Shown: one piece after another, positions 1 through 59,374 of the stretch
Numbering within the stretch: the first letter of the stretch is position 1
How the letters are laid out: each line of letters begins with the position of its first letter
Virus record (IMG/VR): IMGVR_UViG_3300042453_005928
Span: 1 to 59,374 of that record
From: a virus
Reading direction: 5' to 3' (one strand)
DNA: 59,374 nucleotides
Notes under the pieces: model-generated
What the model saw: the letters and a program-made list of their open reading frames with translations, nothing else
Told to the model about the DNA's origin: nothing
Databases searched by the model: none
Program-made: the position numbers and the translations under genes

Positions 1-3000
1 ATAATAAGAATTGTTTTGAAATATCTTTTCAAAGATACTAATAACCTATTACAAGATTCTACTGATGCATCATCTAAAGTACCGAATCCTTCATCCATTA
101 TAAAAATGTCTGACTTTGGAAGCGTTGAAACATTGATCATTGCAACTCTTATTGCTAATGATGCAACTGTCTTCTCCATACCTGAGCATAGTTCAATAAT
201 CCTTCTAGAATCACCATAATTTATGTAAATTTCTAAAGAATCAGAACTTTCATCATTCTCTAATTCAACAGTAAAATCAACAATTCCTTGTAAGATTTTT
301 GATATCTCTACGTTGATTGCTGGTAGTTGAGACCTAATGATAATAAGGGGTAATCCCTTTTTTGAAAATGCAGTATTTACGAGCTCATAAACCTTCATTT
401 TTTCTAAAAGTTTTTCCCTTGCTTCCTTTTCCTCAATTACCTTGTCTAATGTTGCAGATACTTTTCCTTTCCTAGTTGCTGACTCTACCTTGGCTGACAT
501 TAGTGCATCAATATCCTTAGAAAGCTTTTCAATATTTGATTTAATTGAAACTGCTTCTTCATTTTCTTCGTTTTTTAGAGCCGATTCTAGTGAAAGTAAC
601 TTGTTCTTTGCGGTTTGCAATTCTAGAACCTTTGAATCCAAAGTAGATCTAAATTTTGCACATTCTGTTTCTTTCCTAGATATATCTAATGTAAGCTTTG
701 ATTCTAAAGAAAGAAGCTTCTCTAGCTTTTCTAGCTTTTCAGAAAAGTTTTCACTTTCAAGAGCAGATAGTGATTCCTTTGCTTCATTCAAATTTTGAAG
801 TGAAGTAGAAACTAAAGAAACTTGATTTTCAATTTTTGATTTATTTACGTGTGCATCTTTTATGAATTTACACGTAGGAAATTCATCACCACAAGGTACT
901 TCATCAAGTATCTTAAGTGACTTTTGTTGCTGCAAAAGTAAAGTGTTCTCTTTTTCGTAAATGTGACTAAGATCAGAGATTGCTTTTTCAAGTTTCTTTA
1001 AAGATGATACTTTTTTCTTCAGCTCTTCAATATTATTTTCACTTTTTACAGATTCAATTGTCTTTAGTTTCTTATTACTTTCTTTTATCTCTAAATTCAA
1101 TTTTTCATACTGGTCTTCTAACGTATCATGAGTTTGTTGAAGAATTTTTACATGCTTGGAAAAAGATTCAACTTGATCTGTGGTTACAGGAGTAACATCC
1201 TTGTGATTTGAAAGTGAAACTTGCAATTCTGACAAAAATGCTTGTTTCCTCTTTAGCTCATCATGTAGTTTCTTTATTTCTTTTTCATACTCTTCTATGT
1301 TGTCTTCATATTGTTTTATAGAAAGAACCCAGTCTCTATCGGGGTAATTTTTTAATTGTGATTTTAGCGATGCTAACTCTTTATTAGAGAGTTCAAAGAG
1401 TTTATCAAAAATATCTAAATCAAGAAATCTTGAAAGAACTGCTCTTCTTTTAGTTGATCCTTGAGATATAAATTGGTTAGTTTCGCCTTGAGCAGATAAA
1501 GAAGTCATCATAAAATCTTCTTGATTTCCAATCAAACCTCTGATTACCTTTTCCGTGTCATTTCTTTGCTCTCCAGCGAGATCATCTGCATCTCCATCAT
1601 CTTTTACTCGAAATACGTTTAAAGAAGTTGTTGCATTTACTACTCCTTTTTTATTTTCAGATTTCGTTGTCTGCCTTTCAATGACATAATCTGTTCCGTT
1701 GTGATTCAACACAGCCTTAGATGAACAGTATGGTTTACGAACATTACACACATGAACATTTTTAATTACACCACGATCAGTTGCATTGAATAATGCGTAC
1801 ATTATCGTACCAACAATAGATGATTTTCCAATCCTATTTGGTCCAAAAATACCAACAATTCCATTCAACTTATCAAAGTTTATTACATTCTCTGGTCCGT
1901 ATGCAAACATGTTCTCAAATTCAAGATATCTTAAAGACCACTTTGAATTTCTTGTTGTCTCTTCACCAACAGTAACAGAAGAAAGGTATGTTTTTATTTG
2001 TTCATTAACTAATTTCCATTGATCATCAGAAATGCTTACAGTTGAATAGTAATCCTTCATCATTTTTAGGAGTACTTCATGATTCCTTAGATCTGTCTTT
2101 TCATATACAGAACTGCCGGTTCTTACGACAGACTTATCTACAAAAAAATCAGACTTAAAAGTTACTTCTGTGGCTGACTTTACATTTTTCAACGATTCAC
2201 TGATGTTGCTAAATTCCTTTTGACCTAGTGCCTCTGCGGACCTTACTCTAAATCTTGAACCATCAGGATAATTTGATGCCGTAGAAATTAGATCACTAAC
2301 AGATCCATTCCATTGAATCGTAACATAGGGTTTTGGATTAGGAAGTTTTCTAAAAGTAACATCCCAATCTCTTTGTGATCTTAGCTCCCAAAGAAGATAA
2401 CCGTGCTGAACATCTTCAGCATAACCTTGCTGAACAGGAGGCCCAGGATATGATATCCATGGTTTCTTTTTTCCATTTGAATCTTCTCTGTAATCTAGGT
2501 GTTGGTATTGATGTATGTCACCTAAAAGTGCAAAATCATAATCCTCAAAGAATGATACCTTGATTCCATCAAGTTCCCAACCAACTTCTGTCTTTGAACC
2601 TTGAACTGGGCCATGATAACAGGCAATGTTAATTTTGCCTTCAAGGGGTTTTACATTGCTCCAATTTTCTTCATCAAACAAAGAGTAAACACAGAACGTG
2701 TAACCTTTATGAAATTCGTATACTCCACTCTTTTTATAGAGATGAATTTTGGGATTGTTCAATGCCTGAACGACTGGTGATACTGCATCTTGTCTTGATA
2801 GATTCACAAGATTACCGTCATGGTTTCCAAGTGTAAGGTGGACTTCACATACTTTAGATAAAGATTCCAACCACCATGTTAGTTGTTCAATATACTCAGG
2901 TGAGATCCCAGTTGTTTTTGTGTGGAAGATATCACCACCAACGAATATATGATCTACTTTATTTTTCTTGCAATCTTCAATAAAATTTAAAAACACTTGC

Positions 3001-3065
3001 CGATATTCATCGTGCCTGCTCAAACCTCTCCAATGAATATCGGCAGTATGTGCTATTCTTAACAT
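1..3065 (-). CDS. Fused SbcD-SbcC (T4 gp47-gp46) recombination nuclease/ATPase, 3' end off the window
   Basis: A single open frame starts at ATG 3065 and stays open to position 1 (about 1021 codons). Residues 1-345 are a Mre11/SbcD phosphoesterase: DIH (9-11), GGDIFH, GNHD, CYHGP and LGDIH motifs. From about residue 385 a Rad50/SbcC ATPase follows: Walker A GPNRIGKS (about 407-414), long coiled coil, a Cys pair CGDEFPTC (725-732) in the hook position, signature CSGMEK, Walker B IFIMDEGFGTLD (D991). In T4 the nuclease (gp47) and ATPase (gp46) are separate proteins that form a complex processing DNA ends for recombination-dependent replication. Here they are joined with the nuclease first. Only the last few dozen residues (H-loop region) appear to lie beyond the window. 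I checked the frame directly at the Walker A region, at the junction near 2000 and at the left edge. Confidence 0.93.
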   Translation of the reverse strand, partial: MLRIAHTADIHWRGLSRHDEYRQVFLNFIEDCKKNKVDHIFVGGDIFHTKTTGISPEYIEQLTWWLESLSKVCEVHLTLGNHDGNLVNLSRQDAVSPVVQALNNPKIHLYKKSGVYEFHKGYTFCVYSLFDEENWSNVKPLEGKINIACYHGPVQGSKTEVGWELDGIKVSFFEDYDFALLGDIHQYQHLDYREDSNGKKKPWISYPGPPVQQGYAEDVQHGYLLWELRSQRDWDVTFRKLPNPKPYVTIQWNGSVSDLISTASNYPDGSRFRVRSAEALGQKEFSNISESLKNVKSATEVTFKSDFFVDKSVVRTGSSVYEKTDLRNHEVLLKMMKDYYSTVSISDDQWKLVNEQIKTYLSSVTVGEETTRNSKWSLRYLEFENMFAYGPENVINFDKLNGIVGIFGPNRIGKSSIVGTIMYALFNATDRGVIKNVHVCNVRKPYCSSKAVLNHNGTDYVIERQTTKSENKKGVVNATTSLNVFRVKDDGDADDLAGEQRNDTEKVIRGLIGNQEDFMMTSLSAQGETNQFISQGSTKRRAVLSRFLDLDIFDKLFELSNKELASLKSQLKNYPDRDWVLSIKQYEDNIEEYEKEIKKLHDELKRKQAFLSELQVSLSNHKDVTPVTTDQVESFSKHVKILQQTHDTLEDQYEKLNLEIKESNKKLKTIESVKSENNIEELKKKVSSLKKLEKAISDLSHIYEKENTLLLQQQKSLKILDEVPCGDEFPTCKFIKDAHVNKSKIENQVSLVSTSLQNLNEAKESLSALESENFSEKLEKLEKLLSLESKLTLDISRKETECAKFRSTLDSKVLELQTAKNKLLSLESALKNEENEEAVSIKSNIEKLSKDIDALMSAKVESATRKGKVSATLDKVIEEKEAREKLLEKMKVYELVNTAFSKKGLPLIIIRSQLPAINVEISKILQGIVDFTVELENDESSDSLEIYINYGDSRRIIELCSGMEKTVASLAIRVAMINVSTLPKSDIFIMDEGFGTLDDASVESCNRLLVSLKRYFKTILI

Positions 3066-3079
3066 CTAGTAATAGATGT
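3062..3079 (-). promoter_or_regulatory. Hairpin over the start codon of the SbcD-SbcC gene
   Basis: A perfect 7-bp inverted repeat, ACATCTA (3062-3068) and TAGATGT (3073-3079), separated by 4 nt. On the minus strand the ATG at 3065 lies in the 3' arm. The nearest purine-rich Shine-Dalgarno-like stretch (AAGG, about 3090-3093) is too far upstream for normal spacing. Pairing could hide the start codon and limit translation. The repeat is seen; its role is inferred. Confidence 0.4.
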
Positions 3080-3100
3080 ATACAATAACCTTGTTTATGT

Positions 3101-4174
3101 TCAAACCTCTGTTGCTGCTACGGTGGCAGTAGCTCCAGCTGTACCAACCTTAGAAGCAATCCCTCCAGCTTCTTTACCAACTTCGTATGCGCCAAAGCCT
3201 ATCTTTTTCATTGCATCAGAAGCATTGCTACTAAATTCAAGTAACGCATGCCCTATGTGAACAACGGCTTCTATAATAATTGCAGCTAGAACAGCAACAT
3301 GTAATATTTTTTCAGCTGCCTTCTTTTCTTTCTCGTGCTCCTTTGAGTTAAACTCTTCGTATGTAACAGTTGGAATCTTTTTTATCTTTGAAATAGCAAC
3401 ATATGCTGCGTAAGAAACAGGAGCAGGGTATACTAATACTTTTAAGGCTTTTTCTTCTATTTCATGAAACATGTGTTCATAATGTTCAAATTTTTCTCCC
3501 CACTCTTTTTTACCTAAAACTTTATTGAAAATATACGCAAGTGCTTTACATGATAGTGCAAGAGAACCAAGAACCAAAGTAACAGCTTTTACAATTGCCC
3601 ACCATTTTGTAACTAATAAAGTAATTCCCTCTACTACTACCTCAGTTAGCAGGGGTTCATTTATAACTTCATTTATTTCTAATAGTTTTTTACTTCTATC
3701 TACTGACTTCTTTTCCATCAAGCTAAAAGCTAAACGTATTTCATCATGTGTTGGAACTTTATTTTCAACTAATCTGTTTTTTACAAGAATAAGAGATTCT
3801 GTTTTTAGTTCACTTTTTGCAGCAATCAATTCTTTTAATTCTTTAGAGAAGCCAGCGTCATCAACCAGACTTTTGATATCTTCGCTTCCCTCAGTAGACT
3901 TGAAAGCCTGCAAGAACTCATTGAAACCAAGTTCGCTTAACTTTCCTTTTATATTTTCATTTATGTTATTGATCAACTCTTTTATTTTTGCAACAACCTT
4001 TTCTACTTGGGACATTACTTCTTTTTTAGCTTTTTCCTTTAATTTAGAAAAAGGTGCAGCAATTACGTCAAAAATTCCCTCTTGCACAAGTCGTTGTCTC
4101 GATATTTCATCTCGAATCAACCTACGTAATTGAGCCTCAGTTACAATAGAATTATTTTTTCTTGCTCGTTTCAT
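3101..4174 (-). CDS. Unknown protein with three hydrophobic segments
   Basis: 357 aa, not recognised. The basic N-terminus contains TEAQLRRLIRDEISRQ (12-27), an amphipathic Arg-rich helix of a kind I recall at the start of many unrelated marine-phage proteins. A Lys/Glu-rich, probably coiled-coil region (45-175) follows, then hydrophobic segments at about 192-217, 246-262 and 290-313, and a Gly/Ala-rich tail ending VAATEV. It lies between primase and the SbcD-SbcC fusion on the same strand, 12 bp from primase and 35 bp from the fusion gene. A plausible role is a membrane-associated or virion-internal protein, but nothing in the sequence proves either. An antisense open frame over the same DNA is most likely a shadow. 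Confidence 0.75.
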   Translation of the reverse strand: MKRARKNNSIVTEAQLRRLIRDEISRQRLVQEGIFDVIAAPFSKLKEKAKKEVMSQVEKVVAKIKELINNINENIKGKLSELGFNEFLQAFKSTEGSEDIKSLVDDAGFSKELKELIAAKSELKTESLILVKNRLVENKVPTHDEIRLAFSLMEKKSVDRSKKLLEINEVINEPLLTEVVVEGITLLVTKWWAIVKAVTLVLGSLALSCKALAYIFNKVLGKKEWGEKFEHYEHMFHEIEEKALKVLVYPAPVSYAAYVAISKIKKIPTVTYEEFNSKEHEKEKKAAEKILHVAVLAAIIIEAVVHIGHALLEFSSNASDAMKKIGFGAYEVGKEAGGIASKVGTAGATATVAATEV

Positions 4175-4186
4175 CGATTGTAAATA

Positions 4187-5170
4187 TTAGATTCTGAAGC
4201 TAGTTGACATCGCTTTTTGTAACTTGTTTGCAAATATGTCTCCCCATTGTAGCTCTTTTGCTTCATTTATCGCAGACTCAAACTCAGATTTAGACATATT
4301 TCCTGGGTCTCCCCATTGCCTGACATCAACAACCTTTACATCAAGATCGTAATTAACTAGTTTCTTATAAATCTTTGGCATTTTGGTATCCCACATGTCA
4401 CCATCCATAGCAAGGTAGACGGGAGTGTTATGAAGTAGAATACGATTGAATAGTTCGTGTTGTTCAGAGAAGTCTGAGCCCAACAAAGCAGTTGTGTTTT
4501 CAGGACATTTCGTCATATCAAAAGGACCCTCAACGAGTACAAGCGGCTTTGACCAATCTATATTCAATTCATTGAAAACTACTGACCTATGATCAACATG
4601 TGGATTGTCATACTTGGGCTTCTTTGCCTTGTCTATGGCCCTTGCAACAAAATAGTTGAGGTTACCATTAGCGTCAAAGGAAGGCATTATTATCCGCCTT
4701 TTCCACCTTTGTTCATCTGATATGCCAAGCTTGAAGTACCATATGTCCCTATCAGATAAACCCCTGGAGTAAACATACCTCCACGCAGCCTTCACGTCAG
4801 GATCAAGATCATTTGCAAGTGTCAGCAGTTTAAAATCTTTTGGTAGTTGTAGAACCTCTTGTTCTTCTTTTTGTCCTGTAACAAATTGTGAATCACTTGA
4901 AGAAATTCCAAATAGTTCTTTAAAGATTGCCAGCTGCGATTCAGACCCATATTTTCTTATTAGTGGAATTATTGTTCTTGACTTCCATCCACATACCCAG
5001 CAATGATTCGCGCTTGTGTCAGTCCTAATTGAAAGTTTCTTTTTTGTTGGATCAGTTGGAGCACATATAGGACAACGTACGTCAAAGTTTACGCCGTTAG
5101 AAGAAACGCTTCCTTTTCCAAATAAAGATTCAAAGAATCTTATGCTATCGGAGACAGAACGTATGGCCAC
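4187..5170 (-). CDS. 61: DNA primase (T4 gp61-like, DnaG type)
   Basis: 327 aa. The N-terminal zinc-binding domain has CPIC (C33, C36) and CWVC (C57, C60). The TOPRIM catalytic domain shows VLVEGPFD (E214, D218) and AMDGD (D256, D258), the expected Glu and Asp-x-Asp metal ligands. The size fits T4 gp61 (342 aa), which makes RNA primers at the fork together with the replicative helicase. Start is GTG at 5170; I see no better in-frame ATG. It follows the RuvC-like gene by 32 bp on the same strand. The primase-resolvase-gp4 stretch looks visibly less AT-rich than the tail genes to its right. Confidence 0.9.
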   Translation of the reverse strand: MAIRSVSDSIRFFESLFGKGSVSSNGVNFDVRCPICAPTDPTKKKLSIRTDTSANHCWVCGWKSRTIIPLIRKYGSESQLAIFKELFGISSSDSQFVTGQKEEQEVLQLPKDFKLLTLANDLDPDVKAAWRYVYSRGLSDRDIWYFKLGISDEQRWKRRIIMPSFDANGNLNYFVARAIDKAKKPKYDNPHVDHRSVVFNELNIDWSKPLVLVEGPFDMTKCPENTTALLGSDFSEQHELFNRILLHNTPVYLAMDGDMWDTKMPKIYKKLVNYDLDVKVVDVRQWGDPGNMSKSEFESAINEAKELQWGDIFANKLQKAMSTSFRI

Positions 5171-5202
5171 GGTCCAATCGTAACACTAACTACATTTATT
5201 GT

Positions 5203-5763
5203 TCACGAGAGGCTAGCAGCTCGTGCAATCACGTATGCATCCGTCATATCCCTTGAGGCATCTATGGGTTGGCCATTCTTCTTCTTTTGCCATTCCACAT
5301 GTTTCAAGTCGTTTTCAGACATATGTTTGAAGACCTGTTCCTTGCCATTCATTCCAGCAATTGCTGTTCGTTGCATCTTTATTCCACAAAGTTTTCTTGC
5401 GTGTGAAGATGAGATGTAGGTTGGATCTACTTGAAATATTCGCCGACCGATGTAGGAGACAATTCCGTTGAACCTCATGAGCGTGGTGATTGTTGTGGCA
5501 GATGACATTCCTTTTTGGAATCCAAGTAGTGGTTCCTCTAAAGCGAATACTGTCGGAGCAAATTTTTGTCGATGTAGAATGTCAGACAACACTGATTCTA
5601 TCAGGTCTGCCTTTTCCCAGAATGTCTTGCACTTCTTAAACTCCACCTTGTCTAGGAGGAGTATGTGTGAACCCTTATCATCAGGAATGATGTCCTTGTC
5701 GACGATGCATATGCCTGTCACTGAAGTAGAGACGTCTAGACCGAGGACCAGCTGTTTATTCAC
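5203..5763 (-). CDS. RuvC-like Holliday junction resolvase
   Basis: 186 aa with an RNase H-like fold of the RuvC family. The first strand is LVLGLDVSTSVTGI with Asp10; the second acidic motif is FALEEPL (E76/E77); the C-terminal helix has DMTDAYVIA (D172, D175), matching the RuvC arrangement of metal ligands. T4 itself uses the unrelated endonuclease VII (gp49), while many marine T4-like phages appear to carry RuvC-type enzymes. Expected role: cutting branched DNA left by recombination before packaging. This fits its position between the packaging-related gp4 and primase/SbcD-SbcC. Start is GTG at 5763; the ATG at 5768 is out of frame and meets a stop at once. Confidence 0.85.
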   Translation of the reverse strand: MNKQLVLGLDVSTSVTGICIVDKDIIPDDKGSHILLLDKVEFKKCKTFWEKADLIESVLSDILHRQKFAPTVFALEEPLLGFQKGMSSATTITTLMRFNGIVSYIGRRIFQVDPTYISSSHARKLCGIKMQRTAIAGMNGKEQVFKHMSENDLKHVEWQKKKNGQPIDASRDMTDAYVIARAASLS

Positions 5764-5802
5764 TGCATCATTGTTATCCCCAGGGTCACACAGTAAATAA
5801 CG

Positions 5803-6201
5803 CTAAATGATATTCATATCTTTTAGTTCTATTTCTGTCAATATTCTATAGGTCATTCCGTGGGCGCCACACCATAATATGGCTGCCTCTGCTTTCTTCT
5901 TGATGACAGCTTGATCTAGTTTTCTTTTTTGCTTCACTTCAATGATTTCTTCTCTGCCGTCCTTGTAGCGAACAAAGAAATCAGGATAATACTTCCTTAT
6001 TTTTTTCGTTCTAGAATTTGAGAGATATTCTATCACAACCTTTTCGTACGTCCATGCTTCTACATTTGGGTTGCTGTCTAGGTACAGCATGAATTTTTGT
6101 TCCCACCCAGATCGATACTTACACTCTCCTGCAATAGGAGATTCATAGGTGCCCCTGTGATAGTGTCCTTTTCTGCGACGCCTTCTTTTGGCTTTCTTCA
6201 T
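5803..6201 (-). CDS. 4: Head-completion nuclease (T4 gp4-like, TnsA-type fold)
   Basis: About 132 aa. A very basic N-terminus (KKAKRRRRRKGHYHRG) is followed by a PD-(D/E)XK core: SGWEQKF with the first Glu, YYPDFFV with the Asp, and IIEVKQK with E-x-K. This matches the T4 gp4 head-completion family, whose members resemble TnsA endonucleases and are needed to finish DNA-filled heads. I place the start at ATG 6201, preceded by GGTGATC. The frame can be extended to GTG 6207 or TTG 6210, which would overlap the stop of the upstream LamG gene (6204-6206). Translational coupling to that gene is likely. Confidence in the nuclease fold is higher than in the exact start. Confidence 0.85.
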   Translation of the reverse strand: MKKAKRRRRRKGHYHRGTYESPIAGECKYRSGWEQKFMLYLDSNPNVEAWTYEKVVIEYLSNSRTKKIRKYYPDFFVRYKDGREEIIEVKQKRKLDQAVIKKKAEAAILWCGAHGMTYRILTEIELKDMNII

Positions 6202-6203
6202 GA

Positions 6204-8744
6204 TCACCAATCGAATGTTACCTTGAAAAGGATACGTTCACCTTCACGTTTTAGTATCGGTTGTGCAAGTGTTGCCTTTGCAACAACATTCAAATTCTCA
6301 TCATGGAAATTTATTCCTGATATGTATACGAATTTATCCTTATCGTTTAAGTCTAGAGATGCACTTATATAATCCTCGTTCTTTATGTACGAGTAATTTG
6401 ATGATGAGTTTAGCATTCCGCGGGGTGCAACAATGTTGTATTTTGATGTGAATAGGTGATGCTCTCCGCGGAAAGACATCTCATATTCTTCTTTTCCGAA
6501 GAAATATAGGTGTGGACTTTTTAACACAACAATTCCTTCATTATAGAATATGTTTCCAACTGAGTTCCAGGTACAATGAGGTGTAAGTGAGTCTGCACGG
6601 TAAATGTTACCGTTCCCGTCATCTTTCAAAGTAATTGATATCGATCCATTTGATCCTGAAATTGATGAATCTTTCAATTCAAATGTACCTGGTTTTATTC
6701 TACTACCATAGAATATGTTGCTAATATTGAAAAATGTAACTTGATTTGACGAAGGATCTTTTGTTCTTTGGTATATTGTGAGTGGTACGTCTTTTTGTAC
6801 ACCTGCACCATAGGATCCTTCATCCGTGGCAATGATATTTTCTATTTTATTCTTTATGTTAGTTATTGCAGCACCAGGTGGAAGACCTGGATTCTCCGGT
6901 GTGAATCCGATTAGCTCACTTAAAAACGTTGAATCATGCGCATCATCATGTGTTGCTCCCATCAAAAGAGAAGTAGGACTAAGAAGATTGTCTAAACTTA
7001 TCAAGCTGGGATCAAATCTTCCCCATTGATCTATCGCTTTGTTTTTTACTTCATTCCTTATAATTTCATAACAAGGTGTAAAATTTCCATCATCACATGG
7101 TAAAATTGTTAGATTTCTCTTTCTCACAAATGGATCTGCATATAGGAACTCGTTTGCAGGTGCAGCCTGTGTTGAGTAATCTATTGTAGAACCTGACAGG
7201 TGGTGTAGACGCGGAAAATTACTGTTCGCAAAATCTTTAGTAAAATTTTCTAAGTTTATATAATGTCCATTCACCCCAAATGCCATCGCGACATTAAATG
7301 GATCGTCTGTTGATCCATCTATCTCAAAGAATGGAGTCTGTAATATACCACCATAGGCTTTTCCGCCAAGTATCGGTGCATCATTATATCTTCTAATATT
7401 CGTATTCTCTATAAAAAATGGAGGAACGTAAAATGCTAATTTCTTTGGATCTATTACATCAGGATTGCTAGCAGATGTAGCTAGAATCTGTTTATTATTT
7501 AGATAATTTCTGTGAATCAAAAGAGTATGCAACTCAGCCTTTAATGGATGATTAAAACGATAATTGTCAGGTTGATCTCTATTTCCAGCGCTGTCGATTA
7601 GTTGTATCAATCCATCTCTATTTGAAGATATGTCACTAAAGAAATATCTTTGACTATCGTTCGTCGTGTTTGATCCTTCATAATAATTTCCAACGCATAA
7701 CATACTTGGATCATCCAATGTTGTAAATGTAGAAGGCATAATTGTTCCTGAAGGAACAACAAACGTGCCACAATCTACACCATTTATATTGAAAGAACCG
7801 GTACCGTCATTTATTGTGTTTGTACCCCAGCGAACAACAACTCGGTGCCATTTATTCCTGTCTAACGAATTATCATCAGAATAAAAAATTAAGTCATTTG
7901 GGTAAGAACCTTGTGTAACCTGTGAAGGAGGTATGTCAGCGCTGTGGCTAAGCTGCAAAAGCAAACGATATCCTGAGGGGTAACCATTTTCATCTTTCCT
8001 TGAACCTGTAACTAAAGACAAAGCATAACTTGATGACAAATGAAATATTGTTCCTGCTTTAAAATGACCAGGATCTATTCCGTCCTCTTTATACCTAGGA
8101 TTTATCCTAAAATCAAAACTAAATCCGCCTGATAAAGCATACGTACCAGAAACATAACCTTTATGCTCTGGGATATTTAAGTTCTCTATATTTGGGTATA
8201 ACAGTACAGAAGAGGTTGGTACATATTGCAATTTTATAGGTGGTATATAACTTGTTGTAATATAACTTGTAAAAAAATTCAAACTATGATAATTCGTATA
8301 TGCCCATTGTGCCGTTGGATATGATACTCCGTAGTACGGCATAAGCATTTCTTTTACATTTAATTTTCTAATTGTGTTAGTCGTAAAACTTGTGCTTGGT
8401 GTGAATCTAGTTATATCAATCTTTTTTTGTTTTTTTATTGATCTAGATTGTTGATTTATCTCATCCAAATAATCATTTATTACATTGAAAAATGAACCAC
8501 TCAGTGGTGTTTTTTTTGCTGCAGAGCTGACGGCTTGTCTATAAACTTCAATATCTTCATCATTTACTACAGAGGATTGAAAGTTTTTTAATGGTCTTAG
8601 TTCTTTTTCTATTTTTGATGACCTAGAAAAAAGACTAATAGAACCTGTCACACCTGACATACTAGAAGAAATGTAAGTACGTGGTGGGTTGATTATAGTT
8701 GTAAAAAATTCTACATCATCAGATGTGACAGGCAAGATCGCCAT
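6204..8744 (-). CDS. Virion protein with LamG/concanavalin-like domain
   Basis: 846 aa. Residues about 200-360 read as a LamG/pentraxin-type jelly roll: GGFSFDFRINP, GTIFHLSSSYALSLV, a strand of Leu/Gln, and RNKWHRVVVRWG followed by FNINGVDCGTFV, which is the typical put-on-label motif order of these lectin-like domains. The N-terminal 130 residues are Ser-rich and partly helical. The C-terminal 80 residues end in ISGINFHDENLNVVAKATLA and KVTFDW and resemble the C-terminus of the next gene to the right (420 aa). Likely a tail or tail-fibre component that binds surface glycans. It is 18 bp downstream of the 420-aa gene in a same-strand virion gene block. Confidence 0.8.
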   Translation of the reverse strand: MAILPVTSDDVEFFTTIINPPRTYISSSMSGVTGSISLFSRSSKIEKELRPLKNFQSSVVNDEDIEVYRQAVSSAAKKTPLSGSFFNVINDYLDEINQQSRSIKKQKKIDITRFTPSTSFTTNTIRKLNVKEMLMPYYGVSYPTAQWAYTNYHSLNFFTSYITTSYIPPIKLQYVPTSSVLLYPNIENLNIPEHKGYVSGTYALSGGFSFDFRINPRYKEDGIDPGHFKAGTIFHLSSSYALSLVTGSRKDENGYPSGYRLLLQLSHSADIPPSQVTQGSYPNDLIFYSDDNSLDRNKWHRVVVRWGTNTINDGTGSFNINGVDCGTFVVPSGTIMPSTFTTLDDPSMLCVGNYYEGSNTTNDSQRYFFSDISSNRDGLIQLIDSAGNRDQPDNYRFNHPLKAELHTLLIHRNYLNNKQILATSASNPDVIDPKKLAFYVPPFFIENTNIRRYNDAPILGGKAYGGILQTPFFEIDGSTDDPFNVAMAFGVNGHYINLENFTKDFANSNFPRLHHLSGSTIDYSTQAAPANEFLYADPFVRKRNLTILPCDDGNFTPCYEIIRNEVKNKAIDQWGRFDPSLISLDNLLSPTSLLMGATHDDAHDSTFLSELIGFTPENPGLPPGAAITNIKNKIENIIATDEGSYGAGVQKDVPLTIYQRTKDPSSNQVTFFNISNIFYGSRIKPGTFELKDSSISGSNGSISITLKDDGNGNIYRADSLTPHCTWNSVGNIFYNEGIVVLKSPHLYFFGKEEYEMSFRGEHHLFTSKYNIVAPRGMLNSSSNYSYIKNEDYISASLDLNDKDKFVYISGINFHDENLNVVAKATLAQPILKREGERILFKVTFDW

Positions 8745-8762
8745 TTATTATTCTCAACTTTA

Positions 8763-10025
8763 TTAGAAGTCTAAACGAACCCTAAATGTTAGATCTCTTT
8801 CAGGACTCTTTTCAACGGGTCTACTTAACTTTGCGATTGCAAGAAGATTACCAGATGCATCATACATTCCAACCCCAGTAACAAATGTAAATGACTCTTG
8901 TTTATCTTCTTCACCTGGATCTATAACAACTATTCTTCCTCTAGATGAAGCTGAATTGTCAACAAACGTTGGGTTAGAAGAATAATTGAATTCATCTGCT
9001 GGTGCTCTACAGAATATTAGTGAAGAATTGATATTTGTGACGTTTTGGAATGTTATAGCAGTCAAAGAACCTGATTGAAATCTTGCAGAGCAGATATGAT
9101 CAAGAATGTTATCAATGCTACCAGATGTTACAAAATCAGGTATAAACTTTGCCGTATCTTCAGTTTGAGTTCCTTCCCCACCTAGCATTATTGTACCCAA
9201 TGGATGCATTGCATCAATTGCACCTGAAACAAATTGGCTAGCCGACGTAATTAAACCTAAGTTAAAAACTGCAACACCTGCATCATAAAACATCAAACCA
9301 ACCTGCCGAGATGTATTTGATGAATCTACTATTATACCGTATTGACCACCGGCAGTGGTAAACTTTTGTGTAGAAGAACCAAGATCAGTAAAAATAGTAG
9401 AACCAGACAACGTTGTTTTATTTAAATTAGTTACACCTTCTGATGTAATTGTAGGTGGCATATCCAGATCACCTGTCGAGTCTCCATTTACAGCAGATGC
9501 TGTTTGATAAAATCTCATTGCAAAAGTTTCACGTTTAATTTGATCTCTTGCAAATAATCTTTTGAATGCAATGAATAAAGCAGCGTCTATTGGCGTGGTT
9601 GACGTTCCTTCAAGAGGTACTTTAAAAAGTGAATCACACCCGCCTAAAAGCAATTGAGAAAATTGTTTATAAATGTCAGTTTTTTCTCTCATCATCAATG
9701 AGCTACTTGGATAAAGTGCCTTGCCAGAAGCATCAACTTCTATTTTTGTTGTAGCAGCAATTCCAGTTGTAAGTGAGCCTTCTGGTGCTAGACCTACAGT
9801 TATATCAAAAATGGCATTTGCGGTTTGCAATGTAAAATCTTGGTCATAGACGGTTTGAAATAAAGATGAAGTTACTCCAGGACCAACACCACCTGTAACA
9901 AAATGTTGGTATTTTCTTCTAGAAGAAGAGCCGCTAATATCTTCTTGTAGTACGTCTATCAGTTGATTTAAAAACGATCTAGCAGTTTTTATATCGCCGG
10001 GTGCTAATTCATGATAAGTTGCCAT
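8763..10025 (-). CDS. Virion structural protein with shared C-terminal module
   Basis: 420 aa; no named family recognised with certainty. The N-terminus is helical (PGDIKTARSFLNQLIDVLQE), then a long Ser/Thr/Gly-rich beta-type body without cysteine pairs. The last 80 residues, FCRAPADEFNYSSNPTF through YDASGNLLAIAKLSRPVEKS to FRVRLDF, form a compact module that recurs in diverged form at the end of the neighbouring 846-aa protein and that I recall in structural proteins of other marine myophages. Composition and neighbours point to tail or baseplate-periphery. ATG 10025 is the clear start, 23 bp after the 235-aa gene. Confidence 0.75.
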   Translation of the reverse strand: MATYHELAPGDIKTARSFLNQLIDVLQEDISGSSSRRKYQHFVTGGVGPGVTSSLFQTVYDQDFTLQTANAIFDITVGLAPEGSLTTGIAATTKIEVDASGKALYPSSSLMMREKTDIYKQFSQLLLGGCDSLFKVPLEGTSTTPIDAALFIAFKRLFARDQIKRETFAMRFYQTASAVNGDSTGDLDMPPTITSEGVTNLNKTTLSGSTIFTDLGSSTQKFTTAGGQYGIIVDSSNTSRQVGLMFYDAGVAVFNLGLITSASQFVSGAIDAMHPLGTIMLGGEGTQTEDTAKFIPDFVTSGSIDNILDHICSARFQSGSLTAITFQNVTNINSSLIFCRAPADEFNYSSNPTFVDNSASSRGRIVVIDPGEEDKQESFTFVTGVGMYDASGNLLAIAKLSRPVEKSPERDLTFRVRLDF

Positions 10026-10048
10026 TTTGTTTCCTTATTATAATACTT

Positions 10049-10756
10049 TTATCTTAGCGTAGATTTAATTGTAACAGGTATTTCTGTAACTACACCAGAA
10101 TTTCTACCAACTACCTTGATAAGAGTTGTTATTTCCCTAGTGTCGCAAGTTGTTACTCTTCCATAAGTAGTAAATATTGTTGAAGTTAAGGGCCTTACTT
10201 TCAGAGTAAAATCTACAGTTGGCAGAGTTCCACCATTAACTGTTCTTATTACATACTTAGAAATTTTATTTATGTCTGGTGTTCCTACAGCAGATTGATT
10301 TTGAATTGTTAGGAACATGTCTGGTACATATACATCAAAATTTGTTTCTAGTATGTCTGCATCTATCGATGTTTCACCACCTTGAGGTTGTTGTTCTAAC
10401 CTTATAAACGCTAAAACTGAATCTCCACTTGTTGTAAGTGATACAGAATTTTGTGTTGTTGAAACTAAGTTCAATCTTGGCAAATAAACAAATGGTCGAG
10501 GTGCACTTATCAACCTATATTTCAATCCTATATTTTGATTTGTGAACGCTTCAAATACTGGCGTGTTTTTTTCAATTTTTTCTCTGCCTATCGTTCTACC
10601 ATACTTTTTGATAATTCCATAGTTTATTTCATCATCACCTAACGCAAATTTTGCTATTCTAAATGAACCATCATTTCTAGCTAGCGCTTGTCTTCCGTAA
10701 TCAGTAAGCACTGCATCAAGTATGATATTATTTGTTGAATTATCTAACCAACCCAT
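10049..10756 (-). CDS. Virion protein with GRQALA-type N-terminal module
   Basis: 235 aa. The N-terminus NNIILDAVLTDYGRQALARN, followed by GSFRIAKFALGDDEINY, is a module I associate with structural proteins of marine T4-like phages. The 342-aa protein at the other end of this block begins with a diverged copy (RVIDAIITYEGKRQLAEGTF). The remaining 180 residues are beta-rich. The start is well supported: AACGGAGGAAATAA precedes ATG 10756, one of the strongest Shine-Dalgarno sequences in the window. A 64-bp gap separates it from the upstream 711-aa gene, so a promoter there is possible. Function beyond virion component is not known. Confidence 0.75.
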   Translation of the reverse strand: MGWLDNSTNNIILDAVLTDYGRQALARNDGSFRIAKFALGDDEINYGIIKKYGRTIGREKIEKNTPVFEAFTNQNIGLKYRLISAPRPFVYLPRLNLVSTTQNSVSLTTSGDSVLAFIRLEQQPQGGETSIDADILETNFDVYVPDMFLTIQNQSAVGTPDINKISKYVIRTVNGGTLPTVDFTLKVRPLTSTIFTTYGRVTTCDTREITTLIKVVGRNSGVVTEIPVTIKSTLR

Positions 10757-10820
10757 TTATTTCCTCCGTAACGGTAGCTGTTTACTACAATAGATATTTG
10801 AATTTCTAAATTTGAACATT

Positions 10821-12956
10821 CTATTTTGTTAATTCTTGTGGATCATCAATTGTAATTTTCAATGAATCACTTTTTTGATTTTGCAAATTTATAAATTGTA
10901 TTTTGTAATAAGCATTATCTTGTTTTGTTGAAACCATTCTTTGTACTCTACCATCTAAAAATTCTATCTTAAAGTACTCAGGTACAAAATATACTTTCAT
11001 TTTTGTTGAGTTAAACCCGTTTGTTTTTATTACATCCTTAAAGGCATCAATTTTTACATATAAATTAGGATATGGTTTTGGAGCTCCGGGTGTGCTTATC
11101 AGTTTTTTTATTAGTGTGTTTTTGAAAAAATCAAATGTGACTTCAAACTGAGAACCATAGTTTGAAGACAATCCATGCGCATCAATTGCAACAATTGAGT
11201 ATATGAATTTTGGTGATTTTAAATTAACAGTATCAACAACAAAATCATCATCAATATGAAATAAGATAGGTTGTTCAGAGTACTCAATTAACTGAAGGTT
11301 GCTTTGATCTGTTGTTCTTATGTTACCATCTATTGTTTCTCCAGTTCGATATTTTAAAGCAGAATAGTCAAAACACTTTTGTGATATTAGTTCGAACGGT
11401 TCTTCAATAGAAGATCTTCTAAACACTTGAAATTGTTTTATATCTCTTTGTGAATTTACTGGCATTCCCCAATAAACTTGCAATTTGCTATTTTTATAAT
11501 CCCAAACAAAATTTAAATCAACAGGCGGAGGAGGTGGAACGTACTCAAAAGTTTTTACAACTGTTTTTACAGGTTTAGAACCTATAAAATATGCAATTTC
11601 CCTAATTTCATCAGATTCTTCATCAAATCCAGTTGTTACAATCCTAAGAACACTTCTGATAGAATAACTATAAATCTTTCCAAAAAGAATGTTCGTATCA
11701 ACAAAATCACTTACATACGGACTTTCTACTGTAAACGTTTTTTCGTGTTTATATCCGTCTGCAGTTTGTATATGTTTTTCAATTATATAACCAACTATTC
11801 CAGCACTGCTATTGAAAGAATCAGGATTTTGTACAATCGGTCCAATATAAGCTGGTTGTGAATAAACATCATCAAAATCTCCGATGTATTTACCTGATTC
11901 TAAGTAAGACTTGTTTATGCTTTTTATTTCATTTTTTGAAAGCATTGAAGATGACAAAAAAATGTCTACTCCAATAAATTGGTTTAACTGAATGTTTATT
12001 GGATTTTTATCCAATGTAGATTTTATTGCTTCATAACCAAGTTTTGATTTTATAAGTGTGTTATCTTTATCATAAAAAGAAATTCCACTAAACCTTATAT
12101 TGTTGTTTGCTATGTCTTCAATATTTTTTACAGCAACGTAAGAATCTTTATTTGTTTTATTTAAATTTTTTTGATCATAACTTGAATAACCGCTTAATAA
12201 ATCTTTATTAAAACTATCAACCAAGTTAGACAAGCTCAACCCTAATTTTTTGTTTCCTTGCAATTGAAATTTGTTTTGTCTTGCAAGTTCTGATATTGAA
12301 CCTGGATTTAAACTTGGGTTATCTGTTCTAATCGGTTTATAATTTTGTTGAATTGTTTGTATTCTAGGTTTTCCTGAAAAAGTTGATGAAAATATATCTG
12401 TTTTTGAATTTAAATTTAATGTTGTTATACCCCTTGTAATTGCAGAGTTGATAGTCTGAATACCTACCATATCCATTATATCTGTAACATTGACTACGGG
12501 GGCTTTAGTAATTTCTGAATTTGCAACTTTTATAGCATCAAAGCTTGCAAGCGAATGTGAAGAATACTTTGATTGTAAAAAAGACTCTTCAGTTTGAACT
12601 TTTTCTAAGTTTGCTTCTATTGAAATACCGGAATCATTTGCAGAAAGAGGTGTTGTTGGAGCAATTAATCCTGAAGGTAAATCCCATGTAAGCTTTACAT
12701 ATCTTGGTATTCTAATTGAAAAATCTACAACATCGGTATTTATCTGTTCTACAGATTTTCTTACTAGGTGATCAGGTATTGTTGGACTTTCGTTTACTCT
12801 TTCATCTGCAACGTAATAGTTGTACTTAAATTCAGACTCAAAACCAAAAACTTTTGGTAAATTCATTGAAATAACTGGAGCTGATGGCTTAGAAAAGCTA
12901 GCATCATCTTCTTCAGGTCTAAAAGTTTCTTGTGATTCAACGTCTATACATGTCAT
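10821..12956 (-). CDS. Large virion protein with fibronectin-III-like region
   Basis: 711 aa. A region at about 470-600 looks like fibronectin type III: the linker YVPPPPPVDLNFVW, LQVYWGMPV, IKQFQVFRRSS and later IYSIVAIDAHGLSSN. FnIII domains in phage virions often decorate tails and aid weak carbohydrate binding. The N-terminal half is Ser/Asn/Lys-rich with no motif I recognise. Start ATG 12956 overlaps the stop of the upstream 1350-aa gene as ATGA, so the two are translationally coupled and probably made in fixed ratio. Could be a fibre, whisker or baseplate-edge protein. Confidence 0.75.
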   Translation of the reverse strand: MTCIDVESQETFRPEEDDASFSKPSAPVISMNLPKVFGFESEFKYNYYVADERVNESPTIPDHLVRKSVEQINTDVVDFSIRIPRYVKLTWDLPSGLIAPTTPLSANDSGISIEANLEKVQTEESFLQSKYSSHSLASFDAIKVANSEITKAPVVNVTDIMDMVGIQTINSAITRGITTLNLNSKTDIFSSTFSGKPRIQTIQQNYKPIRTDNPSLNPGSISELARQNKFQLQGNKKLGLSLSNLVDSFNKDLLSGYSSYDQKNLNKTNKDSYVAVKNIEDIANNNIRFSGISFYDKDNTLIKSKLGYEAIKSTLDKNPINIQLNQFIGVDIFLSSSMLSKNEIKSINKSYLESGKYIGDFDDVYSQPAYIGPIVQNPDSFNSSAGIVGYIIEKHIQTADGYKHEKTFTVESPYVSDFVDTNILFGKIYSYSIRSVLRIVTTGFDEESDEIREIAYFIGSKPVKTVVKTFEYVPPPPPVDLNFVWDYKNSKLQVYWGMPVNSQRDIKQFQVFRRSSIEEPFELISQKCFDYSALKYRTGETIDGNIRTTDQSNLQLIEYSEQPILFHIDDDFVVDTVNLKSPKFIYSIVAIDAHGLSSNYGSQFEVTFDFFKNTLIKKLISTPGAPKPYPNLYVKIDAFKDVIKTNGFNSTKMKVYFVPEYFKIEFLDGRVQRMVSTKQDNAYYKIQFINLQNQKSDSLKITIDDPQELTK

Positions 12957-15900
12957 GATGCGTTACTTCCTTCAAAACTTTTAACTAAAACATAGTATTT
13001 GTCAAAGGTCGGTTCACTAGGTTCATTAACACTTAGATCTTTTATAGTCTTGTCTCCCGTTAAGTATTTTGACAACACACTTTGCGGTGTAGACTCATCA
13101 ACCTCAAAATCATCTGGGTCCATAATAACATTGAAAACTCTATCAAATTTTCTAGGCATTATCAAATTTTTTATTTCTTCGTATGGATCAATTACATCTA
13201 TTGCTTTATCATTAAAAAGTTGTGTTAACCTTTGTTGAATTGGCGCTAATTCAAATTCCCCCACAAACCTACTTTCAAAATTTGAACGAGTGTTTATAGA
13301 TAATTCTCCATATTTGATGTATCTATGTTCATCAAAGGGTAAGTCAGTCACAAATCTCAAATATTCTTCTAACAAAAAACTTTTTGAATGATTTTCAAAA
13401 AGTTTTACGAAGTCTTTATCATCTAAAAATGGATAATCTTCACTTTTTATATAAGACTTTTCATCAGGTGTTATCAATTGAAATTGATATTCATCTTTAC
13501 TTTTATAATGTGGTATGAACCCAACAACATCTGTGGTATTTGCGAATTGGTATGGCGAATTAATTAGATTACTATTTACGTTTTCCAAGATTATATTTGG
13601 GTCAGAAAGGTTGGTATCTACACTGATTGCCCCCTCTCCAGAGATATCAAAACCACTTTTTTTATAATTACCAAGAATCCTAGTTGGGAATAATTTTAGA
13701 TCAAACAAAAATGTCAATGGCTTATAAATTACTTCAGGTAAAAAAGTATTAATTCTATAAATACATAATTGAATTATGCTATTTCTTTTTGCTAATCCAC
13801 TAAGTCCCGCAGAGTTAACTCTCATTCTTCTATGTAATTTTTGAGGTATTCCTATTGACATTATTTTTTTATTTGCGCCTGTGTCTCCTAAAAGCTCACC
13901 TCTTTTTAAGAAATCTTTTAAAAATAGATTCCAAGCAATTGCATGAACATCTTCAACAGGAACCATATTTTCAATTTTTTTCTCTTTAAAATTTAAGAAA
14001 TAAGGTGTAACTTCTTTTAGAGGGCTTTCATAATCACTTTTCAATCTTTCAACATAATCTTGCATCTTATTTCTTACTAAAAGTAACTGTTCTTCAGAAA
14101 ATGCTGCCCTAGTAAGTGTAGGATTTGCAATTTGCCTGGAAATCATTGTTAAGGTTCTACCATATTGTCCTGATTTCAATTGCAAATTGTTCTTTAGTTG
14201 TAAAAATTCACTTCTTAAAGAATAAACAAATGAATAGAATTTATCAATATATTTTGATAGTTTTGAGTTGTAACTACCTAAAAGATTTTCAGCTTTTACC
14301 ATTATGTCATCGTAATGAAGTGCAACTAATCCTGAATTAGATTCTTTATCCGTAATATTGAATTTTTTACTTAAGTTTTTATTATCAAAAACCTTAAAAC
14401 CACCTTGAATAGAATTAGGAAGTTCAAATATTGAAATTTTTGTTTTTTCTAAAGATCTTATCCTAGAGTTTTTTAGATTTATTTTCTTTATGACACCGTT
14501 ATACATGTTTACTTGAGGATCAAAATCGATGATTTTTTGTGCACCTAAATTTATTTTTTCATTCATACTAATGGATTGATAACCTTCAACGTTATTCTCT
14601 AACAACGTAAATTTTGACAATCCTTGCTTTATTTGATCAGAAGTTAGAAATATTCCTATGACTGCGTTTTTTACTTTTATAATTCCAATTTTATCACTAG
14701 CATCATATGCATTGTTTGGCTTTCTAATGTTAGTAAGTCTTTCAGGATTTGCAGCATGAATCATCAAAAAACACAGCTTAAAAATTGAACTAAGATATAA
14801 TGTTTTTTGCACGCCAGAATATGCTGATTTTTTATCTAAGGGTATGTTTAACTGCCTAACTAAAGCCCTATCTTGTCCTAATGAATTTGCGTTTCTTGTT
14901 TGGTCTAAAAAAAACCTGCCGTTGGTTCTAGAAGCTGGATCATTGGTTTCAAAATTACTGTCAAATTCTAGTATTAGTTGTCCAATTTTATTTAAAATTG
15001 ATAATGACTGTGAATCCTGAGGCGACATAAGTGCATCTCTTATTGCATCAATGCTAACAGAGGCTTCAGTATTTAATTTAAATCTTGGATTAACTGTGTT
15101 TGCACTAAGTAACTTGTGTATTCTTTGAATTATTTGATCTATTATTTTTCCTTTTACTGTTGCATTAGCTGGATTTATTGCTGGGAATCCTTCAAATTTT
15201 AGACCAGAATAAGTGCTTGAAGTAGATGCGTAAATTTGGTGTAAAAATAAAAGTGCCTGTAATTCCGGATCATCTTTATCGATTGCAAGAGAAATCAAAA
15301 GTGAACTAACATCTTTTTCTACATCATTAGAGTTTTTGTTTGTCCAAAGTTTAGGACCAGGCTGTCTTCTAACTAACCCAGAACCATTTAGAATATTTTC
15401 TTCAATATATCTCAATAACTTTATTGGACTTGATAAAGAATCTAACACGGTCTTTTGTTTTGGCAATCTAGAATTTTTTAGAATGCTGTAACTTTTTGCA
15501 CTTGTTAAGTTAGACTGTAGATTTTTTATATCAACATTTTTTTCTTTTGAATCAGTTACTTTTGCTTGTATCGTTGAGTATGGAGATTCTTCTTTAAAAA
15601 GAAGATCATCCTTAACCATCTTCAACATCCTTGTAGCAGAATTTAGTCTTGTTAGGTATCTATTTACTCTAGTAAGATCAAATCCATTGTTGACTGTATT
15701 TATAGAACTTTCTAAATAGTAAAATGTTCCAGGGGTTATTATAGCATTTGGTCTAACTGTTCCAACGTTGTCATAAATGTATCTATCTTCAAATGAAAGA
15801 ACCTCTGTTGCGTCTGGTTCTACTGTCTGTGAGAGACTAACAAGTGATTTACCTCCTCCCAAAGGAGAAGGTAATATCTCTGTTATATCAGATCCAACAT

Positions 15901-17005
15901 TCCCTATTAAGTGATTCCATATATTGATATTTTTACCATTAAAGTTATACGGATAACCATAATCAGTTAAGATATCTGCCTTCATTTGCGTAGAATACAC
16001 ATATTCTTTGCAAATAGTATGACTAATTTTTGCAATTGATTCATCTAAATTAGAAGTGTCAGAAAAAACTTTTTCATTAAAAATAGATGTTGAACTAAAA
16101 GCATTAGTCATAACAAGTTTGACCATTTCAATTGATTCCGAGTCATTTCTTGTTAGCGTACTTATTGGATACACATTCACTTGTTTTTCACTGAATGCAA
16201 ACTTTTTTATAAATGATGTTTTTGGTGCAACAAGAGTGTATGGATCATAATAAGATTCATTTGATGAATTTACGCTAAGCACATTTCCATCAGAAAGAAA
16301 TGTTTGTATCATTCCATTTGCTAAAACCTCTTTTAACTCAAGACAACATTGTAACCATAACTTAGTTGGAGTCCACTTAGAAATATTTTGCAATGAATCA
16401 TGCAGTATTTCCTCTATTGATAGTGGCAAAAAGTTTGAATAAGTTGCAGGTGAAGATGAATTTAGGTCAGAATTTGGTGGTATTGCTCCAATTTGCCTTA
16501 ATGTATCAATATCAATATCATTTCTAAAATCTAGCTTTTTTCTTAGTTTAGAAAAATGTAATAACAGCTCGTCTATTCCTTTTGAATGTTGCTCACAATA
16601 ATCTAATATGATATTTTTTATATCAACGTATTGATCAAAATTTGGTGATTTAACGCTTTTCTTAACTTTAGAGGTTATGTTTATCAGGTGAGCATTTTGC
16701 TTTTTTTCTAAAAAGTTACCGTAATCATTCATATCACCATTTCTATCGTAGGCTGGGATAAAGTTAGAGAATGCAATAATTTCAGGACTGTTACTTATTA
16801 TTCCCGTTGTAGTATCAAACGGTTCTACTTTTCTTTGCTGATTTATCTGAGGTAATTTAAAGTTCTCGTCTAGAACTTTTCTAGAAACTTCATATGTTGA
16901 GTTAGAAGGAAGAACGGCGTCATAAGATTCAAACTTATGTGCAACACCATCAACGGGTTGTGCAGAAACATTTCCATGATTGAAAACTTTAGACTTTAGA
17001 AACAT
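12953..17005 (-). CDS. Giant virion-type protein of unknown function (1350 aa)
   Basis: 1350 aa, the largest complete gene here, and not recognised. It is Asn/Ser/Lys-rich, mostly mixed helix and strand, with few cysteines and no signal peptide, membrane segment or enzyme motif that I can see. Residues near 950-1050 (YIDKFYSFVYSLRSEFLQLK, then RNKMQDYVERLKSDYES) are strongly helical. It is flanked by FnIII-bearing proteins with stop-start overlaps on both sides (ATGA with the 711-aa gene, TAATG with the 808-aa gene), so it belongs to the same structural transcription unit. A tail scaffold, tail-tip or long-fibre role is possible. Antisense frames inside it are short shadows. Confidence 0.75.
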   Translation of the reverse strand: MFLKSKVFNHGNVSAQPVDGVAHKFESYDAVLPSNSTYEVSRKVLDENFKLPQINQQRKVEPFDTTTGIISNSPEIIAFSNFIPAYDRNGDMNDYGNFLEKKQNAHLINITSKVKKSVKSPNFDQYVDIKNIILDYCEQHSKGIDELLLHFSKLRKKLDFRNDIDIDTLRQIGAIPPNSDLNSSSPATYSNFLPLSIEEILHDSLQNISKWTPTKLWLQCCLELKEVLANGMIQTFLSDGNVLSVNSSNESYYDPYTLVAPKTSFIKKFAFSEKQVNVYPISTLTRNDSESIEMVKLVMTNAFSSTSIFNEKVFSDTSNLDESIAKISHTICKEYVYSTQMKADILTDYGYPYNFNGKNINIWNHLIGNVGSDITEILPSPLGGGKSLVSLSQTVEPDATEVLSFEDRYIYDNVGTVRPNAIITPGTFYYLESSINTVNNGFDLTRVNRYLTRLNSATRMLKMVKDDLLFKEESPYSTIQAKVTDSKEKNVDIKNLQSNLTSAKSYSILKNSRLPKQKTVLDSLSSPIKLLRYIEENILNGSGLVRRQPGPKLWTNKNSNDVEKDVSSLLISLAIDKDDPELQALLFLHQIYASTSSTYSGLKFEGFPAINPANATVKGKIIDQIIQRIHKLLSANTVNPRFKLNTEASVSIDAIRDALMSPQDSQSLSILNKIGQLILEFDSNFETNDPASRTNGRFFLDQTRNANSLGQDRALVRQLNIPLDKKSAYSGVQKTLYLSSIFKLCFLMIHAANPERLTNIRKPNNAYDASDKIGIIKVKNAVIGIFLTSDQIKQGLSKFTLLENNVEGYQSISMNEKINLGAQKIIDFDPQVNMYNGVIKKINLKNSRIRSLEKTKISIFELPNSIQGGFKVFDNKNLSKKFNITDKESNSGLVALHYDDIMVKAENLLGSYNSKLSKYIDKFYSFVYSLRSEFLQLKNNLQLKSGQYGRTLTMISRQIANPTLTRAAFSEEQLLLVRNKMQDYVERLKSDYESPLKEVTPYFLNFKEKKIENMVPVEDVHAIAWNLFLKDFLKRGELLGDTGANKKIMSIGIPQKLHRRMRVNSAGLSGLAKRNSIIQLCIYRINTFLPEVIYKPLTFLFDLKLFPTRILGNYKKSGFDISGEGAISVDTNLSDPNIILENVNSNLINSPYQFANTTDVVGFIPHYKSKDEYQFQLITPDEKSYIKSEDYPFLDDKDFVKLFENHSKSFLLEEYLRFVTDLPFDEHRYIKYGELSINTRSNFESRFVGEFELAPIQQRLTQLFNDKAIDVIDPYEEIKNLIMPRKFDRVFNVIMDPDDFEVDESTPQSVLSKYLTGDKTIKDLSVNEPSEPTFDKYYVLVKSFEGSNAS

Positions 17006-19431
17006 TATATCTCCGAAATTTGTTGCTTGAAATCTAACTCAGCAGGATCAACAATAATAGTGTTTGCCTTTATTGCATTTCCAACAGAAAAGTCATACAT
17101 AACTGGTACGACATAATAAATAACTGTGCCAACGTCATCATTACCAAGTATATCAAAGACTTCCTGTCCAGTAACTGCACCAATAAATCTTCTTACACCT
17201 GCAACTTCTTTCATTATAACAAAATGATCAAACTCATCATCACTTCCCTCAAACTGCCAAGAAACTCTTACTTTGTTTAAGTCAATTCTTTCCGCAGATA
17301 AGGAGTTTGTAAAAGCTGATTTTTTTATTCCAGAAAGAAGATATTTTGCTGTTACACCAATTTCTCCATCTTCATTAAATTTTTTTGTTAGTAAATTATT
17401 AAATTCATCAACCGCAGGGATCGTACCATCATCTAAAACAGCAGGTTGCCTCCATTTAAAAGGTTTGTAGTAATAAATTCTTGGTGAAGCTTTTCCTGAC
17501 GTTGGTGGTACAACAACTTTTTGTACAAAATTTTTAGTAAGTGAAAGAGGATTTCTTATAAAAGTTCTAACTTCATAAAGGTAATCAGCACCTGGGTCTA
17601 TATCTTCTATTGCTCCCTTACTTCTATTCAAAATATCATCTGCTAAAGATTGAGTTCCTTTTATAGAATTAAAACTTTCATTTATGTCCAATTCCTCAAA
17701 GTATTCTTTTCTTCCTGTTTTTAGATTAGTTCTAACTACTTTATGATAAAATAGATTACTGAATTTATCAGAGACCTCTAGGGAATTTAAAGAATCTACT
17801 AGGACTTTAGGTGCACCAATTTGATCAAGCAAACTTCTTACTTTGTCATCTTGTGTATTGTCAATTTTTGTTTCTATATTAAATCTAAATGATGTTTTTC
17901 CTTCATTCACAGAAATAACAGGTTCAGTTATTGAAACATTAAAATCTACATTTTTCAATTTTTTATAGTGATGGTGTGTGTAACCAGAATGTCTTACTTC
18001 CCCTGTTTCAGTTTTATATTCAAGAATGTATTCGCATATTTCACCATTCACAACGCTCTGATCTAAGACTAAAGTTGACTCACCATCAAAATCTCTAAAT
18101 GGAACTACAACAACTTTTTCGTTAAATGATGAACCATTCCAAACTTTTTTACATACTTGAAATTGTCTAGCAAAGTTTGGCGGATATTTTACGTTAATTT
18201 CTACGCCGTCTGAATTACCGATTTTATCTGTTACTACCATGGTTAGAGTGTCTATGTATGGAAGTTTTCCCATTACAACACCACTTACTTTGGGATTAAT
18301 AATAGTTGAATCAGAATCCCCAGAAATACACTTAAAAATTGCAAACTTATTATCTTGCAAAGGTTCAGTTATTGAACAAGAACTTTCTTGTAAAACATAA
18401 TCCTCTAAAGCTGCAGAGTACTTACTACATACACCATTATTGGTAACTTCTTTCTTAAGAATTTTTACATAATTTGAAAGAGGATCATTCTGGTGTGCTT
18501 CAACTTCTTCATTATTTACTGTGATATTTGGTGATATGAGTGGTATTCTAAAAAATTTCAAATGTTTTTCTACATTTAATAGTTTTACTTGTCTTTCTAT
18601 CGGAACTTCACTTCTAATCAATCTAAGTCTTTTTCTTTCAAATTTATATGTTTCAAAATGTATTTCTAAACTTGAATTAACCAAATTTTTTGGAATATCG
18701 ACAAAAGTTCTTATAGAAATTTTATCATAAAAAACTTTCTTTTTTATTGGTACATAATAAGCTTTTTCTTTTTGTACTGTCTGTAAGCAATCATTTAGAA
18801 AATAATTTCTAAGTAAATTTACTTTTTCTATTGTTGGAAATTTTTCCTCTGTATCTACTGCTGAAATAGGATGCAACTTATGCATTGATATCAAATCAAA
18901 GTTTAACTTTTTTACGTCACCTTGATCTAATAAAGAAAATTCTTTTAACAGATTATTACTTTTCAAGTCTTGAATTTCTAAACTATCTTTTATAGTGTAT
19001 AACTCATTTATATCTGTTGGTTTTATACCTCTTAAAATTTGTGTAGAAACAGTTGGTAAAATATAGTTTTGTAAGTTTATAGTTGCTTCTGCGATTATGC
19101 TATTTTGTTTTGCAATTGCTTTTTTCACTTGTCTTTTATGTTTACACAATATGTTATGCATTTCATAAAGACCAGCTTGATTCAATACTTCTTTTTTCTT
19201 TAACGGAAGTGTACCAAGAACTTTTATATTTGAATTTTTCTCTATAACAACGTTTGGATTTATGCATTTAATCACAACTTTGCTTAGTGCTTTCAACACA
19301 ATTGAAGTTTGTTTTACCCTAAAAACAAATTGAAATTTATAATTGCTTTCATCTTCACTGACTAAAGTAGCAAAGTAAGGTAAAACTTCAATAGTATTTC
19401 TCAATTTATTAGCAAATGAAATTGATTGCAT
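17005..19431 (-). CDS. Virion protein with C-terminal fibronectin-III-like domain
   Basis: 808 aa. The C-terminal 110 residues (SAERIDLNKVRVSWQFEG, FDHFVIMKEVAGVRRFIGAV, TVIYYVVPVMYDF) read as a fibronectin-III domain like that of the 711-aa gene. The middle contains beta-sandwich-like stretches (VNEGKTSFRFNIETKI, ADYLYEVRTFIRNPLS), so several related domains may be strung together. The N-terminus is Lys/Ile-rich. It ends in a 1-nt stop-start overlap with the 1350-aa gene and begins 11 bp after the 342-aa gene. Probably an extended tail or fibre component; not assigned to a named T4 gene. Confidence 0.75.
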   Translation of the reverse strand: MQSISFANKLRNTIEVLPYFATLVSEDESNYKFQFVFRVKQTSIVLKALSKVVIKCINPNVVIEKNSNIKVLGTLPLKKKEVLNQAGLYEMHNILCKHKRQVKKAIAKQNSIIAEATINLQNYILPTVSTQILRGIKPTDINELYTIKDSLEIQDLKSNNLLKEFSLLDQGDVKKLNFDLISMHKLHPISAVDTEEKFPTIEKVNLLRNYFLNDCLQTVQKEKAYYVPIKKKVFYDKISIRTFVDIPKNLVNSSLEIHFETYKFERKRLRLIRSEVPIERQVKLLNVEKHLKFFRIPLISPNITVNNEEVEAHQNDPLSNYVKILKKEVTNNGVCSKYSAALEDYVLQESSCSITEPLQDNKFAIFKCISGDSDSTIINPKVSGVVMGKLPYIDTLTMVVTDKIGNSDGVEINVKYPPNFARQFQVCKKVWNGSSFNEKVVVVPFRDFDGESTLVLDQSVVNGEICEYILEYKTETGEVRHSGYTHHHYKKLKNVDFNVSITEPVISVNEGKTSFRFNIETKIDNTQDDKVRSLLDQIGAPKVLVDSLNSLEVSDKFSNLFYHKVVRTNLKTGRKEYFEELDINESFNSIKGTQSLADDILNRSKGAIEDIDPGADYLYEVRTFIRNPLSLTKNFVQKVVVPPTSGKASPRIYYYKPFKWRQPAVLDDGTIPAVDEFNNLLTKKFNEDGEIGVTAKYLLSGIKKSAFTNSLSAERIDLNKVRVSWQFEGSDDEFDHFVIMKEVAGVRRFIGAVTGQEVFDILGNDDVGTVIYYVVPVMYDFSVGNAIKANTIIVDPAELDFKQQISEI

Positions 19432-19442
19432 AAATTACTCCA

Positions 19443-20456
19443 CTAAAAATCCTCTTCGCTAGATCCAAAAACTAGGGTAAACAAATGTATGAAACTATCA
19501 GAACCATTATCATCATTTATCAGCTTACCAATAAAGAAAACATGATGTGATGCTACCTTAATATTTTGAGAATTATTATAGACTCTCCCATAATCAATTA
19601 CGTCAAGTTTTCTAGCCTCATTATCAGTAATTTCAAAAAATTGAGCAATGATATCATTATCTCTTGACGTAGGATCAAAATAAATTGTTTTTGAATCTTT
19701 TTCATATGATTTTAGTTCAAGATTAATGTCTGAAAATGTTAGTGGCTCTATTTGACCCCATGGAGGATAGTTACCGAGAGCATATCCCCTGTTTGATAGA
19801 TCAATCAAATTAGTTTTATCAACTAATTCACCGTTACTAATTTTTCTAATTGGTGGCAACCATCTAAAGTTTATAAGATTTCTTAGTTTTTCATCATTAA
19901 AAAGTGAATCAACTAACGTTGAGTGAGTTGGCAAAACCATTTGAAGATTTTCTGAATTAGGTCTTATTTCAAAATTTACTTCATTTTTGCTAAGAGCGAA
20001 ATCATCATCATCAAAAAGCCTGTCTATTGTTGAAATAACTTGTAACTTTTTAAAGTTATCAACTGAAGAAGTTAGTATTCCTTCAATTTGAGAAGCAAAC
20101 TCAGACCCTGAAATTATTGTTTCTGTGAACGTACCTGAAACATAATTTGTTTCTATTTTTTTTAACTTTCCAGAAAGAAGTTTTTTATTTTGTGAGAATA
20201 CTTCGTTAAATGGAGTTAGCCTGCCAGAATCATCTGCCTCAAATACTATTTGATCATGAGGAACATTATGAGCCTCTAAATATATTTTTTTAGTTGGATC
20301 AACATGTCCCTCTTTTGAATCTGGTTCATAAACAACATGAGAATCGGTAAAAGTTGCATAGTTAATACTAAAGGTTCCTTCAGCTAGTTGCCTTTTTCCT
20401 TCATAGGTTATGATGGCATCAATGACCCTAGATTTATTATCAAGAATTCCACTCAT
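19443..20456 (-). CDS. Virion protein, first gene of the minus-strand tail block
   Basis: About 337 aa. I use ATG 20456 (MSGILDNKSRV) rather than an upstream alternative start at 20471, because the protein then begins at the conserved-looking module. RVIDAIITYEGKRQLAEGTF and the following FSINYATFTDSHVVY parallel the N-terminus of the 235-aa protein (NNIILDAVLTDYGRQALARN). The remainder is acidic and beta-rich. It is the promoter-proximal gene of the block running to 6204, with 49 bp between it and phoH. Role: structural, otherwise unknown. Confidence 0.75.
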   Translation of the reverse strand: MSGILDNKSRVIDAIITYEGKRQLAEGTFSINYATFTDSHVVYEPDSKEGHVDPTKKIYLEAHNVPHDQIVFEADDSGRLTPFNEVFSQNKKLLSGKLKKIETNYVSGTFTETIISGSEFASQIEGILTSSVDNFKKLQVISTIDRLFDDDDFALSKNEVNFEIRPNSENLQMVLPTHSTLVDSLFNDEKLRNLINFRWLPPIRKISNGELVDKTNLIDLSNRGYALGNYPPWGQIEPLTFSDINLELKSYEKDSKTIYFDPTSRDNDIIAQFFEITDNEARKLDVIDYGRVYNNSQNIKVASHHVFFIGKLINDDNGSDSFIHLFTLVFGSSEEDF

Positions 20457-20505
20457 GGTTTTCCAATACAAATATTCATGATTTTATAAAACTAGCCCAA
20501 GATTA
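20457..20505 (-). promoter_or_regulatory. Possible promoter of the minus-strand tail block
   Basis: A 49-bp gap between the phoH stop and the first tail gene. It contains TTTTATAAAA (20482-20491), similar to but not identical with the T4 late box TATAAATA, about 25 bp before ATG 20456. This is the only gap upstream of the otherwise nearly continuous 20456-10821 block. Promoter activity is inferred from position and AT content only. Confidence 0.3.
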
Positions 20506-21900
20506 TCACAGAATCTTAGAAGCCAACGTTGCCAATTCGCTTCTTTCACCCTTAAGGAGACTTACATGCCCAGCAATTGGATAATCCTTGAATTTTTCTA
20601 TTGCATAGGTAAGACCATTAGTGAAAACATCGACATGAACGTTGTCAATTTGTTCAATGTCACCTGTGAGTACAATCTTCGTTCCATCACCAACACGAGT
20701 AATGATTGTCTTTAGTTCGTGCATTGAAAGGTTTTGTGCCTCGTCAATGATGATGTAGGCATTTGGAATCGAACGACCACGGATAAACGTGATTGCCTCA
20801 ATTTCAATGAGACCTTTTTCCTGAAGAAGGGAAAGGTAATATTCATCATTTGATTTTGGTTTTCCATTGGCGTCAACACCATTTGGAACTTTACGACGAT
20901 TGCCTTTTTTACCACTCATTAAGAAATTCATGTTATCACGGATAGGTGCAATCCATGGTTCCATCTTTTCCTCGAGGGTGCCTGGAAGGAATCCAATATC
21001 TTTACCTACAGGTTGAACTGGACGTGTCACGATAAGTTTGTCGTACTTTGGTTGGCTACCTAAGCCTTTGAGCTGTTCCAAGGCGGCAGCAATTGCAAGA
21101 AGAGTCTTACCCGTACCTGATGGTCCAGTCAATGTAAGAAGCTTGATGCTGTCGTCAAACAAGAGGTCATAAGAGAAAGTCTGCTCCTTGTTTCGAGGCT
21201 TTAGACCAAAAGCCGACTCTATCTTAGCAATAGGAACAAATGGCTTCTCAGGATGTAAACATTTTGCAAGCGCAGACTTTAATGTTTTACCGTCAGGTCC
21301 TACAGCCTTCAACACGATGATCTGATTTGGATAAAGCTTTTTGTCTCCAAGGAATTGGTCTGATACCCATAGACTTTCTTCCCTGTAGAAAGTATCCACA
21401 TAGTCCTCTGGTACTTCAATAACTTCAACTCCACGATAGAACTGCTCTTCATTTGCAGTTACCCTCATTTTGAGGTAATCTTCACATTTTATTCCAAGTG
21501 AATCGCACTTTATTCTTACGTTAATGTCCTTAGACACAAGAATACAATGCTCAATCTTTTCCTTGAGTTGAAGCATCAAAGCAATAATCATATTGTCTGT
21601 CTTTGACGCCTGTAGCTCTTGTGGTAAAAGCTTTACTGCATCAGCACCAACAGAAACAATTCTAAGTGTTCCTCCATTTGATAAACCTACACCATCTGTG
21701 AGGCTTCCTTTATCTCTAAGATCGTCAAGAGATCTTGATATTTGACGAGCACCTTTTCCAACTTCATCTAATCTACTCTTATGTCGATCTAACTCTTCCA
21801 AGACTGCCATTGGAATTATCAAGTCATTATCTTCAAAAGAAAAAATTGAATTTGAATCACTAAGCAAAACGTTTGTATCTAAGACGTATGTTTTTTTCAT
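20506..21900 (-). CDS. phoH: PIN-PhoH fusion protein (PhoH2 type)
   Basis: 464 aa from ATG 21900 (MKKTYVLDTNVLL). An upstream extension is open but adds a Lys/Ile/Cys-rich leader without family character. Residues 1-150 are a PIN ribonuclease domain: YVLDTNVLL with Asp8, LEELDRHK, and CILVSKDINVRIK. Residues about 235-464 are the PhoH ATPase: Walker A GPSGTGKT (259-266) and Walker B AYIIIDEAQN (about 381-390), followed by TGDIEQIDN. In bacteria PhoH2/YlaK-type fusions are reported as RNA helicase-RNases. PhoH genes are common in marine phages but usually lack the PIN part. The role during infection is unproven. Confidence 0.92.
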   Translation of the reverse strand: MKKTYVLDTNVLLSDSNSIFSFEDNDLIIPMAVLEELDRHKSRLDEVGKGARQISRSLDDLRDKGSLTDGVGLSNGGTLRIVSVGADAVKLLPQELQASKTDNMIIALMLQLKEKIEHCILVSKDINVRIKCDSLGIKCEDYLKMRVTANEEQFYRGVEVIEVPEDYVDTFYREESLWVSDQFLGDKKLYPNQIIVLKAVGPDGKTLKSALAKCLHPEKPFVPIAKIESAFGLKPRNKEQTFSYDLLFDDSIKLLTLTGPSGTGKTLLAIAAALEQLKGLGSQPKYDKLIVTRPVQPVGKDIGFLPGTLEEKMEPWIAPIRDNMNFLMSGKKGNRRKVPNGVDANGKPKSNDEYYLSLLQEKGLIEIEAITFIRGRSIPNAYIIIDEAQNLSMHELKTIITRVGDGTKIVLTGDIEQIDNVHVDVFTNGLTYAIEKFKDYPIAGHVSLLKGERSELATLASKIL

Positions 21901-21971
21901 GTAATCATTGCAAATTATAATACAGATCTTTAAACAATTGATCTTTGATTTTATAGTTTTTCTTTGAAACA
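21901..21971. promoter_or_regulatory. Divergent intergenic region between phoH and the sigma-region-4 gene
   Basis: 71 bp of AT-rich DNA separating two divergent starts. Toward phoH the minus strand carries TATTATAAT about 15-25 bp before ATG 21900, close to a sigma-70 -10 box, without a convincing -35. Toward the small plus-strand gene there is TTTTATAGT. At least one promoter in each direction is expected from the gene order; exact sites are uncertain. Confidence 0.35.
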
Positions 21972-22229
21972 ATGAAAAAGAAAAATCTAAACATAATACA
22001 AGACAACTCTTGTTTTACACTTCATGAAAAGCACAACATCAATTGTCAAAAAAAAGATTGCAAAAATTGGATTAAACACGCTGATAGCAAAAATTGTGTG
22101 ATAATTGCTTCAAAGGCAGGTCCTAAAACGCTTCAGGAAATAGGTAAAATCTATAACCTCACGCGAATGAGAATCTGCCAAATTGAAAAAAATATTTATG
22201 AAAAAATTAAAATTCTAATTCAAACTTGA
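21972..22229 (+). CDS. Small sigma-70 region 4-like HTH protein with Cys cluster
   Basis: 85 aa. The C-terminal half, GPKTLQEIGKIYNLTRMRIC followed by QIEKNIYEKIK, closely follows the sigma-70 region 4 pattern (TLEEIG...SRERIRQIE), which binds -35 elements. The N-terminal half has C14, C25, C30 and C42 with a CKNW context, suggesting a metal site. I recall small bacterial proteins of this same architecture but cannot name one. There is no region 2, so it cannot be a full sigma factor. It may act as a DNA-binding transcription regulator. It is an isolated plus-strand gene among minus-strand ones, its 3' end overlapping the convergent 22220-22528 gene by 10 bp. Confidence 0.8.
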   Translation: MKKKNLNIIQDNSCFTLHEKHNINCQKKDCKNWIKHADSKNCVIIASKAGPKTLQEIGKIYNLTRMRICQIEKNIYEKIKILIQT

Positions 22230-22528
22230 TCATTTACTTTTTTACTCTTCTTTTCTTTTACTTTTTTTACAGTTTTTTTATTTGAATCTATTGAATAAAA
22301 TTTTTGATCTTCTACTTTTTCTTGAGTTGTAATCTCAATTTGTTCATCTTTAATTTGTACATCTGAAGTTGATTCTTCTACTTTTTCAAGTTGTAAATCT
22401 TCTTCTTTTTGTAAAACTTTTTGTTTTACTTTAAGCTTACCATTTTTATCTAATTCTGAATAAGCAACCGTAGGATCAAGACCTTTATCTAGGATCTCTG
22501 CAACAAGCAGTCTTTTGAACCTGCGCAT
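22220..22528 (-). CDS. Small Lys/Glu-rich protein of unknown function
   Basis: 102 aa from ATG 22528. The motif AAGGAGG sits just upstream, inside the last codons of the preceding histone-like gene, and that gene's TGA (22530-22528) overlaps the start, so the pair is coupled. The first 45 residues (MRRFKRLLVAEILDKGLDPT) could fold. The rest is a charged, low-complexity tail rich in Lys, Glu and Gln, ending KKVKEKKSKKVNDQV. Not recognised. Coupling to an Hc1-like gene suggests, but does not prove, a nucleoid-related role. Confidence 0.6.
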   Translation of the reverse strand: MRRFKRLLVAEILDKGLDPTVAYSELDKNGKLKVKQKVLQKEEDLQLEKVEESTSDVQIKDEQIEITTQEKVEDQKFYSIDSNKKTVKKVKEKKSKKVNDQV

Positions 22529-22734
22529 CACTCCTCCTTTTTTTCTTTTTCTGCATCCTTGTCTGTTTCAAGCATTAGCTTTACTAATTCTTTTGACTTA
22601 GTTTGTAGCTGTCTTAGTCCTTTTCTTGAACGAACTCCAGCTGCTGAGTTTCCTTTTGCATTTTTATGCACATCTAATTCTAAAGTTTCAACTAAACTCT
22701 TTAGTTCATTCCACTTTTCTAATACGTTGCTCAT
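22528..22734 (-). CDS. Histone H1/Hc1-like DNA-binding protein
   Basis: 68 aa. The core KNAKGNSAAGVRSRKGLRQL, followed by QTKSKELVKLML, matches the pattern I know from Hc1/histone-H1-like proteins of Chlamydiae and Bacteroidetes (KGNKAAGTRVRKGMQELK). The protein is helical and basic in the middle, with an acidic/basic KEKKEE tail. Expected activity: nonspecific DNA binding or compaction, either of phage DNA or the host nucleoid. Start ATG 22734 is preceded by CGGAGAAAAA, a good ribosome site. Its stop overlaps the start of the next gene. Confidence 0.75.
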   Translation of the reverse strand: MSNVLEKWNELKSLVETLELDVHKNAKGNSAAGVRSRKGLRQLQTKSKELVKLMLETDKDAEKEKKEE

Positions 22735-22800
22735 TTTTTCTCCGTTATATATCGTTGCAAATAAAATATATGTCCAAAATTAGAAGTGTAAATATGTAAC
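22735..22800 (-). promoter_or_regulatory. Leader of the Hc1-like gene
   Basis: 66 bp between the helicase stop and the Hc1-like start. On the minus strand it reads GATATATAACGGAGAAAAA just before ATG 22734, combining an AT box with a strong Shine-Dalgarno. A second AT-rich tract (CATATATTTTATTTG) lies some 20 bp further upstream and is a possible -10. Promoter placement is tentative. Confidence 0.35.
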
Positions 22801-24450
22801 CTACACTATGATTGCGTTAAATTCTTTTGGAAACATGTGTTTGTTATTCTTATAAAATCTTTCCCAATCAGAATCTATAATATATGACACTGCAAAATCT
22901 TTTTCATTTCTAATTGATCTTCCAAGTGATTGAATCACTGATTTTGCTGTCATATATGGATACCACTTTTCATTTCTTTCCATTCTTTTTTTGACCACTA
23001 AATCTCCAAGGTAAGGAAATGGAACTTTACAAACTACTTGAAATCTGCTCAAATCATCTTTTAGGTCTACACCTTCCATCATTGATGGACTCAACAATAC
23101 AGTTGGTTCTGTACTGTTTATGTGTAGTTTTAATACTTCGTCTCTATTACTGGAGTCGTGCAACATGAGACGGGGTGATCCAACACTTTCTTGTATATAT
23201 TTTGCAATCCTGTAATTGACGCAGTGAATTATACCTTTTTCATTAGAATGTTTTTCTAGAAGCATTCTAATGACTTCTGCTGACTTTGGTAGAGTCGAAT
23301 CAATTGAAGACTTTGACATAGATCCAACAGGCAAATAATGAATTGGTCTATTTTCAATAGGGAACGGAGATTGTATTGCTAGATATGCAATATCGTCAAC
23401 ATTCAATCCTAAAGAAGAACAAAAAATATCTTTGTCAACAATTGTTGCTGACATTATTAAAACACGGCCACCTAATTTGAAAAAAGTATCATAGCTATAG
23501 AGTGAAACATCAATTGGTTTAAACTCGTATTTTTTTCCCGCTTTCTTATTATCATAAGGCGGAATTGCCACATTCATTGTCCAATTTTCTTGCTTATAAA
23601 CTTCAATGAAACGATCAACTTTACAAATGTGTTTGTCTAAAATTTCATATTGTTTAGATTGTACACCGTAACCATGGATATCATTACTTAATTTTGCAAG
23701 TGACTTTTCTAGCGAAGAAAGATGCTTTTGTAATGATTTCAAATAAGTTGTTTTTACCCAATCAAAGATTGCTGACTGTGATTCGTTCTTTGGCGGTTTG
23801 CATTTGATAATATCCTTAGCAAACTTTTCAGAAAAAGTGACTTCAATGAATTTACCCAATTCTGATTCAGTATTGTGAGCTTCATCAACAATTAATAAAC
23901 CTCTTGGTTCTAGCTTCCCTGCGTACATTGATTCTGCAAGAATATACGGAAAGTTAGTAACCGAAATTGGGGAGTCTATGAATTCTTGTTTTTCAATCGA
24001 ATATGGACAACTTGATTTGCAATGTTTTTGAAATTCACTTCCCGATAGTTGTTTAGTCAGCTTTGAAAGTATTCTTTTTGATTCTGCACATGACTGATCA
24101 CTATAAAAAGAACACTGGTAATTATTGGAAGATTTTATTGACCTGACAAGACCTTTACCAGATTGTGGACCAAAGTCTCTTAAATATTGCTCCTGAAGTA
24201 TCTTTTGTGTAGTAACAATATATGCACCCGTAAGTTTGTCACCTTCTTTGTTGTATAAGGTCTTACCATGTGCCTCAAGATATCTAGCGATGGTAACCCC
24301 TATTGCTGACTTACCAACGCCAGTACCAAGTTCCAATATTACTTGATTTTTTCCAGACTCATAAGCATCGATAGCAAACTCAATTGCTTCTCTTTGTTCC
24401 TTCCTGATCTTCTGAAAAGGAAAGTATGAATCATAGGGATACTTAGGCAT
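22801..24450 (-). CDS. DinG/XPD-type superfamily 2 helicase with Fe-S cysteines
   Basis: 549 aa. Walker A is GTGVGKS (42-48), the DEAH box is VDEAH (188-192), and conserved C-terminal helicase motifs include MEGVDLK and QSLGRSIRN. Four cysteines, C113, C121, C144 and C148, lie between motifs Ia and II exactly where XPD and DinG hold a 4Fe-4S cluster. Such enzymes unwind DNA or DNA-RNA hybrids 5' to 3'. T4 Dda and UvsW are from other families, so this is an added helicase. It lies between ClpP and the Hc1-like gene, 66 bp upstream of the latter. Confidence in the family is high; the exact subfamily is uncertain. Confidence 0.9.
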   Translation of the reverse strand: MPKYPYDSYFPFQKIRKEQREAIEFAIDAYESGKNQVILELGTGVGKSAIGVTIARYLEAHGKTLYNKEGDKLTGAYIVTTQKILQEQYLRDFGPQSGKGLVRSIKSSNNYQCSFYSDQSCAESKRILSKLTKQLSGSEFQKHCKSSCPYSIEKQEFIDSPISVTNFPYILAESMYAGKLEPRGLLIVDEAHNTESELGKFIEVTFSEKFAKDIIKCKPPKNESQSAIFDWVKTTYLKSLQKHLSSLEKSLAKLSNDIHGYGVQSKQYEILDKHICKVDRFIEVYKQENWTMNVAIPPYDNKKAGKKYEFKPIDVSLYSYDTFFKLGGRVLIMSATIVDKDIFCSSLGLNVDDIAYLAIQSPFPIENRPIHYLPVGSMSKSSIDSTLPKSAEVIRMLLEKHSNEKGIIHCVNYRIAKYIQESVGSPRLMLHDSSNRDEVLKLHINSTEPTVLLSPSMMEGVDLKDDLSRFQVVCKVPFPYLGDLVVKKRMERNEKWYPYMTAKSVIQSLGRSIRNEKDFAVSYIIDSDWERFYKNNKHMFPKEFNAIIV

Positions 24451-24487
24451 CCTATAATAATAAAAAATCTTGTGTTACATTTTCACT

Positions 24488-25084
24488 TTATTTTGTGTCG
24501 CCGATTATCTTGTCAACAATTCCCATTTCAATCGCTTGTTCTGGTGTCAAAAAGAAGTCATGACCCGCCTTCATCAATTTATCGATATTTTCTTTTGTGA
24601 GTTTTGTCTCAGACATTAATGCTGAAACCATGAGCTCCTGAAGCCTTTCAAACTCTTTCATTTCATTCATCGCTTCAAAAACATTACCAATTAATCCACC
24701 TGAAATTGGGTGAATCATAATCCTTGCAGACTTACCAATCATTCTTTTGCCCTTAACACCTGATGCAAGGAGGAGAACACCGGCTGACATGACCTTACCT
24801 AAGGCAATTGTATGAACTGGGCATGGTAAGAATTTAATCGTGTCATATAGTGAAAACATTTCATCTACAGAACCACCATACGTCGAAATAACAAGATGAA
24901 TTGGTCTGTGATTTTGATTTGCTAAATGTAATAATTGAACAATCACATTTGATATTGAAAGTTCATTAACTTCACCGTGAAGAACAACAAGTCTATCATC
25001 TGTTCCAGAGATGTTAGAGGCAAAATAAATTTCTTCACCACTATTTGTTCTAGTCCTATTTTTATAATTTACCGGGCGTCCCAT
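24488..25084 (-). CDS. clpP: ClpP-family serine protease
   Basis: 198 aa, normal ClpP length. The catalytic triad can be seen: Ser100 in GKVMSAGVLLLASG, His125 in RIMIHPISGG, and Asp176 in HDFFLTPEQA. The oxyanion segment STYGGSVDEMF (67-77) is present. ClpP needs an AAA+ partner (ClpX/ClpA/ClpC); none is in this window, so it would use a host ATPase or work alone. In some phages ClpP-like proteases act in head maturation, but no capsid gene is nearby, so a takeover or proteolysis role is as likely. A strong GGAGG precedes the start, and the ATG overlaps the previous gene's stop by one base. Confidence 0.92.
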   Translation of the reverse strand: MGRPVNYKNRTRTNSGEEIYFASNISGTDDRLVVLHGEVNELSISNVIVQLLHLANQNHRPIHLVISTYGGSVDEMFSLYDTIKFLPCPVHTIALGKVMSAGVLLLASGVKGKRMIGKSARIMIHPISGGLIGNVFEAMNEMKEFERLQELMVSALMSETKLTKENIDKLMKAGHDFFLTPEQAIEMGIVDKIIGDTK

Positions 25085-25320
25085 CAGGTACCTCCTTCAT
25101 ATATTCCAGTGATTGTTAGATTTGGAACAATTTCTTTTATAAAGTTTGAAACGACTTGCGCGTTTTCAACATTTTCTAGCTCAAGACTAAGGTAATACAT
25201 TAACAAATACTTTTGTCTTTCAGAGATACCAAAATTTATTATTTCACTAACAATTTTTCTAACTATGTTATTTTCTTCAGCTAGTTTGTCAGCATTTGTT
25301 TGACCATATAATTCACTCAT
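25084..25320 (-). CDS. Small helical protein, unknown
   Basis: 78 aa, predicted mostly alpha-helical (DKLAEENNIVRKIVSEIINF, and YLLMYYLSLELENVENAQVV). The C-terminus ITGIYEGGT is Gly-rich because its codons also serve as the ribosome site for ClpP. Start ATG 25320 overlaps the upstream stop as ATGA, and its own stop overlaps the ClpP start. It is thus the middle of a coupled trio with the 156-aa protein and ClpP, and might act with ClpP as an adaptor; that is a guess from position only. Confidence 0.65.
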   Translation of the reverse strand: MSELYGQTNADKLAEENNIVRKIVSEIINFGISERQKYLLMYYLSLELENVENAQVVSNFIKEIVPNLTITGIYEGGT

Positions 25321-25787
25321 TGTAGTATTCCTATTGACCTAGTAAATGATTCAACCTTACAAAGTGATTCACTTAAAATTCTAATATATTTACCGTGTAT
25401 TTCATCACCCTCGGTTTCTGTTGTAAGAACAACAAACTCACCCCATTTTTTATTTTCAACTATAAATTGTACTGCCTCCCAAGTAGCTATGTCTGCCGAA
25501 TTAACTTCTAGTATGTTAGAAAAATTTACATGAAGTGAAGGTTTTATATCTTCAACTTTTATAATTGAATTCATACTTTCTTTTGTCTGTATTATTTCAG
25601 AATTACAAACATCAATAATTTTATGAACTAATCCACAGTTGTTACATTGAGAATATTTTGTAATGACAGACTCATCATCATTTATGATAGAAAAAACAAT
25701 AAATTGATGTACTGGAGGTTTTTCCAATTTTTTAAATTGAGGTAAAACACACCTGCACTTTATCAGATGTTTTTGTCCTCTAGGCAT
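25317..25787 (-). CDS. Putative zinc-binding protein, unknown
   Basis: 156 aa. KCRC near residues 10-13 and CNNCG near 48-52, with another Cys at about 61, could form a zinc ribbon. The C-terminal half is a mixed alpha/beta segment (TWEAVQFIVENKKWGEFVVL). Not recognised. It is translationally coupled (ATGA) to the 78-aa protein, then ClpP, and follows the 90-aa gene by 1 bp, so all four are probably one transcript. Confidence 0.7.
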   Translation of the reverse strand: MPRGQKHLIKCRCVLPQFKKLEKPPVHQFIVFSIINDDESVITKYSQCNNCGLVHKIIDVCNSEIIQTKESMNSIIKVEDIKPSLHVNFSNILEVNSADIATWEAVQFIVENKKWGEFVVLTTETEGDEIHGKYIRILSESLCKVESFTRSIGILQ

Positions 25788-25788
25788 A

Positions 25789-26061
25789 TTATCTTCTATT
25801 TACAGGTAGATTACTACGTTCATGTGTGCGTACTTCTTCTAGAACGTTGTTAACAGATTTTTGAAATGTTGGCAATCCTTTTTGAAAACCTTGAGAGACT
25901 GAAGATTCCAAAATAGAAACAATTGTTTTTAACTGTAACTCATTTAGTTGAGGTGTAAGTTTACCCTCTTTGTTTAATGCAGCAAGGTTGTTTGCAACTA
26001 CGTCTTTAGAATAACTTAGTAAATTAAGTGCTTCTTTTGAAATTTTATCTACTTGATTCAT
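25789..26061 (-). CDS. Small helical protein, unknown
   Basis: 90 aa, wholly helical in appearance (ISKEALNLLSYSKDVVANNL, LQLKTIVSILESSVSQGFQK), basic C-terminus NLPVNRR. No known family. Start ATG 26061 is preceded by GGTGAAAA. It is the first gene of a minus-strand group (this gene, the zinc protein, the 78-aa protein, ClpP) and is divergent from the 457-aa plus-strand gene. Confidence 0.65.
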   Translation of the reverse strand: MNQVDKISKEALNLLSYSKDVVANNLAALNKEGKLTPQLNELQLKTIVSILESSVSQGFQKGLPTFQKSVNNVLEEVRTHERSNLPVNRR

Positions 26062-26124
26062 TTTTCACCATCATATATAAGAATACAATATTTATTGGGG
26101 TTGGTAAACCAGGAAACCTATACT
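26062..26124. promoter_or_regulatory. Divergent intergenic region at 26.1 kb
   Basis: 63 bp between divergent starts, containing CATATATAA (26072-26080) and AATATTTATTG. The AT box is nearly symmetrical and could serve the plus gene (about 45 bp before ATG 26125). For the minus gene it lies only about 10-20 bp before ATG 26061, which is close. The plus gene has AGGAAA (26111-26116) as a ribosome site. Confidence 0.35.
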
Positions 26125-27498
26125 ATGATGAACCAAAGCACTTTAAAACAAGTATACCAAGTAAGAAAACTTAACGAGATTTCTAAAAAAGTCAAAAAAG
26201 CTGATTATCTTTTAAACGAAAATAATCCTAGCTATCATGCAAGGCTACTTTTAGAAGCTCTAGATCAAGATGAATACGATAAAGCAAGTAAAGTCATAGA
26301 AAAATTACAAGGTTTATCTGATGCAGCAGAAAAAGCAGGACTAAAATCTTTATCTGACGCAATGGATAAAGCAGTGGAAGAAATAAATAAATTTACGGGT
26401 GGTGGTATAACAGATCGTGTTAAGTCTAAGCTGGCATCTATTTTCAGTAAGTCTGCGCCGGCAGAAAATCCAATTTTAAAAGGTTTAGCATTTGCTAGCT
26501 CATTAGAAAAAGGTTTTGGAGCGCTACCAACAATACTGAAAAACAACATAAAAGACATAAACAATAAAAAAGGTCAAAAAATTTCAGAGATACTAACAGA
26601 TGATAAAGCAAAAAAAGCTTTTTCAAATATAATACAAAAAGCTTTTATACCTGAAGGAACATTCGGAAAAGTCTTTGGGAAAATTCCTTATGTTGCAGAT
26701 ATTAATGTCGTTGTAAATGAAATGTTAGAATCAACACCAGAAAAACTTGCATCAGTAATAAAACCTGCAACTTCAGGTGCCAAGGCCTCTGATATTAATC
26801 CAAAGATTGCTGATCCAAAAGCAAGTGCTGGTAGTGCAAAAGGTGGAGGAAGCGGCGAAGGATTGCTTGACGGAATAAAAGATAAAATCTCCGGAGCAAA
26901 ATCTTTTGATGATCTAGTAAATGTGCTAAAAAAGTTAGATCAAAATGCTGAAATAAAAAATAAGGTCACAGCTGCTAAACTAATTCAAAATATTGAAAAG
27001 CTAAAAAAAGATCCAGGTGCATCCGGTTATAGCGGTCAGGAATTAGTTAGCAAATTTAGCATACTTGGTGCAGGTGGTCTTAGAGACAAAGTTAAAGAGC
27101 TGGCTAAGGGTGGTGGCGGTAGTAAGGGTAGTGGAAGCAAAAATCCAAACGCAGCACCTTCAGGACCAGAAAAAACTACAAATACTAAACAAATACAATC
27201 CGATGCAAAGAAAGTTGGAATTGATAATGCAAAATCATTAGCAACTTTAATGAATAAACTAAATATTGAAGTTGGATCTTCAAACAGTGCAGTAGTAATA
27301 CCCGCGCTAAAAAATGTAATGGCAGTAGATAGGGTAGATGAGGATCAGGCAGAGGGTTACATAATGGGCCTAATGTCAAACTTTGATGAGTTTAAGGGAA
27401 AAATTGAAACAGCAATACAAAAAGCTGCTGAGGCAAAAGCAGCAAAAGAAAAGGGAACAGGTACACCAGCACCTGCAGGTGGAACTCCGGCCGCCTAA
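26125..27498 (+). CDS. Gly/Ala/Lys-rich helical protein, unknown, possibly virion-internal
   Basis: 457 aa from ATG 26125 (a second ATG follows at once; an upstream TTG start lacks a good ribosome site). Residues 1-45 are a basic helix ending in several Leu-x-Glu steps (ARLLLEALD). Then come short helices (DEYDKASKVIEKLQGL and ITDRVKSKLASIF), long Gly/Ser/Ala/Lys linkers (GGGGSKGSGSKNPNAAPSGP) and a disordered Ala/Gly/Pro tail. No enzyme motif. L-x-E sites followed by a small residue resemble those cut by T4-type prohead protease, so a head-internal protein is possible. It is a lone plus-strand gene, convergent with the chaperonin-like gene. Confidence 0.65.
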   Translation: MMNQSTLKQVYQVRKLNEISKKVKKADYLLNENNPSYHARLLLEALDQDEYDKASKVIEKLQGLSDAAEKAGLKSLSDAMDKAVEEINKFTGGGITDRVKSKLASIFSKSAPAENPILKGLAFASSLEKGFGALPTILKNNIKDINNKKGQKISEILTDDKAKKAFSNIIQKAFIPEGTFGKVFGKIPYVADINVVVNEMLESTPEKLASVIKPATSGAKASDINPKIADPKASAGSAKGGGSGEGLLDGIKDKISGAKSFDDLVNVLKKLDQNAEIKNKVTAAKLIQNIEKLKKDPGASGYSGQELVSKFSILGAGGLRDKVKELAKGGGGSKGSGSKNPNAAPSGPEKTTNTKQIQSDAKKVGIDNAKSLATLMNKLNIEVGSSNSAVVIPALKNVMAVDRVDEDQAEGYIMGLMSNFDEFKGKIETAIQKAAEAKAAKEKGTGTPAPAGGTPAA

Positions 27499-27499
27499 T

Positions 27500-28648
27500 C
27501 TATTGACATACTAAACAACCTACACTATCGACTAATTCATTAAACTTTTGTTGATAGTGTAGAGCTGTTTTTATACTAGTCAATGGGTATGTTTTTCCAT
27601 TAAATGATACTATCCCATGTGTAGATGACACTTTTATTGCTCTCAAACTTTGATCTATCATAAAAGATCTTTTTGACTTATTAGTGTCCTGCTTCAAGAA
27701 AATTGTAACTCTACTAGAACCAAGATTTTTTAGACGGCTAGAAATTATTTCAGACTCTGCTTCATTCCCAGCGTCTATTATCCTTTTCTGTAGAAATTTG
27801 ATGTGCCTATCAACATTAGAATTTGTTTTTTTGTTTTCGATCAAAACCCCAGACTCGTTGACAACAATTGAATCAACTCTTTTTATATATGATATGTCAA
27901 TGTTACTTATGAGTTGACCTTTATGTGTAGAAATTACATCACTATTTGATACAACTGCAATATCATTCAAAAGATTAGCACCTTTCAAATCATATTTTGT
28001 TATGAGCGGTACAACAGAAAGTGTACCACGATTATTGTTAACCTTTATGGTATGAACAACATCTTCAGACAAACCTCTAACAAATAGGAATATGTTATCC
28101 TTCAATCTAGATGCTTCTTCTAGGAGATGATGTATTTCAGAGACAGTTTCTATATATCCGTCAATTACAACAACCTTTGGATCTATAAACTTTGAATTTT
28201 TTATCTTTACTGCAGGATATACGTCAGGAAAAAAGCTACCATTTGTCAACTCAACAACATCCTTATTTCCTTCAGGAATGTGATTTCCTATCACTATTTT
28301 TCCGTACAAACCAGATAATTGTAAAGAATCTAAAATTATCTTTGTGACTGTTTCATCTGCATAAGTCTTTATTAGTGAACATACATTTTCTTTAGAAAGT
28401 ACACATGGTTCTGTAACAACATATGTTGAATCAGTAAGCAAGCTCAATAATAATATTGAAGAACCTGGAGATATCATCTCAGCTTTTACGAGATGATTCA
28501 TAAATAATTCTAACAATAGATTATCTATGTTTTTATCAAACTTTATTTTTGATATATCTTGAAGCCCTAGGCCATTATCATTACACTTTTTTATATGCTT
28601 AATGATAGCACTAAATTTTTTGTCTATATCCTGAGTAACAAGTGTCAC
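27500..28648 (-). CDS. Chaperonin (GroEL)-like protein lacking the ATP-binding equatorial domain
   Basis: 382 aa. By eye it follows GroEL through the intermediate and apical domains: DETVTKIILDSLQLSGLYGK (98-117) parallels GroEL DETVGKLIAEAMDKVGKEG; residues 157-190 match the [20 protein letters not shown] region; VVHTIKVNNNRGTL (197-210) matches ALATLVVNTMRGI; SRLKNLGSSRVTIF (304-317) matches ERVAKLAGGVAVI; MIDQSLRAIKVSSTHGIV (330-347) matches RVEDALHATRAAVEEGVV. GroEL is about 548 aa. Here the N-terminal equatorial motifs (GPKGRN, DGTTTATVLA) and the C-terminal equatorial half are not visible, and the catalytic Asp398 position appears to be Gln333. It therefore probably cannot hydrolyse ATP and may bind substrates or cap or compete with a host chaperonin. 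Start is GTG 28648. Confidence 0.75.
   Translation of the reverse strand: MTLVTQDIDKKFSAIIKHIKKCNDNGLGLQDISKIKFDKNIDNLLLELFMNHLVKAEMISPGSSILLLSLLTDSTYVVTEPCVLSKENVCSLIKTYADETVTKIILDSLQLSGLYGKIVIGNHIPEGNKDVVELTNGSFFPDVYPAVKIKNSKFIDPKVVVIDGYIETVSEIHHLLEEASRLKDNIFLFVRGLSEDVVHTIKVNNNRGTLSVVPLITKYDLKGANLLNDIAVVSNSDVISTHKGQLISNIDISYIKRVDSIVVNESGVLIENKKTNSNVDRHIKFLQKRIIDAGNEAESEIISSRLKNLGSSRVTIFLKQDTNKSKRSFMIDQSLRAIKVSSTHGIVSFNGKTYPLTSIKTALHYQQKFNELVDSVGCLVCQ
27520..27562 (+). terminator. Candidate rho-independent terminator of the 457-aa gene
   Basis: Stem arms at 27520-27532 and 27550-27562: a perfect 10-bp core (CTACACTATC / GATAGTGTAG) extended to 13 bp with one G-U pair, 17-nt loop, followed by GAGCTGTTTTTATA with a T-run at 27568-27572. 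It lies 22 bp past the plus-strand stop and inside the 3' end of the convergent chaperonin-like gene, so codons of that gene also build the hairpin. Confidence 0.6.
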
Positions 28649-28680
28649 ATTGTTACTTTACTACATTGAATAGGACGTGT

Positions 28681-29229
28681 TTAAGGAAGCTGTTTTATTG
28701 CATTCAAAAATATCTTGAAAAGAAGTGTTACTAAACCACCACCAACTGCAACTCCTGCCCACTTTATAACAGACATTGAAACTTTATGAAAAGATTCAAC
28801 ATTTTGAACGCTGCTTTCTAATCTTTGTAACTTAGAATGAAATTCATCAGTTTTTTCTTCACATTCAATGCCTGTTTGATCAGCATGCTTTTGCCATGAA
28901 CTAATTTCCACTATTTGCTTTTGTACTTCTGATATAGATTCAGCACTTGCAGCTTTATTTGCAGCTATCCTGGAAAATAGTCCATCATCTGGGTCGTATA
29001 TGGCTTCATGTATTTTGTTGACTTTTCCAACAATTTGATTTTGTGAATTTTCTATACTATCTATTTTATATAATAATCTATCAAAACCACCGTTTAATGC
29101 GGCACTACTGTCCAATTTTCGGTGTATATTGTGTAATAGGTTTTTTGATTCAACCTCATTATCATCAGCATAACTTTGATTTGGTTTCGAAACCACAGTA
29201 GTTTGTCGACGATTATTTTTTTTGTTCAT
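28681..29229 (-). CDS. Coiled-coil protein with C-terminal membrane segment
   Basis: 182 aa. A disordered basic N-terminus (MNKKNNRRQTTVVSKPNQSY) is followed by a heptad-like coiled coil (about 55-150: LLYKIDSIENSQNQIVGKVN; LQRLESSVQNVESF) and a single membrane helix WAGVAVGGGLVTLLFKIFL (about 155-173) close to the C-terminus. This layout recalls small XhlA/holin-associated proteins, but no family can be confirmed. The membrane segment at the end would leave the coiled coil in the cytoplasm. It precedes the chaperonin-like gene by 32 bp; its start at ATG 29229 has AGG as a weak ribosome site. Confidence 0.65.
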   Translation of the reverse strand: MNKKNNRRQTTVVSKPNQSYADDNEVESKNLLHNIHRKLDSSAALNGGFDRLLYKIDSIENSQNQIVGKVNKIHEAIYDPDDGLFSRIAANKAASAESISEVQKQIVEISSWQKHADQTGIECEEKTDEFHSKLQRLESSVQNVESFHKVSMSVIKWAGVAVGGGLVTLLFKIFLNAIKQLP

Positions 29230-29301
29230 ATAACCTGTTCTTAAGTATTAAAATTTCTTAAGAAATTCTAGATTAAATAAATCGAAATAGAAAATAAATT
29301 T
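29230..29301. promoter_or_regulatory. Divergent region with 16-bp palindrome ahead of the glycan cluster
   Basis: 72 bp between a minus-strand start (29229) and the first glycan gene (29302). It holds a perfect 16-bp palindrome AATTTCTTAAGAAATT (29252-29267) and, closer to 29302, the AT-rich GATTAAATAAATCG. A second TTCTTAAG copy lies at about 29238-29245. The palindrome may be an operator or a phage-specific promoter part; this is the only sizeable gap before a cluster of 20 packed genes, so a promoter is expected here. Confidence 0.45.
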
Positions 29302-31257
29302 ATGGATAATTTTAATTTTAAAAATGAAATATTTGGTACTAAATTTGAACTAAATAAAGATACACAAATAGTGTTTGTTGCTGATCTATTTGTAGATGAT
29401 TATGTTGGTGGAGCAGAACTAACATCAGAAGCATTGATTGAAGAATGTCCCCTGAAGCTTCAGAAGGTAAAATCACATGATGTTACAATGGAATTGCTGA
29501 AACAAGGGGTTGAGAAATTTTGGGTATTTGGAAACTTTTCTCTACTCAATCCACAATTAATCCCCAGCATAGTTGCAAATATCAAGTACTCGATACTTGA
29601 GTACGATTACAAATACTGTAGATATAGATCTCCAGAAAAACATTTAAGCACAACTGGTAAACAATGCGACTGCCATGAACAATTGAATGGAAAACTTATA
29701 AGTGCTTTTTATCACGGTTCAGAAGCTCTTTGGTGGATGTCTGAAAACCAAAAGCAGCATTATGAAAACCTATTCCCATTTTTATCAGAAAAGTCTAGTA
29801 TTGTTTTATCCAGCGTATTTAGTAAAAAAACTCTAGGTACAATAAAAGCACTTAGAGAAGGAATGAAAAATAGTGGTGAAGAAAGAAAAGGATGGATCGT
29901 ATTAGGGTCAGATTCTTGGGTAAAAGGATTTGATGATGCTAAAAAATGGTGCGAAGATAATAACAAAGAATATGAAGTACTCTGGAAAGTACCGTATGAT
30001 TCAACACTAGCTAAAATGGCTAGTTCAAAAGGCTTTGTATATCTTCCTAAAGGAATGGACACATGCCCTAGAATGGTAATAGAAGCAAAGCTTCTTGGTT
30101 GTGATTTACAGTTAAATGAAAATGTCCAGCACAAAAATGAGGAATGGTTTACTACTGAAAACCTAGAAGAGGTTGAAGAATATCTTTACGCAGCACCACA
30201 ACTGTTTTGGAATGGAATTAAGAATATAATGAATTATAGTCCAAAGATTAGCGGTTATACTCAGACGCGTAATTGCATTGAGCAAAACTATCCATGGGAA
30301 CAATCAATCAAATCACTACTTGGTTTTTGCGATGAAGTTGTGATTGTTGATGGTGGTTCTACTGATGGTACTTGGGAGAGGCTACAAGAGATTGCCAAGG
30401 TTGATCCTCGAGTAAAGCCATTCCAATTTGTTAGAGATTGGAATGACAAGAGATTTGCACTTTATAACGGTCAGCAAAAAGCAGAAGCACGAAAAAGGTG
30501 CACTGGAGATTTTTGTTGGCAGGTTGATATTGATGAGGTTGTTCATGAAGATGATTATCAGAAGGTCAAGGATCTTGTAAGAAAATTCCCTAAAAACATA
30601 GATCTAGTTTGCCTACCAGTAATTGAATATTGGGGTGGACCAGAGAAGGTTAGGGTTGATGTCAATCCATGGAAATGGAGGCTAAGCAGGAATAATCCAA
30701 AGATTACTCATGGTCTGCCGAAGAGTCACAGAAGGTATGATGAAGAAGGCACCATGTATTCTGCTGGTTCTGATGGAGATGATTACATTTACGAAGATAC
30801 ATTAGAAAACGTTCCTAGCATTTCTTTTTACACAAAAGAAATTGATAACGCAAGACAACATGCAATGGTTGGTAATAAAAAAGCATTAGAGGTTTATGAA
30901 GCCTGGCTCAATGAGGTTGTGAAACAATTACCCGGTGTGTATCATTATTCTTGGTATGATCTTGAAAGAAAAATTCACACTTATAAGGGGTTCTGGTCAC
31001 GACATTGGACTAGTCTTTACAATCAAACTCAAGAAGATACACCTGAAAACAATAAGTTTTTTGATAAGAAGTGGTCTGATGTTACCGACCAAGAGATAAA
31101 AGAGCTTGCAACAAAGATGAAAGAAGAGCTTGGAGGTTGGATATTCCATCATAGGATAGACTTCACAAAGCCAACTCCATGGCTTAACATCAGTAAACAA
31201 CAACCTGCTGTGATGACATCTTTAGAACCACTTTTCCAAACAGAGAATAACAAGTGA
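29302..31257 (+). CDS. Two-domain glycosyltransferase (GT-B-like plus GT2)
   Basis: 651 aa. Residues about 10-300 resemble a GT-B (GT4-type) enzyme: FVADLFVDDYVGGAE, ISAFYHGSEALWW, GWIVLGSDSWVKGFDDA and LPKGMDTCPRMVIEAKLLGC, the last like the donor-binding E-x7-E region. Residues about 310-600 are a GT-A family 2 enzyme: EVVIVDGGSTDGTWERLQEI and the metal site WQVDIDEVV (D-x-D). So one chain may add two sugars or recognise and extend one. First gene of the cluster; the next start (GTG 31254) overlaps its stop. The ribosome site is weak. Confidence 0.85.
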   Translation: MDNFNFKNEIFGTKFELNKDTQIVFVADLFVDDYVGGAELTSEALIEECPLKLQKVKSHDVTMELLKQGVEKFWVFGNFSLLNPQLIPSIVANIKYSILEYDYKYCRYRSPEKHLSTTGKQCDCHEQLNGKLISAFYHGSEALWWMSENQKQHYENLFPFLSEKSSIVLSSVFSKKTLGTIKALREGMKNSGEERKGWIVLGSDSWVKGFDDAKKWCEDNNKEYEVLWKVPYDSTLAKMASSKGFVYLPKGMDTCPRMVIEAKLLGCDLQLNENVQHKNEEWFTTENLEEVEEYLYAAPQLFWNGIKNIMNYSPKISGYTQTRNCIEQNYPWEQSIKSLLGFCDEVVIVDGGSTDGTWERLQEIAKVDPRVKPFQFVRDWNDKRFALYNGQQKAEARKRCTGDFCWQVDIDEVVHEDDYQKVKDLVRKFPKNIDLVCLPVIEYWGGPEKVRVDVNPWKWRLSRNNPKITHGLPKSHRRYDEEGTMYSAGSDGDDYIYEDTLENVPSISFYTKEIDNARQHAMVGNKKALEVYEAWLNEVVKQLPGVYHYSWYDLERKIHTYKGFWSRHWTSLYNQTQEDTPENNKFFDKKWSDVTDQEIKELATKMKEELGGWIFHHRIDFTKPTPWLNISKQQPAVMTSLEPLFQTENNK

Positions 31258-31991
31258 AAAATAGATTTGTCTTTGTAATTCCTTATTACAACGCTGAAGA
31301 AGACATAGCAAAAACCCTCCATTCAATGATGGCACAAAGCTATGATGAATGGAGGGCTATTGTTATCAATGATATGTCAACAGACTCAGGTCCTAATCTT
31401 GTAAAAAAGGTTGTTGAAGGCTCAATTTATAAGGACAAATTTACGTTAGTTGATAGAAATGAAAAACATGGTGAAGTAAGAAACACACTTGTTTCCCTGG
31501 ATTCTATTGAAGATGATGAAGTTGTATGTAGGTTAGACGGAGGAGATTGGCTAATTGAAAATGACTTGTTGTGGATGTTAAATGAAACCTACAAAGATCC
31601 TTCACAGGCAGTTGCATGGACTGCTCATCGTTGGAGTTATACACCAAGAAATATTTCTGGCCCTCTAAAGTTACTTCCAGGTCAAACCGTATATCAACAT
31701 CCGTGGGTATCAAGTCACTTAAAAACATTTAGAGCATCACATCTTAGAAAAGTTCCTAAAGTAAACTTTTTTACCGATGAAGGTCAGTACATAATGATTG
31801 CTTGCGATCAAGCAATATTTCTTCCAATGATGCACTTATCTTTAAAGGAAAATAAAAAACTAAACTTTATACCCATTGTAGGTTATCATTACAATATAGA
31901 TCTTGGAAATAAAAATCTATTCACATCCAACAGGGCAATAAATCAAAAAATGTCAGCTGAAATGATACGTGAAAGAGGGTTCCTTGAATGA
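31254..31991 (+). CDS. Family 2 glycosyltransferase
   Basis: 245 aa. N-terminal FVFVIPYYNAEEDIAKTLHS and WRAIVINDMSTDSG form the nucleotide-sugar pocket of GT2; VVCRLDGGDWL is the DxD-like metal site. Shorter than many GT2 enzymes but complete in its core. GTG start overlaps the previous stop (GTGA) and its own stop overlaps the next start (ATGA), giving strict coupling. Sugar and acceptor cannot be told from sequence. Confidence 0.85.
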   Translation: MKNRFVFVIPYYNAEEDIAKTLHSMMAQSYDEWRAIVINDMSTDSGPNLVKKVVEGSIYKDKFTLVDRNEKHGEVRNTLVSLDSIEDDEVVCRLDGGDWLIENDLLWMLNETYKDPSQAVAWTAHRWSYTPRNISGPLKLLPGQTVYQHPWVSSHLKTFRASHLRKVPKVNFFTDEGQYIMIACDQAIFLPMMHLSLKENKKLNFIPIVGYHYNIDLGNKNLFTSNRAINQKMSAEMIRERGFLE

Positions 31992-32878
31992 AAATTTTAT
32001 TTGATAATGTTAACATAAGTTCATCATCAGGACCAAACTCATTTGGTAAAAGATTGATGAACGAATTATCAAAATTGGGACACAGTGTAGGAACAAATTT
32101 AATTGAACCAGATGTTCAGCTTTCATTTATTATTGCAAATCAAAAAAGATCAAAACTTGCATTAAGATTGGATGGAATATATTTCAACACAAGGCAAGAT
32201 TGGAAAAGCTTAAATTCACCGATCATGCAATCAAAAAATATTTCAGAACTTGTGATTTATCAATCAAATTTCAATAAACTTCTAACAGAAAAATATTTCG
32301 GAAAACACGAAAATTCAGTTGTAATAAATAATGGTACTTGTCTAAAAACAATTGAATCAATACCAACACTGTCAAATAATAATTTAAATAAATACAGCGA
32401 GATATGGTCATGTGCTTCATCATGGCGTCCTCATAAAAGGTTGAAGGATAACATCCATTATTTTTTAGAAAAAGCGCCAAGTGATGCATGTATGATTGTA
32501 GCAGGAGAAAATCCAGATTACGTTATTCAATATCCAAGAGTTCACTATGTTGGTCAATTATCTTGGGAGCAATGTGTCTCTTTATATAAAAGATCAAAAG
32601 TATTTGTTCATTTAGCTTTTTTAGATCATTGTCCAAATGTTGTAGTAGACGCAAGAGCTTCAGGATGCAAGTTGGTTGTTGCATCTAGTGGAGGTACTAA
32701 AGAAATTGCCGGTATTGAAGCAACTATTGTTGATGATATTGAATGGGACATGAATCCATTAGATCTATACTCACCTCCAAAACTTGATTTTACAAAATTC
32801 TGCAATAACACAATAGATTCAAACATAAACATAAGTGTTATTGCAAAACAGTATGCAGAAAGTCTAGTAAATTTATGA
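31988..32878 (+). CDS. GT-B (family 4-type) glycosyltransferase
   Basis: 296 aa. Begins MKILFDNVNISSSSGPNSFG, the Gly-rich GT4 N-terminal loop. The C-terminal half has WSCASSWRPHKRLKDNIHYF, an MIVAGENPDYV strand, VFVHLAFLDHCPNVVVDARA and LVVASSGGTKEIAG, the donor-binding part of GT4. The N-terminal domain is shorter than usual. Coupled at both ends by ATGA overlaps. It probably transfers a nucleotide-activated hexose to a growing glycan. Confidence 0.8.
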   Translation: MKILFDNVNISSSSGPNSFGKRLMNELSKLGHSVGTNLIEPDVQLSFIIANQKRSKLALRLDGIYFNTRQDWKSLNSPIMQSKNISELVIYQSNFNKLLTEKYFGKHENSVVINNGTCLKTIESIPTLSNNNLNKYSEIWSCASSWRPHKRLKDNIHYFLEKAPSDACMIVAGENPDYVIQYPRVHYVGQLSWEQCVSLYKRSKVFVHLAFLDHCPNVVVDARASGCKLVVASSGGTKEIAGIEATIVDDIEWDMNPLDLYSPPKLDFTKFCNNTIDSNINISVIAKQYAESLVNL

Positions 32879-33597
32879 AAGGAATTATTCTGGCGGGAGG
32901 AACAGGAAGTAGACTTTATCCTATCACAAAAGTCACTAACAAGTGCCTTCTTCCCGTTGGAAAAGAACCTATGATTTTTAGAATGCTTGACATCTTTAAA
33001 AGATCAAATATAGAAGATGTTATGCTAGTCACAGGTCCTGAACACATGGGTGATGTTATTTCTTTATTAGGCTCAGGTGCAGAACATAGTTGTTCAATAA
33101 CATATCGTGTTCAAGATGAAGCAAATGGCATTGCTGCAGCATTAAAAATGTGTTCATCTTTTGCTAAAGGTGAAAAGTTTGCTGTTATTCTTGGTGATAA
33201 CATATTTTCTGACAATGATGAGATTGCAAAGCAAATAAAACTATTTGATATGATTCTTGAAGATTATCGTTTATTTGCAAAATCTGTTAAAGATCCTCAA
33301 AGATTTGGTGTACCTGTATTATCACCCGAAGGAAAAGTCATAGACATCATAGAAAAACCAGTTATTCCACCTTGTGACAAAGCAATAGTTGGTCTTTATT
33401 GTTACACTGATGAAGTATTTGATGTGATTGACACTTTACAACCATCTCAAAGAGGTGAATATGAAATCAGCGAATTGAATTCATGGCTTGTAAGGAATAG
33501 ACACGGATCATTAGTGGATATTAACTGCGAATGGATTGATGCAGGTACACACGATTCTTACAAAAAAGCCAATGAAATAATTTGGGGTTGTCAATGA
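32875..33597 (+). CDS. Sugar-1-phosphate nucleotidylyltransferase (RmlA-like)
   Basis: 240 aa. The signature GIILAGGTGSRLYPITKVTN followed by KCLLPVGKEPMI is that of glucose-1-phosphate thymidylyltransferases; AVILGDNIFSD holds the catalytic Asp, and GEYEISELNSWL is typical of RmlA. Expected reaction: dTTP + glucose-1-phosphate to dTDP-glucose, the first step toward dTDP-deoxysugars. About 50 residues shorter than E. coli RmlA because the C-terminal allosteric segment is missing. Followed directly by RmlD- and RmlB-like genes, each coupled by ATGA. Confidence 0.88.
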   Translation: MKGIILAGGTGSRLYPITKVTNKCLLPVGKEPMIFRMLDIFKRSNIEDVMLVTGPEHMGDVISLLGSGAEHSCSITYRVQDEANGIAAALKMCSSFAKGEKFAVILGDNIFSDNDEIAKQIKLFDMILEDYRLFAKSVKDPQRFGVPVLSPEGKVIDIIEKPVIPPCDKAIVGLYCYTDEVFDVIDTLQPSQRGEYEISELNSWLVRNRHGSLVDINCEWIDAGTHDSYKKANEIIWGCQ

Positions 33598-34421
33598 AAG
33601 TCATAATCGGCAATGGAAAAGTAGCAAACATCATAAAAGATAAAAATGATGTTATCCTATCTCACAAAGATGTAGAGATAGCTAACCCTGAATCTGTTCT
33701 CTCTTCATTACAAAAATTCCCACCAAATACGCTGGTAGTAAACACAGCGGCAAAAATAAATCTAGAATGGTGTGAATCAAATAAAAACGAAGCAGAACTT
33801 GTAAATGTTTATGGTGCACTAAACATAGCCCACGCTTGTCAAACATTCAACCATCGTATGCTTCATATAAGTAGTGGTTGTATTTTTGATGGTGAAGAAA
33901 CAGGTAAAGTATATACTGAACAAGATAAGCCTAGTCCTGCTTCATGGTATGCATACACAAAAAGCAAAGCTGATCAACTTCTCACTTCGTGTGGTTACGA
34001 TAAAATTCTAATTGTTAGGCCTAGACAACTTATTTCTCCGGTTCCAAATACAACAAATATGTTGACCAAATTCATGTCAATTGAAGTAGGTGATTTTATA
34101 GATTCTCCCAACTCAATCACCTGCATTGAAGATATGAAAGAAATGATTGATCACCTTATTTCAAAAAGCTGTGTAGGAATATACAACGTAGCTAATACTG
34201 GTTACATCAGTCCGTATGACATAGCCGTTAGAATAAGGGAAGAATTCAATCATCAAATGGTTGTTAATTGTATTTCATACTTTGATTACATTAAAAAAAT
34301 AAAAGTAAAAAGAGTAAATACACTTTTGTCTATTGATAAATTGATGTCATCTGGTTATACACCTAGATCTGCAACAACAGCTTTAGAATGGTGTCTAAAC
34401 AATTATGGAAAAATAAAATGA
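33594..34421 (+). CDS. NAD(P)-dependent sugar reductase (RmlD-like)
   Basis: 275 aa from ATG 33594; this start overlaps the previous stop as ATGA, so I prefer it to upstream TTG starts. The Rossmann N-terminus is MKVIIGNGKVANIIKDKNDV; VVNTAAKINLEWCE and HISSGCIFDGE are typical of dTDP-4-dehydrorhamnose reductase; the catalytic YxxxK is in WYAYTKSKAD. It would reduce a dTDP-4-keto-6-deoxyhexose made by the RmlB-like enzyme. No RmlC epimerase is present nearby, so the product may not be rhamnose. Confidence 0.82.
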   Translation: MKVIIGNGKVANIIKDKNDVILSHKDVEIANPESVLSSLQKFPPNTLVVNTAAKINLEWCESNKNEAELVNVYGALNIAHACQTFNHRMLHISSGCIFDGEETGKVYTEQDKPSPASWYAYTKSKADQLLTSCGYDKILIVRPRQLISPVPNTTNMLTKFMSIEVGDFIDSPNSITCIEDMKEMIDHLISKSCVGIYNVANTGYISPYDIAVRIREEFNHQMVVNCISYFDYIKKIKVKRVNTLLSIDKLMSSGYTPRSATTALEWCLNNYGKIK

Positions 34422-35341
34422 AGGTTATCATTACAGGTGGTGCAGGATTTATTGGAGGTCATGCCGTTCAACATTTCGTTGAAGAGGGAGATGATGTACT
34501 CAATATAGACAAACTTACATATGCATCTAAAATAGAAAACACACAAATTTCTAAATTTGTGAATCTAGATATTTGTGAAACTGACAAACTTTGTAAAATA
34601 ATGAAAGAATTTTCTCCTGATGTTTTGATAAATTTTGCAGCAGAAACTCATGTTGATAATTCTATAAACTCATCAAAAGAATTTGTGAAATCAAATTTAG
34701 AAGGTGCAACTTCAGTGATGGATTCTTGTGTAAAGAATAATGTAAAATTATGTCACATATCTACTGATGAAGTATATGGGCCAGCTTTTGATAGACCATT
34801 CACTGAAAGCGACATTTTATGTCCAATGAATCCTTATTCTGCTACAAAAGCAGCAGCAGATATGATGTTACCTGCATACAAAAATACTCATAATCTAAAT
34901 TACATAGTTGTTAGACCCTCCAACAATTATGGACCAAATCAACATCAAGAAAAATTTATTCCTAAGTTAATAAATTGCATTAATAAAAAAACGCAATTTC
35001 CGTTGTATGGTGTAGGAGACCAAGAAAGAGAGTGGACATTTGTAAAAGATACAACTCGTATTATTAGAAGATTAGTAAATGCAAAAAATATTGCATGGAA
35101 CGAAGGTTCAGTCTACAACCTTAGTTCAGGAATCACATATAAAAATATAGATGTTGCAAAAATTGTAATTGATTCATACAACAAAAAACATAATTGCAAA
35201 CTTAGGTTAGAAGATATTATAAAATTTTCTGTTGATAGACCAGGTCATGATAAGAAATACTGGATATCTTCAAAAAAATTGTCAAATGTTGTGAATTATA
35301 ATTACACATCTTTTCATTCCGGCGTTTCAGAGATAGTTTAA
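34418..35341 (+). CDS. rmlB: dTDP-glucose 4,6-dehydratase (RmlB-like)
   Basis: 307 aa from ATG 34418, overlapping the RmlD-like stop. The NAD-binding loop GGAGFIGGHAVQHF, active-site motif STDEVYG (with the Asp-Glu pair), and YSATKAAAD with catalytic Tyr and Lys are all present; RPSNNYGPNQHQEKFIPK is highly characteristic of RmlB. Reaction: dTDP-glucose to dTDP-4-keto-6-deoxyglucose. With the RmlA-like gene it would give a 4-keto-6-deoxy sugar pool for the glycan. Confidence 0.92.
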   Translation: MKVIITGGAGFIGGHAVQHFVEEGDDVLNIDKLTYASKIENTQISKFVNLDICETDKLCKIMKEFSPDVLINFAAETHVDNSINSSKEFVKSNLEGATSVMDSCVKNNVKLCHISTDEVYGPAFDRPFTESDILCPMNPYSATKAAADMMLPAYKNTHNLNYIVVRPSNNYGPNQHQEKFIPKLINCINKKTQFPLYGVGDQEREWTFVKDTTRIIRRLVNAKNIAWNEGSVYNLSSGITYKNIDVAKIVIDSYNKKHNCKLRLEDIIKFSVDRPGHDKKYWISSKKLSNVVNYNYTSFHSGVSEIV

Positions 35342-35342
35342 A

Positions 35343-35699
35343 ATGAAAAATATACACGAATCAATAAGCAAACTTATCGTAAAAAAACTTGAAAAGTACA
35401 AATCTCAAAATTTGAACAAGGAAACTTGTGTAAAAATATATCAAGATATGTTTGAAATAACTTTGAGCTTATTTCAAGAATCAAAAATAAAGATTAGCAA
35501 TGAAGCAGTGAATCTAATTTGCCAAATGTATTATGATTCAATTACCATAAACAACAATCAAGAATTAGATCCAAATATTTTTTCTCAAAGGTCAAGTGTA
35601 AAGAATATCGAAACAAAAGAGCTTGCAATGTTGGCTAGCTTTTTTACAAATACACCATTTGCAGAACCTATTATTTTTGAAATAAAAAGAAGATCATGA
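35343..35699 (+). CDS. Small protein of unknown function in the glycan cluster
   Basis: 118 aa, largely helical (ISKLIVKKLEKYKSQNLNKE, KIYQDMFEITLSLFQES), no motif recognised. It starts 1 bp after the RmlB stop, and its TGA overlaps the next ATG. Because it is locked between coupled sugar genes it may assist one of the enzymes, but there is no direct evidence. Confidence 0.65.
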   Translation: MKNIHESISKLIVKKLEKYKSQNLNKETCVKIYQDMFEITLSLFQESKIKISNEAVNLICQMYYDSITINNNQELDPNIFSQRSSVKNIETKELAMLASFFTNTPFAEPIIFEIKRRS

Positions 35700-36595
35700 A
35701 AGTATATGTACATCCTGCGAAAGAAGATTGGATAGTTGATAGATTTGTAAATGAATGGAATGAAGATAATAAAGACATAACAACAACCAATCCTTTTGAA
35801 TCTGATATAATATGGTTACTTGCCAGTTGGTGTTGGTTTGACATAGCAAAATTTGAAAGCCTAAGAAGTAAAAAAATATTAACTACAATTCATCACATAG
35901 CACCTGAAAAGTTTGATGAATCTTCAATAAAAAATTTTTTGCTACGAGATAAAATTACAACTGCTTATCATGTTTATAATGAAACAACTTTTTCATTTAT
36001 TTCAAAATTTACAAAAAAACCAATACATTTAATTGAGTATTGGGCAAACCAAAAAATTTGGAAAAAAACAGGCGATAAATATTTTTTTAGAAAAAAATAT
36101 CAATTGCCACATAACGGTTATTTAATTGGAACTTTTCAACGAGATACTGAAGGAAAAGATTTAGTTAGTCCTAAATTAGAAAAAGGACCAGATCTTTTTT
36201 GTGATGCAATTGAAAAATGGTGGAACAACAATAAAAATATACATGTTGTTTTAGCAGGTTGGAGAAGACAATATGTTATTTCTAGATTATCTTCTGCAGG
36301 AATACCATTTACATATTTTGAAAAACCAAGCCAAGAAGTATTAAATGAATTGTATCAAACTTTAGATTTATATCCAGTAACATCACGTTGTGAAGGTGGT
36401 CCACAAGCGTTAATTGAATGCGGTTTACTAAACGTTCCTGTTGTATCTAGGGATGTTGGTGTTGCTAGACAAGTACTTAAAGAATCATCTATATCTAGCG
36501 ATGTAACGTTAGCTAAACCTGATATTCCTCTAGTTGAAAATTTGAAATTACCTAAAGGTTATTCGTTATACAGAGATATATTTTTTAGATTATAA
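35696..36595 (+). CDS. GT-B (family 4-type) glycosyltransferase
   Basis: 299 aa. Lacks the usual Gly-rich N-terminal loop, beginning MKVYVHPAKEDWIVDRFVNE. The C-terminal donor domain is clear: LIGTFQRDTEGKD, a GPDLFCDAIEKWW segment, VVLAGWRRQYVISRL, and TSRCEGGPQALIECGLLNVP with the E-x7-E-like acidic motif. SWCWFDIAKFESL and TTIHHIAP are acceptor-side features. Start overlaps the previous stop. Confidence 0.78.
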   Translation: MKVYVHPAKEDWIVDRFVNEWNEDNKDITTTNPFESDIIWLLASWCWFDIAKFESLRSKKILTTIHHIAPEKFDESSIKNFLLRDKITTAYHVYNETTFSFISKFTKKPIHLIEYWANQKIWKKTGDKYFFRKKYQLPHNGYLIGTFQRDTEGKDLVSPKLEKGPDLFCDAIEKWWNNNKNIHVVLAGWRRQYVISRLSSAGIPFTYFEKPSQEVLNELYQTLDLYPVTSRCEGGPQALIECGLLNVPVVSRDVGVARQVLKESSISSDVTLAKPDIPLVENLKLPKGYSLYRDIFFRL

Positions 36596-36604
36596 TCATA
36601 TCCA

Positions 36605-37513
36605 ATGATTACAATTGGAATTATCTCATTCAATAGAAAAAAATATCTCGATGCCCTCATAAAGTCTATCAAATGTCTAGATAGAAATATCTTCAATGTC
36701 ATAGTAGTTGATAACGGTTCTTGGGAAGCTGGGCTTACTGATAATTTAAAAAATTTTGAGCAAAGCAAAGATATTAGTAAGTTAATCTTACGCCCAACTT
36801 CTGAAAGAAATTGGATAAATGACGAATACATAGCAAAAAACATTATTATCGAAGAATCAAAAGATGATTTGATTGTTTTTCTACAGGACGATCTTCAATT
36901 TATTGCAGATCAAAACTATCTTCAAAAACTTTGTGAAGATTTCGAAAGAACAAATTTTCAATGCCTAGAGTTCAACGGCATTAGAAGACTTACCAATAGA
37001 AATAAATTTTCTTCGGGAAGATTTGCTTTATCCCCAAATGAACTAAAATATTGGGTGTCTGATAAACCTCATTTTCAAACAATGGGTGTGTTTAGAAGAA
37101 AAACATTTCAGGAGTTAGGTCCGTATCCTACTAATTGGCCAAAAGATAGACAATACTGGGGACGATCAGAAGACTATTATGATGTTTTGGTCAAAAAACA
37201 CTATAGTTTAATTAACATTTCTTGTCATTTTCCTGCTTTTCTTGGTGTATGGAACGACCCTAGGGGTGGATATTCATTTATCAGAAATGACTTAAGATAT
37301 GCATTATACGAAGAGCCAACGGATTCAACTGGTTTGTACTATGCTCAACACACTTTTGAGCATATAAAATCATTGCAAAATACTAATTTACCATTATCTT
37401 ATATGGACGTTGCAGTTCCACTTGGGTGGAAAGTTGCAGTATCTGCAGATGGTGATCAGGCAAAATATGTACAAAATGATATTGTTTTGTCAGAAAAAGG
37501 CAAAGTAATATGA
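36605..37513 (+). CDS. Family 2 glycosyltransferase
   Basis: 302 aa. ITIGIISFNRKKYLDALIKS and FNVIVVDNGSWE give the GT2 fold; IVFLQDDLQF (around residues 93-102) carries a DD acidic pair at the metal site. GPYPTNWPKDRQYWGRSEDY may be the base-containing acceptor loop. 9 bp after the previous gene; its stop overlaps the next start. Confidence 0.82.
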   Translation: MITIGIISFNRKKYLDALIKSIKCLDRNIFNVIVVDNGSWEAGLTDNLKNFEQSKDISKLILRPTSERNWINDEYIAKNIIIEESKDDLIVFLQDDLQFIADQNYLQKLCEDFERTNFQCLEFNGIRRLTNRNKFSSGRFALSPNELKYWVSDKPHFQTMGVFRRKTFQELGPYPTNWPKDRQYWGRSEDYYDVLVKKHYSLINISCHFPAFLGVWNDPRGGYSFIRNDLRYALYEEPTDSTGLYYAQHTFEHIKSLQNTNLPLSYMDVAVPLGWKVAVSADGDQAKYVQNDIVLSEKGKVI

Positions 37514-38424
37514 AATTCTATTTCAATAGAAAACCTATTAGTGGACCATGGGGAGGAGGTTCAAAAGTTCTTTCTTCTATAATTGAAGAGTGTTTATCAA
37601 GAAATCATGATATATTTTTTGATGAAGATATAAGAAAAAATATAGGATTTGATATACTTTTTTGCATGGATCCTCGTCCAACATCTTCAGTGACTTATGT
37701 TGATTTGATCAATCACAAAAAAAGTTACAATTCAAAAATTGTTCAAAGAATTGGTGATCTAGGAACACATGGAAAGCCTGAACTTTTAGACATAGTAAAA
37801 AAAACTTCTGAAATATCAGACTTTTTGATATTTCCAAGTGAATGGGCAAAAAATTATTTGCTATCAAAAAACAAAAATGTAATTGTAATTGAAAATGCAC
37901 CACTTTCACAATTCAATATACAAAAAGATCCTAACAAGTCATATGACGGCAAGATAACAATTGTTAGTCACCATTGGTCAGACAATCATAACAAGGGTTT
38001 TGATATATATAAAAAATTAGATGATTATTGTAGATCTTCAGATAAATTTGAATTTATCTACATAGGTAGAAAACCAAACAATATAACATTTAAGAACGAG
38101 CTTCCTCCACAAGGAGTAGAAGGGTTGGTTTCAGAATTACCAAAACATCATGTATATGTTACTGCTTCAAAACTAGAAGCTGGGGCGAATCACGTACTAG
38201 AAGCACTGGCATGTAACTTACCTGTTTTATATCACTCACACGGTGGAAGCATAAATGAGTATTGTAAAAATTATGGGATTGAATATCTTGATCCCCAAGA
38301 TCTGATACACAAATTAGAAAACTCTATTCAAACCGTTAAAACAATCTATTATTCTATGAACTATACTAGAAATTGTAACATTCTAGCAAAAGAATACGTT
38401 GATTTATTTGAAAGCCTGATATGA
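37510..38424 (+). CDS. GT-B (family 4-type) glycosyltransferase
   Basis: 304 aa. The N-terminus KFYFNRKPISGPWGGGSKVL has the Gly-rich GT4 loop. ITIVSHHWSDNHNKGFDIYK and FIYIGRKPNN form the donor domain, and VTASKLEAGANHVLEALACN with LPVLYHSHGGS is the donor-phosphate and acidic region. ATGA-coupled at both ends. Confidence 0.82.
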   Translation: MKFYFNRKPISGPWGGGSKVLSSIIEECLSRNHDIFFDEDIRKNIGFDILFCMDPRPTSSVTYVDLINHKKSYNSKIVQRIGDLGTHGKPELLDIVKKTSEISDFLIFPSEWAKNYLLSKNKNVIVIENAPLSQFNIQKDPNKSYDGKITIVSHHWSDNHNKGFDIYKKLDDYCRSSDKFEFIYIGRKPNNITFKNELPPQGVEGLVSELPKHHVYVTASKLEAGANHVLEALACNLPVLYHSHGGSINEYCKNYGIEYLDPQDLIHKLENSIQTVKTIYYSMNYTRNCNILAKEYVDLFESLI

Positions 38425-39125
38425 AAGTAAACATAAGCATAGATGATGTTTCTCCTCATCCTTTGTCTTCAGTAAAAGTCTTAGATAGATGTTATGAGTT
38501 GATACAAGAATTCCCGGATATTAAATTTTCATTATTTATTCCAATTGCTTATTGGAGAACAACTAGACAAGATATTGCTACTAAATACCCACTTAGAATT
38601 GATGCATATCCAGAATTTTGTAAAGTTTTAGATAACTTACCAGAAAAAAATTTTGAATTGTGCTATCACGGACTTTTCCATGGAATACCTGGTAAAAGTG
38701 ATAATGATGAATTTCAAAACATACCTAAAGAAGAAGCAATTGAAAAATTTGTCACTATGTTTGAGATAACAAAAAAAGCAAATCTTATACATAAATTTAA
38801 ACCAATATTTAGACCTCCAGCCTGGAGGATGTCTCCCGGAGCGATAACGGCTGCAAAAGAAATTGGTATTAAAATTTTAGCATTATCACAAAAAGATTAT
38901 GCAAAAAAAACTTACGCTGGTGAAGAAAACAATTTTTCAAAAGTTGTTTACTATAATTACAATCCACCTTTTGATGATTTTACTTCAAATCATGATTATG
39001 CAGAAGTTGTTTATCACGCTTGTGAGTGGGATAAAAACTTTTTAAGTAAGCAAATGTCTAATCAACTTTCTTCATGGTTATACAAACAAAAAAATATTGA
39101 ATTTTGTTTTTTAAGCGAATTATAG
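38421..39125 (+). CDS. NodB-like polysaccharide deacetylase
   Basis: 234 aa. MKVNISIDDVSPHPLSSVKV has the paired Asp of motif 1 of carbohydrate esterase family 4; CYHGLFHG supplies the His ligands (H-x3-H-x), and FRPPAWRMSP is motif 3. Expected role: removing an N- or O-acetyl group from a sugar in the glycan or from a lipid-linked intermediate. The size is typical. ATGA overlap with the preceding glycosyltransferase. Confidence 0.8.
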   Translation: MKVNISIDDVSPHPLSSVKVLDRCYELIQEFPDIKFSLFIPIAYWRTTRQDIATKYPLRIDAYPEFCKVLDNLPEKNFELCYHGLFHGIPGKSDNDEFQNIPKEEAIEKFVTMFEITKKANLIHKFKPIFRPPAWRMSPGAITAAKEIGIKILALSQKDYAKKTYAGEENNFSKVVYYNYNPPFDDFTSNHDYAEVVYHACEWDKNFLSKQMSNQLSSWLYKQKNIEFCFLSEL

Positions 39126-39139
39126 AATAAATTTTATCA

Positions 39140-39760
39140 ATGGGAAAATCTGATCCTTACATATTTGCTGAATATGCAGGTATATTACCAAAGTTTGATT
39201 ATGAATCAATAGCATTTTTAGGACAACATGTGAACAATGAATTCAGTGATTTGTTCACATCAAAAGTGAAACACTTTTACGATCTACAATTAGGAAATTG
39301 GGAAATAAATAGCGATTGGTATCTACAACAAACATATGACCTAATCATATGTACCAGATGTGCATACTTTTCTAAAGACCCAGAAATATTCGTAAAAAAA
39401 ATAAAAGATCACCTGACTAAAGATGGAATTGCACTAATAGATTGGGGTCTTGGTGACCATTGGAGATTTGAGAATTATAAAGTTGGATGGGTAAGACAAG
39501 GTGAACATGAATTTGCATATAACCCAAACAACTTTCTTTATTCTTGCTATTGGAATGATAATCTTTTACTTGAAAAAGATGTTAAAGAATTTTGGAATGC
39601 AGTGAGAAAAAATCCCTCTTATGGATATGAAAATTGTGTTGATCTTGTTGCAATAATAAATTCTGAAATTCCAAAAATTATTACATATGATGCAAAAAAA
39701 ATTAAAACTAAATTTCTTTGGAAAGAATCACCTCAACTGTATATAATAACGGTTATTTGA
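39140..39760 (+). CDS. Putative SAM-dependent methyltransferase-like protein
   Basis: 206 aa. YDLIICTRCAYFSKDPEIFV, then HLTKDGIALIDWGLGDHWRF, is the post-motif order of class I methyltransferases. The glycine loop of motif I is weak (SIAFLGQHVNNEF), so binding of SAM is not certain. Starts 14 bp after the deacetylase and ends one codon boundary before the next ATG. A sugar O-methyltransferase is possible. Confidence 0.6.
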   Translation: MGKSDPYIFAEYAGILPKFDYESIAFLGQHVNNEFSDLFTSKVKHFYDLQLGNWEINSDWYLQQTYDLIICTRCAYFSKDPEIFVKKIKDHLTKDGIALIDWGLGDHWRFENYKVGWVRQGEHEFAYNPNNFLYSCYWNDNLLLEKDVKEFWNAVRKNPSYGYENCVDLVAIINSEIPKIITYDAKKIKTKFLWKESPQLYIITVI

Positions 39761-40576
39761 ATGAAACAATTAGCAATTTTGACGACTTCAATCATAGATG
39801 AACAGTGTGTAGTTGCATCACAAAATTCACTGCACAAATTTTTAATTAGTAAAAATCCAGACGTGCATTTTACGCAAATAGTGCATGTAGATAATCATAA
39901 AAGATCTTTAGACAGGTATTCAGGTAGTTTAGATTCAATTATAAACATATACAAAAATCAGTGTGATGCAAAAAATTATACATGCAATTTGATAATAGGT
40001 AATCCAAGAAATGGTATTATAAAGGCTGCATATAATCTTTTTGAATCATTTATAGAAACAAATATAGAAAATTGTTTAATTTTTGAAGATGATACGACGT
40101 TAGAAAGAGACGTAAATATAAGTAATCTTTTAAATATTTTTAGTGATGATTCAATATTGCACTTATCGTTTGCAGTAGAAACAACTGCAACTAGCGCATA
40201 CTCAACTGAAATGCCTTTTATAAATGAAGGTAAAGATAATTCTTATTCTGAAAAAGAATATATTTTCTTTAAAAGAAAATATAAAGAAAAACCATCATTT
40301 ACTTGGAACGGTACTTTCTTAAATCAAAATTTGATTAGATTAATACTAAAAAATTACAACAAAAATATAACCAATGAATCAGGATATCCAGAAGATCAAA
40401 TTGCAAAAATTCTTTATAAGAGTAATCCTGAATTATTCATAAAAACAATCTTTTATAATGAGCCGTTACATGATGAGCAAGTAAAAGAAGGTTGGAATTT
40501 AAAAATATCCCCAAGTCAGCACGTAATTTTTGATAAAATCAGATACTCAGGTGGTAGATCTAGGGCTTTATATTAA
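39761..40576 (+). CDS. Putative glycosyltransferase (GT-A-like with EDD motif)
   Basis: 271 aa. KQLAILTTSIIDEQCVVASQ starts a GT-A-like fold; NCLIFEDDTTLERDVN holds an acidic metal-site motif, and SFTWNGTFLNQNLIRLIL plus GYPEDQIAKIL suggest the acceptor side. The combination recalls glycosyltransferase family 25 or 2 relatives but it is not a clean match. Adjacent to FkbM methyltransferase on the same operon. Confidence 0.6.
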   Translation: MKQLAILTTSIIDEQCVVASQNSLHKFLISKNPDVHFTQIVHVDNHKRSLDRYSGSLDSIINIYKNQCDAKNYTCNLIIGNPRNGIIKAAYNLFESFIETNIENCLIFEDDTTLERDVNISNLLNIFSDDSILHLSFAVETTATSAYSTEMPFINEGKDNSYSEKEYIFFKRKYKEKPSFTWNGTFLNQNLIRLILKNYNKNITNESGYPEDQIAKILYKSNPELFIKTIFYNEPLHDEQVKEGWNLKISPSQHVIFDKIRYSGGRSRALY

Positions 40577-40578
40577 TT

Positions 40579-41184
40579 ATGACATCACAAAATTATAAGA
40601 GCATATACGACGCATGTGTAAAATTTTCACAAAACAAGTCAATAAAAACTATAGTTGATTTAGGGGCTTGCCATGGTGAAGGTTATGAACTTTTTGGACG
40701 CTTTTATCCTAATGCATCATATACATTTGTAGAACCATCTAATAGGTGCATACATTACATTAATGAGATTATAAAAAAGTATCCTGATAACAAACTTAAC
40801 CTAATTGACGGAGTTCTTGGCACTAAAAATAGTCAAACAGCTTTTTATCAACTTGAACATGATAATGATCAGTCTGGTAATTTGTTTTCAAATAGAGGTG
40901 GTCAATATGGCAAATCAACTGAGTGCATAGTAAAGACTTATGATTATAGAGAAATTTTTACTCATATTGATTTTGTGAAATGTAATATTGAGGGTGCAGA
41001 ATATCAATTAATAGAAGATGGTTTTTTTGATATTGTAGACTCATTTGTCATGGAGGCACATAATATTCACGTACCAAATAAAAACTATCGCAATATTTTA
41101 TCTGCTTTAGGTGATAAGTTTGAATTATCGGTATGGGGTAACGTAAATTACAAGTATTGTTTTATAAATGGACAAAAAAAATGA
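40579..41184 (+). CDS. FkbM-family methyltransferase
   Basis: 201 aa. Motif I IKTIVDLGACHGEGYELFGR, then YTFVEPSNRC with the acidic residue for the SAM ribose, and IDFVKCNIEGAEYQLIEDGF, which is diagnostic for the FkbM family. Such enzymes methylate hydroxyls of sugars and related compounds. Its stop overlaps the start of the next gene (ATGA at 41181). Confidence 0.85.
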   Translation: MTSQNYKSIYDACVKFSQNKSIKTIVDLGACHGEGYELFGRFYPNASYTFVEPSNRCIHYINEIIKKYPDNKLNLIDGVLGTKNSQTAFYQLEHDNDQSGNLFSNRGGQYGKSTECIVKTYDYREIFTHIDFVKCNIEGAEYQLIEDGFFDIVDSFVMEAHNIHVPNKNYRNILSALGDKFELSVWGNVNYKYCFINGQKK

Positions 41185-42119
41185 TAAATTCATTTTACGT
41201 AGAAGATATGACTTCTTTACGGTATGCAATACCATTTATAAAACTTACTAAAAAATTGTTGAATTTAGATATATCTCTTGTATACAACAGCACATTTTTT
41301 ACTAAAAAATATAACGACATAAATAACGATATAAACAAAAAAAGATTTTTAGAGATTGTTACAGAAAATAACATTCATCTAATAGACTCATCAAAAAAAA
41401 GTATAAATTCAGAGATAGTCATTTGCGTTGAAAATGTCAACAAAATTTTTTATAAAAAATTATTTTCTGTACAACATGGATTTGATTATGCTAACTTATC
41501 AAAAACTAATAAGTTAGCAACATACCTTGTGACAGAAAAATACTTTAGTGATGAACTATCAAAATCTGGTATTAAATCTCTTATACAACCATTCCCAATT
41601 TCCCTTTGGGATTGTTATTACGGCTTAGATAAATTTGATTTTTTTATTGATAAAAAAACATGCTTGTTATTTTATATTGAAAATGATGTTTACAAAAACA
41701 TATTTTTTGATGTACAAAATCACATCCAATCATTAGGCTTTAATACCATAATAAAGCAAAGAAAAAAACATATACCAATACCTGAGGCATTTGATAATAA
41801 ATTTTATGACCAACTATGGTATCCTTCAGAATCTATTTTATTGCCAGTGATTTCAGACATAATCGTAGGATTTGAAACAACTGCTTACACTGATTTAGTA
41901 CACTTAAAAAGAAATTTTTATGATTTTTCGTTAAACAGTTTTGTAAAAAATATTTATAAACCAAACAACAAAAACTTTATTCATTTATCACATGATAATG
42001 AAAAATCTATTGAAATGTTTAAGAGTATAGAATTACCCTCTTTATCTAGAAAAGAAAAGTTAGGTTATCAAATAGATTATAAGAAAATAAAAATTTTCTT
42101 AGAAAACATATTTTCATGA
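41181..42119 (+). CDS. Putative GT-B / glycerophosphotransferase-like glycan enzyme
   Basis: 312 aa from ATG 41181, overlapping the FkbM stop. Very Lys/Ile/Asn-rich. FSVQHGFDYANLSKTNKLAT and SDIIVGFETTAYTDLVHLKR resemble the substrate-side His-Gly motif and donor-side region of capsular polysaccharide and CDP-glycerol-type GT-B transferases. Similarity is weak, so the exact class is open. ATGA overlap with the SpsF-like gene suggests it may use the acidic sugar made by the following module. Confidence 0.5.
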   Translation: MINSFYVEDMTSLRYAIPFIKLTKKLLNLDISLVYNSTFFTKKYNDINNDINKKRFLEIVTENNIHLIDSSKKSINSEIVICVENVNKIFYKKLFSVQHGFDYANLSKTNKLATYLVTEKYFSDELSKSGIKSLIQPFPISLWDCYYGLDKFDFFIDKKTCLLFYIENDVYKNIFFDVQNHIQSLGFNTIIKQRKKHIPIPEAFDNKFYDQLWYPSESILLPVISDIIVGFETTAYTDLVHLKRNFYDFSLNSFVKNIYKPNNKNFIHLSHDNEKSIEMFKSIELPSLSRKEKLGYQIDYKKIKIFLENIFS

Positions 42120-42874
42120 AATCAATTTTTATAACAGTTAGGTCGGATTCAACTAGATTACCAAACAAATCTTTCATTGAAATATGTGGTAAGAAAACCA
42201 TAGAGATACTAATTGATAGGATAAAAAAAAGTAAAAAAAAGGATAGCATAATTTTGTGTACATCAACTAGAATAGTTGATGATCAACTGTGTGAAATTGC
42301 AAAAAAAAATGAAATAAATTTTTATAGAGGATCACTTGAAGATAAACTAGATAGATGGAATAATGCTTGTAAACACTATGACGTTGATTTCTTTGTAACA
42401 GCAGATGGTGATGATTTATTTTGTGAACCTTCTTTAATAGATTTAGCATTTGAACAATACGAAAATGATCCCACGATTGATTTCATAAAAGCAGATAACG
42501 TAATTTGTGGTGCTTTTACTTATGGAATAAAAGCATCTGCTTTAGAAAAAGTTTGTCAAATAAAAAATACATCAAACACGGAAATGATGTGGGTGTATTT
42601 TACAGATACAGGTCTATTCAAAATTCAACAATTGAATGGAGTGAAAAAATCCTTTTATAGAAACGATATCAGGATGACATTAGACTATGAAGATGATTAT
42701 AGATTTTTTCATCGGGTGTTGTCTCATTTTGAAGAAAAAGGAAATAAAAATTTTGATCTACAGGACATAGTAGAATTAATAGACGCATATCCTGACATAG
42801 CTGATATCAATATCCAACTTCAAGAAGTTTGGAAAAAAAATCAAGAAAAAAACATTAAGCTGATATTAAAGTAA
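42116..42874 (+). CDS. CMP-sugar cytidylyltransferase, SpsF-like
   Basis: 252 aa. IFITVRSDSTRLPNKSFIEI is the CTP-binding signature of the CMP-NeuAc/CMP-KDO synthetase family in its SpsF form; IILCTSTRIVDDQLCEIAKK, RGSLEDKLDRWNNAC and VTADGDDLFCEP are typical. It would activate a keto-acid sugar as its CMP derivative. A NeuB/SpsE-like synthase lies three genes downstream, which supports a sialic-acid-like product. Confidence 0.85.
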   Translation: MKSIFITVRSDSTRLPNKSFIEICGKKTIEILIDRIKKSKKKDSIILCTSTRIVDDQLCEIAKKNEINFYRGSLEDKLDRWNNACKHYDVDFFVTADGDDLFCEPSLIDLAFEQYENDPTIDFIKADNVICGAFTYGIKASALEKVCQIKNTSNTEMMWVYFTDTGLFKIQQLNGVKKSFYRNDIRMTLDYEDDYRFFHRVLSHFEEKGNKNFDLQDIVELIDAYPDIADINIQLQEVWKKNQEKNIKLILK

Positions 42875-42883
42875 TTTTGTCAC

Positions 42884-43849
42884 ATGACTGAGCGACAAAC
42901 TTACAGCAGTGGTGAATGGATTCCTGAATCAAAAGCTGCAATACATATATACGATTCACAATTTATGTTTGGTGATGGCGTATTTGAGATGGTTCGAACA
43001 TTCAACCATTCTTTTTTTCTTCTTGATGAACATATTGATCGTCTCTTCAGAAGTATGAAATTTTTGGATATTCCAATCACTAAAACAAAGGAAGAAGTTA
43101 GATCATTATGTTATGAAGCATTTGATAGAAATTCTGCATTTTTTAAAAAAGACATCAATGGATATACTGAAGAGTGTAGATTGATGTTAAATGTCTCTAG
43201 AGGCCCTCTTGGAATTTATAAAGAAGTCTTTGAGTTACAGAAGGGGGAAAAATGGAATGAACCTACATGGATCATTAATGTTTGGGAGCTAAGTAAAACA
43301 TCAAAAACTTTAGCCCATTACTTTGAAACAGGAGTAAATGCTGTAATCTCAGAACAACGACAGATCCCTTCAAGATTGTTAGAAAACAAGGTAAAGAATC
43401 GAAGTCGTATGCACTATCAAATGGCTAATTTACAGATGAAACCTTATGGTAAAGATGCAATGCCGTTATTGTTGGACGAAGATGGATTTGTAGCAGAATC
43501 TACTGGAGCAAATTTCTTGATTATAAAAAACAATAAAATCATATCACCTGAATTACGAAACATGTTGAGAGGTTCCAGTATGATCTATGTGGTTCAAACA
43601 ATCGCATCTCAACTTGGAATAGAAGTTGAATACAAAAACTTTGAACCATATGATGTTCTTGAAGCTGATGAAGCAATGTTTACAGGTACATTTGTGAACT
43701 TATTACCCTGTAATCGTATCAATGGAAAGTATTTGAATGACAAGGTAAAAGAAAATCCAATGGGTGAATTGACAAAAAAGATTTGTGATCAATGGTCACA
43801 AAATGTAGGTATTGATATCATCAAGCAAATCAAACACTGGGCAACATGA
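42884..43849 (+). CDS. Class IV (branched-chain/D-amino-acid type) aminotransferase
   Basis: 321 aa. IHIYDSQFMFGDGVFEMVRT and FLLDEHIDRLFRSM are hallmarks of PLP fold-type IV enzymes; the catalytic Lys is in ENKVKNRSRMHYQMANLQM, and VAESTGANFLIIKNNKIISP plus the GTFVNLLPCNRI loop complete the family pattern. Branched-chain aminotransferases and D-amino-acid aminotransferases cannot be separated by eye. It is unusual in a glycan cluster, where sugar aminotransferases are normally fold-type I. It may supply an amino acid or modify a keto-sugar. Confidence 0.85.
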   Translation: MTERQTYSSGEWIPESKAAIHIYDSQFMFGDGVFEMVRTFNHSFFLLDEHIDRLFRSMKFLDIPITKTKEEVRSLCYEAFDRNSAFFKKDINGYTEECRLMLNVSRGPLGIYKEVFELQKGEKWNEPTWIINVWELSKTSKTLAHYFETGVNAVISEQRQIPSRLLENKVKNRSRMHYQMANLQMKPYGKDAMPLLLDEDGFVAESTGANFLIIKNNKIISPELRNMLRGSSMIYVVQTIASQLGIEVEYKNFEPYDVLEADEAMFTGTFVNLLPCNRINGKYLNDKVKENPMGELTKKICDQWSQNVGIDIIKQIKHWAT

Positions 43850-44538
43850 ATAAAATAATTGTAACAGGATCAGAAGGTCTTTTTGGTACAGAGATAGTCA
43901 AACACCTAAAATCTTTAGGTAACGAAATTATTAAAGTTGACATGAAACTTGGTAACGATCTAACTGATGAAAAATTTGTAAAAGAATTTTTTGAAATAAA
44001 TCGTGCAGACCATCTATTAAATTTATATGCTTTAAATCCACATGTAGATAATGGAAATAATTACACGAATTTGTTTGATGTCACACTGTCATCACTAAAT
44101 GATTACTTGCAAGTAAATCTAGTCAGCCTATTCTCTGTTTGTAGGGAATATGCTAGAAATAACCCAAATGGAAATATCGTCAACTTTTCTTCAACGTATG
44201 GATTAGTGTCATCGTACCCCGACATCTACCAAAAGAACAAAGAAAAGCATGTGGGATATTGTGTGTCAAAGGCAGGTGTAGTACAATTAACAAAGTACTT
44301 AGCAGTACATTTAGCTCCCAACATCAGAGTAAATTGTGTAGCACCTGGTGGAGCTGGATTTGAACCAACAAATGAAGAAGGACGAGTCTTTATAGAAAAA
44401 TATGAACAAAAGACTCCGATGAAAAGAATGATGAAGTCTGGTGAACTAAATGGAATTATTGAGTACCTTTGTTCTGACAAATCGTCATATACTACTGGCG
44501 CAGTATTTAGCATCGATGGAGGTTGGACAGCATGGTGA
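43846..44538 (+). CDS. SDR-family oxidoreductase
   Basis: 230 aa. MNKIIVTGSEGLFGTEIVKH is the NAD(P)-binding motif; NIVNFSSTYGLV gives the catalytic Ser, and YCVSKAGVVQLTKYL the YxxxK. VAPGGAGFEPTNEEGR and TGAVFSIDGGWTAW are classical SDR C-terminal features. ATGA overlap with the aminotransferase; its stop lies inside the first codons of the NeuB-like gene. Probably reduces or oxidises an intermediate of the acidic-sugar pathway. Confidence 0.85.
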   Translation: MNKIIVTGSEGLFGTEIVKHLKSLGNEIIKVDMKLGNDLTDEKFVKEFFEINRADHLLNLYALNPHVDNGNNYTNLFDVTLSSLNDYLQVNLVSLFSVCREYARNNPNGNIVNFSSTYGLVSSYPDIYQKNKEKHVGYCVSKAGVVQLTKYLAVHLAPNIRVNCVAPGGAGFEPTNEEGRVFIEKYEQKTPMKRMMKSGELNGIIEYLCSDKSSYTTGAVFSIDGGWTAW

Positions 44539-45383
44539 ATTTTAATAACATTAAGACTCCATATTTGATAGGTGAAATTGGAATAAATCATAACGGAGAT
44601 ATGAATATTGCTAAAAAACTGATTGACGCTGTAAATGCGTGCAACTGGGATTGTGCAAAATTTCAAAAAAGAAATCCTGATGTATGTGTTCCTGAAAATC
44701 AAAAAAGTGTAGTTCGTCAAACTCCATGGGGAGAAATGACATACATTGATTATAAGAAAAAAATTGAATTTGAAAAAACACAATATGATGAAATTGATTC
44801 ATATTGCAAAACAAAGCCATTGAATTGGTCTGCTTCTGTATGGGATATTGATAGCTTAAATTTCTTGTTAAATTATGACGTTCCTTTTATCAAAATTCCA
44901 TCTGCAATGCTAACCAACAAAGAACTTGTTGTTGAAAGCGCTAAATCAAAAAAAGCTATCATAATTTCAACAGGAATGTCTACAGAAAAAGAGGTTGATG
45001 ACGCAATAAATTTGTTAGTGAAGCATTCAGATAACATAGTTGTTATGCATACTAACTCTAGTTACCCAACGCCGGTAGATGAATTAAACCTAAATCTTAT
45101 ACCGTACCTAAAAAATAGGTATGGTTTAACTGTTGGTTATTCTGGTCATGAATTTGACTTAGAGCCAACAGTTATTGCAGTTTCCTTAGGGGCAAAGGTT
45201 ATTGAAAGACACATAACTATTTCTCATAGCTTGTGGGGAACAGATCAAAAATCAAGTCTTGAAGTACATGCAATGAGCATTCTTCAAAAAAGAATTAATG
45301 ATGTACAATTGATGTTGGGAAGTAATAAAAAAGTTTTAACAAAAAGTGAAATTCCAATTAGAGAAAAGCTAAGAGGAAAATAA
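44532..45383 (+). CDS. NeuB/SpsE-like sialic-acid-type synthase
   Basis: 283 aa from ATG 44532 (overlaps the SDR stop). YLIGEIGINHNGDMNIAKKL is the NeuB signature; AKFQKRNPDVCVP, SASVWDIDSLNFLL, IKIPSAMLTNKELV, IISTGMST and GYSGHEFDLEP with the metal-ligand His, then VIERHITISHSLWGTDQKSS. The C-terminal antifreeze-like SAF domain of full-length NeuB (about 350 aa) is absent. Reaction: PEP plus an N-acyl-hexosamine to a nonulosonic acid. Pairs naturally with the SpsF-like CMP transferase. Confidence 0.87.
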   Translation: MVNFNNIKTPYLIGEIGINHNGDMNIAKKLIDAVNACNWDCAKFQKRNPDVCVPENQKSVVRQTPWGEMTYIDYKKKIEFEKTQYDEIDSYCKTKPLNWSASVWDIDSLNFLLNYDVPFIKIPSAMLTNKELVVESAKSKKAIIISTGMSTEKEVDDAINLLVKHSDNIVVMHTNSSYPTPVDELNLNLIPYLKNRYGLTVGYSGHEFDLEPTVIAVSLGAKVIERHITISHSLWGTDQKSSLEVHAMSILQKRINDVQLMLGSNKKVLTKSEIPIREKLRGK

Positions 45384-45384
45384 T

Positions 45385-45681
45385 ATGGTTATCTACGTTG
45401 ATATAGATGAAACTATATGTAAAACGCCAGAAAATCGAGATTATTCAAAAGCAGTTCCAATCAAAAAAAATATAGAAAAAATAAACAAGCTATTTTTTGA
45501 AGGTCATACAATCGTTTACTGGACAGCAAGAGGAACTGTATCTGGAATAGATTGGAGGAATATAACAGAATCTCAGTTTGAAGAATGGGGCGTAAAATAT
45601 CATGAGCTAAAATTAAAAAAGCCCGCATATGATCTTTTTATATGTGACAAGGCTATTAATTCTAATGTTTTTTTTACTTAA
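45385..45681 (+). CDS. Small HAD-family phosphatase
   Basis: 98 aa. VIYVDIDETICKTPENRDYS carries the D-x-D catalytic motif; HTIVYWTARGTVSGIDW is HAD motif II, and a Lys plus ICDKA near the end supply motifs III and IV. Minimal HAD proteins like this occur in capsule clusters. It could dephosphorylate the phosphosugar acid or a precursor. Starts 1 bp after NeuB. Confidence 0.78.
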   Translation: MVIYVDIDETICKTPENRDYSKAVPIKKNIEKINKLFFEGHTIVYWTARGTVSGIDWRNITESQFEEWGVKYHELKLKKPAYDLFICDKAINSNVFFT

Positions 45682-45698
45682 ATTTTAAAATCAAAATT

Positions 45699-46271
45699 AT
45701 GACTATAAATCAAAAAGGTAACGCAAAAAGGCATCCTAATAAATCAGTTAGGGTATCAACACACACACCAGTTCTAGAACTTGCTATTTCATTATTAGGT
45801 AATAATATAACGATAGTTGAACATGGCATGGGAATTTCTAGCACCCCATTCTTTCATAAAGAAGTTAAAATTTCAAGAATACTATCATTTGAAGACGATA
45901 AAAAATGGATGAATTGTGCTGATTGTAATACTACAATAAGTAATAAAATTCATCATATAAATTCTTTCAATTCACTTGAAAATTGCAAAAACATTATAAG
46001 CTCATTTGTAGAAAATCATAAAGATATAATTGTTTTAGTTGATGGTCCAAGTGATCAAAGAATACAGGTTTTAAAAATAGCACAAGAGCTTATGATTTCT
46101 CATATTGTTGAACATGATGCTGAAACATTTAATAGTAATGAATTACTGCAAAGAGTAGAAATTTCAAGAAAAAACAGATATAACGTATACCAATATATAA
46201 AACTCAATCCTGAAACTATGTTTTATACTTTTGATACAATAGAAGATATTAACTACGTTAAAATAATATGA
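45699..46271 (+). CDS. Putative Rossmann-fold (methyltransferase-like) protein
   Basis: 190 aa. ITIVEHGMGISSTPFFHK, ISRILSFEDDKKWM and IIVLVDGPSDQRIQVLKIA follow the strand order of class I methyltransferases that act on small molecules, but the SAM-binding loop is atypical (HGMGIS). The family is uncertain. Its stop overlaps the start of the dehydrogenase gene (ATGA), so it is co-translated with it. Confidence 0.55.
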   Translation: MTINQKGNAKRHPNKSVRVSTHTPVLELAISLLGNNITIVEHGMGISSTPFFHKEVKISRILSFEDDKKWMNCADCNTTISNKIHHINSFNSLENCKNIISSFVENHKDIIVLVDGPSDQRIQVLKIAQELMISHIVEHDAETFNSNELLQRVEISRKNRYNVYQYIKLNPETMFYTFDTIEDINYVKII

Positions 46272-47194
46272 AAAACTCTATTGCAGTTGTTGGTCAAGGT
46301 TTTGTTGGTGGTTCTATTACAACCGTATTCTCTGAACGTGGTTTTGATGTCTATGTTCACGACAAAACTGGAAAAGTATCAACGGGTGGTAAGCAACCTA
46401 CAACAGGTGAAAATGTTTTTCCTTGTAACATAAAAGAATTTGTTGTTGCTTGTGAAAAAGTAAAAGAATTTTCTAACGTATATTTTGTATGTTTGCCAAC
46501 CCCAATGTATGAAGATGGATCTGCAGATCTTAGTATTGTTGAAGGAGTACTTTCACAATTAGCAGAAGTGCCAGGTGAAAGGATTGCAGTGGTAAAATCT
46601 ACTGTTCCTCCTGGCTCAACTGAGGGGTGGAATAAGAGGTTCAATGAACAAGGTTTACGCGTAGTTTTCAACCCAGAGTTCTTAACTGAAAGAACAGCTT
46701 TAGATGATATGCGAAACCAAAATAGAATTGTTTTAGGTGGCCCACGTCCTTGGATCAATACAGTAAAACTTCTATTTAGAAATGCATTTCCTGATGTTCC
46801 GATTATCAAGACTTCATCTACAACCGCAGAAATGGTAAAATATCTAACAAATAACTTCTTAACTGTAAAAGTATCATTTGCAAATGAGATGTCACAAATT
46901 TGTGAAGCGTTAGACAAAAAGGGTCTAAACATTGATTACGATAAAGTAGTTGAGTATGCTTCTTATGACACGAGGATTGGTAAGAGTCATTGGAATGTGC
47001 CAGGACCGGATGGGGATAGGGGTTATGGTGGACATTGCTTTCCAAAAGACATTAATGCAATGATTGATGTTGCTAAAACATGCGGTGTAAGACCAACTAT
47101 GTTACAAGCAGCTTGGGATAAGAATGTAGAGGTTCGTAAAGACAGAGATTGGGAAAAAATGTCAGGTAGGGCAGTTTCGAAAAAAGCAAAGTAA
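46268..47194 (+). CDS. UDP-glucose/GDP-mannose dehydrogenase family, short form
   Basis: 308 aa. SIAVVGQGFVGGSITTVFSE is the NAD site; VYFVCLPTPMYEDGSADLSI, VVKSTVPPGSTEGW, VFNPEFLTERTALDDM, EMVKYLTNNFLTVKVSFANE with the catalytic Lys, and YGGHCFPKDINAMI with the catalytic Cys are all present. The C-terminal UDP-sugar-binding domain is missing or reduced (usual length 390-450 aa). Expected product: a uronic acid nucleotide sugar. The basic tail AVSKKAK replaces it. Confidence 0.87.
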   Translation: MKNSIAVVGQGFVGGSITTVFSERGFDVYVHDKTGKVSTGGKQPTTGENVFPCNIKEFVVACEKVKEFSNVYFVCLPTPMYEDGSADLSIVEGVLSQLAEVPGERIAVVKSTVPPGSTEGWNKRFNEQGLRVVFNPEFLTERTALDDMRNQNRIVLGGPRPWINTVKLLFRNAFPDVPIIKTSSTTAEMVKYLTNNFLTVKVSFANEMSQICEALDKKGLNIDYDKVVEYASYDTRIGKSHWNVPGPDGDRGYGGHCFPKDINAMIDVAKTCGVRPTMLQAAWDKNVEVRKDRDWEKMSGRAVSKKAK

Positions 47195-47200
47195 AAATAT

Positions 47201-48178
47201 ATGTACAAGATTCTTGAAGAGTTTATTGAGAGGTTTAAATTATCACCTTCATCATCCCAACTTTCAACGTCTACTCATTTTATAAATGGTGATTCAAACC
47301 TAGATCAAACGCAGGTATTCATGTATCTGCTATTAAACTACATGAATAACGTAGATGATATTGAATCACTTGGTGTAGATAAAGATGCACTAAAAAATAC
47401 TTCAATTGAAGACTTCAAGATTAGTGAAGACTTACTTAGATCTGCTTGGTCAGGCTTCGATAAAGGAGCTTCACCAAGCAGAAAAGTAGGTGATTTATTT
47501 TGGTCAACACTAGATTGGAAAAAATACAAAGACATCAAAATACTTGATATTGGGTGTGGTTCTGGTGGGTATGCAAAAAAGATATATGGGTGGTCACAAG
47601 GAAATATGAAATCATATTCAGGTTTTGATGTATTTCCAAATGCTAAATGGAATGACGTGTCTCAATGGGGAAAGCAAAATAACGTTGATATTGAGTTTTC
47701 TAAAATCAATATAGATGAAAATAACATAAAAGACTTCATACCAAAGGGAACAAACTTTTTCATTTCTCAATCAGCACTTGAACACCTAAAGTATGATTTG
47801 AAATACTTTCAAGGTGTAAGATCTTTCATTGATTCTGTCGATTACCCAGTGACTCAAGTTCATATATTTCCTGGTTCAGCATCACTTAAGCTTTTTCTTT
47901 TGCACGGTTATAGGCAATACGGTTTAAACTCAATTGCAAAGATTATTAGAATTTTTAGGAATGAAAAAGTTAGATTGGTTCGTATGTGTGGAGATGCATG
48001 TAATGAACTACACTATGAGTTTATAACTAAACCTCTATATGTAGATCGAGCTAAAGACAGAAGAGAGACAGAAACAGACCTTTATGATAAGTTATTATTT
48101 GAATCTGTGATTGCTGACATGAATCAAGAAATAAAAAATCCTTGTTTCTGGGCAATGATTATTGAATCAAATAATTAG
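47201..48178 (+). CDS. SAM-dependent methyltransferase, last gene of the glycan cluster
   Basis: 325 aa. Residues about 105-230 are a class I methyltransferase: KILDIGCGSGGYAKKIYGWS, a GFDVFPNAKW ribose-binding segment and FFISQSALEHLKYDLKYF. The N-terminal 100 residues are an unrecognised helical extension. It starts 6 bp after the dehydrogenase gene and lies before the inverted repeat at 48195-48220, which may end this cluster. Confidence 0.78.
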   Translation: MYKILEEFIERFKLSPSSSQLSTSTHFINGDSNLDQTQVFMYLLLNYMNNVDDIESLGVDKDALKNTSIEDFKISEDLLRSAWSGFDKGASPSRKVGDLFWSTLDWKKYKDIKILDIGCGSGGYAKKIYGWSQGNMKSYSGFDVFPNAKWNDVSQWGKQNNVDIEFSKINIDENNIKDFIPKGTNFFISQSALEHLKYDLKYFQGVRSFIDSVDYPVTQVHIFPGSASLKLFLLHGYRQYGLNSIAKIIRIFRNEKVRLVRMCGDACNELHYEFITKPLYVDRAKDRRETETDLYDKLLFESVIADMNQEIKNPCFWAMIIESNN

Positions 48179-48194
48179 AAAAACTTGAACTGTG

Positions 48195-48220
48195 TTACTC
48201 AAATAATATAGTTTGAGTAA
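48195..48220 (+). promoter_or_regulatory. 9-bp perfect inverted repeat abutting a start codon
   Basis: TTACTCAAA (48195-48203) and TTTGAGTAA (48212-48220) form a perfect 9-bp stem with an 8-nt loop, ending on the base before ATG 48221. It may end the glycan transcript, serve as an operator, or regulate translation of the nuclease, which has no obvious Shine-Dalgarno other than GAG within the stem. No T-run follows, so a classical terminator is less likely. Confidence 0.5.
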
Positions 48221-49039
48221 ATGAATAACGATGGTACAAGTTTTCAAAACTTACCCACAGGAAAACCACATGTTTCTTTTTCAGAGGTAAAACTTTGGAA
48301 AGAGTGTTCTTATAGGCACAACCTTTTTCATGTAAAAAAGATTGATCTGTCGAAACCATCACCTGTATTAGAATTTGGTACAGCGATTCACGCTGCTTGT
48401 GAAAAATACCTTCTAAGCCGGGTGATGGATCCACAGATTACAATCAATCACTTAGAGTCTGCATGGAAAAAGCACGAAGCTAACTCTGACTTTTCAACGG
48501 ATGCTTTAGAAAAAGCAAAGTCAGAGGCTTTACAAATACTGTCAGAAGTCCCTGGATTCCTTGACAGAGAATTCCCAAATTGGGAAGTAGTGGATGCTGA
48601 GCACCAATTATACGAAGGTGTTGAGGGGCATCCTCATGCTTTTAAGGGGTTCATTGATGGTGTGATCAAGGCAAAAGGAAAAAGGGGAGAAACAATTTAT
48701 TGGATCTTAGACTGGAAGACAACAGCGAGGGGTTGGTTCCGCGAAAAGAGATCTGATGATATGGTGAAATCGCAACTTGCACTATATAAAAATTACTGGT
48801 GTCAAAAAAACCCAGATGTTCCAACTAAAGATGTAAGATGTGGGTTTATTCTTTTAAAGAAATCTGCAAAACCTGGAGATCACTGTGAGTTATTTTCAGT
48901 TTCTCTTGGTGAAGTACCAATCAAGCGATCTTTAAAAATTGTTAGCAACATGATTACCTCCGTAAAAAGAGGGGTTGTGATAAAAAACAGGGATTCTTGC
49001 ACTTGGTGTGAATATAAAGGCACAGAACATTGTACGTAA
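48221..49039 (+). CDS. RecB/Cas4-like PD-(D/E)XK nuclease with Fe-S cysteines
   Basis: 272 aa. HVSFSEVKLWKECSYRHNLF with Cys29, FGTAIHAACEKY (His57), GFIDGVI (Asp146), LDWKTT (Asp164, Lys166) and KSQLALYKNYW (Gln185) are the ordered motifs of the RecB/AddB-type nuclease. C260, C263 and C271 with C29 make the four-Cys arrangement that binds an iron-sulphur cluster in AddB and Cas4. Such 5'-end-processing exonucleases are found in many T4-like marine phages. Likely a DNA processing role in recombination or host DNA breakdown. Confidence 0.88.
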   Translation: MNNDGTSFQNLPTGKPHVSFSEVKLWKECSYRHNLFHVKKIDLSKPSPVLEFGTAIHAACEKYLLSRVMDPQITINHLESAWKKHEANSDFSTDALEKAKSEALQILSEVPGFLDREFPNWEVVDAEHQLYEGVEGHPHAFKGFIDGVIKAKGKRGETIYWILDWKTTARGWFREKRSDDMVKSQLALYKNYWCQKNPDVPTKDVRCGFILLKKSAKPGDHCELFSVSLGEVPIKRSLKIVSNMITSVKRGVVIKNRDSCTWCEYKGTEHCT

Positions 49040-49083
49040 AAAGAAGTTACAATCATAAAAAAAGAGATACGATATAGGTGACA

Positions 49084-50337
49084 ATGGGAAACGATAAAAA
49101 AACTATTTTAATGTTGTGTGATCACCCACTATCAACGTCTGGTGTAGGGACGCAGGCAAGATGGTTGATACATGGTCTATTGAATACTGGTAAATACAGA
49201 TTTCGTGTTTTTGGCGGTGCAGTAAAACATGAAGATTACAGTGTAAATGTTGTTAATGAAGACTTTATCATCAAACCAACAAATGGGTTTGGTGATAGAA
49301 ATTTGCTGAGACAAACACTTGTTCAAGTAAGGCCCGACGCGCTTCTTCTTTTTACTGATCCACGATTCTTTATTTGGGTTTGGGAAATGGCAGATGAAAT
49401 TAGGCAGATTTGTCCAATAACTTATTGGCACTTGTGGGATAATCATCCATGGCCAGACTTCAATAAAGTTTTATATGAGTCTACTGATTTGATCAACTGC
49501 ATTAATTGGCCCACTTACAGTATGGTTAAAGAAAGATTTCCAGAAAAAACCAATTACATACCCCATGCAGTTCCAAAAGAGTTATATAAGCCACTTCCTG
49601 AAGAAGAGGTAAAGAAGTTTAAAAAGAAGCTACTTGGTGAAAAAAGAGTTGATGATTTTGTTGTCGGTTATGTAAGCAGAAATGCAAGAAGAAAAATGCC
49701 AAGTGATATTCTTGTTTCATGGAAAATGTTTTTAGACAACCTTGAATCAAAACACGGTCACAGAAAAGCAACCATGGTAATGCACACAGAACCCCTTGAT
49801 CCAGAAGGACCAAACCTTTATCACGTCACTGATATGCTTGGAATACAGGACAACGTAGTATTTTCTAAGAATAGAACTACATTTGAAGAAATGTGTGTTT
49901 TATATAACACGTTTGATACTATTGTCAACAGAAGTTCTAATGAAGGCTTTGGGTTGCCAACGCTTGAAATGATGATGTGTGGCAAACCAATCATAGCAAT
50001 AAAGACGGGAGGTTTAACAAGACAAGTAGAAGATCTTGAAACAGGTGAGCAATACGGTATAGCCCTAGAACCTGAAGTTAAGTCTTTGGTTGGTAATCAA
50101 ATGGTTCCTTACATATATGAAGATCTCGTATCACATGAATCTGTTTCAAATGCATTCATGAAGATGTACGAATTAGGACCTGAAGGTAGAAAAGAATTAG
50201 GAGCAAAAGCAATGAATCATGCTCATAAAGATTATGACTTAAATAATGTCGTAAAGAGTTGGGATGAAACGTTGAGTAGCACAATAAAAAAATGGAAAGA
50301 AGATAAACCATTGACCTGGACTCACACGGAGATTTGA
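49084..50337 (+). CDS. Family 4 glycosyltransferase
   Basis: 417 aa. TILMLCDHPLSTSGVGTQAR begins a full GT4 with the Gly-rich loop; VGYVSRNARRKMPSDILVSW and TIVNRSSNEGFGLPTLEMMM carry the donor-binding and E-x7-E motifs. ATG 49084 is preferred over GTG 49078; AGGTG lies just before it. It and the next gene, of the same family, are contiguous (TGA then ATG), forming a pair separate from the earlier cluster. Confidence 0.88.
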   Translation: MGNDKKTILMLCDHPLSTSGVGTQARWLIHGLLNTGKYRFRVFGGAVKHEDYSVNVVNEDFIIKPTNGFGDRNLLRQTLVQVRPDALLLFTDPRFFIWVWEMADEIRQICPITYWHLWDNHPWPDFNKVLYESTDLINCINWPTYSMVKERFPEKTNYIPHAVPKELYKPLPEEEVKKFKKKLLGEKRVDDFVVGYVSRNARRKMPSDILVSWKMFLDNLESKHGHRKATMVMHTEPLDPEGPNLYHVTDMLGIQDNVVFSKNRTTFEEMCVLYNTFDTIVNRSSNEGFGLPTLEMMMCGKPIIAIKTGGLTRQVEDLETGEQYGIALEPEVKSLVGNQMVPYIYEDLVSHESVSNAFMKMYELGPEGRKELGAKAMNHAHKDYDLNNVVKSWDETLSSTIKKWKEDKPLTWTHTEI

Positions 50338-51510
50338 ATGAAAAAGGTATTACTTAGAGGACCGTCACTTACACAATCTGGTTATGGAGTGCATACTAGG
50401 CAGGTAGCTAAATGGCTTCTTTCGAAGGAAAATATTGATGTAAAATTTCAAGTATTACCGTGGGGAGATACACAGTGGTTACTTGACAAGTATGCACATA
50501 ACGGGTTAGTTGAAAAGATTATGAAAGCAACTACTGAGGTAAAAAAAGATTCAAAGTATGATGTTTCTTTTCAACTTCAACTACCAAATGAGTGGGATTC
50601 AAATCTTGCAAATTTTAATGTTGGAGTAACAGCTGGTATTGAAACTGATGTATGTAATCCTGATTGGGTTGATGCGTGTAACAAAATGAACATGGTAATA
50701 GTACCGTCTAATCACGCAATGAACTCACTAAAAAGTAATGGTAAAATAAATGTACCAATTCATGTAGTTGCAGAATCTTTTTGCGATGAAATACTTGAAG
50801 AGCCACAACAAAAAACAGTTGAACGGCTACCACGATTTTCAACTGATTTTAACTTCTTGATCTTCGGCCAAATAACGGGTGATAATCCTTTCAACGACAG
50901 GAAGAATATATTCTTCACAATAAAGTGGTTATGTGAAGTATTCAAAGACGATAAAGACGTTGGAATTGTTCTAAAAACAAACATGTGTAGAAATACACAT
51001 ATTGACAAGCAACGTACTAAGCAATTACTAAAAACATTAGTAAAAGAATGTAGGACTGGATCATTCCCAAAGATACACTTGATACACGGAGATCTTTCAA
51101 ATGAAGAGGTCTCTGCACTTTATAAACATGATCAAATAAAAGCATTAGTTACCCTAACACGAGGTGAGGGTTACGGACTACCGATACTTGAGGCAGCTGC
51201 AAGTGGTTTACCAGTGATTGCTACAAACTGGTCAGGTCACACAGATTTCTTATCACACGGAAAGTTTATTCAAATTTCATATGCTTTGAAACAGGTACAT
51301 CACTCTAGGATTGATAAAAAAATATTTATGCCTAATGCAAAATGGGCAGAAGCAAATGAAGATGATTTTAAAAAGAAGGTTCTAAAATTTAGAAACAATC
51401 ATACTGTACCAAAAGAGTGGGCAATTGAACTTTCAAGTGTAATAAAAGAAAAGTATTCTTCTAAAGCTATTGAAAATGATTATGACAAACTAACAAAAGA
51501 TTTTCTATGA
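50338..51510 (+). CDS. Family 4 glycosyltransferase
   Basis: 390 aa. VLLRGPSLTQSGYGVHTRQV gives the N-terminal loop; FNFLIFGQITGDNPFNDRKN the donor domain; TLTRGEGYGLPILEAAASGL the E-x7-E region. Similar size and architecture to the preceding gene, and possibly a diverged duplicate of it. Its stop overlaps the start of the small membrane protein (ATGA), so it is coupled to the late-transcription genes. Confidence 0.88.
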   Translation: MKKVLLRGPSLTQSGYGVHTRQVAKWLLSKENIDVKFQVLPWGDTQWLLDKYAHNGLVEKIMKATTEVKKDSKYDVSFQLQLPNEWDSNLANFNVGVTAGIETDVCNPDWVDACNKMNMVIVPSNHAMNSLKSNGKINVPIHVVAESFCDEILEEPQQKTVERLPRFSTDFNFLIFGQITGDNPFNDRKNIFFTIKWLCEVFKDDKDVGIVLKTNMCRNTHIDKQRTKQLLKTLVKECRTGSFPKIHLIHGDLSNEEVSALYKHDQIKALVTLTRGEGYGLPILEAAASGLPVIATNWSGHTDFLSHGKFIQISYALKQVHHSRIDKKIFMPNAKWAEANEDDFKKKVLKFRNNHTVPKEWAIELSSVIKEKYSSKAIENDYDKLTKDFL

Positions 51511-51812
51511 TTATTGCACTACTATTTTTATCAATAACGTCACTATGTTCTATCGTTGGTTTGTATTATAGCGTAAAAAAAAACATACAGTTAATTGAAG
51601 AGTTAGAGGTAATAAACTCTCAGTTAGATTCATCCATAGAAGAATTAGACTATTTGCATAAGAAAATAGATAAAAAATCAAAAGTAGAATTATTTTCTGA
51701 CGAACCTATGATACGTGAATTAGTCGAAGATATTAAGCAAGCAAAAAAAATAGTCATGAGTATTTCTGAGTCTTTTACAGTTGAAAAAGAAAATAACACA
51801 AAAAGTTTATAA
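51507..51812 (+). CDS. Small membrane-anchored coiled-coil protein
   Basis: 101 aa. The N-terminal segment IIALLFLSITSLCSIVGLYY (2-21) is a membrane helix or uncleaved signal anchor, followed by a helical, acidic, likely coiled-coil domain (LIEELEVINSQLDSSIEELD). No family. Coupled (ATGA) to the upstream glycosyltransferase and 17 bp before gp55. Topology would place the coiled coil on one side of the inner membrane. Confidence 0.65.
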   Translation: MIIALLFLSITSLCSIVGLYYSVKKNIQLIEELEVINSQLDSSIEELDYLHKKIDKKSKVELFSDEPMIRELVEDIKQAKKIVMSISESFTVEKENNTKSL

Positions 51813-51829
51813 AAGAAAGTTCTAGTTTA

Positions 51830-52570
51830 ATGCGAAATAGAAAAAAAGAAGTTGAAAAAGGAAAGGGTCGGGAAAAGAAAATAGACAACCTCAAGCTATA
51901 TTTCAACTCAGACACTCAATTTGCTATTGTAAAGTTTCAATCAGCAACAAATAGAAAAGAAAGAGATCAATTATACGTAATAGAAATACTTCCTGCATTT
52001 GAAAAACTTGTAGAAAATTTAATCAATATACACAAGTTTGCAGGTTTGTATGATTCATATGATGATCTAAAAAATGATTGTGTAAACTTTCTTTTTGAAA
52101 CGATAAATAAATTTGATGCATCTCGTGGAACGAATGCATTTTCTTACTTCAACGTCGTTGCAAAAAATTGGTTGATCATAAAAACTAAGCAAAAATCACA
52201 AAAGACAAAGAAGAACGTAAGTATAGATGATCCTTCATCACTAACAAATCACGAAAAAAATATTATTGATGAACATAATTTAGTTCCTTCACAAGACGTA
52301 TCTCTTGAAGATCTTTTTTCATCTAGTTCAATTTCTGAGATCCTCTATCAAATAAGGGAAAAAGTACGAACTGAAAATGAGCTAATGTGTATCAATTCAA
52401 TAATCACTATATTTGAAAATATAGATGAAGTTGATCTATTGAATAAAAATGCAATACTTCTTTACATGAGAGAACTTTCCGGGCTCAGCCCTAAACAGCT
52501 TACTACTACAATGCAATCAATAAAAAAGTATTATAAAAAACTAATTTTTGAACAAAGAAATGAGGATTGA
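51830..52570 (+). CDS. 55: Late-transcription sigma factor (T4 gp55-like)
   Basis: 246 aa. The sigma region-2-like core SYDDLKNDCVNFLFETINKF then DASRGTNAFSYFNVVAKNWL and IIKTKQK corresponds to T4 gp55, which recognises the late box TATAAATA; the C-terminal part (LSGLSPKQLTTTMQSIKKYY) resembles a helical bundle used for contact with RNA polymerase. Longer than T4 gp55 (185 aa), with a Lys-rich N-terminus (EVEKGKGREKK). T4 late transcription also needs gp33 and the gp45 clamp, which are not recognised in this window. Confidence 0.82.
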   Translation: MRNRKKEVEKGKGREKKIDNLKLYFNSDTQFAIVKFQSATNRKERDQLYVIEILPAFEKLVENLINIHKFAGLYDSYDDLKNDCVNFLFETINKFDASRGTNAFSYFNVVAKNWLIIKTKQKSQKTKKNVSIDDPSSLTNHEKNIIDEHNLVPSQDVSLEDLFSSSSISEILYQIREKVRTENELMCINSIITIFENIDEVDLLNKNAILLYMRELSGLSPKQLTTTMQSIKKYYKKLIFEQRNED

Positions 52571-52927
52571 ATGGAAACTTCAATTGAGGATTCTGAACTA
52601 AAATTAGAAAGTAAAGTAAGAGATTTTTCTAGTCTATTAGATCACATAGAAGGTCTTTCTGATAAAAAGAAAAAATTATGGAAAGAAATATATGAAAATG
52701 CTATCTATGATAGACAAAATGCATACATACTTTTCACTAAGGTTTTAGCTATTGTCGAAAACAAAAGTGTTGAACACGCAATTCATGGTAAATCACTTTC
52801 ATCGTATATTGAAAAAATGAGTAAAGCAAATGATCAGTTAATAAGACTTGCTGAACTCGTTGCAAAAGCAGAAAAAACAAATGATGAAATAGATCCAGAA
52901 GAAATGTTCAGAAAAATAAATACGTAA
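52571..52927 (+). CDS. Small helical protein, unknown, downstream of gp55
   Basis: 118 aa, helical and acidic: KKLWKEIYENAIYDRQNAYI, HAIHGKSLSSYIEKMSKAND, DEIDPEEMFRKINT. Starts on the base after the gp55 stop. Its position next to gp55 would suit a transcription coactivator such as gp33, but it shows no resemblance to T4 gp33 that I can see. Confidence 0.7.
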   Translation: METSIEDSELKLESKVRDFSSLLDHIEGLSDKKKKLWKEIYENAIYDRQNAYILFTKVLAIVENKSVEHAIHGKSLSSYIEKMSKANDQLIRLAELVAKAEKTNDEIDPEEMFRKINT

Positions 52928-52930
52928 TAT

Positions 52931-54448
52931 ATGCCTTATAACCCACATACCTTATCAAAAATATCTGAAGGTACTATAACAAAAGTAGAAACCCAGATAA
53001 AAAACTTAGTACAGGATCCATTACCTGTATTTAGGAGGATGTTTATACTTGACGTCATATATGATCCTCACATTATTGACGATAACAAATTAAATTATTG
53101 GAACAACGTTTTGAAGGTATCAAATGCACAATATGCAAAGATACTTCCACGTAATTCAGTAGTTGCTCAGATGGCAAACATCGGAAACACAAGAATAACT
53201 CCAGTAATGTTTTTATTTCCATTTTTTCCATCACACCTTGCATTACCTTGTAAACCTGGAGAAATGGTGTGGGCAATGTTTGAAAATCCAGATTCAAGAA
53301 TCAAGGAAATGGGTTATTGGTTCTGTAGAATAACCGAGCCACATTTTATTGATGATGTAAATCACACTCATCATCCTATGCAGTTAGATCATTCATTAAG
53401 ATCTAGTGCAAAGAAAAAAGTACAAGAAACTGATGATCCTGTTTATGAATTAAGAAATGGAAAGACTGAAAAAAGAAAAAATGGTATAAGGTCAGTTGTA
53501 AAAGAATCTAGGTTGTTAGAAACAAATGATGAAGAAATTTTCGAAAAACTTGTGACCGAGACTGATGCGGCTAGGGTATCACAGTATGAATCAATTCCTA
53601 GGTTCAAAAAAAGACCAGGTGATATTGCGTTAGAGGGTAGTAATAATGCCTTAATAGTTCTTGGAACAGATAGGGTAAATAAAGCGGGAGATTATACTCA
53701 AAATGATTCGCAACCAGAAAGAGGCATAATACCTGAATTTTCAAGCTTTGATCTTGTTGGTGAAGCTGGATCTATTGACTTAGTCACTGGTAGAGGAATG
53801 ACCTCTTCAACGGGAGGTATCAGCACAATAACTTCAAAGATTGCAGATGGTGAAGAACTTAAATCTGAATTAAATAAAATAGAAGAAAATTTAGTTGAAG
53901 ATGAAGGAAATCCTGACTTAAAAAACGATAGAAGTAGAGTCCTAATCTCTCAAAGAACAAATGTAGATGCAAATTTTTCTTTAAAAGAATATTACGATAA
54001 AAAGTTTCCAAACAGTAAAATAGTCGACAGCCAAAATGATTCTGCAATTGTTATAAAATCAGATAAAGTAAGGATAATTGCTAGATCAGACATAAGTTTG
54101 ATAGTAAAAAATTATGAGGAAGCAAAAAAAGAACCTAACTCTAGGTATAAAGAGGAATCGTCTGATGATAAACTTTGGGCATCAGTCACAATAACAAGAA
54201 ATGGGGACGTAATTTTTACGCCAAGTGAAAAGGGTTATATAAAATTAGGTGGTGAAGACGCTGATAAAGCAGTTTTGTGCACCGCAAATAAGGCAAAACA
54301 AAATGATGGAAAAGTTTCTTCATTACCTATTGCATCAACTGCAGGTGGTTTCATTGGTACAACGGGAGGAAACACTGATAATGCTGCTGTTGGTTTATCT
54401 GCGGCACCTGACTTAGGAACTTTTTCTACCAAGGTTTTAATTAAGTGA
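52931..54448 (+). CDS. Baseplate hub protein with OB-fold (T4 gp5-like)
   Basis: 505 aa. The N-terminal 150 residues, with LFPFFPSHLALPCKPGEMVW then AMFENPDSRIKEMGYWFCRI and ITEPHFIDDVNHTHHP, read as the OB-fold of gp5-type hub proteins. The middle is charged and repeat-poor; the C-terminus (SDKVRIIARSDISLIV, KGYIKLGGEDADKAVL) looks like the start of a beta-helix spike. The T4 gp5 lysozyme domain is not visible; cell-wall cutting may instead reside in the next protein. Followed after 3 bp by the 911-aa hub gene. Confidence 0.72.
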   Translation: MPYNPHTLSKISEGTITKVETQIKNLVQDPLPVFRRMFILDVIYDPHIIDDNKLNYWNNVLKVSNAQYAKILPRNSVVAQMANIGNTRITPVMFLFPFFPSHLALPCKPGEMVWAMFENPDSRIKEMGYWFCRITEPHFIDDVNHTHHPMQLDHSLRSSAKKKVQETDDPVYELRNGKTEKRKNGIRSVVKESRLLETNDEEIFEKLVTETDAARVSQYESIPRFKKRPGDIALEGSNNALIVLGTDRVNKAGDYTQNDSQPERGIIPEFSSFDLVGEAGSIDLVTGRGMTSSTGGISTITSKIADGEELKSELNKIEENLVEDEGNPDLKNDRSRVLISQRTNVDANFSLKEYYDKKFPNSKIVDSQNDSAIVIKSDKVRIIARSDISLIVKNYEEAKKEPNSRYKEESSDDKLWASVTITRNGDVIFTPSEKGYIKLGGEDADKAVLCTANKAKQNDGKVSSLPIASTAGGFIGTTGGNTDNAAVGLSAAPDLGTFSTKVLIK

Positions 54449-54451
54449 ATT

Positions 54452-57187
54452 ATGCCGGGTATTATTGAAGATTTAGGTATTATCAGCAATGGTAAGTTAA
54501 CAAAAAACACTTATTCAGGATTTGTTGCTGACGTAAGAAGAAGGTTAAGAACGGGTTTGGGGATCCTAAAATCTCCTGACTTAGGAAAACCAACGGAACC
54601 TATTTCTTTACACGAACTTGCACAAATAGAAAAACAATTTCTCTTCCCAGAATTTCATAGTATCTGGAGAGAAAGATATGAAAAAATGGTAAGACAACTC
54701 AATGTCCCAGGAGGATTTGGGGTTGCTGCGACCACATTTTTAATAGATCCAGTTGCATTAGCAAAGGCAATGGGTGCAAAAGAAACTCCACAGGTAAAAT
54801 TTCCAGATATACTTTTTGAAATTCAAGGTTTGCCACCTCCTGATGGTCCTCCAGCCAAGCCACCAACACTTGAAGATGTAATGAACGATCCAGCAAGCGT
54901 TAAATCTGTTGACTTTTTCGACAGGTATCTAAAAGATATAGATCCATTAGATCCATCTAATATAACGAATTTAAAGAATATAATAAGTGCCCTACCGGTT
55001 CCAATCAAGCCAGAATTTCCTGATCCAAGGTTACTTAGGTATGGTTACACTGAGAGGTTTGCATTTGAAAATAAGGTCTATAACAGTCATCGCTCAACTC
55101 ATGGAACAATGCTTACACAAGCAATTACTCTTATTCCCAATACAGTAATTGAATTATCTAGCGGTGTAGGTTGTTATAGTTTAATGAAAGCCACCAGGGA
55201 AACTGCTGAGTTAACACAACCAAAACCAATGTCTACAAGCGTTTTTGAGATTGCAGCGCAAGAAATACTCTTACAACATCAAATAAAACTAGAAAGTGCA
55301 ATAATACTTGGACAGATGTTGGGAAGTGGTGCAATACTACAGGCACTTGCTGCAACTCCTGAAGAAACGGGTGGATTAGGAATTATCAACACGTCAACAT
55401 CACAACAAGGTGAAACCGCCGGAGGACTACAATCTAATGTTTCTAACTCTTCTACGTCAGGTGGCGGAGGAGGATCTTCTGTTTCTTCTGCTTCAACTTC
55501 TTTGCAATCATCTCCTGGATCATCAGATGGACAACAAGGTTTAGGATTTGCAAAACCACCTGATGATGTACCACCTCCTAGTGGTCAAACATCTCAAGAA
55601 GGGTTTGAAGGAGATACACAAAGTAGTTCAGAGTTTGCTCAAGATAAAGATGAACAATCTACAGGAACGCCTACTGGATTTGGATTTAGTGGTCCAAGCG
55701 ATGACATACCACCAGGAGATGGAGAAGGAAATTCTGATCCTTACCCAACAGAACAGGGTGGTGGTGGTCCAGCCGGAAGTCCAGAGCAAAATCAACCTTT
55801 TGGGTTTAGTCCTCCACCCGATGATGTACCACCTCCTGTTGGTTCAGATGGAGAAAATAACGGAGCAGGAACTGGGTATAATCAGACTCAATCATCAGCT
55901 GATGAACCTTTCCCTGACAATTATCCACCTGATGGAGGAAGTCAAGGGCAGCAAACGTACCCACCAGGTTATGGAGATGTACCACCTGACGTTGGCGAAG
56001 AAAGGCCTTATGCTCCACCTAAAGCCCGTCCACAAGAAACGCTTGGTGATCTTCAAGGTACAAGTCCTCCAAGCAGTTATGAGTATAATGACGATGGTAC
56101 ACCAGCAGATCTTAAGGAAATTGACATTGAAACAATGCCTATCCCTGAGCCAAATACCGCAAATTATAGCTCAGATGATGAGGAAGAAGACGTAGTTGAC
56201 AATAAAAGTTCTGCTGGCTCATTTTCTAAAAACTTATCAAATGTAAGAAAAAGAATAAAAGACCTGATACAAGGGGGTTCAACGTGTCCTGCTGAAGGTG
56301 GTTATATTGGCGGAATTTTAGGTCCACCACCTGATTGGCCATCTGCAGCACCTGGATTTGCAACTACGAATACAACTTTTAGAGGTGTTAGAGGAGGACC
56401 AGGAACCAAAGGAGATAAAGAATGGATAAATGTAATACCCGGTGCAAGAAGAATAATTGGCGGTGATTATACAACATATGAAAAAATAGCAGCTCAACCC
56501 GTAGATCCTTCAAACACAACTCAAAGCAAAGCAACAACATGTACTGTATTACCAGGTTGGTTGTTGGAAAATATTTTGTTTAACCCGGAAGACCCTGGAA
56601 GCGCTAGCGATTTTTTTATTATGCTTGATTCAGGTTCAGATGGAAAAGTTCTTGGAAATGGATTTCCATATGTAAAGGTACAGGTCGTACAAGGATCAAA
56701 TCAAAATAAAATAACACCATCAGCAGGTGGTTTAGGTACACCACCTTATCTTGCAGCATTTTTAGATGCATGGGTAAATGCTGATCCCACGAGTCAAAAT
56801 GTAAATCCAGGTTCTTCTCCAGGAGATCCAACCAAAAAACCAAAATATGGAGACATCTATTTAACTAGAGATAATCAAAAATTAATAAGACATATTGGTG
56901 CAATTGTTGCCTGGAATCCAACGGGAGGTTGGATTGGTACTGCTGACCTAGGACAGGGAAGTATTTCCAACAACCAACAAGGAATGGCATACTGTAAAAG
57001 ATCTGTAATCACCGACATAAAAACTGGTGCTATTTTAATCCAAGGTGAGTCTGCACAAAATGATGAAAAAAATAGTAGAATATTGATGGGATGGATAGAC
57101 ATGGACGTCTTTGTAAAAAAGCTATTAATGATAAATTCAGGTTTCTATGATTTAAGACAAAAACCAGGTTGGTTGTACGGGGTTTAG
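54452..57187 (+). CDS. Hub-associated protein with Pro/Gly repeat linker and CHAP/NlpC-like C-terminal domain
   Basis: 911 aa. Residues 1-310 are helical and structural (EKQFLFPEFHSIWRERYEKM). Residues about 340-570 are a low-complexity linker with imperfect repeats of GF-x2-PPDDVPPP at about 365, 409, 451 and 505. Residues about 600-911 look like a papain-fold peptidoglycan peptidase: Cys697 in TTCTVLPGWLLENI, GDIYLTRDNQKLIRHIGAIV with His814, then WIGTADLGQG with Asp832, the usual Cys, Gly-Asp, His, Asp-Gly-Gln order of CHAP enzymes. It would open the cell wall during DNA injection. The Cys-His spacing is longer than normal, so the catalytic assignment needs testing. Confidence 0.72.
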   Translation: MPGIIEDLGIISNGKLTKNTYSGFVADVRRRLRTGLGILKSPDLGKPTEPISLHELAQIEKQFLFPEFHSIWRERYEKMVRQLNVPGGFGVAATTFLIDPVALAKAMGAKETPQVKFPDILFEIQGLPPPDGPPAKPPTLEDVMNDPASVKSVDFFDRYLKDIDPLDPSNITNLKNIISALPVPIKPEFPDPRLLRYGYTERFAFENKVYNSHRSTHGTMLTQAITLIPNTVIELSSGVGCYSLMKATRETAELTQPKPMSTSVFEIAAQEILLQHQIKLESAIILGQMLGSGAILQALAATPEETGGLGIINTSTSQQGETAGGLQSNVSNSSTSGGGGGSSVSSASTSLQSSPGSSDGQQGLGFAKPPDDVPPPSGQTSQEGFEGDTQSSSEFAQDKDEQSTGTPTGFGFSGPSDDIPPGDGEGNSDPYPTEQGGGGPAGSPEQNQPFGFSPPPDDVPPPVGSDGENNGAGTGYNQTQSSADEPFPDNYPPDGGSQGQQTYPPGYGDVPPDVGEERPYAPPKARPQETLGDLQGTSPPSSYEYNDDGTPADLKEIDIETMPIPEPNTANYSSDDEEEDVVDNKSSAGSFSKNLSNVRKRIKDLIQGGSTCPAEGGYIGGILGPPPDWPSAAPGFATTNTTFRGVRGGPGTKGDKEWINVIPGARRIIGGDYTTYEKIAAQPVDPSNTTQSKATTCTVLPGWLLENILFNPEDPGSASDFFIMLDSGSDGKVLGNGFPYVKVQVVQGSNQNKITPSAGGLGTPPYLAAFLDAWVNADPTSQNVNPGSSPGDPTKKPKYGDIYLTRDNQKLIRHIGAIVAWNPTGGWIGTADLGQGSISNNQQGMAYCKRSVITDIKTGAILIQGESAQNDEKNSRILMGWIDMDVFVKKLLMINSGFYDLRQKPGWLYGV

Positions 57188-57283
57188 GATTGATACAAAT
57201 AAACTAAGTAATTCATAACAATTTTGATTTCATGAATTGGTTTGATTATGAGACAGGTTTAATATATAGAGATAGGAAACACA
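57188..57283 (+). promoter_or_regulatory. Leader of the gp25 gene
   Basis: 96 bp, the longest gap in the window. It contains AATTCAT (57210-57216) and ATGAATT (57232-57238) as a 7-bp inverted repeat, TTTAATATATAGAG with an AT box (57260-57268) about 15 bp before the start, and ATAGGAAAC as ribosome site for ATG 57284. A late promoter is expected here; the box differs from T4 TATAAATA. Confidence 0.4.
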
Positions 57284-57781
57284 ATGTCTTGTGATGTCAT
57301 AAAAACTGTCTCATCAACAATCAATTTTAAGAGTGTTGGTGTAACAGGTAAAAAAACAATAGAAAGCATACAACTCCCAAGCATTATTCCTATCGGGATA
57401 AAGACTCCATTGAAGTTAGGAAAAAGTCATGGTATATTTGAGATGTATACTAACCTAGCTGATACACTTCATGACAATCTTAGAAATCTTATATTAACAA
57501 ACTGGGGTGAAAGACTTGGTCAATACTATTTTGGTGCAAATCTAAGACCTCTAACAACCGAGTATGCAAATCAGGAAGAATTTGACTCTGAAGCAGTTGT
57601 TAGGATAAAATCTGCAGTTAGTTTATGGATGCCGTTCGTAAATTTGATAGATTATACTTCTGAGTATGAAAAAAACGAACGAAAACCATCCACTGCATTG
57701 ATAAAAATTCAGGTATCTTATAACATATCAACAATTAATATACCTGAGCGTAAATTACGTGTAAATCTATATGTACTCTAA
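57284..57781 (+). CDS. 25: Baseplate wedge protein gp25
   Basis: 165 aa. GIKTPLKLGKSHGIFEMYTN, DTLHDNLRNLILTNWGERLG, and QYYFGANLRPLTTEY follow the GPW/gp25 family of contractile-tail baseplates; the T4 protein is 132 aa. C-terminal IKIQVSYNISTINIPERKLR ends in beta strands typical of the family. gp25 forms the core bundle of each wedge with gp6 and gp53, and gp6 follows 14 bp downstream. Confidence 0.88.
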   Translation: MSCDVIKTVSSTINFKSVGVTGKKTIESIQLPSIIPIGIKTPLKLGKSHGIFEMYTNLADTLHDNLRNLILTNWGERLGQYYFGANLRPLTTEYANQEEFDSEAVVRIKSAVSLWMPFVNLIDYTSEYEKNERKPSTALIKIQVSYNISTINIPERKLRVNLYVL

Positions 57782-57795
57782 CGGAAATCCATAAA

Positions 57796-59374
57796 ATGGC
57801 TACAGATCCTAAAAAGATAACAAAAGAAGTAAGACAAAGAAGATATCTCACAAGGGATTTTGATGGGTTTAGATCTACTTTGTTAGACTATGCAAGGCAA
57901 TATTATCCTGATAGGATACAAGATTTTTCTGAGGCGTCCGTCGGTGGTTTATTCCTAGACATGGCTGCATACGTTGGAGATAATCTATCGTTTTATCTTG
58001 ATCATTTGTATGGAGAGTTAAACCCCGAAACTGCAGTAGAAACCGTCAGTCTACAAAGAGCCTTAAGAAATTCAGGAGTTGAAATAAATGGATCATCTCC
58101 TGCCACGGTCCAGGTTACTGCATACATAGAAGTGCCTACAGTTTCTCCAAATGATGATGATCCAAATTTATCACTTTTGCCAATCATCAAAGAGGGTTCA
58201 ATATTTACAAGTGATAGCGGAATACCATTTACGTTAATAGAAGATATAAGCTTTATTGTAGATCCTGATGAAGATGGAAATTATGATATTAATCCACTTG
58301 TAAAAAAGAGAATAGGTAGAAGAAGACCAAATGGTGATATCGTTAGTTATTATCTAACCCTTGATGGATTATGTGTATCTGGAAGAGAAACACAGGAAAC
58401 TTTTACGTTAGGTACATTTGTTCCTTTCAGAAGAATAATGTTATCTCAACCAAATGTTACAGAAATTGTAAGAGTGTATGATGATCTAGGCAACTCATAC
58501 TACGAGGTAGGTTCACTTTCACACGATGTTGTTTATAAGAACGTGTTAAACTCTTCTTCTGATAGCGAACTTGTAAAAGATGGGCTGAGAATAATCCCAG
58601 CACCATATAGATTTGTAAAGATCACTGATCTAGCGACTAGAAAATCTACACTAGTATTAGGTGGAGGCTCTGCAACAACTTTAGATGATGATGTAATTCC
58701 TGATCCATCTGAATTTGCACTGCCTTTGCCTTATTCAAAAACAATAAAAAGAGCTGCACTTAATCCTGAAAAGTTATTGACTACAAACACGTTAGGTGTC
58801 ACAGGAGTCGATACAAATCTAACAATTATTTATAGGTATGGTGGTGGTTTAAGCCACAATGTTGCTCCAAACTCATTGACAGGCATTACAACATTAAAAA
58901 TTGTATTTCCTCTAAATCCACCAAATTCTGACGCAGTAAAGGTTAGAAATACATTAGAAGTTGGAAATCTGAATGCAGCATCAGGTGGTGAAGATGCATT
59001 AAGCCCAAGAGAACTTATTGCACTTATACCTTCTGTGAAAAATGCACAAGAAAGAATCGTTACAAAACAAGACTTACTTGCTAGAGTTTACACTATGCCC
59101 TCTAATTTAGGAAGGGTTTTTAGAGCATCAGTTGCACCAAATCCAAATAATCCGTTATCTTCACAATTGTTCATTATATCGAGAGATAATGATCAAAGAT
59201 TGATAATGTCACCGGATAGTTTGAAGGTAAATCTAAGAAAATACTTAAATGCTTATAGAATGATATCTGATGCAATTGATATACTTGATGCACAAGTAAT
59301 TGATCTACAATTAAGATTTACTGTTGTAATTGATCCTTCGTTGAACAGAACCACTGTTTTATCAACCGTTCTAA
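57796..59374 (+). CDS. 6: Baseplate wedge protein gp6, 3' end off the window
   Basis: At least 526 codons, open to the right edge. The N-terminus RRYLTRDFDGFRSTLLDYAR, VGGLFLDMAAYVGDNLSFYL and AVETVSLQRALRNSGVEING are the gp6/baseplate J-like features; further on LIALIPSVKNAQERIVTKQD and ARVYTMPSNLGRVFRASV are also typical. T4 gp6 is 660 aa. Start ATG 57796 follows ACGGAAATCC. Confidence 0.88.
   Translation, partial: MATDPKKITKEVRQRRYLTRDFDGFRSTLLDYARQYYPDRIQDFSEASVGGLFLDMAAYVGDNLSFYLDHLYGELNPETAVETVSLQRALRNSGVEINGSSPATVQVTAYIEVPTVSPNDDDPNLSLLPIIKEGSIFTSDSGIPFTLIEDISFIVDPDEDGNYDINPLVKKRIGRRRPNGDIVSYYLTLDGLCVSGRETQETFTLGTFVPFRRIMLSQPNVTEIVRVYDDLGNSYYEVGSLSHDVVYKNVLNSSSDSELVKDGLRIIPAPYRFVKITDLATRKSTLVLGGGSATTLDDDVIPDPSEFALPLPYSKTIKRAALNPEKLLTTNTLGVTGVDTNLTIIYRYGGGLSHNVAPNSLTGITTLKIVFPLNPPNSDAVKVRNTLEVGNLNAASGGEDALSPRELIALIPSVKNAQERIVTKQDLLARVYTMPSNLGRVFRASVAPNPNNPLSSQLFIISRDNDQRLIMSPDSLKVNLRKYLNAYRMISDAIDILDAQVIDLQLRFTVVIDPSLNRTTVLSTVL

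Follow-up and report, generated by a model that had tools for sequence, protein, structure and literature searches.

Clusters of glycosyltransferases (GTs) and nucleotide-sugar enzymes, polymorphic in content, are known from pelagimyophages and jumbo cyanophages, which, like the phages considered here, are T4-related or large aquatic phages (PMC7029224, PMC7824862). The pelagimyophage GTs have usually been described in the tail-fibre host-recognition region (PMC7029224, PMC7824862). The moraphages are aquatic jumbo phages of Bacteroidota, distant from T4 and up to ~300 kb, for which four core GT orthogroups and variable islands were noted (PMC12619734); the sections consulted described no anchored glycan locus. 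When gene types only were compared, the moraphages shared gp6, PhoH, a primase, an exonuclease subunit and a sigma factor with the present lineage. Virion glycosylation has been addressed in mycobacteriophages, whose GTs are thought to modify virion proteins (Freeman et al. 2023, as cited in PMC12619734), and two GTs were reported in mycobacteriophage Maravista (PMC11256854). The glycan clusters of large phages are usually labelled as LPS genes, with superinfection exclusion as the guessed function.

The window, that is, the whole stretch of viral DNA that was analysed (IMG/VR record IMGVR_UViG_3300042453_005928, 59,374 nt), contained 23 ORFs on the plus strand that filled positions 29302-48178. 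The first-pass annotation had delimited the run correctly but had counted 20 genes. The tight start-stop coupling it described was confirmed, with all 22 internal junctions within -34 to +17 bp and nine of them exact 4-bp overlaps. In the rest of the window, 13 of the 23 listed same-strand junctions were within -40 to +20 bp and two were four-base overlaps (island versus rest, Fisher p ~0.0006). Some of the overlaps of -16 to -34 bp may be artefacts of the longest-ORF rule, which can call a start codon too early. Relatives, too, are normally tightly coupled at the glycan locus: ~70-96% of junctions were within -40 to +20 bp in most large islands, and ~55-70% in a few. Pfam and NCBIfam agreed that the majority of the island ORFs encode GTs, nucleotide-sugar enzymes and methyltransferases, in line with the glycan content first proposed. 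The island lay between a GroEL-like/ClpP/helicase arm on one side and the nuclease, gp55 and baseplate genes on the other. It was not located with tail-fibre genes, as the host-recognition clusters of pelagimyophages and cyanophages are; no tail-fibre gene was recognised beside it, and many of the flanking proteins had no annotation.

All the genes described below were on the plus strand. Gene 01, the left anchor (29302-31257, 651 aa), had a GT2 C-terminal half (PF00535), and conserved motifs, in a region without a family match, suggest that its N-terminal half is GT4-like. Its relatives occurred at 65 viral loci with 44-80% identity. The top fold matches of its AlphaFold model (pLDDT 90.6) were GT-A enzymes, the peptide S-glycosyltransferase SunS first, at low TM values; these low-TM matches also included polysaccharide synthases, and GmaR appeared weakly in the profile list. 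Next came gene 02 (31254-31991), a GT2 enzyme (PF00535) of the commonest island family (27 of 38 loci, window counted; median position at the left end), and gene 03 (31988-32878), a GT4 enzyme of the core set (PF00534; 24 loci). Genes 04-06 encoded an RmlA-like sugar-1-phosphate nucleotidyltransferase (32875-33597; PF00483; best NCBIfam model rmlA, 190.8 bits, below the equivalog cut-off of 360), an RmlD-like NDP-4-keto sugar reductase (33582-34421; PF04321; rmlD below the equivalog cut-off) and an RmlB-like dTDP-glucose 4,6-dehydratase (34388-35341; TIGR01181, E 4e-84, below cut-off). The helical 118-aa product of gene 07 (35343-35699) was conserved at 22 loci with invariant residues; it had no Pfam or PHROG match, and its model (pLDDT 90.5) had no PDB fold match at E<=0.001. 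The core set also included gene 08 (35696-36595; GT4, PF00534; 17 loci) and gene 10 (37510-38424; GT4-like, weak PF00534; 21 loci), on either side of the GT2 gene 09 (36605-37513; PF00535; 6 loci).

Genes 11-15 encoded a DUF2334 polysaccharide-deacetylase-like protein (38421-39125; PF10096, E 3e-10; 10 loci), a methyltransferase-like protein (39140-39760; weak PF13489; 10 loci), a GT25-like enzyme confined to the window island (39761-40576; weak PF01755), an FkbM-family methyltransferase (40579-41184; PF05050; TIGR01444 above cut-off) and a 320-aa protein with no Pfam or PHROG match (41157-42119; 3 loci). They were followed by gene 16, an SpsF/KdsB-like CMP-sugar synthetase (42116-42874; PF02348, E 7e-17) whose homologues were close to NeuB in other phages, gene 17, a class IV PLP aminotransferase (42884-43849; PF01063, E 7e-41) with homologues of 60-71% identity in other phages, and gene 18, a short-chain dehydrogenase (43846-44538; PF13561, E 1.5e-29). 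Gene 19 (44523-45383; PF03102, E 4e-66) encoded a NeuB-like nonulosonate synthase comprising the catalytic domain only (NeuB profile 2-274 of 329) and too short for a C-terminal SAF domain; its relatives occurred at 18 viral loci with 45-71% identity. The small HAD phosphatase gene 20 (45385-45681; weak match to the capsule phosphatase model TIGR01689) was paired with it, and homologues adjoined or were near NeuB in most NeuB-bearing viral loci. Gene 21 (45699-46271) encoded a 190-aa protein that matched only DUF7198 (E 0.003). Gene 22 (46268-47194) encoded a compact UDP-glucose-dehydrogenase-like enzyme (PF03721 and PF00984; TIGR03026 above cut-off) with a GGHCFPKD motif and no Pfam match to the C-terminal domain; it was usually the right-end gene (25 loci, median relative position 1.0). 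The last island gene, gene 23 (47201-48178), was methyltransferase-like (weak PF13489).

The functional unit is larger than first annotated, with two further GTs lying beyond a nuclease. Gene 24, a RecB/Cas4-like PD-(D/E)XK nuclease (48221-49039; PF12705, E 3e-17; 51 viral loci, 38-89% identity), formed the right anchor together with the GT4 genes 25 (49078-50337) and 26 (50338-51510), both matching PF00534. A gene 25 homologue was present in each of the 17 records tested, three of them cultured phages, and a gene 26 homologue adjoined it in Flavobacterium phage immuto and Microcystis phage Mel-JY01. Just outside the locus lay the gene for a gp55-like late sigma factor, a lineage marker (51830-52570; phrog_234, E 3e-5). 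The assignment to T4-like phages stood, but at a distance: the window carried this sigma factor and a gp6 baseplate wedge, and the gp23 capsid protein was found in 12 of 14 long relatives and not in the window itself. A search of phage isolates for near-identical DNA returned no match. The closest bacterial matches of the gene 19 NeuB were spread over various MAGs, headed by a Bacteroidales at 63%, which hints at a host among the Bacteroidota.

The two-anchor layout recurred in 37 IMG/VR records besides the window, with gene 01 on the left and genes 24-25-26 on the right, the right block running from the PD-(D/E)XK nuclease through the two GTs to the gp55-like sigma factor. The interval between anchors ranged from 39 bp to 25.6 kb (median ~14.6 kb, 37 records), and four of the 37 sites were empty. 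The 17 kb of the window is ordinary for the lineage. The description of the cluster as larger and more complete than usual did not hold, because 13 of the 37 relatives had a longer island and every membrane-assembly step was missing. The recurrent parts were the GT core at the left end and the UDP-glucose-dehydrogenase-like gene at the right end (median relative positions 0.00, 0.09 and 0.14 for genes 02, 03 and 07, and 1.00 for the dehydrogenase), and the rest was exchanged. Gene content changed faster than the anchors, with a mean Jaccard index of 0.18 at 80-90% nuclease identity. Conserved flanks thus enclosed a variable interior, as in Wzx/Wzy-dependent O-antigen and capsule loci. The best explanation is that this T4-like lineage of aquatic phages has a bounded glycan locus whose alleles are swapped. 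Premature stops in gene 01 were considered as a sign of decay at the empty sites and rejected; after realignment only one remained, in a single empty-site copy and at its C-terminal edge.

The flippase, polymerase and priming transferase of Wzx/Wzy-dependent loci were not found. None of the 685 island proteins was polytopic (at least two predicted TM segments); the same script assigned 6 segments to Wzy and 9 to Wzx of E. coli O16, and it found 12 polytopic proteins among 139 in bacterial NeuB loci (p ~4e-10 versus the phage islands). Whole-record searches for PF01943, PF02397 and PF04932 were negative in all 14 long relatives, and the control genomes were positive in 13, 9 and 9 of 14, respectively. 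It follows that the phage alone builds and exports no polymer. The island is not a Wzx/Wzy-dependent locus, though its layout works like one.

We favour, at a probability of about 0.45, a pathway of soluble enzymes that glycosylate an acceptor in the cytoplasm, a virion protein being the likeliest candidate. Nucleotide sugars would be supplied by soluble enzymes, those of the window probably making a dTDP-6-deoxyhexose, a CMP-nonulosonate and a UDP-uronate. A common core oligosaccharide would be assembled on the cytoplasmic acceptor by the conserved GTs 01, 02, 03, 08, 10, 25 and 26, and the variable genes would add and methylate outer sugars, giving a phage-specific glycotype. The virion protein would receive its glycan before or during assembly, much as flagellin is glycosylated by soluble enzymes, and the outer cassette would be exchanged by recombination between the conserved anchors. 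A core kept in diverse phages would be easier to explain if the acceptor is encoded by the phage than if it belongs to the host. Moreover, the GT2 half of gene 01 resembled peptide- or protein-modifying GTs (SunS fold and GmaR profile, both weak), and glycan loci occur in immuto without a hydroxymethylase and in Mel-JY01 without any thymidylate-synthase-family gene. The virion decoration raised in the first-pass annotation was compatible with the data and was rated somewhat likelier than rebuilding of the host surface, but no acceptor protein was identified. A Ser/Thr/Pro/Gly-rich tract in gene 31, in the baseplate region, was rejected as acceptor, since it is confined to the window and a few close relatives. 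T4-type late promoters were also rejected: the upstream regions of gene 01 and gp23 had no motif in common, and sigma-70-like matches were as frequent as in shuffles (103 vs 104). More tentatively, the lineage may own a serotype-like glycotype locus, in which the anchors would specify a constant virion core and the swapped cassette the outer sugars, leaving a surface antigenically varied in the manner of bacterial capsules.

The resemblance of the island genes to bacterial glycan loci could also mean that a capsule locus was fused to phage contigs during assembly. Such a chimera, named at the outset as what would overturn the finding, is refuted because both junctions recur in dozens of independent contigs of up to 298 kb; furthermore, genes 02, 03 and 07 occur widely in these phages in their own right. 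Remodelling of the host surface is a rather doubtful but serious alternative, in which phage nucleotide sugars and soluble GTs alter O-antigen or capsule units that the host finishes and exports with its own priming, flippase and polymerase proteins, so that rival phages are blocked. The enzyme set is that of O-antigen loci, in which soluble GTs are common (in E. coli O16 the only polytopic proteins are Wzx and Wzy), and the same reading was proposed for the GT clusters of pelagimyophages and jumbo cyanophages (PMC7029224, PMC7824862). The rebuilding of host glycan suggested earlier would need the priming and export machinery of the host, because none encoded by the phages was detected, whether as polytopic proteins in the 685 or as Wzx, Wzy or a priming GT in the 14 long records. 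Core GTs and anchors that stay constant while distal genes change would also be odd for an acceptor that varies with the host.

Glycosylation of DNA, in which the GTs would attach mono- or oligosaccharides to 5-hydroxymethylcytosine for protection from nucleases and island variation would reflect pressure from restriction systems, appears unlikely. Six of the 14 long relatives encoded a member of the thymidylate-synthase family that matched the CMP hydroxymethylase MilA best (E 4e-45) and had Asp in place of Asn177; the DNA of these six may be hydroxymethylated and thus a possible glycan acceptor. The right anchor adjoins a nuclease gene, and DNA glycans of up to trisaccharides were reportedly described by Pyle et al. 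in 2024. To our knowledge, however, known DNA glycans require fewer than the ~ten GTs, the deacetylase and the several methyltransferases present here. A T4-like phage with arabinosyl-hydroxymethylcytosine in its DNA does exist (PMC6024577). Yet the hydroxymethylase-type enzyme was absent from the other eight relatives, including a 284-kb record whose island spans 19.5 kb, although these records are perhaps incomplete; the window is itself a fragment. Immuto combines the nuclease-GT-GT block and a glycan cluster with a true ThyA (Asn) and a DpdA pathway, and Mel-JY01 (complete genome) and RM378 retain the GT without any thymidylate-synthase-family gene.

Like the bacterial O-antigen and capsule loci (E. 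coli rfb, galF to gnd/ugd), the island had conserved flanks, an interchangeable interior, nucleotide-sugar enzymes and GTs, but it differed from rfb-type loci in lacking Wzx, Wzy, a priming transferase and, altogether, polytopic proteins. Unlike the pelagimyophage GTs, it formed a single collinear island between two fixed anchors beside gp55 and baseplate genes, with empty alleles. Compared with the two GTs of Maravista, it encoded ~ten GTs and whole nucleotide-sugar pathways, and its role in glycosylation is a predicted one. The nearest cultured parallel was Flavobacterium phage vB_FspM_immuto_2-6A (NC_055915), which had a PD-(D/E)XK nuclease and gene 25-like and 26-like GTs, followed by a cluster of GT, aminotransferase, methyltransferase and epimerase genes (48008-59988) with no TM protein among the 13 proteins examined; a paper on Baltic Flavobacterium phages did not mention it. 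Identity to the window was only ~30%, the cluster was downstream of the GT pair rather than upstream as in the window, no gene 01 homologue was seen, and gp55 was not adjacent to the block. The present locus is a sharper object than the usual LPS-type cluster: its site is defined, its anchors are fixed, its alleles may be empty or filled, and nothing points to the export machinery on which the usual guess depends. What a phage glycosylates becomes a testable question because the cultured immuto has the same nuclease-GT-GT block and a cluster of its own.

The 29302-48178 region was filled by 23 ORFs, all on the plus strand, according to the ORF listing of the window, a viral fragment of 59,374 bp from IMG/VR. 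The first-pass annotation had described a tightly coupled run of 20 glycan genes here; the coupling was borne out by all 22 internal junctions, which lay within -34 to +17 bp and included nine 4-bp overlaps, and the glycan content also stood, whereas the gene number had to be corrected to 23. In the rest of the window, 13 of the 23 same-strand junctions listed were within -40 to +20 bp. Glycosyltransferases (GTs) were encoded by genes 01, 02, 03, 08, 09, 10 and 13, and nucleotide-sugar enzymes by genes 04 (RmlA-like), 05 (RmlD-like), 06 (RmlB-like) and 22 (UDP-glucose-dehydrogenase-like); the cluster of the window yielded no RmlC-like cupin. Genes 16-20 formed a nonulosonate module (SpsF/KdsB-like, class IV aminotransferase, SDR, NeuB and HAD), gene 11 encoded a DUF2334 deacetylase, and genes 12, 14 and 23 encoded methyltransferases. 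NeuB consisted of the catalytic domain alone, and gene 22 lacked the usual C-terminal domain. Both look like compact enzymes rather than debris, because the GGHCFPKD motif of gene 22 was kept and family members in other islands were of roughly equal length. Gene 07 (35343-35699) encoded a 118-aa helical protein with 18 invariant residues across 22 islands, for which Pfam, PHROG and PDB fold searches gave no match despite a confident structure model.

Other large phages (loci L007, L008 and L020) had the genes of the nonulosonate module in the same order, 46-71% identical, with a gp55-like gene a few kb away; judged from sequence, the module is one that travels between phages. The closest bacterial NeuB found was that of a Bacteroidales MAG (63%). 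Many Brevibacterium genomes carried a NeuB homologue that shares about 48% identity with that of the phage (L181-L190, L193).

The suggested T4-like affiliation holds because a gp55-like sigma factor (gene 28) and the gp6 baseplate wedge were encoded right of the cluster, and gp23 in 12 of 14 long relatives; no close isolate was found, the top gp6 matches being about 30% identical. To the left, mainly on the minus strand, were SbcC-like, primase, RuvC-like, PhoH, helicase, ClpP-like and GroEL-like genes. The GroEL-like protein (382 aa, 27500-28648, minus strand) was recognized solely by a PHROG chaperonin profile and conserved at just 26-50% among relatives; it is possibly a reduced phage chaperonin. 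A phage replication region held a TnsA-like endonuclease N-terminal domain (5803-6210, minus strand; PF08722, E 3e-16). A 481-aa gene (26053-27498, plus strand), opposite in strand to its neighbours, was 28-51% conserved and missing in many relatives, and may represent a short variable insert. Gene 31 (911 aa, 54452-57187, plus strand), which lies upstream of the gene for the baseplate wedge, had a 100-residue stretch that was 60% Ser/Thr/Pro/Gly, seen in the window and in only a few close relatives. The gp23 homologues of relatives (L214-L216) had an insertion of at least about 150 residues, variable among phages, between Gp23 profile positions 80 and about 115, a possible surface-exposed domain.

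Searches returned 18 viral loci for NeuB, 51 for the PD-(D/E)XK nuclease (gene 24, 48221..49039) and 65 for gene 01 (651 aa, 29302..31257), and the last two were both located in 37 records besides the window. Four records had 39-101 bp between the two genes (empty sites), one had 1.5 kb, and the others had 5-25.6 kb. With 16,967 bp, the window lay above the median of 14.6 kb, and the interval was longer in 13 relatives. Clustering of the 685 island ORFs gave 301 groups, of which 211 were singletons. Gene 02 recurred at the left end (27 loci), genes 03, 07, 08 and 10 at fixed positions (24, 22, 17 and 21 loci), and a UDP-glucose-dehydrogenase-like gene at the right end (25 loci). The remaining genes turned over: between islands at 80-90% nuclease identity, the mean gene-content Jaccard index was 0.18 (range 0.03-0.34). 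The locus has fixed flanks, a constant GT core on the left, and a variable middle and right.

None of the 685 island proteins had two or more hydrophobic TM-like segments. Applied to the E. coli K-12 O16 cluster, the same script found 6 segments in Wzy and 9 in Wzx; of 139 proteins encoded near NeuB genes in bacteria, it scored 12 as polytopic (p ~4e-10 versus the islands). Moreover, Wzx (PF01943), the priming transferase (PF02397) and Wzy (PF04932) were absent from all 14 long relatives, records that may be incomplete but in which the absence was uniform; control genomes were positive in 13, 9 and 9 of 14 cases, respectively. As far as can be seen from sequence, these phages would by themselves be unable to prime, flip or polymerise a lipid-linked glycan.

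Of three possible acceptors, a virion protein is tentatively preferred (probability about 45%). Soluble enzymes alone would suffice for such an acceptor, and a conserved core with a changing periphery would match a constant phage acceptor. The nearest fold to the gene 01 model was the peptide glycosyltransferase SunS, a weak match. Modification of a host-surface glycan, a role proposed for other phages (PMC7029224, PMC7824862), would require priming and export by the host and is somewhat less likely. DNA is the least likely of the three: six relatives (L208-L213, in records G046, G022, G013, G007, G003 and G002) have a gene of the thymidylate-synthase family, the product of which has the CMP hydroxymethylase MilA as its best match of solved structure and Asp at the Asn177-equivalent position, which suggests that hydroxymethylated pyrimidine DNA is likely there, but the gene was absent from eight relatives, Mel-JY01 and RM378, and Flavobacterium phage vB_FspM_immuto_2-6A (NC_055915) has a true ThyA and a 7-deazaguanine pathway.

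Right of the window's nuclease were two GT4 genes (25, 49078..50337; 26, 50338..51510). In the cultured phage immuto_2-6A, a PD-(D/E)XK nuclease, a gene 25-like GT and a gene 26-like GT were followed by a glycan cluster (48008-59988) of GTs, two aminotransferases, a methyltransferase, a pilin-glycosylation-type protein and an epimerase; none of the 13 cluster proteins examined was a TM protein. Microcystis phage Mel-JY01 had the nuclease, IMP dehydrogenase, the GT pair, its first member split into two ORFs, and then another GT and a methyltransferase. A gene 25 homologue was present in all 17 records tested, RM378 among them.

Glycan clusters are known in phages. In the open-access literature, no account was found of a glycan locus that has two anchors and empty alleles but lacks export genes. 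Core GTs with variable islands have been described in moraphages, and the islands are left to later work in that paper (PMC12619734).
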